Source: a virus
Strand: one strand, 5' to 3'
Length of the DNA: 35,661 nt
IMG/VR virus record: IMGVR_UViG_3300044695_003607
Location: 1-35,661 of that record
Made by a program: the position numbers and the translations under genes. Below the pieces are notes generated by a model, which was given only the letters and a program-made list of their open reading frames with translations, made no database searches and had not been told where the DNA came from. Shown piece by piece: positions 1 through 35,661 of this stretch (position 1 is its first letter; the number at the start of each line of letters is the position of its first letter).

Positions 1-2
1 CT

Positions 3-242
3 TGGTACCATATCACTGCACCTGATTTAGAAACAGCAGAAAAAGCATATGACGCCTATTGGGATGTTGATGAACAACTACCAGAGGGTTGCAAGGTAGT
101 AGAGGGTGAAGTAGACAGTCATTGGATTCCAATTGACTTAGACGCACCTCAAGTAAATGAAACTACTTACAAAGCAATGCAAGACGCTTACAATGGCAAG
201 ACAACTCCAGAACCTCCTAGTGGTTGGACACCAGCATGGTAG
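3..242 (+). CDS. 3' end of an uncharacterised protein (5' truncated by window)
   Basis: An open frame runs from the window edge to a TAG at 240-242, giving 79 residues of C-terminus. It is acidic and rich in Tyr, Trp and Glu, begins WYHITAPDLETAEKAY and ends SGWTPAW. The opening resembles a small alpha/beta domain but no family is recognised. The next gene starts inside its stop region (ATG at 236), the tight packing of a phage operon. The start lies outside the window. Confidence 0.75.
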   Translation, partial: WYHITAPDLETAEKAYDAYWDVDEQLPEGCKVVEGEVDSHWIPIDLDAPQVNETTYKAMQDAYNGKTTPEPPSGWTPAW

Positions 243-523
243 AAGAAACACAAGATAAAGATATTGCACAGTTACACGCATTCTTTAAATACGATATACC
301 TACTGATGAAATACTATCAGGTAGATTAAAGATACTTCTTGCTGACCTATCATGGCAAATGGATTTGCCTACTTGGACTAAAGAAGAATTGGATGTCATG
401 TGTGCAAGAATGGACGCACTTGTGGAAGTGTCTAACTTGCTGTATGATATTCAGTGGCACAGATTAAATTGGGAAAGAGCACAAACCAAACTAGAAGAAT
501 GGAAAGGGAAACAGAATGGCTAA
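236..523 (+). CDS. small acidic hypothetical protein
   Basis: 95 residues starting MVEETQDKDIAQLHAFF. I chose the ATG at 236, which overlaps the preceding TAG by 7 bases, over a TTG at 224. The protein is mostly predicted helix with many Leu, Glu and Trp residues, and its C-terminal half (about residues 60-95) could form a coiled coil. No family is recognised. It overlaps the following gene by 8 bases, so the two are probably co-translated. Confidence 0.75.
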   Translation: MVEETQDKDIAQLHAFFKYDIPTDEILSGRLKILLADLSWQMDLPTWTKEELDVMCARMDALVEVSNLLYDIQWHRLNWERAQTKLEEWKGKQNG

Positions 524-764
524 GTATATAGATAGTGTTGAGGTCAGTCTTCATATGTGGGCTAACGTAAGTTTGTCTGCTGAAGAGATTGCAGATATCT
601 ATCCAGCATTTAATGATATGACTGATTTCGATGACACAGATGAATTAGAAACAGCCATAGAAGAATATATGAATATGAACTACATAGACCATGTTCAATA
701 TTCTGACGGTGCATTAGATGAATGTCACATTGACGTTGTCTTTGAGGATGATGGCAGTGAGTGA
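516..764 (+). CDS. small acidic hypothetical protein
   Basis: 82 residues, very acidic (about one in four residues Asp or Glu), no Cys cluster and no membrane segment. The start ATG lies inside the end of the preceding gene. It has no recognisable motif. A short acidic protein early in a phage operon could be a DNA-mimic or host-takeover protein, but nothing in the sequence proves this. Confidence 0.75.
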   Translation: MAKYIDSVEVSLHMWANVSLSAEEIADIYPAFNDMTDFDDTDELETAIEEYMNMNYIDHVQYSDGALDECHIDVVFEDDGSE

Positions 765-1179
765 TACTATTATAGAACCATGTGATGACTGTAGTTTCTT
801 AGACGGCTGTGACTTCTGTGGCAACGAACTATGTAGTTGCCTAGATCCAGATATTAATCCAGACTCACCTAACTATGGATTAGTGATTCTTACTATGGAA
901 GAGTGGGAACACCACTTTAAACCAATTAAGAATCATTTAGATGAGAATGCTTCATTTAACGATGGCTCTGGAGGTCTAATGTTTGAAACCTACGGTGCTG
1001 AGTATGAAAGCGTGGCTGCAGCAGGAGCAGAGAATCCTAACAAGATCTGGACACTAGTTGATGGTGAGGATGGACAAACCATCATCATTAATGGTTGGGC
1101 CATGGTAAATAGAATAGGATACTTCATCACTGAGGTGCCATATGATGACATGCTAGATATAGTGGTTTGTCTAGACTAA
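751..1179 (+). CDS. Cys-rich N-terminus hypothetical protein
   Basis: About 142 residues. The first 40 hold a dense Cys cluster (CDDCSFLDGCDFCGNELCSC) that probably binds zinc or an Fe-S centre. The rest is an acidic alpha/beta region with Trp residues and no known motif. The start is uncertain: ATG at 748 or 751, or GTG at 757, which has the best spacing from GAGG at 744-747. All overlap the preceding gene. Frame use to the TAA at 1177-1179 is clear. Confidence 0.7.
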   Translation: MAVSDTIIEPCDDCSFLDGCDFCGNELCSCLDPDINPDSPNYGLVILTMEEWEHHFKPIKNHLDENASFNDGSGGLMFETYGAEYESVAAAGAENPNKIWTLVDGEDGQTIIINGWAMVNRIGYFITEVPYDDMLDIVVCLD

Positions 1180-1206
1180 GGAATAGGATAGTTTTATATG
1201 AGAATG

Positions 1207-1272
1207 ATCGTGGGACCTTTTCCCCTGCGATTATTGAATCCGTGGGGTCAGGTCTGGGTAACTTGACTCCAC
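1207..1272 (+). other. two tandem hairpins in the intergenic gap
   Basis: The 124-base gap 1180-1303 holds two inverted repeats. The first pairs ATCG 1207-1210 with CGAT 1228-1231 and GGGA 1212-1215 with TCCC 1221-1224. The second pairs GTGGGGTCA 1242-1250 with TGACTCCAC 1264-1272, nine pairs including one G-U, around a 13-base loop. No T tract follows either, so they are not ordinary intrinsic terminators. They may be an mRNA leader structure, a processing site or a small RNA for the gene at 1304. Confidence 0.45.
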
Positions 1273-1303
1273 AACCAAAAACTGATACAATCAAAGGACA
1301 ACT

Positions 1304-1546
1304 ATGAAAAAACTAACGATAGAAGAAAAGGTTGCAACCAAGATGAGTAGTTTATTATCTGACATGCGACTTAACTTAAAGATGATTGGAAGTTATATTG
1401 CACTACAACAACCAATAGAAATACATGATAGACTTGCTTATGTAACAGAAGTAATGGAACAACAGATGACAAGTCTAGACGAATACTACGCACAAGACGA
1501 ACAAGACCCAACAGATTGGAACCCTGAAGATGACCACTCCGTATAA
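1304..1546 (+). CDS. small helical hypothetical protein
   Basis: 80 residues, MKKLTIEEKVATKMSSLLSD at the start, largely helical with an acidic tail. An AAAGGA Shine-Dalgarno about 8 bases upstream supports the ATG. It overlaps the next gene by 17 bases. No domain is recognised. Confidence 0.75.
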   Translation: MKKLTIEEKVATKMSSLLSDMRLNLKMIGSYIALQQPIEIHDRLAYVTEVMEQQMTSLDEYYAQDEQDPTDWNPEDDHSV

Positions 1547-1814
1547 TACCAAATACGCAATACTATCTGAATTATGGACACAATATAAAACAGATAAAGA
1601 TATGGCTGACTTCTTTGAATACAATGACTTAGGGCTACCACTTGCTTTTATGATTGAACAAAAGATTGTTGAGAGCACACCTATAGCACAAGTCTATATT
1701 GAAGAAACCTTTGAACTATTAGTTGAGTCATTAGGATTAGACCCAGAAGAAGAATACGAAAGTTTAGATGAGATGTTTGACCTACAAACAGAAAATGAGG
1801 AAGACGATGTCTAA
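1530..1814 (+). CDS. acidic hypothetical protein
   Basis: 94 residues, acidic and helical, with a strongly acidic C-terminal 25 residues (LDPEEEYESLDEMFDLQ). The ATG lies inside the preceding gene, and the next gene begins in its stop region (ATG at 1807, TAA at 1812-1814). The family is not recognised. Position and composition match the neighbouring small proteins. Confidence 0.75.
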   Translation: MTTPYNTKYAILSELWTQYKTDKDMADFFEYNDLGLPLAFMIEQKIVESTPIAQVYIEETFELLVESLGLDPEEEYESLDEMFDLQTENEEDDV

Positions 1815-2112
1815 GAGACCAAGTATCAAAGACTACACCTGGAACGAGATATACAGTAAGACTGACTCTGAGGGTAAACACAGTATAGTTGTGTTAGGTA
1901 CTAACGATGAACCGTATGCTTACTTTCGTGTACAGGAATCCAGGTATGGTAAGAAAGCACCACAAAAAATATTCTATGGTGAAACAGCATGGATGGATGT
2001 ACAAAGATATGTGCATGGTCAGTCTATGGAGTATTGGGATTTTGATGTGGAGCAGTGTCATCTTGATCGTGCATTAAAAGTTATTGAAGCATTCAGTAGG
2101 GTGTCATCATGA
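1807..2112 (+). CDS. hypothetical protein, basic N-terminus
   Basis: 101 residues beginning MSKRPSIKDYTWNEIYSKTD. I prefer the ATG at 1807, which has GAGGAAG just upstream, over an in-frame upstream ATG at 1768 that would overlap the previous gene deeply. It reads as an antiparallel beta-rich small domain followed by a C-terminal helix. No family is recognised. Its TGA overlaps the ATG of the next small membrane gene (ATGA). Confidence 0.75.
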   Translation: MSKRPSIKDYTWNEIYSKTDSEGKHSIVVLGTNDEPYAYFRVQESRYGKKAPQKIFYGETAWMDVQRYVHGQSMEYWDFDVEQCHLDRALKVIEAFSRVSS

Positions 2113-2228
2113 CAATACTAAACACAATCCTTGCAGTAATAGCAGGATGTCTTATTCTCTTTGCCGCGACGGTAACGATCTTAGACTACACAAACAAAGG
2201 TAAGCATATCAACAGGAGGAAATGGTAA
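2109..2228 (+). CDS. 39-residue single-pass membrane protein
   Basis: MTILNTILAVIAGCLILFAA starts one transmembrane helix (about residues 5-25), followed by a short basic tail with KHINRRKW. It begins with an ATGA overlap from the gene before and ends in a TAATG overlap with the next. Two further tiny membrane genes follow in the same chain. Candidate roles are a holin or spanin accessory, or a superinfection-exclusion peptide; none is proven. Confidence 0.65.
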   Translation: MTILNTILAVIAGCLILFAATVTILDYTNKGKHINRRKW

Positions 2229-2362
2229 TGTTATATTGGGGAGACTATTTAGCAATGGGTATTGTTTACACTGTGGCAGTGTTTCTAATAGGATACACTT
2301 ATGGTGCCTGGAGACAAATGGGTAAAGATGAAGTTCCACCACCACCAGGATGGCATGACTGA
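2228..2362 (+). CDS. 44-residue single-pass membrane protein
   Basis: Starts MLYWGDYLAMGIVYTVAVFL, one transmembrane helix at about residues 7-27, then a charged, proline-rich tail (DEVPPPPGWHD). AGGAGG at 2215-2220 is a strong ribosome site 7 bases before the ATG. It is the middle of three overlapping tiny membrane genes. Function unknown. Confidence 0.7.
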   Translation: MLYWGDYLAMGIVYTVAVFLIGYTYGAWRQMGKDEVPPPPGWHD

Positions 2363-2463
2363 TGAACCTTGACTTTGATCAAACCCTTGCCTGGTTTACA
2401 CTAGGATACTTTGGTATGCTGGTTACTGTGCTATGGATATTGTTTAGACGCTTGAGCAAGTAA
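2362..2463 (+). CDS. 33-residue single-pass membrane protein
   Basis: MNLDFDQTLAWFTLGYFGML followed by VTVLWILFRRLSK: one helix at about residues 9-28 with a positive C-terminal anchor. Its ATG overlaps the previous TGA (ATGA). It is the last of the three-gene membrane-peptide chain; a repeat-rich gene-poor region begins right after its TAA. Confidence 0.65.
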   Translation: MNLDFDQTLAWFTLGYFGMLVTVLWILFRRLSK

Positions 2464-2579
2464 GCCCGACCAAACCTTTATATCTTAAAGACATTACGAA
2501 CCCCAAAGTCCCTTCCCCCCTGAATGTTATTACGATACCAAACCTTTGTCTCCCAAACCTTTGTATCTTAACATTGGAG

Positions 2580-2591
2580 TATAATAAATGT
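2580..2591 (+). promoter_or_regulatory. leaderless promoter -10 for the gene at 2592
   Basis: TATAAT at 2580-2585 is followed by exactly six bases and then the ATG at 2592. Transcription starting about seven bases past the -10 would begin at the start codon. There is no Shine-Dalgarno. The CCAAACC copy at 2553 lies where an activator or -35 contact would be. Confidence 0.6.
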
Positions 2592-2774
2592 ATGGGACAT
2601 CATTGGGATTCATACTTTAGGTTTAACCCTAGAGATGCAAAGGCAGCAGAAGATAAGGTTTGGAATACCTTTGTTGTTATTACCCATAAGATTGGTTTAA
2701 GGTCTTTTAAATTTACCCCGAATTATTACGATCCCCGCAAAAAATCGGGCGGGCCCAAGAAAAACATAGCATAA
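2592..2774 (+). CDS. 60-residue basic hypothetical protein, probably leaderless
   Basis: Starts MGHHWDSYFRFNPRDAKAAE and ends in a basic, Gly/Lys-rich tail. An in-frame ATG at 2574 lies upstream of the -10 box, so the ATG at 2592 is preferred. A mix of aromatic and basic residues suggests nucleic-acid binding, but no fold is recognised. It sits alone within the repeat-rich region. Confidence 0.55.
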   Translation: MGHHWDSYFRFNPRDAKAAEDKVWNTFVVITHKIGLRSFKFTPNYYDPRKKSGGPKKNIA

Positions 2775-3165
2775 TAACCCTATTATAAATAACAAACCTT
2801 TTCTCCTGGTTTTCTTATTTTTTTAAAACATTTGATTATCTTTTGATTCTTTTTCTTTATTTTTTTTAATTTTTTCTATTGACAAACCATCACATCTGGT
2901 ATATAATATGCCCTGATATGGGGGATATAAAGGTTTGGCAGGACATAAGGATATGAAGGTTTGGTATGTAATTTTTTTTGATCGCTTCTAAGAACATTAC
3001 GATGGGCCTCGCGGCATCGCCAATAACCCATAGCCCTCCACAACACTCCACTTTAACCCTATCTAGTTATATAATCAGTAACATATATTTTCTACCAAAC
3101 CACTACATCTAGTACCCTTTACACTAGATATAGACAACATTTTTTGGTGTATAATAGTATTAAGT
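2775..3165 (+). other. gene-poor, AT-rich regulatory stretch
   Basis: No convincing reading frame. It contains T-rich tracts (2804-2878), a consensus promoter (2879-2907), several CCAAACC copies, and a GC-rich hairpin in which ATGGG 3002-3006 pairs with CCCAT 3027-3031 around a GGC/GCC pairing. ATTACGA recurs at 2493, 2529, 2725 and 2996. The promoter with no coding sequence directly behind it may make a non-coding RNA running towards 3165. Confidence 0.5.
2879..2907 (+). promoter_or_regulatory. consensus sigma-70 type promoter
   Basis: TTGACA at 2879-2884 and TATAAT at 2902-2907 are separated by 17 bases, a perfect match to the vegetative consensus. The -35 runs into a CAAACC repeat copy. 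Predicted start is near 2914. Downstream there is no ribosome site or gene until 3166. Confidence 0.75.
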
Positions 3166-3300
3166 ATGTCGCAGGAAGAAGAAATTGCTCACATTATTGC
3201 TCCCTTTTTGATGGGTAAGCATAAGAAAGATAAGGCTTTGGAGTTAGCCAAAGAGATAATTGATCATTTGAATAAGACTATACCAAACCCTAATTCCTAG
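3166..3300 (+). CDS. 44-residue helical hypothetical protein
   Basis: MSQEEEIAHIIAPFLMGKHK followed by a Lys-rich amphipathic helix and a short tail ending TIPNPNS. TATAAT at 3150-3155 ends ten bases before the ATG, so the mRNA leader would be only a few bases long. No Shine-Dalgarno is present. Amphipathic helices and short length leave the function open. Confidence 0.5.
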   Translation: MSQEEEIAHIIAPFLMGKHKKDKALELAKEIIDHLNKTIPNPNS

Positions 3301-3340
3301 TTTTGGCAGGGTATACCAAACCTCGTATGTGGGATATGTG

Positions 3341-3349
3341 TGGTATGAT
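3341..3349 (+). promoter_or_regulatory. extended -10 promoter for the tRNA
   Basis: TGGTATGAT is an extended -10 whose predicted start (about 3356) is three bases before the tRNA 5' end at 3359. A CCAAACC copy lies at 3316, about 27 bases upstream, the same distance as seen upstream of the promoter at 2580. Confidence 0.45.
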
Positions 3350-3358
3350 TGACATAGA

Positions 3359-3429
3359 TTTGGGTTCGTCTAATGGTCGGACATCTGTCCCCGAAACAGA
3401 CAATACAGGTTCGAATCCTCTACCCAAAA
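3359..3429 (+). tRNA. tRNA-Arg(CCG)-like, with C33 instead of U33
   Basis: Acceptor TTTGGGT 3359-3365 pairs perfectly with ACCCAAA 3422-3428, discriminator A. D stem GTC/GAC; anticodon stem TCTGT/ACAGA with loop CCCCGAA 3389-3395, giving anticodon CCG (3391-3393). T arm ACAGG-TTCGAAT-CCTCT has one C-C mismatch. CCA is not encoded. The nearly universal U33 is C here, so decoding ability is uncertain. Confidence 0.75.
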
Positions 3430-3455
3430 CAAAGGTTTGTTACTATAAGGGTTTG

Positions 3456-4013
3456 TTATACTAGGGGTTGTGGAGTATCTTTTGATATACCCCGCTTTAT
3501 TCCCCAAAAATATAGATCACGAGTAGGACGATAGTACTCAAAATAAACACCATAAAAACCAAGTTTATCAACCAACGGTCTGAAATGACCCTCTGTAAGG
3601 TTCCTATAATAATCATCAGTAAACGGTGAATCAGAGTTTGTTGTTCTAGAAGTACCATGCTCAGGTCTACCAGTAGAAGCACAAGTAAAAGTTATCAAAC
3701 CACCTTTCTTGGTTAACCTATGCATGTTCTCAAAGGTCTCAGCCCACTGAGGATTATGTTCAAAACATTCAGCACTAATAGCCACATCAAAAGACTCATC
3801 TGGGGCATCATACTCCTCACCCCTACAAACCACATCCACATCTTTACCTTCACCAAGGTCTATACCAACATAGTTGTTGGGGTTATCAAACAAGACACGA
3901 ACTGTGCCATTGATATTTAATGAACCCATTTCTACCACAGACGTGTTAACAAAATGATTGGGGAATAATGTTTTTACTTCTTTAAAAAACCTAAACTGTG
4001 AACCGTGGGCCAT
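3456..4013 (-). CDS. class I SAM-dependent methyltransferase
   Basis: 185 residues. Motif I-like VVEMGSLNINGTVR (about 26-39), acidic strand-2 end YVGIDLGEGKDVD (about 48-60), and SFDVAISAECFEH (about 73-85) are typical of the Methyltransf_11 class. The substrate is unknown. It is the last gene of a glycosyltransferase-methyltransferase-methyltransferase operon transcribed from 5358, so a role in modifying a glycan or surface molecule is plausible. Its ATG overlaps the previous stop (TAATG), with AAGGA upstream. Confidence 0.85.
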   Translation of the reverse strand: MAHGSQFRFFKEVKTLFPNHFVNTSVVEMGSLNINGTVRVLFDNPNNYVGIDLGEGKDVDVVCRGEEYDAPDESFDVAISAECFEHNPQWAETFENMHRLTKKGGLITFTCASTGRPEHGTSRTTNSDSPFTDDYYRNLTEGHFRPLVDKLGFYGVYFEYYRPTRDLYFWGIKRGISKDTPQPLV

Positions 4014-4636
4014 TACTTATGTTCCTTACCCTTTTCATGTATATATACTCTTTGCTTAAAACCATTGATTTTCATGTCAGGCATATATCTTAGTCTATAG
4101 TTAAAGGGATGCTTAGATAGGTCTAGGGCAGTACAGTCATGTCCAGCCTGTATATTTATGTTGACTTCATCATCTTCAGATAATATGTTGTACCATTTCC
4201 TAGTATTAAATAGGTTTGAAATTATGGCATATTTACTGTTGCTTGCTAAGATTTTGTCTACAACTATCTCTATATCTTTTAAAGGCATATGTTGTAAAAC
4301 ATCTCTAACTAAGATTAAATCAGCATTTGGAAGGTCCATAGATACAATATCATCCTCAATAAATTTAATGTTTTCTTTTTCGTATACCTTAATCTTGTCT
4401 ACTATAAAACTACTAACATCTACTCCAGTATATTGAACACCATCTAAATCAAATTCTTGTGCTATTCTCCAGTCACCACAACCAAGGTCTAAGACTGATT
4501 TAACATTATTATTTTTAATAAAACTATTTACTAAGCCAATCCATTTGCCAGCATATATTGGGTCAGAACCAGGACCGCTACCTATACCCCAAAGGTTATT
4601 CTTGTAGACATTGTCAAAGACTTCTTTATTGTTCAC
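4013..4636 (-). CDS. class I SAM-dependent methyltransferase
   Basis: 207 residues from the GTG at 4636, which has AAGG six bases upstream and overlaps the preceding stop by 11 bases. An ATG at 4684 would add 16 basic residues but lacks a ribosome site. VLDLGCGDWRIA is motif I, YTGVDVSSFIVDKI the SAM-ribose strand, and LILVRDVLQHMPL motif IV with the post-motif His common in small-molecule methyltransferases. Substrate unknown. It is coupled to the glycosyltransferase upstream. Confidence 0.85.
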   Translation of the reverse strand: MNNKEVFDNVYKNNLWGIGSGPGSDPIYAGKWIGLVNSFIKNNNVKSVLDLGCGDWRIAQEFDLDGVQYTGVDVSSFIVDKIKVYEKENIKFIEDDIVSMDLPNADLILVRDVLQHMPLKDIEIVVDKILASNSKYAIISNLFNTRKWYNILSEDDEVNINIQAGHDCTALDLSKHPFNYRLRYMPDMKINGFKQRVYIHEKGKEHK

Positions 4637-5351
4637 TATTTTCCTTTTTTTGATTTTTGCTATACATTTTTTTAGAAGAGCCATTATGTAGATTTAATGC
4701 TATAAGCATTTGGTTTAATGGTGTATCTTCTATCATTATACCTTTATTATTTCTCTCAAACCTTGCAGACCACTTCTCTATAAAATATTTTCTATCTGCT
4801 ATTGTTAACTGTTTTAAATATTGGCTTTTATTCGTCTCTACCACTCCAGACATATGGTCTACTGTTGCTGGAACATATACAGCCTTTCCCAAACCTATTG
4901 CTTGAAGCAACAAATCATCGTCTCCAAAGTACCATCTATATGTTTCATCTGTCCTTAATCCAGAAGATAAATCAAGCACCCAACAGTATCCCGCTACCCT
5001 AGTAGCACCATTGCCAGTATGTGGATATGGATAACCTAATACTGCACCTTCTTGTTTCATACCCTTAACTATTCTATTAATAGGATCATCTTTTAGTATA
5101 AGGTCATCATTTAATACCGCGATATATTCTCCACCATTTGCCCTGGCTATATCTATGCCTGTGTTCCACCATCTTTGGATATTGGGTGGGTCTAAGTCCC
5201 ATACGTTGTGCACTCCTTCTATTGGAAATGACTCAACAGTGTGAACTATAACAATTTGATTAAGAGGTATTTGGCTGTATTTTATTATGTCTGATAGGTA
5301 TTCTCTTCTTGTTCCAGTAGGAATTGTTAGCCAAACCTTTAAATCAGTCAT
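4626..5351 (-). CDS. GT2-like (GT-A fold) glycosyltransferase
   Basis: 241 residues. N-terminal KVWLTIPTGTRREYL, the NDD metal motif in YIAVLNDDLILKDDP (about residues 77-90), and FGDDDLLLQAIGLGK near 141-155 match family-2-type nucleotide-sugar transferases. The sugar and acceptor are unknown. Its mRNA is predicted to be leaderless: TATAAT 5358-5363 then six bases then ATG. It heads an operon with two methyltransferases, as in O-methylated glycan pathways. Confidence 0.85.
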   Translation of the reverse strand: MTDLKVWLTIPTGTRREYLSDIIKYSQIPLNQIVIVHTVESFPIEGVHNVWDLDPPNIQRWWNTGIDIARANGGEYIAVLNDDLILKDDPINRIVKGMKQEGAVLGYPYPHTGNGATRVAGYCWVLDLSSGLRTDETYRWYFGDDDLLLQAIGLGKAVYVPATVDHMSGVVETNKSQYLKQLTIADRKYFIEKWSARFERNNKGIMIEDTPLNQMLIALNLHNGSSKKMYSKNQKKENSEQ

Positions 5352-5357
5352 TTGTCA

Positions 5358-5366
5358 ATTATACCA
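5358..5366 (-). promoter_or_regulatory. extended -10, leaderless promoter
   Basis: On the minus strand TGGTATAAT spans 5366-5358, with six bases to the ATG at 5351. No clear -35 is present, which extended -10 promoters tolerate. It drives the glycosyltransferase-methyltransferase operon. Confidence 0.65.
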
Positions 5367-5391
5367 GCAGAGAGAATAATCTTACCGTTAT

Positions 5392-5407
5392 TGCTGCGAA
5401 AGCAGCA
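5392..5407. other. GAAA-tetraloop hairpin in intergenic region
   Basis: TGCTGC 5392-5397 pairs with GCAGCA 5402-5407 around GAAA, a very stable GNRA hairpin when transcribed on the + strand (TTTC loop on the minus strand). It lies between the small membrane gene ending at 5460 and the leaderless promoter at 5358. No T tract follows on either strand. TATAAT-like boxes on the + strand at 5416 and 5454 have no gene just downstream. Confidence 0.4.
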
Positions 5408-5459
5408 TAGGTAGGTATAATACTTCTACTTTTCGCCGAACTTTACGCCTTGATATAAT

Positions 5460-5573
5460 TTATTTTTTTAAATCAGATATTTCTTTTTTTAACGGTTTAA
5501 GCATATGTAGAACTAAAACAAAATCTAATGCTAGTCCTACAATTAATCCAACAAAAAACCAAAGTACTTCCAT
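5460..5573 (-). CDS. 37-residue single-pass membrane protein
   Basis: MEVLWFFVGLIVGLALDFVL starts one transmembrane helix (about 4-24) followed by a basic tail HMLKPLKKEISDLKK. TAGGAG six to seven bases before the ATG is a strong ribosome site. A TATAAT at 5592-5597 on the minus strand gives a leader of about 12 bases. Function unknown. Confidence 0.65.
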   Translation of the reverse strand: MEVLWFFVGLIVGLALDFVLVLHMLKPLKKEISDLKK

Positions 5574-5591
5574 ATTTGCTCCTAAGCCTAT

Positions 5592-5597
5592 ATTATA
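5592..5597 (-). promoter_or_regulatory. -10 box for the small membrane gene at 5573
   Basis: Minus-strand TATAAT (ATTATA on +). The start would fall near 5585, leaving a short leader containing TAGGAG. It is divergent from the promoter at 5622-5650. Confidence 0.5.
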
Positions 5598-5621
5598 TAC
5601 AATACAGTATATCGCATGAGT

Positions 5622-5650
5622 TTGACAAACCTTTACACATATGATATGCT
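5622..5650 (+). promoter_or_regulatory. strong leaderless promoter
   Basis: TTGACA 5622-5627, 17-base spacer, TATGCT 5645-5650, then six bases to the ATG at 5657. The -35 runs into CAAACC as at 2879, so the same repeat may set both. It probably drives the operon reaching the 2OG oxygenase that ends at 8195. Confidence 0.7.
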
Positions 5651-5656
5651 AGATAT

Positions 5657-5791
5657 ATGAAAAAAATTATATCTATGATAGTGGGTTTTGTATTATATAT
5701 GTGGCATTATGATCCGTCTTTTGCTGGATGCCCCGCAGGAAAACACTCATACTGGCACAAACTATGTAAAAAATGTGGGAGATACAGATGA
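5657..5791 (+). CDS. 44-residue secreted or membrane-anchored Cys peptide, leaderless
   Basis: MKKIISMIVGFVLYMWHYDP is a short signal-anchor-like segment, followed by SFAGCPAGKHSYWHKLCKKC and GRYR. Three Cys and two His in the tail could bind a metal or form disulfides. FAGC resembles a lipobox (L-A/S-G/A-C), so a small lipoprotein is possible. The start is fixed by the promoter six bases upstream; the stop overlaps the next ATG (ATGA). Confidence 0.6.
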   Translation: MKKIISMIVGFVLYMWHYDPSFAGCPAGKHSYWHKLCKKCGRYR

Positions 5792-5886
5792 AAGAACCGT
5801 ACGAATGGACCTTATTTTATTACATGATGGGTATCTCAACAGGTATTTTGTTTTCCCTTATATTATTTAGAGCAAATAAAAAATAA
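5788..5886 (+). CDS. 32-residue single-pass membrane protein
   Basis: MKEPYEWTLFYYMMGISTGI followed by LFSLILFRANKK: a transmembrane helix at about residues 9-27 with a positive end. ATGA overlap with the gene before, TAATG overlap with the next. Function unknown. Confidence 0.6.
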   Translation: MKEPYEWTLFYYMMGISTGILFSLILFRANKK

Positions 5887-5984
5887 TGCCAGAATTCTCA
5901 GATCTTGAGGAAGAGTTTTATGCTAAAGAGGGAAAGTATGAGATAATGGATGTAGAGAGATTTTATGGAGAAACTGATGAATGA
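5886..5984 (+). CDS. 32-residue acidic peptide
   Basis: MPEFSDLEEEFYAKEGKYEI followed by MDVERFYGETDE. Helical and acidic. It is bracketed by overlapping start and stop codons, which supports translation. No family is recognised. Confidence 0.5.
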   Translation: MPEFSDLEEEFYAKEGKYEIMDVERFYGETDE

Positions 5985-6879
5985 TGACATGAACGCTGGA
6001 ACCTGGGAAACAGACAGGATGGTTGAAGATTTCATGAAAACTAGATTACAAAGTACTTATTGCGATCATCATAATTTATTTGATATGTTAACTTATCAAA
6101 AATGTATTGTTTGTGGATTTACTATAAAACATGAAAAACAAGGCAGGTTAGTCTTGCTTGGTACTGAAATTGGAAATGCTTTTGATATTACACCTAGAGT
6201 TTTAGATGCTATTATAACTGCTGATTATATTATTTGTGAACATGAAGATAGTTTTAGACAATTGTGCGAATCATTAAGATTATCTCCTATAGGTGCCGTA
6301 TTACCTTATGATGAATTTTCTGATCAAGAAAATAAAGGAATTGAAAAATTACAATGGCTCTATAATGAAATTGAAAATGGTTTAAATGCGGTAATGATTG
6401 CTGATCAAGGAATGCCAATGATTATGGATCCAGGTGATTATATAGTTAAGGGTGCAATTAAACGTGGTATTTTAGTAACAGCGTTTCCTGGACCAGATGC
6501 TCCAGTTACAGCATTAAACATATCTGGCTTAAATGCTTGGGATTTTACTTTTATTGGATCTTTGCCACATGATTTTAAAGTTAGAGATGATATATTTTAT
6601 AAATTAATTTATGATAATAAAACAAACATATATTTTGATAGAGATCATACCCTAATGTCAAATCTTACTCACTTGTGTGAAGTTATTGGTGAAAGTAGAA
6701 AAATTGCAATATGTTTTAACATGACCAGAAGTGATCAAAATATAGTTAGAGGTACAGTAAAAGAAGTAATAGAACATTTAATGCAAAATGGATATGATAA
6801 GCCTCGAAGAGATGCTGAATGGCTAATACAATTAACTGTTGTTGTTGAGGGTGCGGAACCAAAAAGGGCACACATATAA
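5977..6879 (+). CDS. RsmI-like tetrapyrrole-fold SAM methyltransferase with N-terminal zinc motif
   Basis: 300 residues from ATG 5977 (GGAG six bases upstream). After about 30 residues with a C..H..C..C zinc-type motif comes a TP-methylase domain: LVLLGTEIGNAFDITPRVLD, YIICEHEDS, ADQGMPMIMDPGDYIVKGAI and TAFPGPDAPVTALNISGL. These align with RsmI, which 2'-O-methylates C1402 of 16S rRNA (TPIGN, SDAGTP, PGPSA motifs). SDAGTP is changed to ADQGMP, so activity or target may differ. A second, shorter copy is at 10475. Whether it acts on rRNA or something else is not shown. Confidence 0.8.
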   Translation: MNDDMNAGTWETDRMVEDFMKTRLQSTYCDHHNLFDMLTYQKCIVCGFTIKHEKQGRLVLLGTEIGNAFDITPRVLDAIITADYIICEHEDSFRQLCESLRLSPIGAVLPYDEFSDQENKGIEKLQWLYNEIENGLNAVMIADQGMPMIMDPGDYIVKGAIKRGILVTAFPGPDAPVTALNISGLNAWDFTFIGSLPHDFKVRDDIFYKLIYDNKTNIYFDRDHTLMSNLTHLCEVIGESRKIAICFNMTRSDQNIVRGTVKEVIEHLMQNGYDKPRRDAEWLIQLTVVVEGAEPKRAHI

Positions 6880-7076
6880 TGGATGCTAGAGGAATACCAA
6901 CGCCACAATGTCCAAGTTGTGCATCAACACTGCTTAAATTAACTGTAAAGTTTGATCCTGAAACATATGAAATTGATTTATACTTTTTAGGAGACGCAGA
7001 ATGTGCTGTTTGTGGTACACTTGTAACAGCCCCAACACCACTAGATTTGCCAGGAGCAGAAGATGATTACATGTGA
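6879..7076 (+). CDS. small zinc-ribbon protein
   Basis: 65 residues with two CxxC pairs: CPSC (about 11-14) and CAVC (about 42-45). Short acidic tail. The ATG overlaps the methylase stop (TAATG). It may recognise nucleic acid or protein; the methylase upstream also has an N-terminal zinc motif. Confidence 0.7.
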   Translation: MDARGIPTPQCPSCASTLLKLTVKFDPETYEIDLYFLGDAECAVCGTLVTAPTPLDLPGAEDDYM

Positions 7077-7191
7077 GAAATGTAAAGAAGAATTGACTGA
7101 CAACACTCATGACATGTTTTGGGAAAAACATCAAACTATTCCAGATGCATACAACTATGGTGATTTTAAAATTTGGTGTGTAAATAAATGA
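7063..7191 (+). CDS. 42-residue Cys-containing peptide
   Basis: MITCEKCKEELTDNTHDMFW begins with a CxxC knuckle, followed later by H, Y and C (KIWCVNK), consistent with a single zinc finger. AGGAG six bases before the ATG decides the start. It overlaps both neighbours. Confidence 0.65.
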   Translation: MITCEKCKEELTDNTHDMFWEKHQTIPDAYNYGDFKIWCVNK

Positions 7192-7364
7192 GTTTAGAAA
7201 AAGATATTAAAAATATATTATTAGAAGTAGGGCAGACTATAAAAATACACACAATTGATGCAAATAATACTGCCATAGAATTAGATTATGATAGGCATAC
7301 AATAAAACTATTAGAATTATTTAAAAAATATTTAGAAGAGGCAAAAAATGATAGCATGGCATAA
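7188..7364 (+). CDS. 58-residue hypothetical protein
   Basis: MSLEKDIKNILLEVGQTIKI with later HTIDANNTAIELDYDRHTIK: helix-strand-strand-helix pattern, Lys and Glu rich, no Cys. The ATG overlaps the previous TGA (ATGA) and its end overlaps the next gene. Confidence 0.6.
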   Translation: MSLEKDIKNILLEVGQTIKIHTIDANNTAIELDYDRHTIKLLELFKKYLEEAKNDSMA

Positions 7365-7578
7365 GCCAAACATGACTCCTGAAGAAATACAAGATTATTT
7401 GCGTCAAAACAGGGTAACCAAAGATGTGGCAGATGAAGATTTTGCATCTTATATTAAAAGATATGTAAAAAATAATGATGAGTTGTTGCAAAAAATAGGA
7501 TCTGATTTTGATGAAAATGGAACACCATATTGGCTAAAAGTAAAGAAAGATCAAATTAAAGGTAGAGATGATGTATAA
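7348..7578 (+). CDS. hypothetical protein
   Basis: 76 residues, MIAWHKPNMTPEEIQDYLRQ, helical, charged. GAGG about 9 bases before the ATG. It ends in a TAATG overlap with the oxygenase gene. No family is recognised. Confidence 0.7.
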   Translation: MIAWHKPNMTPEEIQDYLRQNRVTKDVADEDFASYIKRYVKNNDELLQKIGSDFDENGTPYWLKVKKDQIKGRDDV

Positions 7579-8195
7579 TGACAAATAGTTTTGTTGATGT
7601 TTTTGGAAGTGGCATAGATAAAATTAAAACTATCAATAACTTTCTTGATCCATACTTGCTTGAAGCATTTAATAACTTTTTAAAAGATATGGCTAAAGAA
7701 AATAAAGACAAAGGTATGCATTTAAAAGATGGTGAAGATTTTGTTTTGCCTGAAGAACTTAGATACGCCATGTATCAATACAATACAAAAGTTATTGAGG
7801 TTGCTGAGGAAGCATACGGTATGAAATTTACTGATGGACCCGCTTCAGATCCACTTGGATTTGTAATTCATAGGATTGGATCTTGTTCAGATCCACATAC
7901 AGATGTTTTAGAGGCTGGTCTAGAGGCACAGAAGTCAGGTGATGAACAGTTAGTTGGATGGCGTGATGCTTGGGATGGATATCTGGCATGCAACATATAT
8001 ATAAACGATAACTACTCTGGAGGACAAGTATATTTTCCAGAAATACCATATGAGTTTAAGCCAGTATCAAATACACTTGTTATGTGGGCAGGTAATAAAA
8101 ATTTTATACATGGGGTAAAAGATCCAATAGATGCGGATAGATTCACTCTAACTAGGTGGATTAAGTTTAAAGATTTTAATAAATACACTATATAA
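7578..8195 (+). CDS. 2OG-Fe(II) oxygenase (prolyl-4-hydroxylase type)
   Basis: 205 residues. The Fe site H107-x-D109 (DPHTDV) and distal H178, with R188 ten residues later for 2OG, are all present. GYLACNIYINDNYSGGQVYF is the strand block typical of P4Hc-like phage oxygenases. Substrate unknown; family members hydroxylate proteins, nucleobases or small molecules. The C-terminal half is nearly the same as that of the gene at 11178, so the two are recent paralogues in opposite orientation. Confidence 0.9.
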   Translation: MTNSFVDVFGSGIDKIKTINNFLDPYLLEAFNNFLKDMAKENKDKGMHLKDGEDFVLPEELRYAMYQYNTKVIEVAEEAYGMKFTDGPASDPLGFVIHRIGSCSDPHTDVLEAGLEAQKSGDEQLVGWRDAWDGYLACNIYINDNYSGGQVYFPEIPYEFKPVSNTLVMWAGNKNFIHGVKDPIDADRFTLTRWIKFKDFNKYTI

Positions 8196-8208
8196 AAATA
8201 TTATATAT

Positions 8209-8931
8209 TTATCTATAATTTTTATTAGACCTAAAACTTTTTTTATAAGAACCAGTTATCTTTTTAAACAAACCTTCATTACGAATACTCATTTCTTCTT
8301 CAGAAACCTCTGTTAATTCTGAAGTCCAATCTTCTCTTTTAAAAGGTATTACTTGCATTATTGGTGTTCCTGCACTTATCAAACCATTAAAATTCTTTTT
8401 AATAATAAATGGATTATTAATATCCGTTACTAGGGTGTCCGTATCAACAATACCAGTTAAACTTTTAAAAGGTAAACTGTTGTATCCAATTGGATGAACA
8501 AACAAACAGGAGTATCCTGGAGGAGTTTTAATAATCCAATTAGAGTTCCACTTATATACTTGTTTTGTATACTCTTCTGGTATATCGTATCCATTAAACT
8601 GTTCAGGTGTCCATTTTGATACTGGCACTGTTGCTGAAGTAAAGAATGCTTCCTGTATTCCGTTAATATGTTCAAACTTAATATCACAATGTAACTTAAT
8701 TATATAGCCAGCAGATATACTATCTAAAACTGGCATACATTTTTTAACACCTACATTTGGTACTCCATGACTGTTGGGGGCATACTTCATTAGATGTTGC
8801 ATGTTAAGATTTTGATCATTAATAAATGGATCTAATGATTTCCACCATTCAGGTATATTTTTAGATGCTGGCTCTGGGTGATCGTAAACCTTATTAAATT
8901 TATTTTTTGACTCAAACATTATTTTTGGCAT
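8209..8931 (-). CDS. PPGYS-family phage protein of unknown function (paralogue 1 of 4)
   Basis: 240 residues. Conserved blocks: N-terminal EPASKNIPEWWKSL, KKCMPVLDSISAGYIIKL, TPPGYSCLFVHP, LPFKSLTGIVDTDTL, and ISAGTPIMQVIPFKREDW. The pattern predicts a beta-rich, possibly cupin-like or jelly-roll fold; I think this may be the family called DUF6065 but cannot verify it. GAAAGG five bases before the ATG and an extended -10 at 8951 give a short leader. Confidence 0.75.
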   Translation of the reverse strand: MPKIMFESKNKFNKVYDHPEPASKNIPEWWKSLDPFINDQNLNMQHLMKYAPNSHGVPNVGVKKCMPVLDSISAGYIIKLHCDIKFEHINGIQEAFFTSATVPVSKWTPEQFNGYDIPEEYTKQVYKWNSNWIIKTPPGYSCLFVHPIGYNSLPFKSLTGIVDTDTLVTDINNPFIIKKNFNGLISAGTPIMQVIPFKREDWTSELTEVSEEEMSIRNEGLFKKITGSYKKSFRSNKNYR

Positions 8932-8950
8932 ATAAACCTTTCAATATTTA

Positions 8951-8959
8951 ATTATAGCA
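8951..8959 (-). promoter_or_regulatory. extended -10 promoter
   Basis: Minus-strand TGCTATAAT, lying inside the last codons of the GIY-YIG-like gene. Predicted start about 8944, 13 bases before the ATG at 8931, leaving room for the GAAAGG ribosome site. Confidence 0.6.
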
Positions 8960-9284
8960 TGTTGCGAATAACTTTGTTAATTATAGTCTTAGCCTGTCTT
9001 GATGTTATTTTATCAGCATCAAAAGTTTCAGTATAGCCACCTTGAGGCATATCCTCTTTACTTACAAAACCTTCACTCTTTGTTTTATCTTTCATCTTAG
9101 ATAACACTATTCTTTCTACCTTACGTGCTATCATTATGCTATCAAAATACCAATACTCGACTATTTTCCAACCATTTGATCTATGGGTAGGGTATCTAGT
9201 ATTACCTATGTCGTTTATTCCTACCTTAAATGCCCCGAATTTTTTGTGGTATATTAAATATAAAAGGGCTGGACCTCTATGCAT
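8952..9284 (-). CDS. GIY-YIG-like endonuclease domain protein
   Basis: 110 residues starting MHRGPALLYLIYHKKFGAFK. LLYLIYHKKFGAFKVGI corresponds to the GIY...YIG strands, R and H follow in TRYPTHRSNGW, and E in ARKVERIVL is the likely metal Glu. The C-terminal MPQGGYTETF is shared, from memory, with actinobacterial homologues. The GIY Tyr/Gly residues are altered, so nuclease activity is uncertain. TATAAT 9291-9296 plus six bases fixes the ATG at 9284 over an upstream ATG at 9302. Confidence 0.7.
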   Translation of the reverse strand: MHRGPALLYLIYHKKFGAFKVGINDIGNTRYPTHRSNGWKIVEYWYFDSIMIARKVERIVLSKMKDKTKSEGFVSKEDMPQGGYTETFDADKITSRQAKTIINKVIRNML

Positions 9285-9290
9285 ATATAG

Positions 9291-9313
9291 ATTATATCGC
9301 ATTGTGGTATACT
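9291..9313. promoter_or_regulatory. back-to-back promoter pair
   Basis: Minus-strand TATAAT at 9291-9296 serves the leaderless gene at 9284. Plus-strand TGGTATACT (-10 at 9308-9313, extended) serves the gene at 9338. Only 11 bases separate the two -10 boxes, so polymerase can probably not use both at once. Confidence 0.6.
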
Positions 9314-9337
9314 TAAATCCTAAGAGAAAGGTACTCT

Positions 9338-9631
9338 ATGTCATTTGAACAAGGAGTAGCACATATCAGCGAATGGTATGAAAACAATGACGGTCAAGCA
9401 AGAAGAGATTTCGTAGTTAGAGATTTTGGAAATTATGTTTGGCATGTTAAACAGTCAGCAGAAAGAGGATCTATAGTAGTTACTGAAAACGTAGCATATC
9501 AAAGTGATCCACAATCTGGAGAAACATCAAAAGTTGACATATCTAATTTTTGCAACAGATGTATAAGTCCAGAAATTTACCAAGAGTTACAATTTACACA
9601 TGCATGCCAATGCTGTAATTTTAAATGGTAA
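9338..9631 (+). CDS. hypothetical protein with Cys/His cluster
   Basis: 97 residues. The C-terminal third has CNRC (about 72-75) and HACQCC (about 88-93), a likely zinc site; the rest is beta-rich. AGAAAGG lies about 9 bases before the ATG. Function unknown. Confidence 0.7.
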   Translation: MSFEQGVAHISEWYENNDGQARRDFVVRDFGNYVWHVKQSAERGSIVVTENVAYQSDPQSGETSKVDISNFCNRCISPEIYQELQFTHACQCCNFKW

Positions 9632-9639
9632 AACTAGGA

Positions 9640-9668
9640 TATAATTGTATTGGATAGTACGCTATCCA
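9640..9668 (+). promoter_or_regulatory. promoter with a hairpin at the predicted mRNA 5' end
   Basis: TATAAT 9640-9645 followed at 9651 by TGGATAG-TACG-CTATCCA, a perfect seven-pair hairpin ending at 9668. The predicted start (9651-9652) is the first base of the stem. AGGAAGAG and the ATG at 9683 follow. The same ATATAATTGT element and layout occur at 13156, suggesting a shared class of strongly expressed promoters. Confidence 0.65.
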
Positions 9669-9682
9669 GGAAGAGACAATAA

Positions 9683-10069
9683 ATGGGAATGTATATTCAA
9701 GAAAAAGATGACAAGGTAAAGCAATCATTTAAGCCTAAAAAATGGCAGCCTATGGTTCTTAATGGAAAAGATGCAATTGTTCCAACGCAAGAAGGTAAAT
9801 GCTTTTGGGAAGCACAACTACACTTGACTCTACCTAAAACAGGTAGACCAACATATGTAAAAATGAATTACTCAAGAGACTATAAAGGTAAAAACGATAC
9901 CACTGGAACAAATACATACGCTATTCCTGCCGACATTGAATCTGTACAGTTTACACTTTCATGGTACTTTAATGCTAATCCAAGCACACCAATTTCGTGT
10001 ATGGTTTATCACAATGGATCAACAGACATTGTTTCTGAAATAAGACAATTCAAAGGAATGATATTATAA
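9683..10069 (+). CDS. beta-rich hypothetical protein (possible structural or cell-wall-binding)
   Basis: 128 residues, Lys, Thr and aromatic rich, no Cys pair and no membrane segment; reads as antiparallel beta strands (FWEAQLHLTLPKTGRPTYVK). It directly precedes the M23 peptidase and ends in a TAATG overlap with it, so it may be a lysis or virion-associated partner. AGGAAGAG supports the start. Confidence 0.65.
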   Translation: MGMYIQEKDDKVKQSFKPKKWQPMVLNGKDAIVPTQEGKCFWEAQLHLTLPKTGRPTYVKMNYSRDYKGKNDTTGTNTYAIPADIESVQFTLSWYFNANPSTPISCMVYHNGSTDIVSEIRQFKGMIL

Positions 10070-10458
10070 TGGGATTACCAATCAAAGATGGAAAGATTAC
10101 TACCGCTTACAAAAAGTTAGGCAAGATGTGGTCAAAAGGGTATCATACTGGGGTCGACTTTGCAGTTAAGACAGGTACACCAGTAATTGCAGTTGCAGAT
10201 GGAAAAATTGAACCAGCAAACTGGGGAAAATCATATGGAACTCAAGCAGTACAAAAAGTTGAAGGCGGATGGGTAATCTATGCACATCTTTCTAAACTAG
10301 ATGTAAAAGCAGGAGATAAAGTAACTAAAGGACAACAAATAGGATTAAGTGGAAACACAGGAAACTCTTCTGGCCCACACTTACATTTTGAAATGAGAGA
10401 TAATATTCGTTGGTCTGCTGGTAAAGATTTAGATCCACAAGTAATATTAGATAAATAG
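10069..10458 (+). CDS. M23-family peptidoglycan metallopeptidase (endolysin)
   Basis: 129 residues. LytM/M23 zinc site: H26 and D30 in YHTGVDF, catalytic H73 in VIYAHL, and H104/H106 in GPHLHFE. The glycine-rich KGQQIGLSGNTGNSSGPHLH strand is typical. It lacks a signal peptide and a wall-binding domain, so it would rely on a holin or be virion-borne. It cuts peptide cross-links in the host wall to release phage or help entry. Confidence 0.93.
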   Translation: MGLPIKDGKITTAYKKLGKMWSKGYHTGVDFAVKTGTPVIAVADGKIEPANWGKSYGTQAVQKVEGGWVIYAHLSKLDVKAGDKVTKGQQIGLSGNTGNSSGPHLHFEMRDNIRWSAGKDLDPQVILDK

Positions 10459-10474
10459 AAAAGGAATTAATAAA

Positions 10475-11188
10475 ATGTCTGGCATGTTAATAGTAGGATC
10501 AATGCACCTTGGGCACCCTGAAGATATGAGTTACAAGATGGTTGAAGCCATAAAAGAAAGTGATGTTATATACACTGACTACATGCCAGATAATTTATAC
10601 TATGCTTTAGAGTTTTTTGGAATGTTGCCAGAAAGTTATGATATAAGAATATTAAAAAGTACTAACACTATGTTTGCAGATGAGTATCAAGTTAAAGAAG
10701 TGGTTGATCTTATTAAAAATGGTGAAACAGTTTTGCTTGTTGCTGGAGAAGGACAAGTTGGTATTGCAGATCCAGGAAATCAATTTATTCAGGCTTGCAT
10801 AGAAGAAGATTTAAAATACACAATTTACCCTGGACCAAGTTCTCACATCACTGCTTTTGTGGCTAGTGGTATAACTAATGGAGATTTTTATATATCATGT
10901 AACATGGAATATCCAGAAAAAACAATTGAATATTTTAAAGATCAGGATACGCCTTTAGTAATACCAATTTGGCAGCACAGACTTGACGAAATAATAGAAC
11001 TATTAGATACTAAATTTAAATTTACAAATAATAAAAATAAAAAAGTAACTTTGTGTTGCGACATGACTGCAAATGAAGAGTTATTTATAACTGATTGGGT
11101 AGATAAGATAGCAAAAAATGAAAAACTTAAAGAAATAAGACCATACGCAAAAATTATGTTAGTCGTTAGTGATTTTATTAAGCAATAG
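10475..11188 (+). CDS. second RsmI-like tetrapyrrole-fold methyltransferase
   Basis: 237 residues. Motifs: GMLIVGSMHLGHPEDMSYKM in place of TPIGN, VIYTDYMPDN, LLVAGEGQVGIADPGNQFI and IYPGPSSHITAFVASGI. The PGPS and DPG motifs are kept and the rest is diverged from the copy at 5977; it lacks the zinc N-terminus. Substrate unknown. AAAGGAATT precedes the ATG. It overlaps the convergent oxygenase gene by 11 bases. Confidence 0.75.
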   Translation: MSGMLIVGSMHLGHPEDMSYKMVEAIKESDVIYTDYMPDNLYYALEFFGMLPESYDIRILKSTNTMFADEYQVKEVVDLIKNGETVLLVAGEGQVGIADPGNQFIQACIEEDLKYTIYPGPSSHITAFVASGITNGDFYISCNMEYPEKTIEYFKDQDTPLVIPIWQHRLDEIIELLDTKFKFTNNKNKKVTLCCDMTANEELFITDWVDKIAKNEKLKEIRPYAKIMLVVSDFIKQ

Positions 11189-11792
11189 AATTATATTTAT
11201 CAAAATCTTTAAATTTTATAGATCTATAAACGTTGTATCTATTTCCGTCTATTGGATCTTTAACACCATGAATAAAGTTTTTATTTCCAGCCCACATAAC
11301 TAAAGAGTTTGCTTTTGGTTTAAACTCATAATTTCTTTCTGGAAAGTAAACCTGTCCTCCAGAGTAATCATCATTAATATAAATATTACAAGAAAGATAT
11401 CCATCCCAAGCATTTTTCCAATCAAACAACTCTTCCTCTTTAGGTTTTTGTCTATCTAAACCTTCAATAATATCAGTATGCACAGGAGTTATTGCTCCAG
11501 GTGTAGCGATTGTTGCTGCAAGCATGTGTACGTTATCATCAACAAATTCCATACCATACAATTCTGTTGCAGTCTCAATTATTTTTTTATTATATTTATT
11601 TTGTATTTCAATAATTTCTGAAGGGATAATCTTATCTATTTCTTCTTGAATATGCTGTCCTTCTTGTGGCTCTGATGCTGATACTGAATCTAAAAATTTT
11701 AACATTTTGTCATAGTCTTCAATATCCATAAAATTTTCTTTAGTTTTTATTAAACTAACGTCATTGCCTAGCACGTCTGCAAACGTGTTCAT
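11178..11792 (-). CDS. 2OG-Fe(II) oxygenase (P4H type), paralogue of 7578
   Basis: 204 residues with H105-x-D107 (VHTDII), H175 and R185. The block GYLSCNIYINDDYSGGQVYF and the end NFIHGVKDPIDGNRY are almost the same as in the 7578 gene, and DNA in this part looks about 80% alike by eye. The N-terminal third has diverged, which suggests a changed substrate. It overlaps the next oxygenase gene upstream by 4 bases. Confidence 0.9.
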   Translation of the reverse strand: MNTFADVLGNDVSLIKTKENFMDIEDYDKMLKFLDSVSASEPQEGQHIQEEIDKIIPSEIIEIQNKYNKKIIETATELYGMEFVDDNVHMLAATIATPGAITPVHTDIIEGLDRQKPKEEELFDWKNAWDGYLSCNIYINDDYSGGQVYFPERNYEFKPKANSLVMWAGNKNFIHGVKDPIDGNRYNVYRSIKFKDFDKYNSIA

Positions 11793-12505
11793 TTTGTGTG
11801 ATAATCCTTATTGAAGTCTTTCATATACTGAAGATTTGCTTGATAAGGAAAAGGAATCTTTTTTAATCTTGTATCTAATTCTTTTTGTGTAATGTTAGAA
11901 AAGAAAGTAACAATTGTATACCTTGGATTACCTGGACCAATATCATGTATCTTATGCTCATATATGTATGATGCAGGAAATATAAATAACTGATTTGCTT
12001 TTGGCTTGATCTTAACTTTAAAATTAATAAACTCTAACTCTCCGCCTTCATAATCATCGTTTGGATAATATACCATTGCAACAGTTCTTGGCGTTCCGTA
12101 TGAATCATCTGGGTGCATACCAAAATAATCTCCTTCAGTATACTTACTTATTCTCCAATACTCTCTGCTTTGTGGATCTAGGTCATAGTGCCACAAATAT
12201 GAGTCTACAATTTCTTCAAAAATTTCACATAATTCTAAATCTTGATCTGGCTCTTTAAATGTTATCCAAGTACTAACACCTTTTTTACCAACTTCTTTTG
12301 GAATATCTTTTCCATCTGAATCATAAATATAGTCTTCTCTAACAAACTTTCCATCATTATCTAATTTTTTAATATAGTTAAAACCATCTAGCCAAACATT
12401 ATCGTATACGTGTATTCCTGGTGCTGGTTGTTCAAACTTAAAATTATTGCCTTTACGACTTTGCGTAATATTGAGTTTAGCATTGGCTAATTTAATAGGA
12501 TCCAA
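11789..12505 (-). CDS. 2OG-Fe(II) oxygenase (P4H type)
   Basis: 238 residues from a TTG at 12505 with GAAAGG eight bases upstream; no ATG is available nearby. Fe ligands H131-x-D133 (MHPDDSYGTPR) and H184, with R195 as 2OG anchor; the H-to-R spacing is 11 rather than the 10 seen in the others. VYYPNDDYEGGELEFINF is the conserved strand block. It heads a two-oxygenase operon. Confidence 0.88.
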   Translation of the reverse strand: MDPIKLANAKLNITQSRKGNNFKFEQPAPGIHVYDNVWLDGFNYIKKLDNDGKFVREDYIYDSDGKDIPKEVGKKGVSTWITFKEPDQDLELCEIFEEIVDSYLWHYDLDPQSREYWRISKYTEGDYFGMHPDDSYGTPRTVAMVYYPNDDYEGGELEFINFKVKIKPKANQLFIFPASYIYEHKIHDIGPGNPRYTIVTFFSNITQKELDTRLKKIPFPYQANLQYMKDFNKDYHTK

Positions 12506-12530
12506 TTTTAGTACCTTTCTCTATATCTTA

Positions 12531-12539
12531 ATTATACCA
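12531..12539 (-). promoter_or_regulatory. extended -10 promoter
   Basis: Minus-strand TGGTATAAT, overlapping the last base pairs of the upstream methyltransferase gene. Predicted start about 12524, about 19 bases before the TTG start of the oxygenase at 12505. Confidence 0.6.
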
Positions 12540-13134
12540 TGACCCTAGATATATATATATCTGAGTAGTTACAATAGCCAAGAGATAAGGCTACTACCTT
12601 CCATTGCCTATTGTTATTTAAAAATTGATTGACTGCTTCAACACATGTGTACTCTTCTTGTTCAAACCATCCCCAAAACGTATAATCATTAATTCCAATA
12701 ACTCCACCGTCTGCTAATAATTTAGAAGCCTGTTCTAAATAAAAATATACTGAATCATAATCGTGTTCAGCATCTATATAGATATAACTATATTTATCGT
12801 TTAATGTAAGTATGGTTTCTTTAATATTACCCTTAATTGTTTTTATATTTTTTTCTTTTAATAAATCTTTTACATAATCTTCATGATTTTCTGCTGTCCA
12901 TCTTTCATATCTAGCACATGGCTCATTAAAGAAATCCATTAAGTCTGATCTTTCAAAATTTTTATTATCTAATAACCACTTAGCATAGTCTCCGCCACCT
13001 ACACCTAATTCTAAATAATTTCCTGAATCTGGAATTATTGGAAGAACGTCAAACCTGTCTGCAAAAATTTTTGCGTTATTTAATAGTTCTTGTGGAATAT
13101 GGACAAACCTTGTATTTTCTTCTCTATGCATCAT
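12532..13134 (-). CDS. class I SAM methyltransferase (Methyltransf_24-like)
   Basis: 200 residues. YLELGVGGGDYAKWLL (about 40-55) is motif I, YSYIYIDAEHDYDSV (about 115-129) motif IV with the D-x-x-H pattern of O-methyltransferases acting on sugars or macrocins, and DGGVIGINDYTFWGW follows. Substrate unknown. It lies alone between two promoters. TATAAT 13140-13145 ends five bases before the ATG, so the mRNA is probably leaderless. Confidence 0.85.
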   Translation of the reverse strand: MMHREENTRFVHIPQELLNNAKIFADRFDVLPIIPDSGNYLELGVGGGDYAKWLLDNKNFERSDLMDFFNEPCARYERWTAENHEDYVKDLLKEKNIKTIKGNIKETILTLNDKYSYIYIDAEHDYDSVYFYLEQASKLLADGGVIGINDYTFWGWFEQEEYTCVEAVNQFLNNNRQWKVVALSLGYCNYSDIYISRVMV

Positions 13135-13139
13135 AATTC

Positions 13140-13161
13140 ATTATAGCATGTGTGATATAAT
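13140..13161. promoter_or_regulatory. bidirectional promoter with symmetrical -10 boxes
   Basis: ATTATA 13140-13145 is the minus-strand -10 (TGCTATAAT extended) of the methyltransferase. TATAAT 13156-13161 is the plus-strand -10 of hsp20. Ten bases separate the two, so each lies in the other's -35 space. Confidence 0.65.
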
Positions 13162-13167
13162 TGTGTT

Positions 13168-13186
13168 GTCTGCTCTTAGGAGAGAC
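13168..13186 (+). promoter_or_regulatory. 5'-end mRNA hairpin of the hsp20 transcript
   Basis: GTCT-g-CTC 13168-13175 pairs with GAGAGAC 13180-13186 around TTAG (one bulged G). The first base coincides with the start predicted from the -10 at 13156. About 30 bases later comes AAAAGGAG and the ATG. Such 5' stems protect mRNAs from 5'-end-dependent decay. Confidence 0.5.
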
Positions 13187-13215
13187 AAAAATAACTCGCT
13201 GAAAAGGAGAAATAA

Positions 13216-13629
13216 ATGGTAACATCTATGTTGGATCTTTTTCAAGATCCTTTTTTTGTTGGCTTTAACCGTGAGTTAGAGCGTTTCAAAAAGGTACAAA
13301 CAAACAGCACAGGATATCCACCATATGATCTAATCAAAATTGACGAAGATACATATGAGGTAGATATTGCCCTTGCTGGCTTTGCCAAGGATGATATTGA
13401 AGTAACTGTGGATAACGGTTCTCTTATCATTAAGGGTGAAAAGAAAGCCAGTACGGATGATTCTAATACTATACACAAAGGAATCAGTTCTCGTAAATTT
13501 ACCCGCATTTTTGCGTTGGGTGAATATATGGAAGTAACTAATGCTGAATTGGTTGATGGACTATTGACTGTCAAGATTGAAAGAATCGTGCCAGAAGATA
13601 AAAAACCTAAACAAATTCAGTTAAAATAG
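13216..13629 (+). CDS. hsp20: Hsp20 / small heat-shock protein
   Basis: 137 residues. N-terminal LDLFQDPFFVGFNRELERF, then an alpha-crystallin domain: YPPYDLIKIDEDTYEVDIAL, GFAKDDIEVTVDNGSLIIKG, and the C-terminal GLLTVKIERIVPEDKKPKQI with an I-x-I-like tail. It holds unfolded proteins as an ATP-independent chaperone. Hsp20 genes are known in tailed phages, where a role in virion assembly is suspected. AAAAGGAG seven bases before the ATG is near-perfect. Confidence 0.93.
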   Translation: MVTSMLDLFQDPFFVGFNRELERFKKVQTNSTGYPPYDLIKIDEDTYEVDIALAGFAKDDIEVTVDNGSLIIKGEKKASTDDSNTIHKGISSRKFTRIFALGEYMEVTNAELVDGLLTVKIERIVPEDKKPKQIQLK

Positions 13630-13651
13630 ACTCATAGTTATTTAATATTAA

Positions 13652-14587
13652 CTAGAGGGACCTGAGCATGTCTGTAAACTGCTCTTTTAATATTTTAACT
13701 ATCTCATACCCATCTGTTATTTTTGGTAAATTAATTCTATCAAACTTGAGATTATATGATTCAGCCATCTGTTTAAATATTTCTGTTAAATGAGATTCTG
13801 TGTCTGGATTTATTTCAACAACAACCGTGCCCTCTTTAGCAAAAATAAGATTGGTAAATCCAGCACCACTTGGACCTATAATTTTTTTTGCATTTCCAAA
13901 AATTTGCATCTGATCAAAAAAAGATATATCGTTTAAATCAAGCACCACATAACCAATATCTTTAAAATATTGTTCAAGGACATCTACATTTAATATTTCT
14001 CTATTAGGGTTTATAAAATCTTTAACAGTTTTTCTTGTTATGTATATATTATCATATCTACTCTCATCTTTTATAAAATTAGCAAAATGGTTTTTTAATA
14101 TTTTTAATATTTCTTTATATTGATCTGAGTTATCTCTTAGATATGCTTTACTGGTTATATCATATACATTGTTAAATAATATATTACATTCATTTAAATT
14201 AAATAAATACTTACTGGTATCGATGCCTATGTAGGAAAAAGCATCACTAATTCTATTGTTAGTTGGCATCTTAAATTCATAGTCATCAAATTCTCTAAAC
14301 ATGTATAGTTTTAAATCTGGAACAAATTGCTTTATATAAAGATATATGCCTATTTCATCAAACATCATGTGAAAATAATTTTTCGTAAAGGTTGATATAT
14401 ATACTGGATCTGATACTACATTAATATCAGTATTGTTGTTTACATAATTTATATGAACATTTGATATTTTTTGAATGTTTAGCCCTATACTAGTATTCTT
14501 AAAATTTAACTCAATTGGACTTATTGATGTTTCACAATTTTGAACATTGTCCTTAAACCATTCAGATACATTTATTTTCCAAGACAT
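13652..14587 (-). CDS. GT61 (DUF563)-like glycosyltransferase
   Basis: 311 residues from the ATG at 14587, placed six bases after TATAAT 14594-14599; an in-frame ATG at 14611 lies upstream of that box. NYFHMMFDEIG (about 70-80), NIYITRK (about 180-186) and GPSGAGFTNLIFAKEGTVVV (238-257) match GT61 transferases, which add xylose, arabinose or GlcNAc in other organisms. The donor and acceptor here are unknown. It converges on hsp20 with a 22-base gap. Confidence 0.8.
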   Translation of the reverse strand: MSWKINVSEWFKDNVQNCETSISPIELNFKNTSIGLNIQKISNVHINYVNNNTDINVVSDPVYISTFTKNYFHMMFDEIGIYLYIKQFVPDLKLYMFREFDDYEFKMPTNNRISDAFSYIGIDTSKYLFNLNECNILFNNVYDITSKAYLRDNSDQYKEILKILKNHFANFIKDESRYDNIYITRKTVKDFINPNREILNVDVLEQYFKDIGYVVLDLNDISFFDQMQIFGNAKKIIGPSGAGFTNLIFAKEGTVVVEINPDTESHLTEIFKQMAESYNLKFDRINLPKITDGYEIVKILKEQFTDMLRSL

Positions 14588-14593
14588 ATTTAT

Positions 14594-14633
14594 ATTATAC
14601 AGTATTGACATAATCTTGCTATACTGCTATACT
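14594..14633. promoter_or_regulatory. divergent pair of leaderless promoters
   Basis: Minus strand: TATAAT 14594-14599, six bases, ATG 14587. Plus strand: TTGACA 14605-14610, 17-base spacer, TGCTATACT with -10 at 14628-14633, six bases, ATG 14640. Both genes start exactly one promoter-to-start spacing away, and the whole intergenic region is 52 bases. The plus -35 lies within the minus promoter's upstream contact region. Confidence 0.75.
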
Positions 14634-14639
14634 AGTTGT

Positions 14640-14849
14640 ATGCCTACCCCAAATGATGTTCTTTATCCCTTTGAAGAATTTGTAAAAAATAAAAATAAAA
14701 CCCTTAGAGGCTATATTTATGATTATTTTAGTAAAGAATGGTATTATCAATGCCCATCTTGTTTTACAGATATGTACGCTCCTACTAAAAAAACTATCAG
14801 AAAGACAACAAAACATCATTATAAAGAAATTTGTGGTGGTGGTTGGTAG
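14640..14849 (+). CDS. small zinc-finger-like protein, leaderless
   Basis: 69 residues, MPTPNDVLYPFEEFVKNKNK at the start. CPSC at about 38-41, HH at about 59-60 and a later C (EICGGGW) could form a zinc site. The promoter spacing fixes the start. The TAG overlaps the GTG start of the next gene by one base. Confidence 0.65.
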   Translation: MPTPNDVLYPFEEFVKNKNKTLRGYIYDYFSKEWYYQCPSCFTDMYAPTKKTIRKTTKHHYKEICGGGW

Positions 14850-15337
14850 TGGCTAAACAGTGTGGTACATGTACAAAATGTTGTGACGGAACGCTATATG
14901 GAGATGTAAATGGTCACATAATGGGAAATGGCAAGCCATGTATATTCTTAGATGTAGTTAATAAAAAATGTGGTGCATATGAAAAAAGACCAACAGATCC
15001 ATGCAAAACATATAAGTGTATGTGGCTTAAGTATGAAGATGTTCCACTGTGGTTAAAGCCAGAAAACTCTCCAGTAATGGTCAGTGCGTTGAGTTATCAA
15101 GAAAATGAGTTTTTAATTTTAAATTGTTTTGGTAAAGACTACCCAATAATGTATTTAAATTATGTAAAAAACTATTGTACAAAAAATAATATTAACTTGA
15201 TGTACGAGATACCTGGAATGAACAATATGAAATTTATTGGCAATATAAAGGCTTGGAACGAAATAATATTTAACTCACCAATATTAGGTCATAACTTTAT
15301 TCAGTTTACACATGGACCAATAGAGCAATTAATATAA
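14849..15337 (+). CDS. YkgJ-like Cys-cluster (Fe/Zn-binding) protein
   Basis: 162 residues from GTG 14849. CGTCTKCC at 5-12 followed by KPCIFLD, KKCGAYEKRPTDPCKTYKC is the CxxCxxCC..C..C..RPxxC..Y.C arrangement of the YkgJ/UPF0153 metal-binding family, whose members are thought to bind zinc or an Fe-S cluster. The C-terminal half is not conserved with anything I recognise. Function unknown; it converges on an oxygenase gene with a 9-base overlap. Confidence 0.75.
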   Translation: MAKQCGTCTKCCDGTLYGDVNGHIMGNGKPCIFLDVVNKKCGAYEKRPTDPCKTYKCMWLKYEDVPLWLKPENSPVMVSALSYQENEFLILNCFGKDYPIMYLNYVKNYCTKNNINLMYEIPGMNNMKFIGNIKAWNEIIFNSPILGHNFIQFTHGPIEQLI

Positions 15338-15910
15338 CTTGTAAAGTGCTGGTGCCTTAGATTCATTAGTAGTAAAGCAATATCCTATTACATATCTTGT
15401 TCCAGATGTAACTATGTTTACACCATGTGAATATTCTGTCTCTGTTGCTGGATAAATTAATGCAGATCCAGTTTTTGGTGGCACTATCACTGCCTCATCA
15501 TTTAAAAATGGAAATACAATCTCTCCACCAGTAAAGTCTTCATTAAAATATACTACTGCACTCAAGATACAATCACTACACTCATCATTGATCCAATCAG
15601 TATGTACAAGCATTGATCCACCTGTTGTATATTTTAACAAGTGCATGGTATGAATCCAAACTTTTTTATTTTTATCAATGTCTTCTGGACAAAAATCTAG
15701 ATATGTTTGATATGCCTTATCTGCATATTTTTTTGCTAACTTTACAGATTTTGGATCAACTGGATTATGTCTTCTAACGTGTCCGTGACCTTCTTTGTGA
15801 AGCATGTGTTTAAATTTAGGATCATCTATAATATCAATACCTAAACTTAAATCAAAGTCTTCTACAAAATTATCAATAGCCAACATTTTTTTATTTTTTG
15901 TATAATTCAT
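15329..15910 (-). CDS. 2OG-Fe(II) oxygenase (P4H type)
   Basis: 193 residues. H103-x-D105 (LVHTDWI), H162 and R172 complete the Fe/2OG site. YFNEDFTGGEIVFPF is the conserved strand block. Its start overlaps the end of the next oxygenase gene by 4 bases, so the two are made together. Shorter N-terminal region than the others. Confidence 0.9.
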   Translation of the reverse strand: MNYTKNKKMLAIDNFVEDFDLSLGIDIIDDPKFKHMLHKEGHGHVRRHNPVDPKSVKLAKKYADKAYQTYLDFCPEDIDKNKKVWIHTMHLLKYTTGGSMLVHTDWINDECSDCILSAVVYFNEDFTGGEIVFPFLNDEAVIVPPKTGSALIYPATETEYSHGVNIVTSGTRYVIGYCFTTNESKAPALYKLY

Positions 15911-16596
15911 TGTTTAGTCCAAAACATAGAAAGTGTTTTCCTGACCCCACTAGTCATCATCTCTACTCCATGTATATTGTTAGAATCTCCCTTTAGATTA
16001 ATTGACATCTTGGGTTTTGGTTTAATTATTAAATTGTTATGTTCTGGAAAATATAAGTCTCCTCCAGAAAAATCATCATTAAGATAGATTATTGTTGCAA
16101 AATGTTTGGTGTGAAAATCTTTTTCAAATACATCTAAGTAAGACTTGGTCATTTCATGTTTGTTTAGTGCATCGTGATCGTTATCTTCTTCACTTTCAAT
16201 ATAGTCTATATGTGGTCTTTGTTCTCTTCCAACCCTCCACCTATTTAATGTATAATCTTCTCTCATTACTTTAAAACCAAATCTTTCTTGTATATGCTTT
16301 TTTGATTTATTAGATATGTCATCAAAAAAATCTACATCTATATTATTTTTTCTCATACGACTATAGTGATGTAAACATTTTCTATTTAGATTTATAGACA
16401 TGCCCTTCCAACCAATTATTCCTTGCCAATAATTTTTATCAACTTCGTGCTCTTTTGGATATATATAGTTAAATTCGTCTTCCCAGTAATCTTCTGTAAT
16501 GCTATCATATTGATTTAATACATACTTTAATTCATCATCTGATAGAAAATCATCTATCATCCTATATTCTGGGCTAAAACTATCTTTGATATTCAT
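15907..16596 (-). CDS. 2OG-Fe(II) oxygenase (P4H type)
   Basis: 229 residues. H129-x-D131 (RPHIDYI), H209 and R219. YLNDDFSGGDLYFPEH is the strand block. A long acidic insert follows the HxD (EDNDHDALNKHEMTKSYLD), probably a substrate lid. A leader of about 28 bases follows the promoter at 16631. Confidence 0.9.
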   Translation of the reverse strand: MNIKDSFSPEYRMIDDFLSDDELKYVLNQYDSITEDYWEDEFNYIYPKEHEVDKNYWQGIIGWKGMSINLNRKCLHHYSRMRKNNIDVDFFDDISNKSKKHIQERFGFKVMREDYTLNRWRVGREQRPHIDYIESEEDNDHDALNKHEMTKSYLDVFEKDFHTKHFATIIYLNDDFSGGDLYFPEHNNLIIKPKPKMSINLKGDSNNIHGVEMMTSGVRKTLSMFWTKQ

Positions 16597-16630
16597 TTGC
16601 TCGCTTATCTTTTAAACTGTTTATCCTTTA

Positions 16631-16661
16631 ATTATAGCATATTGACCTTAAATGGTATAAT
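16631..16661. promoter_or_regulatory. divergent promoters between two oxygenase genes
   Basis: Minus-strand TGCTATAAT (-10 at 16631-16636) drives the 16596 gene. Plus-strand TGGTATAAT (-10 at 16656-16661) sits six bases before the ATG at 16668, so that gene is leaderless. Nineteen bases separate the boxes. Confidence 0.65.
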
Positions 16662-16667
16662 TAATGC

Positions 16668-17303
16668 ATGGACTACAATAAATATATTTTTGAATATAAC
16701 AAAATAGGAATTGGCCTACATGGGGTAAAAATAGTAGATAATTTTTTAGATGAAGACACTACAGGTTATTTGTCTAAATGGCTAGATGGGGATATTAGGA
16801 CTAGCGGAATATATAGAAGCGAAATAGATGATGAAAAAATATTAAAAATATTAGAAGAACAAGAAGAAAGAATATATAAAGAAGTTTATGATCATTATAC
16901 AGTTAACTATGATGTAATTTTTAAAGAAAGGCCAATAGGCAGAACTCATTTATTAAAATGGAACTTACAAGATGGTGACGTTATGCCAGTACATACTGAT
17001 TGCGAGACTCCAGATGGTGAACCAGTTTTAGAAAATGAATACTACAGATATAATTTATCTGCAATATGCTATCTTAATAAAGATTTTGTGGGTGCAGAAT
17101 TAATATTTCCTGAAATTGATTTGACTATAGTGCCAGAACCTGGCAAACTAGTCCTATTTCCTAGCAGATACAAACATGGAGTTTTAAATATGGAATCAGG
17201 AAAAAGGTATACTATGCCAACCTGGTTTACATTTGATATTGGAGAAGAAATACCAAAAGAAGAATTAAGATTTACCTATGATGCCTATAAGTTATTGTTT
17301 TAA
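16668..17303 (+). CDS. 2OG-Fe(II) oxygenase (P4H type), leaderless
   Basis: 211 residues. H109-x-D111 (PVHTDCETP), H170 and R180. CYLNKDFVGAELIFPEI is the strand block (GG of the others is GA here). No Shine-Dalgarno; the -10 at 16656 puts the transcription start at or beside the ATG. It converges with the next oxygenase gene with 2 bases between stops. Confidence 0.9.
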   Translation: MDYNKYIFEYNKIGIGLHGVKIVDNFLDEDTTGYLSKWLDGDIRTSGIYRSEIDDEKILKILEEQEERIYKEVYDHYTVNYDVIFKERPIGRTHLLKWNLQDGDVMPVHTDCETPDGEPVLENEYYRYNLSAICYLNKDFVGAELIFPEIDLTIVPEPGKLVLFPSRYKHGVLNMESGKRYTMPTWFTFDIGEEIPKEELRFTYDAYKLLF

Positions 17304-17305
17304 TA

Positions 17306-17962
17306 TTAGATAGAATTGTCAAAATCTTTAAACTTTGTCCACAATGCTGCAGTATATCTAGTGTTGCCAACAACCTCTTTAACTCCATGCAAATAGTGAG
17401 TGTTGCCTGGAAATACTGCTAACATTCCTGGCTTTGGCTTAATCTCAATATTAAAATCTGGAAAGAATAACTCTCCACCATCAAAATCATCGTTTAAATA
17501 AAGTATGGTTGATAAATGTCCAGTCCAAAAATACGGATAATATTTTTCAATAACAGAAAATTCATTTTTTTCATCATGCTTGGGTTCCCAACCTATGACA
17601 TCTGTATGTGGATTTATGTAAGTTCCATTTGGATGAAACGTATATTGCAACGATCTGTCAACAACTTGTTTCATATTATAAAAACTTTCAGCATTTTCTG
17701 CAATTTTAGGCATTAAATAGAGTGCAAAATTACGCAATTTTTCATTATCAATTTGACCAAATGCTAAAGTTTTTCCATGAACATGATGAGTTTCATATTC
17801 AGGTTCGTGTTTTTTGCATTCTTCTAATATTTCAGACACTTCTTCTTTGGTTATAAAGTCTTCAAACAAACCTATATTTTTAGGATCAATACCAATTTTT
17901 TGTGTTATATTATCTATTTTCTTTACTTGAGGTCTAACATATAGTTCATTTATCTTATACAA
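17306..17962 (-). CDS. 2OG-Fe(II) oxygenase (P4H type)
   Basis: 218 residues from a TTG at 17962, with AGAGGA about 8 bases upstream. H119-x-D121 (NPHTDVI), H192 and R202. YLNDDFDGGELFFPDF is the strand block. It is downstream of two small genes (17965 and 18107) in one minus-strand operon. Confidence 0.9.
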   Translation of the reverse strand: MYKINELYVRPQVKKIDNITQKIGIDPKNIGLFEDFITKEEVSEILEECKKHEPEYETHHVHGKTLAFGQIDNEKLRNFALYLMPKIAENAESFYNMKQVVDRSLQYTFHPNGTYINPHTDVIGWEPKHDEKNEFSVIEKYYPYFWTGHLSTILYLNDDFDGGELFFPDFNIEIKPKPGMLAVFPGNTHYLHGVKEVVGNTRYTAALWTKFKDFDNSI

Positions 17963-17964
17963 GA

Positions 17965-18117
17965 CTAATCCTCTTTTTCATGATTAGCCACATATCTTGA
18001 AAATTTTTCTTTAATTGTTCCATCTTTTCTGACACGAACGATCCAACCATCTTTTATTTGAATTTGGTTGTGTGCGTATTTTTTCTTTCTATTTTTTCTT
18101 AACCTGTTATTGCTCAT
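17965..18117 (-). CDS. 50-residue basic protein
   Basis: MSNNRLRKNRKKKYAHNQIQ begins a strongly basic N-terminus, then IKDGWIVRVRKDGTIKEKFS, a probable beta hairpin. It is likely to bind nucleic acid. Its ATG overlaps the end of the membrane-protein gene upstream and its stop is 3 bases from the oxygenase start. Confidence 0.6.
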   Translation of the reverse strand: MSNNRLRKNRKKKYAHNQIQIKDGWIVRVRKDGTIKEKFSRYVANHEKED

Positions 18118-18211
18118 TGATTTTTTTTCCTTGATAGGATCTGCCCCAAAAAAATGAGGATATCATTAATAAACCAATAACCAATGAATGCCAAAAATAA
18201 AATGTGTTCAT
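18107..18211 (-). CDS. 34-residue single-pass membrane protein
   Basis: MNTFYFWHSLVIGLLMISSF followed by FWGRSYQGKKINEQ: one transmembrane helix (about 5-23) with a basic tail. It is preceded by a tiny frame starting MIKEGDMDK that could be a leader peptide. A TATAAT at 18252-18257 lies about 40 bases upstream. Confidence 0.55.
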   Translation of the reverse strand: MNTFYFWHSLVIGLLMISSFFWGRSYQGKKINEQ

Positions 18212-18251
18212 TTATCCATGTCGCCTTCTTTTATCATATAGTTATTGTACC

Positions 18252-18257
18252 ATTATA
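18252..18257 (-). promoter_or_regulatory. -10 box for the 18211-17306 operon
   Basis: Minus-strand TATAAT just downstream of the terminator-like hairpin of the preceding operon, as expected for a new transcription unit. Confidence 0.45.
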
Positions 18258-18262
18258 ATTAA

Positions 18263-18294
18263 GAGACAGGCAGTTAATTAAAACCACCTGTCTC
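18263..18294 (-). terminator. terminator-like hairpin downstream of the holin-like gene
   Basis: GAGACAGG 18263-18270 and CCTGTCTC 18287-18294 form a perfect eight-pair stem around a 16-base loop. It stands 14 bases after the stop of the 18308 gene on the minus strand. The T tract after it is weak (TTAATT). Confidence 0.55.
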
Positions 18295-18307
18295 AAATTA
18301 CACCTGT

Positions 18308-18550
18308 TTACTTTTTAGCAGGTTTTTTTGCAGACTTTGCTGCTTTTTCAATTTCTGCTACATCTGGAAGTCTTCCAAATGCTGTATCGCTTGGATTAAT
18401 TGCACGTAATGCTACTGGGGCAATCGCTGCCAATAGAGCATATGCTAGATCTTTTGGATCTGTTACGCCTGTCATGTACAACGCTAGTCCAGCACCTAGG
18501 ACAGAGCGTCCGTATGATGCAAGAGCAGCCTTTAATTGTTCTTTATTCAT
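18308..18550 (-). CDS. small Ala-rich membrane-associated protein, holin-like
   Basis: 80 residues from the ATG at 18550 with AAGGAG nine bases upstream; the longer frame to 18577 is rejected. SVLGAGLALYMTGV and LAYALLAAIAPVAL are two hydrophobic segments (about 15-28 and 35-50), followed by a Lys-rich tail KKPAKK. Two short helices plus a basic tail fit a holin-like protein. It has its own terminator-like hairpin. Function is inferred only from topology. Confidence 0.6.
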   Translation of the reverse strand: MNKEQLKAALASYGRSVLGAGLALYMTGVTDPKDLAYALLAAIAPVALRAINPSDTAFGRLPDVAEIEKAAKSAKKPAKK

Positions 18551-18592
18551 TTTTATTTCTCCTTTTTCTTTGAGCATTTAATATGCCCAAAC

Positions 18593-19315
18593 CTATGAGT
18601 AATTTTTCTTGGACCAAAAGTTTTTTTTGTATCCATTTTCCATTACTTTTTTAATACCGTAAGACATTCTTTTAAATTGTTTATCATTATATTCTAATCC
18701 CTGAGAAATCCAATCTTCTCTTTTGATAAATATCATTTGATATATTGGAGTTCCAGCAGGTATCAAACCTTCAAACCCTTTCTTTACCATAAAAGGTATT
18801 GGCCCATTAACTGACCATTTGTCTGTGTCTATAATACCATTCATTGTTAAGAATGGTAGATCTAATCTGTTTGCTGGATGAAAGTATAATGTGCTATACC
18901 CCGCTGGAGTCTGAGGTTCCCACTGAGTTATCCAATGAAATTCGTTAGTATAGTAGCCATCAAAGTTAGGAAACACTCTTCTAGAATCAGTGTCTTGTGC
19001 TCTTGTAGACAATGGTTTAATTGGACCAGCCCACTTATAAGTTATAATATCATTACCTGTATTTGGATCAATACCAAGATTAGTTATCTCTACATCACAT
19101 ATTAATTCTTGCGTATACCCTGAAGTTAATGCATCTAAAAATGGTGGACATTTCTTTGCTGTACCGTCGTCCCTATTACCTCTTAAAGTTGGTTGAAGAG
19201 TAGGCATATCCTTAAACCATTTTGGCAAATAGTTTTTTGCAGACTGTGGTCTTGGGGTCATAAACTCTACATCCTGGCTAGATGGAATAAAGTTTACCTC
19301 TTGACTATTGGTCAT
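18593..19315 (-). CDS. PPGYS-family phage protein of unknown function (paralogue 2 of 4)
   Basis: 240 residues with the family blocks: SAKNYLPKWFKDM, KKCPPFLDALTSGYTQELIC, TPAGYSTLYFHPANRLDLPF, MNGIIDTDKW and IPAGTPIYQMIFIKREDW. It differs from the other copies by PAGYS for PPGYS. The start ATG overlaps the previous stop (ATGA). Function unknown. Confidence 0.75.
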   Translation of the reverse strand: MTNSQEVNFIPSSQDVEFMTPRPQSAKNYLPKWFKDMPTLQPTLRGNRDDGTAKKCPPFLDALTSGYTQELICDVEITNLGIDPNTGNDIITYKWAGPIKPLSTRAQDTDSRRVFPNFDGYYTNEFHWITQWEPQTPAGYSTLYFHPANRLDLPFLTMNGIIDTDKWSVNGPIPFMVKKGFEGLIPAGTPIYQMIFIKREDWISQGLEYNDKQFKRMSYGIKKVMENGYKKNFWSKKNYS

Positions 19316-19479
19316 GATAAAAACATTTTCCTTTTTAATTGATCCATATGAATATCACATAAATTCAACTCTCGTGGATTATTATTGAATATTTGTGTTG
19401 CCTCTTCCTTGCATGAATATTCTTCACACACTCTAAAAGCATTCCACGCTACCTCTGTTTGGTCTTTAAGCCTTATCAA
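19312..19479 (-). CDS. 55-residue hypothetical protein, TTG start
   Basis: Starts MIRLKDQTEVAWNAFRVCEE from a TTG at 19479 with GGAGG six bases upstream, an excellent ribosome site that decides the start. It overlaps the previous gene by 14 bases and the next by ATGA. Helical, three Cys. No family recognised. Confidence 0.6.
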   Translation of the reverse strand: MIRLKDQTEVAWNAFRVCEEYSCKEEATQIFNNNPRELNLCDIHMDQLKRKMFLS

Positions 19480-19909
19480 GATCCACCTCCTCTGGAATTA
19501 ACTTTTTTAATTCATGAAATGATTTAGACACAACTTGCATTTGGTTTCTAGTGTCAGTATCAAAAATAGCACCATACTTATCATGAAATTCTACAATTGG
19601 ACCTAAGTCTGTTACTACATTACTAAGAGTTTTTTGTACATTTTCTATATATTCAAAAGCAGACTCTCTCGATTGATTAAGAAAGTTTATAAACCCTTCT
19701 TGAACATCTGTCTTTACAGACTCTTCATTATCCTTGTTCTTTAACTTATCAAGTAAAAAAGCATTTGTCGTAGTTGAATCTATTTGCATTTGAAATATTT
19801 TATTTAAAGCATCAGTATGTTGAAATTTTAACCATAAGTTTTTTAGTATAGTAACTATAGACAATGCTGTAGTAAATATTAATAAAAGCATTAACCAACT
19901 ATCTTGCAT
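19466..19909 (-). CDS. membrane-anchored coiled-coil protein
   Basis: 147 residues. Residues 4-24 (SWLMLLLIFTTALSIVTILK) form one membrane helix; the rest is long amphipathic helix, rich in Gln, Asn and Lys. It resembles phage membrane proteins of the spanin or exclusion type only in topology. Overlaps its neighbours on both sides. Confidence 0.7.
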   Translation of the reverse strand: MQDSWLMLLLIFTTALSIVTILKNLWLKFQHTDALNKIFQMQIDSTTTNAFLLDKLKNKDNEESVKTDVQEGFINFLNQSRESAFEYIENVQKTLSNVVTDLGPIVEFHDKYGAIFDTDTRNQMQVVSKSFHELKKLIPEEVDLDKA

Positions 19910-20138
19910 CTTTTATAGCCTCTCTTGTCAATAAAACAATAGCACCATTTTGCTCTAGTGCTTTTTTAACTTTAATTATATACTCAACTGCTGCTATCTT
20001 TCCATCATGATCTAATCTGGCTAAAGTTTTAGGATCTAGTTTAACAGACAAAAAGTTATCATTATCTATAATCTGCACACCAAAGTTTTTAGGTGCAGTA
20101 ATAGAACGAAAAGCCCTTTTCATACTGTCAGTATACAT
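19899..20138 (-). CDS. hypothetical alpha/beta protein
   Basis: 79 residues with an alternating strand-helix pattern (FGVQIIDNDNFLSVKLDPKT). TAGGAC about 7 bases before the ATG and TATAAT at 20154-20159 define the 5' end. Function unknown. Confidence 0.65.
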   Translation of the reverse strand: MYTDSMKRAFRSITAPKNFGVQIIDNDNFLSVKLDPKTLARLDHDGKIAAVEYIIKVKKALEQNGAIVLLTREAIKDAR

Positions 20139-20153
20139 TTTTAGTCCTATAAC

Positions 20154-20159
20154 ATTATA
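20154..20159 (-). promoter_or_regulatory. -10 box for the 20138 gene
   Basis: Minus-strand TATAAT in the 31-base gap after the whiB-like stop. Predicted start about 20147, leaving a short leader with TAGGAC. Confidence 0.45.
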
Positions 20160-20169
20160 TCAGAGGTCG

Positions 20170-20460
20170 CTATTTACTCATACCCATTGTTAGGGTTTGC
20201 CAAATATTTGCCCAAATTGGTTTTGTTTTGTGGTTATTAAACTCTCTAGATATTTCTCCTTGCTCAAGATAAATACCGCCCCAAACTCCCCACTCCTTCT
20301 GAGTAATGCCAACAGAAAAGCATTCTTTCATGACAGGGCACTCTGAGCATAGTTTATCTATCGCTGGTCGAAGCATTAAATCATTTTCATACTTTTCAAA
20401 AAAAATATTAGTGTCATACTTATAACACAATGCCTTATTTTTCCATTCATATTTTTTCAT
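20170..20460 (-). CDS. whiB-like: WhiB-family Fe-S transcriptional regulator
   Basis: 96 residues. The four cluster ligands C12, C38-x-x-C41 and C47 and the G58-V-W-G-G62 turn are all present, with an R/K-containing tail after it. WhiB proteins hold a [4Fe-4S] cluster, sense O2 or NO, and bind the primary sigma factor to change promoter choice; they are found only in Actinobacteria and their phages. It could divert host sigma factor to the TATAAT promoters seen here. Directly upstream are a small gene and speD. Confidence 0.95.
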   Translation of the reverse strand: MKKYEWKNKALCYKYDTNIFFEKYENDLMLRPAIDKLCSECPVMKECFSVGITQKEWGVWGGIYLEQGEISREFNNHKTKPIWANIWQTLTMGMSK

Positions 20461-20461
20461 A

Positions 20462-20671
20462 TTAATCTACATATTTAGTTGGAATATTCCAACCATCTCG
20501 TGATGGCGAAAATATTTTTTTAATATACCATAATCCATTTACAAAAGCACCAGTAGTAGATAGACGCCCCTTGTCTGACTGTGTCATTTCTACTACGTCC
20601 CAACCATCCCAAGATAGTTTTTTATTATCTAAAACAATTGATTCCATAGTTTCTAGTTTATCAATTATCAT
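20462..20671 (-). CDS. hypothetical protein
   Basis: 69 residues with Trp- and Lys-rich strands (LSWDGWDVVEMTQSDKGRLS) and WYIKKIFSPSRDGWNIP. Reads as a small beta-barrel or HTH-less binding domain. It overlaps the SAM decarboxylase stop and precedes whiB, so the three are co-transcribed. Function unknown. Confidence 0.7.
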   Translation of the reverse strand: MIIDKLETMESIVLDNKKLSWDGWDVVEMTQSDKGRLSTTGAFVNGLWYIKKIFSPSRDGWNIPTKYVD

Positions 20672-21051
20672 TTTTTTCCACCGCTATCAATTGCTTCAAA
20701 TCCGTCTTCTCTATCAAACAAGACCCAATCCATTGACTCTATTTGCATTTCTCTATTTATATGTTCAAGAACGATATCTTTATCTAGTTCTCCACATGTA
20801 TATAAATCAAATTGCAACATTGCAGGATCTTTCTCATCCCAAATATGAAAAGCAATATGGGATGTTTCAATCATTACTATTGCGGTTAAACCACGATTTC
20901 CTTCTGCTTCAACATAAGAAGCAAATGGTCCCTTGATAATCTTCATCTGTATTGCATAAACTAATCTTGTTAAAAATCCAACTCCATCTTCTGGAGTCTT
21001 TAATGGATTCTTTACTTTAGCATTAATTAATATGTGTTTGTGTTGTAACAT
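20668..21051 (-). CDS. speD: S-adenosylmethionine decarboxylase (SpeD-like)
   Basis: 127 residues. TSHIAFHIWDEKDPAMLQFD and LYTCG match the class 1B SpeD core: S64 (pyruvoyl precursor), H69 (processing) and C86 (catalytic acid). The spacing equals that of Thermotoga SpeD, but the residue before S64 is Thr where family members have Glu. SpeD makes the aminopropyl donor for spermidine. No spermidine synthase is nearby, so it may supply the host pathway or act on another substrate. Confidence 0.85.
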   Translation of the reverse strand: MLQHKHILINAKVKNPLKTPEDGVGFLTRLVYAIQMKIIKGPFASYVEAEGNRGLTAIVMIETSHIAFHIWDEKDPAMLQFDLYTCGELDKDIVLEHINREMQIESMDWVLFDREDGFEAIDSGGKK

Positions 21052-21063
21052 TGTTTTCTTTCT

Positions 21064-21414
21064 CTAGTAGCGAAATATTCCAACTTCAACGTTGTGAAGT
21101 TCTGCTTCTGCAACTAATGCAGAAGGTTGATCCTGTGGTGTACTTAAATAAGCAAAGTACCCAATTGAATCAAAATTTTCTTTTAGCCAAGTAGGTGCAA
21201 CTTTAAAGAATTTAATCTTTTTGCCTCTTGCTCTTAATCCTCTTTCAGATAAATTTGAAAACTCTGAAACCATAGAATTAACTTTTGCAGGACCTGCTGA
21301 ATAAATATGAAACTTATCATCATCTTCTGGCAGAGAAGCCATTGCTACCCCCATAGCCCTAATGAATACGCTATAGTCGTCAAAACCTTTACTGCCCTGA
21401 ACTGCAACTATCAT
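21064..21414 (-). CDS. SLOG/DUF2493-like nucleotide-binding protein
   Basis: 116 residues. N-terminal IVAVQGSKGFDDYSVFIRAM matches the GSRxFxD start of DUF2493/YspA-type SLOG domains, which bind nucleotides or nucleotide-derived signals. The centre has GPAKVNSMVSEF, and the C-terminal half keeps the alternating strand-helix pattern. AAAGGG about 9 bases before the ATG. Role in phage unknown; some SLOG proteins act in anti-phage signalling. Confidence 0.65.
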   Translation of the reverse strand: MIVAVQGSKGFDDYSVFIRAMGVAMASLPEDDDKFHIYSAGPAKVNSMVSEFSNLSERGLRARGKKIKFFKVAPTWLKENFDSIGYFAYLSTPQDQPSALVAEAELHNVEVGIFRY

Positions 21415-21416
21415 GC

Positions 21417-21818
21417 CTATTCACCCTTTCTAAGTTGATCTATGATAAAAAGCATCTTGTCTAATTCTACCTTATTCATACCCATTGTGTCAACTACCTG
21501 TGCATTGTTTTTGTCTATATCTCCATCAACAATATTTGACACATAGAATACATTATTTTTGGTCCAGTAGGCTTTTCCCTCTACAATGAGCACCTTTACG
21601 TTAGTGTCTTTAAGATGCTTTCTTGATTGATTATTTTTAATAACAGCCTTAGTTATTTGATCTACCTGCGGCAATATTGGAGACAAAATTTTGTGTATAT
21701 GACTTTGACTATAACTTATTGAAAAAAAGGGTTCACGTTTGTTTCTTTTATTTATTAAAAACACAATAAAAATAAATATTACAAGTGTTGTTGTTACAGT
21801 TCCAAGCAAAAAATCCAT
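21417..21818 (-). CDS. membrane protein with one N-terminal helix
   Basis: 133 residues. FLLGTVTTTLVIFIFIVFLI (about 3-22) is a membrane helix with a KRNKR stop signal, followed by a soluble beta-rich domain (VKVLIVEGKAYWTKNNVFYV). The soluble part would lie in the cytoplasm. Function unknown. Confidence 0.7.
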   Translation of the reverse strand: MDFLLGTVTTTLVIFIFIVFLINKRNKREPFFSISYSQSHIHKILSPILPQVDQITKAVIKNNQSRKHLKDTNVKVLIVEGKAYWTKNNVFYVSNIVDGDIDKNNAQVVDTMGMNKVELDKMLFIIDQLRKGE

Positions 21819-22157
21819 TTATTGATCCTGATCTTCCATTACAATTCTGATTATTTCTTTTAAACTATATCTATTATTATCTGTTAGTTTATCTACTTCT
21901 TTTTTATCAAATGCTTTAGGCAATATTTTTATCTCTGGATCTTTTTTAGTTATGTCCATAGCAATAAAACCATGTTGCCATAATGCCATTGTCTCTCTAC
22001 TAAAATATGTAGACATTTCGTTATGAAGGTCTGGATTAATATCTTGTAGTTTTGAAGTAAAATTATATAGCGGCTCACCAGTTTCTATATCGATACCAGA
22101 AACTTCAAGTGCACCAAGCAAAATAAGATTGGCTATAATGTCTTTATCATCACTCAT
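21819..22157 (-). CDS. hypothetical protein
   Basis: 112 residues, acidic and helical with no Cys and no membrane segment. AGAAAG lies a few bases before the ATG. Ends next to the start of the membrane protein gene. No family recognised. Confidence 0.7.
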   Translation of the reverse strand: MSDDKDIIANLILLGALEVSGIDIETGEPLYNFTSKLQDINPDLHNEMSTYFSRETMALWQHGFIAMDITKKDPEIKILPKAFDKKEVDKLTDNNRYSLKEIIRIVMEDQDQ

Positions 22158-22167
22158 TGTTAACTTT

Positions 22168-22824
22168 CTATTTTATTCGTGTTATGGAAAATGCAGTTTT
22201 TTTACAAGGTTTTAATGCTGCTGTAATTGCATCTTTTTCTTTTTTATCAACAGACAGTGACCATCTAACCTTAACTGAAATCCAGTTAGTTAAATATTCA
22301 CAGGTGTATGGTTTATTTGTTGGTAACCATTCTGCTGGATCTCTATCTGATTTTGATCTATTAGATGAACCTGTTACTGCAATTAAATGACGAGGATCTA
22401 ATTGATCGTTTGCATACATCTCACGTTTTTTTGCATCCCATGCACTAGCACCAGAATCCCAGGCTTCTGCTAATGGAACCATATGATCTACATCAAGTTT
22501 CTTTGCGTCAGTAACTTTTGCACTATCATAAATGCTAAGCCACTCTCCACCAACTATATTACATTTTGAATCAACATTTGGCTTTTTAATTGCTTCAGAA
22601 ATAATAACAGATTTGCGAGCATCGCAACCATTTCCAGTTCCAACCCAATGCTTAAATTGTTCTCTTTTGTATCCTGTACGAACCTCATCGGCAACCTTTA
22701 ATGCATTTAATGCTGATAAAGCATCTTTATATTTATTATCTACAGCATTTGCTGAAATAGTATTTAAAGATAAAACTGTTGCACAAACTGCAACTAATAT
22801 TTTATTTTGAATTGTGTTACCCAT
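22168..22824 (-). CDS. secreted HNH endonuclease (DUF1524 / GmrSD-like domain)
   Basis: 218 residues. A signal peptide (basic start, hydrophobic 9-22, cleavage likely after A27, SANA|V). HNH core: D113-H114 in LDVDHMVPLAEAWDSG, H146 in DPRHLIAVTG, N155 in SSNRSKSDRDPAEWLP. This arrangement matches extracellular nucleases of Streptomyces and relatives. It would degrade DNA outside the membrane, perhaps recycling released host DNA or blocking competing phages. Cys 67, 88, 175 and 206 may form disulfides. Confidence 0.9.
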   Translation of the reverse strand: MGNTIQNKILVAVCATVLSLNTISANAVDNKYKDALSALNALKVADEVRTGYKREQFKHWVGTGNGCDARKSVIISEAIKKPNVDSKCNIVGGEWLSIYDSAKVTDAKKLDVDHMVPLAEAWDSGASAWDAKKREMYANDQLDPRHLIAVTGSSNRSKSDRDPAEWLPTNKPYTCEYLTNWISVKVRWSLSVDKKEKDAITAALKPCKKTAFSITRIK

Positions 22825-23509
22825 ATATATCTCCCATTTTTTCTACAGTAAAACTACTGTTGTTAGTATAAACAATATTTTTAATATTAGGCAACTTAAT
22901 TATTTTAGCATCTGAAATATTATTTTTAATTAAATTGCTTACTTGTTCAAAATGTAACTTATCATTTTCAGTCATCCCAGAAACATGCTTAATTCCAATA
23001 ACAACCTGTTTGTTAGTAGATAAAGCATCTACATACTGTTTAGCATTTTTACCATTCCATGATTGATAAGTGTCAGTCATTAATGTGGTGTCTTCTTTCC
23101 AATCAAACAAACCAAATTTCCTAATAACGTTTATTGCCCTTGTTGGTAAGGCATCTTCGTGTGTATCTCCAGTGTTAACTATTCTATGATCAAAGACTGT
23201 TGGATCTTCCCACGCTCTTGCAGTATTGTTTTCTTTTGTATCTACCCAAACCACTACATCTGCTTTTCCAAATATAGTTCTATATTGCTCTATATTAAAT
23301 ACAGCATCTACTATTACTGGTTTATCTTGTTTAGATTCTAAAATTCTTGCTAATTCTCCTAGTTTGTGATAGTATGTTAATTCATTAGGCCCTGACAAAA
23401 AATTAGTAAAAGTTTCTTTATCTAAATGTATGCCGTTAATTCTATCTCTTACTGCATCTGCAATCTCAGTTGCACCAGAACCAGGTAGTCCTATAAATTG
23501 AATTATCAT
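22817..23509 (-). CDS. adenylylsulfate-kinase-like P-loop protein, Walker lysine missing
   Basis: 230 residues from ATG 23509 (right after the previous TAA). IIQFIGLPGSGATEIADAVR is laid out like the CysC/P-loop kinase start, but the Walker A lysine is Ala (G7-L-P-G-S-G-A13-T14). ADVVVWVDTKENNTARAWED is the other conserved block. Without the lysine it probably does not phosphorylate APS in the usual way; it may bind nucleotide only. Tandem paralogue of the gene at 23511. Confidence 0.75.
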   Translation of the reverse strand: MIIQFIGLPGSGATEIADAVRDRINGIHLDKETFTNFLSGPNELTYYHKLGELARILESKQDKPVIVDAVFNIEQYRTIFGKADVVVWVDTKENNTARAWEDPTVFDHRIVNTGDTHEDALPTRAINVIRKFGLFDWKEDTTLMTDTYQSWNGKNAKQYVDALSTNKQVVIGIKHVSGMTENDKLHFEQVSNLIKNNISDAKIIKLPNIKNIVYTNNSSFTVEKMGDIYG

Positions 23510-23510
23510 T

Positions 23511-23963
23511 TTAACTAAAGTGCCTGTCGTATTGTAAAACAACTTCTGCAACCATACTATCAATAGATCCAATAGATTTAGTAATCATTAGATCATACTC
23601 GTCTTCTAGAGGCTCTTCCCATTTAAAGTCAGAGGGAGCATTTGGTGGTGGAGTTGGAATAATTGCATCCTTTTCATCAATTGTATTTACCCAAACAGTA
23701 AATGTTTTTTCCGCATAATAAGAATCCTTGAATTGAGTCCTTGCCTCTTTTGTTGGAAAATATCCACTTGGAACATATAGTTGTATGTTATTTTTTGAGG
23801 CCACGCTACCAATTGTTCTTAGCCATCTTGCGTACGGAGACTCAGTGCTTGCAGTTGGCAATTCTCTGTCTGTACAAAAAAAACCATTCATTTTATCTGA
23901 AAATTCTTTTGCTACTTTATTTCTAATTTCTGGATCTAAGCCAAAAAACTGAACAGTATACAC
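23511..23963 (-). CDS. degenerate adenylylsulfate-kinase-like paralogue
   Basis: 150 residues. VQFFGLDPEIRNKVAKEFSD aligns without gaps to the P-loop start of the neighbour but has no Gly-rich loop or Lys, and the AEKTFTVWVNTIDEKDA strand matches its ADVVVWVDTKENN. It has therefore lost ATP binding while keeping the fold. Together they look like a tandem duplication of a kinase turned into non-catalytic partners. Ribosome binding uncertain. Confidence 0.65.
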   Translation of the reverse strand: MYTVQFFGLDPEIRNKVAKEFSDKMNGFFCTDRELPTASTESPYARWLRTIGSVASKNNIQLYVPSGYFPTKEARTQFKDSYYAEKTFTVWVNTIDEKDAIIPTPPPNAPSDFKWEEPLEDEYDLMITKSIGSIDSMVAEVVLQYDRHFS

Positions 23964-23965
23964 TA

Positions 23966-24208
23966 TCAGTCCTTTCCTTTTAGTTTGTTTTCAATTAATT
24001 TATCTCTTTCATCTATAATGTTTATAGCAAATTTCATTATTTTATCGTATCCAACTGCGTTATCCACAATTTTATTGTAGTGATGTGCACAAAACAATAG
24101 TTCTCCATCTAAACCTACAGCCTTAACATAGGCCTGTGCATTACACCTATCACATCTATCGTTTAATGTCAATAGATATTCTTTTACCTCTGGGGTTGTT
24201 GTAGTCAT
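23966..24208 (-). CDS. actinobacterial zinc protein (DUF7455-like), leaderless
   Basis: 80 residues, MTTTTPEVKEYLLTLNDRCD at the start. CDRCNAQAYVKAV and LLFCAHHYNK give the CxxC...CxxH zinc site seen, from memory, in small actinobacterial proteins (DRCGAQAYV..GGELLFCAHH). The -10 at 24216-24221 ends seven bases before the ATG. Its presence adds weight to an actinobacterial host. Function unknown; likely regulatory. Confidence 0.75.
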   Translation of the reverse strand: MTTTTPEVKEYLLTLNDRCDRCNAQAYVKAVGLDGELLFCAHHYNKIVDNAVGYDKIMKFAINIIDERDKLIENKLKGKD

Positions 24209-24215
24209 TAACACA

Positions 24216-24244
24216 ATTATACCTTTGTTTAGTAGTTATACCAA
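24216..24244 (-). promoter_or_regulatory. promoter of the DUF7455-like gene
   Basis: Minus-strand TTGGTA at 24239-24244, 17-base spacer, TATAAT at 24216-24221, then seven bases to the ATG at 24208. Confidence 0.65.
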
Positions 24245-24277
24245 TTTTATCATATACCGTGAATTTTGTCCAGTATA

Positions 24278-24463
24278 TTATTTTTTTCTTTTGTCTGTTG
24301 AATAAAATCCATCACCATTAAATACACTGGCTACTGAATCATATTTTCGAACCAAGGGCACGCTGCACTTTTCACAATCGTACCCTGGATCATTTTCCCT
24401 AATTGAGCGAACTTTTACGTATTCTGTTTGACATTTTTTACATATATATTCATAGATGGGCAT
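24278..24463 (-). CDS. FmdB-type zinc-ribbon protein
   Basis: 61 residues. MPIYEYICKKCQTEYVKVRS and YDCEKCSVPLVRKYDSVASV give the typical MPxYEYxCxxC...CExC FmdB zinc ribbon, often followed by a Phe/Gly-rich tail as here (FNGDGFYSTDKRKK). Such proteins are thought to be regulators. The ATG overlaps the previous TAA (TAATG). Confidence 0.85.
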   Translation of the reverse strand: MPIYEYICKKCQTEYVKVRSIRENDPGYDCEKCSVPLVRKYDSVASVFNGDGFYSTDKRKK

Positions 24464-24687
24464 TAGGCCACCTTTTTACCAAACCTTGACCAGGCTCTTT
24501 CATGTAAGAAATATCCAAGCATTTCACATGCTGTATAGATTATTGCAAAAGATCCAGCATATTCCCAGTGTGCTTCACCAGTAATTGCCTTTTCAAAAAA
24601 ATATACTAACGTACCAACAAAACCTATGTGAACAAGGGGCCAACTGACCGTCTTATACAAACTTCTTTTCTTTGAATCTTTTGTCAT
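24463..24687 (-). CDS. DUF2061-type two-helix membrane protein
   Basis: 74 residues. SLYKTVSWPLVHIGFVGTLV (about 9-28) and SFAIIYTACEMLGYFLHERA (about 47-66) match DUF2061, a small membrane family with the KTxSWR/P and ExxxxYxHERxW motifs. AAGGAG five bases before the ATG and TATAAT at 24703-24708 support the start. Function unknown. Confidence 0.85.
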   Translation of the reverse strand: MTKDSKKRSLYKTVSWPLVHIGFVGTLVYFFEKAITGEAHWEYAGSFAIIYTACEMLGYFLHERAWSRFGKKVA

Positions 24688-24719
24688 ATATCTCCTTAAT
24701 ATATTATATCACAAAAATG

Positions 24720-25664
24720 CTATATTGACAGTGTTTTGTTTATTTGCCAATACTTTTCTATCATATTTATTTCTTTATAGAAATCTACAATTGTTCTTGG
24801 CAAACCTAATAAAGTAAAATATTTATTTTCACCCAATAACATTAATTTTTTAACTTCTTTTGTCATTTCATCTTCGTCAAATACCCATATTCTTGTCCAA
24901 TGATCTGGATTATTCCTATCTGTACCAACAAATTTCCACCATCTTTCATCGTATGGAAATGAGTACTTGATATCGTTACCAGCATAATGAACTATTGCAT
25001 TATTGTACGGAGCAACAACATCATATCCTTGACAATATACTGCAATAGACTGCTCTGGTTCTTCAAATGGAAATCTATGGTACGAAGGAAAATTTATTGC
25101 CTTAATATCTGAAGATTTTGCAAATATAAAATTACAAGAAATATAATAATTTTTAAAATATTTTTCATTAACTTTATCCTTATTTGGTACAAACTTAAGT
25201 TCAACAACTTCTCCGTGTATATCTAGTTGATCAAAGGTTCCTTCTAAGATCCAGTCTGTCTTCCAATTATGCTTACCCTGAATAGATGCTGTAGCCTGCC
25301 TAGAGATTATTCTCTTCTCATTATTCTTAGTTAACTCTTCAATGTCATCTATCAAACATTCATCCCAATTAAGTTCAAAATCTGCATGAGCATCAATGCC
25401 CAAAAAATAGGATTCGTCCTCAATTAGACCCCTTATGGCCTCTCTAATGCCCACTATGCCTGGCAGCCCATCTGCAACATCGCTATCTCTAACAATTTTT
25501 ACGTTATTAAACATAGATAAATCTGGCTCTTGTTTATAGTTAAGCCCAAGTCCAAATACAATATTTTCTGGATAGTATGCTGTATCTAATATGTGGTTCA
25601 TGGTATCTACCAAATGGGTATCTTCCCATGCTGGAATTGATACAAATATTTTTTTATTTTTCAT
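24720..25664 (-). CDS. GlcNAc-transferase-like glycosyltransferase
   Basis: 314 residues from ATG 25664 with AAGGAG upstream; the longer frame to 25733 is rejected. KIFVSIPAWEDTHLVDTMNH, ENIVFGLGLNYK, YFLGIDAHADFELNWDE (about 85-101, D-x-H instead of DxD) and FPSYHRFPFEEPEQSIAVYC match PF11397-type enzymes, such as Skp1 GlcNAc-transferase, which glycosylate hydroxyproline. That link to prolyl hydroxylation is notable next to P4H-type oxygenases. Confidence 0.85.
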   Translation of the reverse strand: MKNKKIFVSIPAWEDTHLVDTMNHILDTAYYPENIVFGLGLNYKQEPDLSMFNNVKIVRDSDVADGLPGIVGIREAIRGLIEDESYFLGIDAHADFELNWDECLIDDIEELTKNNEKRIISRQATASIQGKHNWKTDWILEGTFDQLDIHGEVVELKFVPNKDKVNEKYFKNYYISCNFIFAKSSDIKAINFPSYHRFPFEEPEQSIAVYCQGYDVVAPYNNAIVHYAGNDIKYSFPYDERWWKFVGTDRNNPDHWTRIWVFDEDEMTKEVKKLMLLGENKYFTLLGLPRTIVDFYKEINMIEKYWQINKTLSI

Positions 25665-26526
25665 TTTTCTCCTTATATTTTTTATAGAATTGTTCTGCCC
25701 AGTATTTATGAAAGACTGTGCCATGATGTCCATCTCGTTTTTCCATAGCGATAGAGTTTTTATTTAAAGCAATATAATCTTCATAAGCACGTTCCTCAAC
25801 TATGGAGGTGTCTACAAAATTATCTGAATGCAGATTAAAAAGTTCTAAATCATTAATAAACTCATAATTCCATGTGCTCCAAAAAAAATCTGTTTTAGTT
25901 TTGCTGAGTAGGCTTTCAAAAATTTTAATACTTAAATAGTTATGAATTAAAACCGTATTATAATCGGACTCCGTATACTTTCCTAAAGTTGGCTGTTCTG
26001 TATTTTGATCAAAAGCCCCTACTCTGTAAAAACCACTAGACAAATTATAATCATCTGCATGCATATATGCAGATTGCCTTGGTACGTTAGGTAACATAAA
26101 AAATATTGCATCTGGTAGGCCAAACTCTTTTATGTATTCTGATACGACATTTACAATTTCATCTACCCCTCCGCCAGGAATTCCTATTGAAAAAAAACCA
26201 GAACATGTATCATCTTTATTGATGCTATCATATAACATTTTGCTCCAGCAATCTTCTATAACAGAACCCTCTCCCCAAGTTTCTGAACATCCAGCAAACA
26301 ATATGTGATTTTTATCAACGTGATCTTTTTTAAATTCATCACATCTCCAACCATAACTGTTTGTTTTTAAATAATATTCTATTCTTTCATTAGTTATGTA
26401 ATGAGATATGGAATCTATTCCATCAAAATTTTTCTCTCTATAGTGTGTTAGAGTTGAAAATGGATATTCTTTATTATAGACTTCTGGCCTAACATCCACT
26501 GTTTTGTATTTCCATTTACGAGACAT
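25654..26526 (-). CDS. SGNH/GDSL-like hydrolase (paralogue 1 of 4)
   Basis: 290 residues. Block I is ILFAGCSETWGEG (S81 nucleophile), followed by FFSIGIPGGGVDEIV (oxyanion Gly), FGLPDAIFFMLPN and, near the end, DGHHGTVFHK with the D-x-H catalytic pair. SGNH proteins act as acyl-ester hydrolases or acyltransferases on glycans. Its end overlaps the glycosyltransferase start by 11 bases. Confidence 0.8.
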   Translation of the reverse strand: MSRKWKYKTVDVRPEVYNKEYPFSTLTHYREKNFDGIDSISHYITNERIEYYLKTNSYGWRCDEFKKDHVDKNHILFAGCSETWGEGSVIEDCWSKMLYDSINKDDTCSGFFSIGIPGGGVDEIVNVVSEYIKEFGLPDAIFFMLPNVPRQSAYMHADDYNLSSGFYRVGAFDQNTEQPTLGKYTESDYNTVLIHNYLSIKIFESLLSKTKTDFFWSTWNYEFINDLELFNLHSDNFVDTSIVEERAYEDYIALNKNSIAMEKRDGHHGTVFHKYWAEQFYKKYKEKNEK

Positions 26527-27959
26527 TATACGATTAAGTCCTTTTTATATACATTCTGCCAATTAATTATATCAGTTTCATCATTTAACAATGGTTGGCC
26601 TTTAATATTTAAACTAGTATTTAATAAAATTGGAACCTTAGATATTTTGTACCATTTAGACAGTAATTCGTATAATCCAGGATGCTGTTCTTTATTTACA
26701 GTCTGAACCCTAGAAGTTCCATCCTTATGAACTACTGAAGGGATAAGGTCTGGCTTTAAACACTTAACGGCATACTGCATATATGGACTTGTAAAACTCA
26801 TATCAAACCATTTACTTGCATGTTCTTCCATAACAACAGGAGCAAACGGTCTAAACAACTCTCTTTTTTTTATTTCATTTACCTTATTTTTAATTTCAGG
26901 ATCTCTTGGATCAGCAAGTATGCTTCTATTTCCTAGTGCTCTTGGTCCATATTCTGCTCTTCCACTTGCTACCGCCGCAATTCCGTTATTCACTATTTCA
27001 TTTAATGCTGCATCGACTGGATAGTTATCTCCTAAATCATATCCAAGAAATGGTGTTTTAAAATCAATGTGCTTTCCGTACAATGCTGCTGCTGCACCCA
27101 GAGAACTTCCAGCATCTCCAGGGTTTGGCATAATCCATATATCATCAAATATATTCCACAACAATGTATTAGCAGAACAATTAAGAGCACACCCACCCAT
27201 AAAAACTAATTTATTTTTTTTAGTTAATCTTTTTGCCATATACATAAAATCTATTAACTTTATTTGATAAACTTCTTGTACTGCTGCGGCAATATCAAAC
27301 CTATCTTGCTCAGTTATTTCTGATCCCCAATCAAAAATTCCTTTATGAAAATTATATTTTTGATACCCAATTGATGGAAAGTATTCTAAAACCTTTTTAA
27401 AATATTTTTGTTTATCTCCATAGGCAGCCATGCCCATCATTATGTACTCTTCTTGGTTTGGCATTAGCCCAATAAGTTGAGTAAACGCAGAATAAAATAA
27501 ACCAAAACTAAAGGGATAATTATCTTTGTACATTAACTTAATGTTATTTCCTTCTCCAGTCCAAATAGTAGAGGTGTTGAATTCACCAATTGAATCAAGA
27601 ACAACTATTGCTGCATCATCAAACTTGCTAGTATAGTACCCTGCTGCTGCATGCGAGTAGTGATGTTTAAAATTAGTTCTTGGTATTGCATTAAGATAAG
27701 TATGTTCAAACCAAGGCTTACCGCCACCAAAACCACCACGAGTTTTAACTCTTAGTTTCTTTAAAAATGGATTTTCATAGTAGGCTATTTGATCTGGAAT
27801 CCCATACTCCAATGCATTATCTATTAAACCCTTGTTGGTAAACCAATCATTTTTAACTTTGCTATATCTTTCAGCGTGACCAGCAAATAAAACTTTATCG
27901 TCTTGTATTAAAGATATAGATGCATCATGTGTAGTTTCATTAATTCCCATTATTAACAT
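26526..27959 (-). CDS. O-carbamoyltransferase (NodU/CmcH/TobZ family)
   Basis: 477 residues; usual members are 500-600. H11 in MGINETTHDASI, HHYSHAAAGYY (99-109) of the Kae1-like domain, MGGCALNCSAN and the GRAEYGPRALGNRSILADPR block (333-352) are canonical, and PILLNTSLNIKGQP closes the YrdC-like fold. It transfers carbamoyl from carbamoyl phosphate, via carbamoyladenylate, to a sugar hydroxyl. AAGGAGG six bases before the ATG is a perfect ribosome site. Confidence 0.93.
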   Translation of the reverse strand: MLIMGINETTHDASISLIQDDKVLFAGHAERYSKVKNDWFTNKGLIDNALEYGIPDQIAYYENPFLKKLRVKTRGGFGGGKPWFEHTYLNAIPRTNFKHHYSHAAAGYYTSKFDDAAIVVLDSIGEFNTSTIWTGEGNNIKLMYKDNYPFSFGLFYSAFTQLIGLMPNQEEYIMMGMAAYGDKQKYFKKVLEYFPSIGYQKYNFHKGIFDWGSEITEQDRFDIAAAVQEVYQIKLIDFMYMAKRLTKKNKLVFMGGCALNCSANTLLWNIFDDIWIMPNPGDAGSSLGAAAALYGKHIDFKTPFLGYDLGDNYPVDAALNEIVNNGIAAVASGRAEYGPRALGNRSILADPRDPEIKNKVNEIKKRELFRPFAPVVMEEHASKWFDMSFTSPYMQYAVKCLKPDLIPSVVHKDGTSRVQTVNKEQHPGLYELLSKWYKISKVPILLNTSLNIKGQPLLNDETDIINWQNVYKKDLIV

Positions 27960-28761
27960 TTTCTACCTCCTTAATTCTGTACATTGCTTCTTTAAACCAT
28001 GCGTAGTGAACTGCTTCGCTAGGGTGTGTCTTATCTGATCCAAATATTGTCATATCTTTATCATTATTTTGTATAAAGTCAAATGTATTTTTTGCAAATC
28101 TTTCTTTATTTATTTGATAATAGGTATTAAAAGAATCTTTCATCATTTGATGCATATACTCTTCAAAATCTGGAATATAGATATCTATAAAATCAGTAAC
28201 TCCTGTAACCAAGTCTGACCAACCAGTTGTAAACAACTTTACGTTATTAGTTTTACACATATCTTCTAATATACTATATAAGTTAAATATAAAAATTTCT
28301 ACCAAGGTTCCATCTAGTCCACGAAATGTATTAAACTTAAACCAGTCTCTTCCATAATTTGGAAAAAGTATAAATATATAATCTGGATATCCATGTTTAG
28401 ATATATACTTGAAAACATTAAGTATTATTTCTATCGTTGATCCACCAGACAATCCAACATTAAAGTATCCACTGCACGGAGTATGCTCATTTATCTGATC
28501 ATATAACTTATATGACCAACTTTTTTTAATATCATTTAACCCGCATCCAACGGTTATAGAGCATCCAGCAAATAAAATATTTGTTTTATCTTTGCTAACT
28601 TCTGTAAAAGAATCGCTAATATATGGGACAAACTCAATTGATTGTTTTGTTAAGTCTGGATTAAGAAATGGACCTATGATATCTTTATTTTTGTGCAACA
28701 AGTATTTAAAGTGCTGAGGTCTTTCTTCTCTATCTTGATTAATTATATCTTCAAATTCCAT
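27940..28761 (-). CDS. SGNH/GDSL-like hydrolase (paralogue 2 of 4)
   Basis: 273 residues. Block I NILFAGCSITVGCGL (S68), FNVGLSGGSTIEI, YPDYIFILFPN and a C-terminal DKTHPSEAVHYAWF with Asp and His. The active-site set is complete. Overlaps the carbamoyltransferase start by 20 bases. Substrate unknown, presumably an O-acyl group on a glycan. Confidence 0.8.
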   Translation of the reverse strand: MEFEDIINQDREERPQHFKYLLHKNKDIIGPFLNPDLTKQSIEFVPYISDSFTEVSKDKTNILFAGCSITVGCGLNDIKKSWSYKLYDQINEHTPCSGYFNVGLSGGSTIEIILNVFKYISKHGYPDYIFILFPNYGRDWFKFNTFRGLDGTLVEIFIFNLYSILEDMCKTNNVKLFTTGWSDLVTGVTDFIDIYIPDFEEYMHQMMKDSFNTYYQINKERFAKNTFDFIQNNDKDMTIFGSDKTHPSEAVHYAWFKEAMYRIKEVENVNNGN

Positions 28762-28812
28762 ATTAATATATAAACTCTCTCTTTTTAAAATGTTTTTTAT
28801 TTTTTCTTAACC

Positions 28813-28833
28813 AAAAATAAAATTTAATTTTAT
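28813..28833 (-). terminator. weak AT-rich hairpin with T tract
   Basis: ATAAAAT 28817-28823 and ATTTTAT 28827-28833 form a seven-pair stem overlapping the stop at 28830-28832; on the minus strand it is followed by five T. This could partly terminate transcription between the SGNH genes. The stem has no G-C pair, so strength is doubtful. Confidence 0.35.
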
Positions 28834-29777
28834 ATATTATTTTTTTCATTTAAATACCTTTCATAGAAATATTTATACCATGCATGATGAAATGCATTTC
28901 CGTGATGTTTATTTTTATCTGGTGCAATAAATAAGTATGGATCGTTTGAATTATTTGTAGCAAACTCATAAACATCTTGTTGAATTTTGTAAATATCCAT
29001 CAACTTAAAGGTTGCGGTGTATCTTTCTAAATATTCAAGTTGTTCAAAAGGATATCTTTCTTTAAAATTACTGTATAGTCCAGTATCTCCAAACTTTCCT
29101 TCAGCAGTTAGTTGATGATTGTATACGTCAACATTAAAGTACTCCTTGTCGGCACCACGCAGCAAACTATCAACAATATTTTTTTTATCATTTAGAACCC
29201 AACTAGTTGACACTAACTTTGTGCCATTGCTTTTGCACAAAAACTCTAAATGCCTATATAGTTCTGTAATGATGGGAGTTAAAGATTTTTCTGGCTCTTT
29301 AAAATAACTGGCGTCTCTTTCAATTTCTGGTAACAGAATAAATATTATTTTTGGAAATCCATAAGACTGAATATATTTATTTATGTTTATTAATATCTCA
29401 AATATACTTCCAGCACATAATCCTAGATTGTAGTAACCATCAATATTGACATCTTTTTTAATTGCTTCATAAAGTCTATATGACCAAGTTTTTTTATACT
29501 CTACGCCAGCACCAAAAGTATTTGAACATCCAGCAAAAAGTATGTGATCTCCATCATGATCTTCTGTAAACTCATCTGAACGAAAGTTGTCTGAATTTAA
29601 AGTGTAGTCTAAATCATATTTTAACCCATCCTCCAACTCTTCATCTAACAATTCTTCAGATAAAAAATTTCTTTTTTTATTTATTATAATGTTAAATTGT
29701 TCTTTTGACATTTCTTTTAATCCATTGCCTATTAAAAAAAGAGAGTTGTTGTGAAAAAAATCATTATTATTGTTCAT
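28830..29777 (-). CDS. SGNH/GDSL-like hydrolase (paralogue 3 of 4)
   Basis: 315 residues from ATG 29777 (MNNNNDFFHNNS), which overlaps the preceding stop; a longer frame to 29858 is rejected. DHILFAGCSNTFGAG (S85), YNLGLCAGSIFEIL, FPKIIFILLPEIE and C-terminal DKNKHHGNAFHHAWYKYFYE. Very similar to the 29767 gene, so a recent tandem copy. Confidence 0.8.
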   Translation of the reverse strand: MNNNNDFFHNNSLFLIGNGLKEMSKEQFNIIINKKRNFLSEELLDEELEDGLKYDLDYTLNSDNFRSDEFTEDHDGDHILFAGCSNTFGAGVEYKKTWSYRLYEAIKKDVNIDGYYNLGLCAGSIFEILININKYIQSYGFPKIIFILLPEIERDASYFKEPEKSLTPIITELYRHLEFLCKSNGTKLVSTSWVLNDKKNIVDSLLRGADKEYFNVDVYNHQLTAEGKFGDTGLYSNFKERYPFEQLEYLERYTATFKLMDIYKIQQDVYEFATNNSNDPYLFIAPDKNKHHGNAFHHAWYKYFYERYLNEKNNI

Positions 29778-30657
29778 CTGTATACCTGCTGTAAAAATAT
29801 TTATACCAGGCGTAGTGGAAACCTTCTCCATGATGTTTTCCAGAATCTGGTGCAACAAGTATATTTTTATTATTTACTAATAAAGAATAATTATATATGT
29901 TTTCTTTAAAATCTTCTTGATATAAAACTTTAAAAGTTGATGAATATTTTTGTAAAGTTGCTAACTCATAATATGGATTTATTTCTTTTAGAAAATCATA
30001 TACTCCACCTTCTGCGTATTTGTTATCTCTAGTCTTATAATCTACATAAGAACTATATTCTTTAGTGTAATATTTTGCCATTTCTTCTTCATCCATATTA
30101 AGCCAACTTGTACTGAATAGTGATGTGTTTGATTTTTTACATAAGTACTCAAACTCATTATACAGTTCAGCAATTATAGTTGTTAATGATATCTCTGGCT
30201 TTACAAAATATCTAATATCTCTTTCTATTTCTGGAAACAGTAAAAATATAACATCTGGCATGGAATATCTTCTTATATATCTCTGAACATTTACTAATGT
30301 TTCAAAGATGCTTGCTCCTGAAGCACCCAGATTAAAATAACCACTTAACTTTTCTTCTTTTTTTATTTCTTCGTATAGTCTATATGCCCAGGTTTTTTCA
30401 TATTCAACTCCTTCTCCAAAAGTATTTGAACATCCAGCAAAAAGTATGTGCTTGTCTTTATGTTTTTTAATAAACTCATCTGATCTAAAATTATCACTAT
30501 TTAAGTTATATGAAATACCAGTTTTTTTAACGTCATCTTTCATTTTGCTGCTTAATGGGTTTACCAAGAAACCTTTATTTCCCTTTATATTAAAGTTTTT
30601 ATTTGCATTTGTAGGCTCATCATCTGAAGATTCAACTTTATACAACTTTTCTTTCAT
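29767..30657 (-). CDS. SGNH/GDSL-like hydrolase (paralogue 4 of 4)
   Basis: 296 residues. KHILFAGCSNTFGEG (S76), FNLGASGASIFETL, MPDVIFLLFPEIERDIRYF and SGKHHGEGFHYAWYKYFYSR. Shares blocks such as NSDNFRSDEF with paralogue 3. Starts in the stop region of the oxygenase gene (ATG 30657), with AGG six bases upstream. Confidence 0.8.
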   Translation of the reverse strand: MKEKLYKVESSDDEPTNANKNFNIKGNKGFLVNPLSSKMKDDVKKTGISYNLNSDNFRSDEFIKKHKDKHILFAGCSNTFGEGVEYEKTWAYRLYEEIKKEEKLSGYFNLGASGASIFETLVNVQRYIRRYSMPDVIFLLFPEIERDIRYFVKPEISLTTIIAELYNEFEYLCKKSNTSLFSTSWLNMDEEEMAKYYTKEYSSYVDYKTRDNKYAEGGVYDFLKEINPYYELATLQKYSSTFKVLYQEDFKENIYNYSLLVNNKNILVAPDSGKHHGEGFHYAWYKYFYSRYTDEQ

Positions 30658-31328
30658 TCTTGACCTGTAGAATTTCTAATCATGTCAGATGGTACATTAT
30701 GAAACCAAGTAGGTACTGCATACCTCGGTCCCTTTAAAACAGAGTCAACTTCGTGAACATATAAAAAGTTAGATGGAAAGAATACAATACTACCTGCCGA
30801 TGGTTTAATGGTTACATTTGATTGCTTAAATGTTATTTCTCCACCAACATAGTCATCATTAAGGTATAGCAGTACAGACAAAACCCTTGTACTAACTCCT
30901 TGGTCTTGATGTGGTGGCAAATATCCAGTCTTATCATATCTTAATAAACTAGTTGCGTGTTCTTTTGCTTTAACATTTTTTTGTGCAAATGGATATAGTT
31001 TGGTTGAATAATGTTTTAATGCTTCATCAATTGATCCATGTATTCTAGAAGATATATTTCTTTGTTCATCTCTAAAGGTATCATCTTCTGATATCTGTTC
31101 CATAGTTGGAATAAATTTTTGCCAACAAAATATTTCTTTGGTTCCAGCACTTTCATTAACCCAAGGAGACCATGGTTGAACAACTGTTTTTTGTTTAACA
31201 TCTTCAGGACTATTCAATAGTCTTTCTTCTAAATCTTCTATATTTCTTATAATCTGATCAGTATTTTTTACAATATTTTTATAATATACTAATCCTAAAT
31301 CTAGTACCTCATGATCTATTAGATTCAC
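30654..31328 (-). CDS. 2OG-Fe(II) oxygenase (P4H type)
   Basis: 224 residues from a GTG at 31328. H140-x-D142 (PPHQDQG), H192 and R202. LYLNDDYVGGEITFKQS is the strand block. Overlaps the SGNH gene by 4 bases and the upstream oxygenase by 20, so oxygenases and hydrolases are made from one transcript. Confidence 0.9.
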   Translation of the reverse strand: MNLIDHEVLDLGLVYYKNIVKNTDQIIRNIEDLEERLLNSPEDVKQKTVVQPWSPWVNESAGTKEIFCWQKFIPTMEQISEDDTFRDEQRNISSRIHGSIDEALKHYSTKLYPFAQKNVKAKEHATSLLRYDKTGYLPPHQDQGVSTRVLSVLLYLNDDYVGGEITFKQSNVTIKPSAGSIVFFPSNFLYVHEVDSVLKGPRYAVPTWFHNVPSDMIRNSTGQE

Positions 31329-31935
31329 GCTCTTCTGCCTCTCGCTCTAATGGATACTCAACGGCTTGCCAAACTGGTTTTTTATTTTCTCCTAAAAAGT
31401 CTGGATCTGCATGTTCTGGAAGAGATGTGTGCATAAACAAAGCAGTATATCTATGCCCTTCAGTTACCTCTGTAATACCATGAATGTATTCAGTACCAGC
31501 ACTTGGAAAAAATACTGCTGAATATTTCTTAGGTTGATAAACAAAGTCTTGATTAGGAAAAAATATCTTACCACCTTGATACTCTGGAGTTTCATTTAGG
31601 TAAATGATTGTGCTAAACTCTATGAATGGTTCAGGACCTTGTGCATCTAGGTGCAACCCACCCCTTGTGCCCTTTACCCAGTGTGATCCAAAACCTTTAA
31701 ACACATATATGGGATTAAGAAAACCATTATAGGATCTATGAACTTCGTTTGATTTATTTCCATATTTAATCATTACGTCCATAACGTTTTTGTTATACGG
31801 TAAAGATGTTCCACCATATCTTTTTCCATAATATTCTGGATATGGATTAACCTCTGATGGGTTGTGCTGTTCCCTTATTAGGGTATCTGCGTCTTCTTTG
31901 GTTATAAAATTGTCTATTACCGAAATTCTATGCAT
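31309..31935 (-). CDS. 2OG-Fe(II) oxygenase (P4H type)
   Basis: 208 residues. H95-x-D97 (GLHLDAQG), H152 and R162. IYLNETPEYQGGKIFFPNQD replaces the usual ND-DY-SGG block. TAGGA about 7 bases before the ATG. It heads the island operon running to 24720 or beyond, after the promoter at 31956. Confidence 0.9.
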   Translation of the reverse strand: MHRISVIDNFITKEDADTLIREQHNPSEVNPYPEYYGKRYGGTSLPYNKNVMDVMIKYGNKSNEVHRSYNGFLNPIYVFKGFGSHWVKGTRGGLHLDAQGPEPFIEFSTIIYLNETPEYQGGKIFFPNQDFVYQPKKYSAVFFPSAGTEYIHGITEVTEGHRYTALFMHTSLPEHADPDFLGENKKPVWQAVEYPLEREAEERESNRS

Positions 31936-31955
31936 AGTTTTCCTATCTTTCTTAT

Positions 31956-31964
31956 ATTATACCA
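31956..31964 (-). promoter_or_regulatory. extended -10 promoter of the surface-chemistry operon
   Basis: Minus-strand TGGTATAAT in the 29-base gap after the stop of the glycosyltransferase gene. Predicted start about 31949, a 14-base leader with TAGGA. Confidence 0.6.
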
Positions 31965-32849
31965 CTAGTCAATGTAGTTAATTTTAGTCATAAACTTTTT
32001 AGAATCAACATCGTCAAATTTGGACAGGTCCTGATCATACTCAACATCGTTCATTGGAAAAGGTAGTGGATGGATAGACTCTGGGTCAATCTTATGTAGT
32101 TTTAAAAACATGCTTACGTCTGGCATCATTGGTTGATCTATTGAATCATACTTATTTTTTTTATTTTTAAGTAGGTCAATCATCTCATTATAGTTATGAT
32201 ATTTTGAAAATGTAGTATATAGATCTTTTATCGTGTCTGACCCTTCCTTTGTATAAAAGTTGTCTGGACAACTATACATTTTGATATTATTAGAAAAATA
32301 TAATAATGACAAAGTTTCTTCCTCTCCATAATATTTCATGTATGATGGATAGTTTACAGATTGTAGCGTTGACGTGTGGGCAAAAATTAAATCTCTACTA
32401 GTAAAATATACTTGTTCTATTTTTTCTGTTTTTATTTCTTCTTTTTTTAAATAAAAAATTCCATCATTTGATAAGATAGTTTTATTCTTACCAGTTATTA
32501 TTGATTGCTTGTTTGGTAAACTGCTTAATAAAAATTCATCCCAATCTTGATTTAGAAAAACATTATCTGATAATAATAGTGTATATGAAAATTTTGAATC
32601 ATTAATAATTTTTTGTCTATAATAGCAGGGACTTTTTATTTTATCCCAAAATATATGATTATATGTTAGACTATCAAATTGATCAAAATATTCTTGTTTA
32701 GTTAGGGTGCTTTGATCATAAATATGCACATATATCATATTTTTTTTAGATGATTTTTGCAATAAATTATCTACAACTTTTTTTAATAACTTGCCTTTAT
32801 ATGAATATATGATTACATTAATTGGATTAGGCAAATTTTCATTCGTCAT
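31965..32849 (-). CDS. glycosyltransferase-like protein, related to 24720
   Basis: 294 residues. NPINVIIYSYKGKLLKKVVD, MIYVHIYDQ, SPCYYRQKIINDSKFSYTLL, LSDNVFLNQDWDEFL and VNYPSYMKYYGEEETLSLLY parallel the 24720 gene (its FPSYHRFPFEEPEQ block). The metal motif (DxH there) is SDN here, so metal use may differ. Likely a GlcNAc-type transferase. The ATG overlaps the upstream stop. Confidence 0.7.
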   Translation of the reverse strand: MTNENLPNPINVIIYSYKGKLLKKVVDNLLQKSSKKNMIYVHIYDQSTLTKQEYFDQFDSLTYNHIFWDKIKSPCYYRQKIINDSKFSYTLLLSDNVFLNQDWDEFLLSSLPNKQSIITGKNKTILSNDGIFYLKKEEIKTEKIEQVYFTSRDLIFAHTSTLQSVNYPSYMKYYGEEETLSLLYFSNNIKMYSCPDNFYTKEGSDTIKDLYTTFSKYHNYNEMIDLLKNKKNKYDSIDQPMMPDVSMFLKLHKIDPESIHPLPFPMNDVEYDQDLSKFDDVDSKKFMTKINYID

Positions 32850-33600
32850 CGTATTCCTTTATTCCCTTTGTTCCAAATATTTTTTTTATCCATGCTGTTT
32901 TTTTATAATATCCATATAGCATGGACCTTCTATTCTCTGCTTTAAATTCATGTTCGTCAAACTTTTCTAAACTTGTGTCAACTTTCATCTCCCAGTTATC
33001 TCTTTTAAATGGAATTATTTGAAACACAGGCGTTCCCCTTTTTATTACTCCTTGAAATCCTCTTTTAAGAAAAAATGCAGTAAAAACTGGTAGTCCCCAA
33101 ATGTCTGACTCTACTATTCCAGACATAGTTATGAATGGTAAGTCGTGTCTGTTCATTGGGTGTGTTATTAAAACTGAATAACCTGGTGGTGTTTCGTAAT
33201 ACCAATTCATTCTCCATCCATAATGTATTGGGTGGCAGTTATCTGGTACAGGGAGATCTATTGTTGGTCTTTTATCCATAATCATTATGTCTTTATCCCA
33301 AGACAATTTTGGTTTTCCATTTTTATCTAACTCAACTAAAAGATCATCTTCTAATAAATAATAATACCCTGCAGTTAAAGAGTCAAAAAAGGGCATACAC
33401 ATCTTAGTAGCAACTCTTGCACCGTCTCCACCTATATTATTAACTGGATTTAGATGTTTATCATCATTCCAAATTTCATGCTTTGCTAAACTTTTATACC
33501 ATTCAGGAACATGTTTAACTGCAGGTTCTGGTGGAATAAAAATACCTTCGTAATTTGGACCACCACCTGGAATAAATGATATATTTAAAGGATCACTCAT
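32839..33600 (-). CDS. PPGYS-family phage protein (paralogue 3 of 4)
   Basis: 253 residues. PPEPAVKHVPEWYKSL, TKMCMPFFDSLTAGYYYLL, TPPGYSVLITHPMNRHDLPF, MSGIVESDIW and IKRGTPVFQIIPFKRDNW. In tandem with paralogue 4 and overlapping it (ATG 33600). Function unknown; adjacent to the glycosyltransferase. Confidence 0.75.
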   Translation of the reverse strand: MSDPLNISFIPGGGPNYEGIFIPPEPAVKHVPEWYKSLAKHEIWNDDKHLNPVNNIGGDGARVATKMCMPFFDSLTAGYYYLLEDDLLVELDKNGKPKLSWDKDIMIMDKRPTIDLPVPDNCHPIHYGWRMNWYYETPPGYSVLITHPMNRHDLPFITMSGIVESDIWGLPVFTAFFLKRGFQGVIKRGTPVFQIIPFKRDNWEMKVDTSLEKFDEHEFKAENRRSMLYGYYKKTAWIKKIFGTKGIKEYDDE

Positions 33601-34328
33601 TACTTATATTCTTTTTTTTGTCTAAACTTTTCTTTATAAGAATTTCTAAAACTACTTCTAACTAACAACCTTTGTTTTTCTATTTCATCTTTACCATCAC
33701 CATATGCAACACACTCTGAATCCCAAGACTCTCTCTTAACTGGTATTGCTTGAATAAGTGGCGTACCTTGTTTTATAATACCTTTAAAATCTTTTTTAAT
33801 ATACATAGAAAAGTGTCCATCTGATGCAAACTTATCTGTATCTACAAATGCTTCAAATGCTTTAAAAGGAACTTCGTCTCTATGAAATGGATGAGTAAAG
33901 ATAGTGCTATACCCTTTTGGTGTCATTATGGACCAAAATGGCAAGATTCTAAAAATTTGTTTATGGTATAGATTGGTATCTACAGGATAGTTAGAGATTT
34001 GCTCTGCAGTGTGAGTTGCGACCATGTCATTTCCAACAAACCTAAGTTCATTTGGAACGCTCCACTCTATTTTTTCTGGATTAGTAGCGTCTACATATAC
34101 ATCCATAGGAAACTTAATAATGTATCCAGCAGTCATTAGATCAAATACTGGCATACATCTTTTTACTGTTCCACTACTCCCACCCTTGGCAATAAAATCT
34201 TTATATTCATCACCTATAAAACCTGGTTGTTGCTTATACCATTCTGGAATAAATTTTGATGCTGCTTCTGGGACAGGTGCAAACATTGCTGTTTTTTCGC
34301 TAAAAGGATAAAATTTAATCCTGTTCAT
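33600..34328 (-). CDS. PPGYS-family phage protein (paralogue 4 of 4)
   Basis: 242 residues. VPEAASKFIPEWYKQQ, VKRCMPVFDLMTAGYIIKFP, TPKGYSTIFTHPFHRDEVPF, EAFVDTDKF and IKQGTPLIQAIPVKRESW. Here PPGYS is PKGYS. AAGGAAG lies about 7 bases before the ATG. Function unknown. Confidence 0.75.
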   Translation of the reverse strand: MNRIKFYPFSEKTAMFAPVPEAASKFIPEWYKQQPGFIGDEYKDFIAKGGSSGTVKRCMPVFDLMTAGYIIKFPMDVYVDATNPEKIEWSVPNELRFVGNDMVATHTAEQISNYPVDTNLYHKQIFRILPFWSIMTPKGYSTIFTHPFHRDEVPFKAFEAFVDTDKFASDGHFSMYIKKDFKGIIKQGTPLIQAIPVKRESWDSECVAYGDGKDEIEKQRLLVRSSFRNSYKEKFRQKKEYK

Positions 34329-34980
34329 ATAACTTCCTTACTCTCTCTACTATTATATCACTCGCTACGAACCTTATGTTATACATAGGGCTAAACCTTG
34401 GTATCTTGCCAAACTCGTGATCAACCATATGACTACCTGCGTTTTTAAAATGAAAATAAACGAAGTCAGTCTCAATCATCCTAGTAGTTTCAGGTATTTT
34501 TTTAAAATTCATTATACCTGGATATACAACAAAAGGAGAATTTTCTGGCTGTTCTATAAATGCTTCAACTTCCTCGTCAATAAGCCATGGCATATAAAAT
34601 CTAAAAACATCAGCAAAACAATCTTTAGGCAACTCAGGGGGCTCTTGATCTGATAAGTAGTATTGTCTAATCCATGGCCTATCTAAACTATACAAACCAT
34701 CTTCCTTTTGAAGTAAAAATATTTCAGCATGATTAGTTTGTTGCAATGTAATCTCATTATTTTTTATACTGATTAAATTAGGTTTTTGATATAGTTTTTT
34801 TGCATACAAGTTTATTGGTTTAATTATGCTGTCTTTATATTCATCTTTTATTCCTTCTTGATAAGAAAGCCATCTATGTGATACCCTAGACCTTTCATTA
34901 ATATATAAAAAAGACTCTGATTTTGATTTATACCAAATATCAAAATCTAGACTTAGTGGAGTAATTGTTTCGTTACTCAC
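34315..34980 (-). CDS. hypothetical protein upstream of the PPGYS pair
   Basis: 221 residues from GTG 34980, which overlaps the preceding TGA (GTGA); an ATG at 34995 would add five residues. Aromatic- and Pro-rich, with FRFYMPWLIDEEVEAFIEQP and ETDFVYFHFKNAGSHMVDHE. Length and placement resemble the PPGYS family, but the signature blocks are missing, so it may be a distant relative only. Confidence 0.65.
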   Translation of the reverse strand: MSNETITPLSLDFDIWYKSKSESFLYINERSRVSHRWLSYQEGIKDEYKDSIIKPINLYAKKLYQKPNLISIKNNEITLQQTNHAEIFLLQKEDGLYSLDRPWIRQYYLSDQEPPELPKDCFADVFRFYMPWLIDEEVEAFIEQPENSPFVVYPGIMNFKKIPETTRMIETDFVYFHFKNAGSHMVDHEFGKIPRFSPMYNIRFVASDIIVERVRKLYEQD

Positions 34981-35459
34981 TCTTCTTCTGACCAATCTTT
35001 ATTTAATAATTCTTTTGGTATAACTTTGTAACCACTTCTATCAATACCAATCTCGTATCCTTTTTCAGCCTCTATCCATCCTAATAAATTAACTGTTCTA
35101 TATTCAGAATCTGATAGTTCTGCACCCCAAATAATTAAACCACGATTAAGATCCTTTTCACGTACCGCTGGACCAGATTGTGTTCTTACTCTTCTTACTT
35201 CTATGTTTGTTCCTACGTCTGGCATATCTTTATACTTCTTATGCTTTCTACCGTCCCAAACTGAGGCATGCCAATACTGGTTTGTATATTTGGCAACTGC
35301 TAATTCACAAATTGCTGATGCTGGCTGAGCGTTTCTATCTTCTTCCATACTAGATCTATTGTAGTATGAAGCATCTACCTTATTCCAATTTTCTGTATAT
35401 CTTCGCATACCAACCATATAGGCATGTTCATATTCCCACGGTTCTAATTCAATTATCAA
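34977..35459 (-). CDS. putative PD-(D/E)XK-like nuclease-fold protein
   Basis: 160 residues from a TTG at 35459 with TAGGAAA about 9 bases upstream. ASAICELAVAKYTNQYWHAS (E at about 52), DMPDVGTNIEVRRVRTQSGP (D and E with R in place of K) and LIIWGAELSDSEYRTVNLLG follow a pattern seen in small phage PD-(D/E)XK-like proteins. The catalytic Lys is not clear. It is the first protein gene after the tRNA cluster. Confidence 0.5.
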   Translation of the reverse strand: MIIELEPWEYEHAYMVGMRRYTENWNKVDASYYNRSSMEEDRNAQPASAICELAVAKYTNQYWHASVWDGRKHKKYKDMPDVGTNIEVRRVRTQSGPAVREKDLNRGLIIWGAELSDSEYRTVNLLGWIEAEKGYEIGIDRSGYKVIPKELLNKDWSEEE

Positions 35460-35486
35460 TTGCTTTCCTATTCTGTTAATGTTGCG

Positions 35487-35558
35487 AGCCTCGACTCAGG
35501 TTTGAACTGAGGACCTTCCGCTTACAAGGCGGATGCACTACCACTGTGCTATCGAGGC
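35487..35558 (-). tRNA. tRNA-Thr(TGT)
   Basis: Perfect cloverleaf on the minus strand: acceptor GCCTCGA/TCGAGGC, D arm GCAC...GTGC, anticodon stem TCCGC/GCGGA with loop CTTGTAA (anticodon TGT, U33 present), T arm CTCAG-TTCAAAC-CTGAG. CCA is not encoded; discriminator T. Confidence 0.95.
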
Positions 35559-35559
35559 G

Positions 35560-35633
35560 TGGGAATAGTAGGACTTGAACCTACGATAGCCGAATTATGA
35601 GTTCGGTGCCTTAACCTACTTGGCTATATTCCC
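35560..35633 (-). tRNA. tRNA with CAT anticodon (elongator Met or Ile2)
   Basis: Acceptor GGGAATA/TATTCCC, D stem GCC/GGC, anticodon stem CCGAA/TTCGG with loop CTCATAA, T arm GTAGG-TTCAAGT-CCTAC, discriminator A. All stems are perfect. The 1-72 G-C pair and absence of the three G-C anticodon pairs exclude initiator tRNA. Met versus lysidine-modified Ile cannot be settled by eye. One base separates it from the Thr tRNA. Confidence 0.93.
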
Positions 35634-35635
35634 TT

Positions 35636-35661
35636 TGGCTGGCGTGGTAGGTCTCGATCCT
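35636..35661 (-). tRNA. 3' part of a third tRNA (cut by the window edge)
   Basis: Minus strand ends AGG-ATCGAGA-CCTAC-CACGCCA-G-CCA: T arm, acceptor 3' strand, discriminator G and an encoded CCA. The 5' half lies beyond the window. T54 is A, a mild deviation. Identity unknown. Confidence 0.6.

What the first reader, a model, noticed from the sequence alone, without database searches (positions are those of the whole stretch)
4013..31935. A possible phage hydroxylate-then-decorate pathway: nine 2OG oxygenases with glycosyltransferases, SGNH hydrolases and a carbamoyltransferase
The window holds nine 2OG-Fe(II) oxygenases with intact HxD...H...R sites (7578, 11178, 11789, 15329, 15907, 16668, 17306, 30654, 31309), four glycosyltransferases, four SGNH proteins, an O-carbamoyltransferase and three methyltransferases. 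Two oxygenases, four SGNH genes, the carbamoyltransferase and a PF11397-like transferase sit in one overlapping operon. PF11397 enzymes include the Skp1 hydroxyproline GlcNAc-transferase, so prolyl hydroxylation followed by glycosylation is a known logic elsewhere. The idea that virion proteins, glycans or a small molecule are modified this way by phage is inference.
Basis: partly seen in the sequence, partly recalled or inferred. Interest (0 to 1): 0.8.

Follow-up and report, generated by a model that had tools for sequence, protein, structure and literature searches.

The report
Phage tail-fibre hydroxylation and decoration genes
A phage known only from environmental DNA carries many prolyl-hydroxylase-like enzymes, some in a conserved gene cassette that in related phages can sit close to a repeat-rich tail-fibre gene, suggesting that such phages hydroxylate and then decorate their own fibres.

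Summary
In detail: nine intact prolyl-hydroxylase-like 2OG oxygenases, four SGNH-type proteins, a NodU/TobZ-type O-carbamoyltransferase, a PF11397 glycosyltransferase, a GT61 and three methyltransferases. Two of the four claimed glycosyltransferases are weak by Pfam.

The core is a cassette, U3 (34315)-D6065-D6065-GTq (31965)-oxygenases: in 47 of 47 non-redundant GTq loci with enough flank, U3 and D6065 lie upstream and an oxygenase downstream. Within 8 genes lies a carbamoyltransferase (38), a tail-fibre gene (5), neither (4), never both. The fibre has fibronectin-III domains and low-complexity repeats; the same phage has one among its tail genes. Fibres with PP-rich repeats have 3-7 nearby oxygenases (16 of 17: 5-7), others 0-2 (Spearman 0.80, n=35); 63 of 107 oxygenases there carry Lys at the presumed 2OG-binding site, 12 of 241 elsewhere.

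Best reading: phage-encoded hydroxylation, then glycosylation, of tail fibres, with carbamoyl/acyl steps added in this lineage. Chemistry is untested; a single origin of the PP-oxygenase association is not excluded.

The parts
34315..34995 (-). U3: conserved cassette protein of unknown function
   Evidence: within six genes upstream of GTq in 47 of 47 non-redundant loci with flank; no Pfam or PHROG match at 0.01; alignment
33600..34328 (-). D6065 paralogue (phrog_7084), dUTPase-like fold
   Evidence: phrog_7084 6.7e-47; AF2 model pLDDT 85.7, listed PDB matches nearly all dUTPases, best E 6.4e-4
32839..33600 (-). D6065 paralogue (phrog_7084; weak PF19541)
31965..32849 (-). GTq: divergent PF11397-like glycosyltransferase of the cassette
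   Evidence: Pfam 0.057 alone; family profile matches the 24720 family at 98.7%
31309..31935 (-). 2OG-Fe(II) oxygenase, cassette
   Evidence: PF13640 7.1e-8, HxD..H..R intact
30654..31328 (-). 2OG-Fe(II) oxygenase, cassette
   Evidence: PF13640 1.4e-16, site intact
29767..30657 (-). SGNH-fold protein
   Evidence: motifs; AF2 model and Foldseek to TesA/GDSL
28830..29858 (-). SGNH-type protein (paralogue)
27940..28761 (-). SGNH-type protein (paralogue)
   Evidence: PF00657 0.0029
26526..27959 (-). O-carbamoyltransferase (NodU/TobZ/NovN/GdmN type)
   Evidence: PF16861, PF02543, phrog_1601; PDB NovN 3.5e-51, GdmN, TobZ
25654..26526 (-). SGNH-type protein (paralogue)
24720..25733 (-). GTp: PF11397 glycosyltransferase (family that includes the Skp1 hydroxyproline GlcNAc-transferase; that naming is recalled)
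   Evidence: PF11397 1e-14, phrog_24687
7578..8195 (+). 2OG-Fe(II) oxygenase
8209..8931 (-). D6065 paralogue
   Evidence: PF19541 0.0069; alignment
11178..11792 (-). 2OG-Fe(II) oxygenase (50% identical to 7578-8195)
11789..12505 (-). 2OG-Fe(II) oxygenase
15329..15910 (-). 2OG-Fe(II) oxygenase
15907..16596 (-). 2OG-Fe(II) oxygenase
16668..17303 (+). 2OG-Fe(II) oxygenase
17306..17962 (-). 2OG-Fe(II) oxygenase
18593..19315 (-). D6065 paralogue (phrog_7084)
   Evidence: phrog_7084 1.9e-32
13652..14611 (-). GT61 glycosyltransferase; a GT61 pair also lies downstream of the carbamoyltransferase in some relatives
   Evidence: PF04577 1.2e-16
12532..13134 (-). methyltransferase
   Evidence: PF13578 2.6e-11
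3456..4013 (-). methyltransferase
   Evidence: PF08241 1.7e-8
4013..4684 (-). methyltransferase
   Evidence: PF13649 1.3e-8
4626..5351 (-). possible GT2-like glycosyltransferase (weak)
   Evidence: PF00535 6.3e-4, below cut-off

Best explanation
The core of the finding is a conserved phage cassette U3 - D6065 - D6065 - GTq - oxygenase - oxygenase (window 34995 to 30654) that modifies the phage's own tail-fibre protein: the prolyl-hydroxylase-like oxygenases hydroxylate side chains (most likely Pro, perhaps others) in its low-complexity repeats, and the PF11397-like transferase(s) then put a sugar on the new hydroxyl. In this phage's lineage the cassette has been joined to an O-carbamoyltransferase, several SGNH-type enzymes (likely O-acyl esterases or acyltransferases) and a second PF11397 transferase, which would further decorate the sugar. 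Shown here: gene identities, intact active sites, the conserved cassette, its alternative placement near a fibre gene, the presence of such a fibre gene in the same phage, and the association of PP-rich repeats with oxygenase number and type. Inferred: that the fibre is the substrate, that proline is the residue, the order of steps, and everything about the carbamoyl and acyl steps and about D6065 and U3.
For: (1) The profile of the nine window oxygenases hits prolyl 3-hydroxylase 1 at 6.9e-17, bacterial P4H at 2.6e-9 and PHD2 at 2.3e-8; TET-like enzymes only 0.056. 342 of 348 distinct oxygenase domains with all four site columns aligned are intact. (2) GTq: 56 non-redundant of 161; in the 47 with at least 5 genes each side, U3 and D6065 lie within six genes upstream and an oxygenase within eight downstream in 47 of 47. 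(3) A fibre gene lies within 8 genes in 5 of those 47, and also in the long contig G011, whose row was not among the 47; on the GTq tree these form two deep lineages. (4) The contig G001 (100% identical to window 16529-35661) has an Fn3/(FGFSPFxV)n fibre gene in the order fibre, PX, PX, ribonucleotide reductase, oxygenase, beside an Mtd_N tail-fibre gene; a second gene with the same repeat and C-terminal part; and a collagen-like (PF01391) gene. (5) The next gene after the fibre is of the oxygenase/PX/D6065/U3/GTq set in 29 of 43 non-redundant fibres, and one of the next five in 38 of 43, against 107 of 799 genes (13%) in seven long contigs. (6) PP count in the fibre repeat against oxygenase-family genes among the next ten: Spearman 0.80, n=35; 17 PP fibres have 3-7, 18 others 0-2. 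(7) Lys at the presumed 2OG-binding position in 63 of 107 oxygenases near PP fibres, 12 of 241 elsewhere; that collagen-type P4H have Lys there is recalled.
Against: Carbamoyltransferase (38 of 47) and fibre (5 of 47) never co-occur within 8 genes of GTq, and 4 have neither. None of the nine window oxygenases and none of 119 cassette oxygenases away from fibres has Lys at that site, so the PP-fibre enzymes are partly of another type than the window's. The window phage's fibre has about one Pro per 8-residue repeat unit and no PP; one relative's (GAF)n fibre has no Pro in the repeat yet keeps a D6065 neighbour and no oxygenase. The PP/oxygenase rows are related: the best fibre tree needs 6 changes but well-supported branches force only 1, its bootstrap had not settled and two rows are very long. 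In the one haloviral genome examined, the D6065 relative's neighbour is thymidylate synthetase, with no fibre gene adjacent. No oxygenase-glycosyltransferase fusion was found. 18 of 38 carbamoyltransferase-linked cassettes lie near a secreted subtilase-like gene (0 of 5 fibre-linked), another possible target or partner. The fibre's tail-protein match rests on its Fn3 part. No chemistry was measured.
Confidence: 0.46

Rival explanations
1. Host-surface remodelling: the glycosyltransferases, carbamoyltransferase, SGNH proteins and methyltransferases modify lipopolysaccharide or capsule during infection (superinfection exclusion), and the oxygenases act on the same glycans or lipids.
For: O-carbamoyltransferases of this type modify sugars or polyketides (closest solved: NovN, GdmN, TobZ; their roles recalled); the SGNH model matches acetyl-xylan esterases and acyloxyacyl hydrolase among others; GT61 and methyltransferases in the window. 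Carbamoyltransferase is apart from the fibre gene.
Against: Does not explain why the U3-D6065-GTq-oxygenase core lies near fibre genes in two deep lineages, nor the PP-repeat association; the oxygenase profile is closest to protein prolyl hydroxylases.
Confidence: 0.21
2. Small-molecule or peptide (RiPP-like) tailoring: the operon makes a carbamoylated, hydroxylated, glycosylated compound, released through a secreted protease.
For: CgnD of crocagin (a peptide natural product; recalled) is among the SGNH model's matches (rank 14-15); a tryptophan halogenase lies directly upstream of one cassette (L242); a luciferase-like/2OG fusion occurs in G006; subtilase-like secreted genes lie near 18 of 38 carbamoyltransferase-linked cassettes.
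Against: No precursor peptide recognised (not searched for systematically); no NRPS, PKS or RiPP family among the window proteins that were scanned, which were not all; the cassette occurs near fibre genes without carbamoyltransferase.
Confidence: 0.12
3. Unrelated auxiliary enzymes piled into hot-spots: phage 2OG oxygenases expand freely, act on many substrates, and lie by the fibre because that is a variable region.
For: Cyanophage S-SCSM1 has 24 2OG oxygenase genes of uninvestigated function, proposed to affect host metabolism (PMC9602691, passages); seven of the nine window oxygenases lie outside the cassette; each of 11 long contigs carries 1-9 PF13640 matches.
Against: Conserved content of the cassette in 47 of 47 loci; near-fixed gene order at PP fibres; association of enzyme number and type with repeat composition.
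Confidence: 0.16
4. Nucleobase hypermodification: oxygenases hydroxylate a base, D6065 (dUTPase fold) handles the nucleotide and the transferases decorate the base.
For: The D6065 model has a dUTPase-like fold; in the haloviral genome examined its relative lies next to thymidylate synthetase.
Against: Oxygenases match prolyl hydroxylases far better than TET-like enzymes (6.9e-17 against 0.056); several D6065 copies per phage, often near fibre genes.
Confidence: 0.05

Closest known systems
Viral prolyl 4-hydroxylase of chlorella virus PBCV-1 (Eriksson 1999; seen only as cited, by title, in PMC9301287)
   Same: virus-encoded prolyl hydroxylase with evidence for hydroxyproline in viral proteins
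   Different: a virus of an alga; here a tailed phage with many such enzymes, a conserved cassette with a PF11397-like transferase, and a fibre gene near it in some lineages
Skp1 prolyl hydroxylase plus Gnt1 GlcNAc-transferase (PF11397 founder; recalled)
   Same: P4H-like hydroxylase followed by a PF11397-type transferase
   Different: cytosolic modification in protists; substrate and sugar here unknown; GTq is a divergent relative
Cyanophage 2OG oxygenase expansions, e.g. S-SCSM1 with 24 genes (PMC9602691, passages)
   Same: many 2OG oxygenases, and a carbamoyltransferase relative in the same phage
   Different: there read as host-metabolism genes; no fibre link in the passages seen
NodU/TobZ/NovN O-carbamoyltransferases
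   Same: both domains and a near full-length PHROG profile match
   Different: acts in an unknown phage pathway
PLOD/LH3 lysyl hydroxylase-glycosyltransferases (and the mimivirus enzyme; recalled)
   Same: hydroxylation then glycosylation logic; weak profile match to LH3 (0.021)
   Different: no fused protein found here

Membership tests
2OG-Fe(II) oxygenase, prolyl-hydroxylase-like (PF13640) | HxD/E...H...R/K iron and 2OG site | tested here: met
   9 of 9 in the window; 342 of 348 distinct domains with the columns aligned
2OG-Fe(II) oxygenase, prolyl-hydroxylase-like (PF13640) | family score over curated cut-off | tested here: met
   7 of 9 over 27 bits; 2 of 9 at 24-25 bits but phrog_61 positive
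Protein prolyl hydroxylase (activity) | hydroxylates peptidyl proline | not testable with these tools
   needs assay or MS; nearest solved relatives are P3H1, P4H, PHD2
TET/JBP base oxygenase | closest to TET/JBP sequences | tested here: not met
   TET-like 0.056 against P3H1 6.9e-17, among solved structures only
SGNH/GDSL hydrolase | SGNH fold | tested here: met
   AF2 model of one of the four, pLDDT 86.3; Foldseek best matches TesA, GDSL lipases, best E 2.2e-4
SGNH/GDSL hydrolase | all four SGNH blocks incl. block III Asn | tested here: inconclusive
   Ser and His invariant in 40 members; block III not assigned; Pfam GDSL in 4 of 40 at E <= 0.01
NodU/TobZ O-carbamoyltransferase | Carbam_trans_N and _C domains | tested here: met
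   catalytic residues not checked
PF11397 glycosyltransferase | score over cut-off (24720) | tested here: met
   55.3 bits against 21
PF11397 glycosyltransferase | score over cut-off (31965, GTq) | tested here: not met
   13.3 bits; distant relation by profile-profile 98.7%
DUF6065 (PF19541) | score over cut-off | tested here: not met
   two of the four scanned with Pfam: 20.0 and 16.3 bits against 26.6; three of the four scanned with PHROGs match phrog_7084
dUTPase | dUTPase fold | tested here: met
   (best E 6.4e-4; one model)
dUTPase | five catalytic motifs | tested here: inconclusive
   only read by eye on the alignments
Tail-fibre/minor tail protein (fibre gene) | match to tail families and tail-gene neighbourhood | tested here: met
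   phrog_6977 minor tail 2.6e-6 (over its Fn3 part), fn3 5.7e-9; neighbour PF18454 Mtd_N 1e-11
Bifunctional PLOD-like enzyme | oxygenase and glycosyltransferase in one protein | tested here: not met
   no such fusion among 3117 proteins of 125 sequences, for the families profiled

The most novel reading that the evidence does not exclude
Tailed phages of bacteria build extensin- or collagen-like glycoprotein fibres: phage-encoded prolyl (or other residue) hydroxylases act on aromatic/Pro-rich repeats of a fibronectin-III tail fibre, phage PF11397-type transferases glycosylate the hydroxyls, and carbamoyl and acyl groups vary the sugar, so that fibre chemistry and not only fibre sequence sets adhesion or protects the virion. 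The dUTPase-fold D6065 and U3 would be dedicated parts of this machinery.
Probability: 0.35. Interest if true: 0.88.

Novelty: new variant of a known kind. Interest (0 to 1): 0.72.

Why it matters
Many phages carry large, unexplained sets of 2OG oxygenases, read in the one detailed paper I saw as host-metabolism genes (PMC9602691). A conserved cassette that in some lineages is coupled to a fibre gene gives these enzymes a concrete, testable substrate. If true, phages use eukaryote-like hydroxylation-then-glycosylation on virion fibres, which would bear on host recognition, fibre stability and on fibre studies that express fibres without their modifying enzymes.

Tried and rejected
Fusion evidence (oxygenase-glycosyltransferase, PLOD-like) was sought among 3117 proteins of 125 sequences and not found. 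Collagen as the general substrate: GXY genes with 10 or more triplets occur in 4 of 7 long contigs (G001, G002, G007, G008) with no evident relation to oxygenase number, so collagen was kept only as a second candidate. PX proteins beside fibres look like HxH...H...R enzymes by eye, but 0 of 27 match a 2OG family and no solved relative was found; I do not count them as oxygenases. The OXb family (HxD...HWR; all but the W invariant in 19 aligned members, G001 33442-36757) has no solved relative at E 0.1 either; it is counted with the oxygenases. Hint-like C-terminus of the fibres: seen by eye only, no Pfam match in the three fibres scanned. Named phages: the fibre and GTq have no tblastn match at 1e-5 in 50,697 phage records, so no cultured example was found. 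Bacterial relatives of the carbamoyltransferase: one locus at 30% identity (Flagellimonas), which gave no host. Literature: nine searches over open-licence PMC papers; I saw the listings (for, 10 of 91 papers) and passages of two papers; none of these links phage oxygenases to fibre modification, though PMC9301287 mentions viral P4H together with collagen in tail fibres.

Rows dropped before counts: near-copies (shared 4-mers over 0.7-0.85 as set in each script) and loci with short flanks: GTq 161 to 56 to 47; fibre genes of at least 240 residues, 55 with at least eight downstream genes to 35, 43 non-redundant with at least five. The 35 include one overlapping ORF without a repeat (L238:2852-3640) and one PP fibre cut at a contig end that lies a few genes before another PP fibre (L168:1-2424, the one with only 3).


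Full report
What the window is. The window is a 35.7-kb virus record. A second record, G001 (91.5 kb), is 100% identical over window 16529-35661 (compared there only through the part held as L001) and, by matching gene coordinates (offset 12518), runs from about window 12519 to about 68 kb beyond the window. It holds portal, prohead protease, tail-fibre (Mtd_N) and class II ribonucleotide reductase genes. No host or habitat was identified.

Checking the observation. All nine oxygenases are real. The SGNH call is right by motif for four and by predicted fold for the one modelled, although Pfam alone would hardly show it. The carbamoyltransferase has both domains and is closest to NovN, GdmN and TobZ among solved proteins. 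Of four claimed glycosyltransferases two are secure, one (31965) is a distant relative of the PF11397 member by profile comparison, one is weak. Three methyltransferases are confirmed.

The cassette. From IMG/VR I fetched 80 relatives of the carbamoyltransferase out of 572 matching stretches, 80 of 196 for GTq, 80 of 224 for U3 and 51 loci for the fibre; the sets overlap. ORFs were called in 312 sequences and labelled with profiles built from the window and the first loci. GTq had 161 members longer than 230 residues, 56 after removing near-copies; 47 of these had at least five genes on each side. In 47 of 47, U3 and D6065 lie within six genes upstream and an oxygenase within eight downstream; within eight genes on either side SGNH is found in 31, carbamoyltransferase in 38, PX in 8, a fibre gene in 5, carbamoyltransferase and fibre together in none, neither of these in 4. 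The listing of the 56 shows mostly U3-D6-D6-GTq-OX-OX, but also forms with one oxygenase or with PX genes between. On a GTq tree of the 56 (42 carbamoyltransferase, 6 fibre, 8 neither) the fibre-linked rows fall in two deep lineages (3 changes; 0 of 500 shuffles as low); 40 of the 42 carbamoyltransferase rows form one supported group of 46 with 6 'neither' rows (95/94), and the other two are sister to one fibre lineage; the root is a midpoint only. G011, labelled 'neither' there because its pieces were cut, has the fibre gene a few genes away. A fibre-side origin of the cassette is plausible but not shown.

The fibre. The gene near these cassettes encodes fibronectin-III domains, then a low-complexity repeat, often then a Hint-like tail (by eye). 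Repeats are (FFxPP)n or FFPP, (FGFSPFxV)n, (FGFTP)n or (GAF)n. In G001 it matches a minor-tail PHROG (2.6e-6, over the Fn3 part) and neighbours an Mtd_N tail-fibre gene. G001 has a second gene with the same repeat and C-terminal part. Among 43 non-redundant fibre genes with at least five downstream genes, the next gene belongs to the oxygenase/PX/D6065/U3/GTq set in 29, one of the next five in 38; the set makes up 107 of 799 genes of at least 90 residues in seven long contigs (that background includes the genes beside the fibres, and PX is not shown to be an oxygenase). Most of these fibre loci were fetched by the fibre itself, not by an oxygenase; a few came in with GTq or U3, or lie in the long contigs, and those do favour cassette neighbours. 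In 35 non-redundant fibres with at least eight downstream genes, the PP count of the repeat correlates with the number of oxygenase-family genes among the next ten (Spearman 0.80; 17 with 14 or more PP have 3-7, 16 of them 5-7; 18 without PP have 0-2). Rows are related: a tree of the fibre's N-terminal part needs 6 changes of the PP label in the best topology, but well-supported branches force only one, the bootstrap had not settled and two rows are very long.

Enzyme type. The profile of the nine window oxygenases finds prolyl 3-hydroxylase 1, bacterial P4H, PKHD hydroxylases and PHD2 first; LH3 and TET-like enzymes are marginal. Of 348 distinct domains with all four site columns aligned, 342 are intact. 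The presumed 2OG-binding basic residue is Lys in 63 of 107 oxygenases near PP fibres, 0 of 119 in cassettes away from fibres, and 12 of 241 in all other contexts together, those 119 included. That collagen-type P4H use Lys and PHD-type Arg is recalled, not from a call. So PP-fibre operons use a partly different subtype, and the window's nine enzymes are all of the Arg type.

What it most likely does. The simplest account of a P4H-like pair, a PF11397-like transferase and two dedicated proteins that travel together and settle either near a fibre gene or in a carbamoyltransferase/SGNH operon is a protein-modification cassette for a virion fibre, with carbamoyl and acyl decoration added in one branch. 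The carbamoyltransferase branch could equally have changed target: to the host surface, to a small molecule, or to the secreted subtilase-like protein with a PTP-rich linker that lies upstream in G001 (23200-24102) and near 18 of 38 carbamoyltransferase-linked cassettes ('secreted' and 'subtilase-like' are by eye, no Pfam match). Evidence against the fibre reading is listed with the best explanation, above all the mutual exclusion of carbamoyltransferase and fibre within 8 genes and the lack of any chemistry.

Relation to what is known. Hydroxyproline in viral proteins was reported for chlorella virus PBCV-1 (Eriksson 1999, seen as a citation in PMC9301287, passages). That paper calls the viral use of P4H cryptic. 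Cyanophage S-SCSM1 has 24 2OG oxygenase genes whose functions 'have not been specifically investigated' (PMC9602691, passages). My nine searches of the open-licence library listed no paper that I could see tying phage oxygenases to fibre modification, and the fibre and GTq have no match among 50,697 named phage records at 1e-5. I therefore rate it a new variant of a known kind: viral protein hydroxylation, in a new setting and with a new gene partnership.

Noticed in passing
G006 = L107:13105-14547: 480-residue protein joining a luciferase-like monooxygenase domain (PF00296, 0.0014, below cut-off) to a 2OG oxygenase domain (PF13640); a similar protein is in G004 (L123:16616-18043).
   Followed up: partly
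L242:5144-6748: Tryptophan halogenase (PF04820, 1.8e-102) directly upstream of the U3-D6065-GTq-oxygenase cassette; another in G008 (L105:9910-11457).
   Followed up: partly
L091:3242-3973 (G002): Sulfotransferase-like protein (weak Pfam, 0.0044) next to an FFPP-repeat fibre gene.
   Followed up: no
L085:18143-18871 (G001:90143-90871): Collagen-like tail protein with 16 Gly-X-Y triplets in the same phage.
   Followed up: partly
L001:627-1148 and relatives: 173-residue protein beginning (M/L)TCIAVV...MAGDRGASD, by eye reminiscent of HslV/proteasome-type Ntn hydrolases, upstream of the cassette in many relatives; no Pfam match.
   Followed up: no
L082:5200-6102 (G001:23200-24102): Subtilase-like protein (by eye) with an apparent signal peptide and a PTP-rich linker just upstream of the cassette.
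   Followed up: partly
L176:8899-9768 (halovirus HSTV-2 gene 40): D6065 relatives occur in 49 phage-collection records, named for Halorubrum, Haloarcula, halophage and Hardygib1 viruses; in HSTV-2, the one examined, the upstream neighbour is thymidylate synthetase, a clue to the ancestral role of the dUTPase-fold family.
   Followed up: partly
L119:6113-7723 and L112:5819-7372: Fibres with GAF-type repeats and a Hint/intein-like C-terminal region (by eye), with a D6065 neighbour and no adjacent oxygenase in the piece held.
   Followed up: no
window 5965-6879 and 10475-11188: Two tetrapyrrole-methylase-family (PF00590) genes in the window.
   Followed up: no
window 13216-13629, 20668-21051, 22168-22824: Phage-borne Hsp20, S-adenosylmethionine decarboxylase and a GmrSD_C-type nuclease with an apparent signal peptide.
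   Followed up: no
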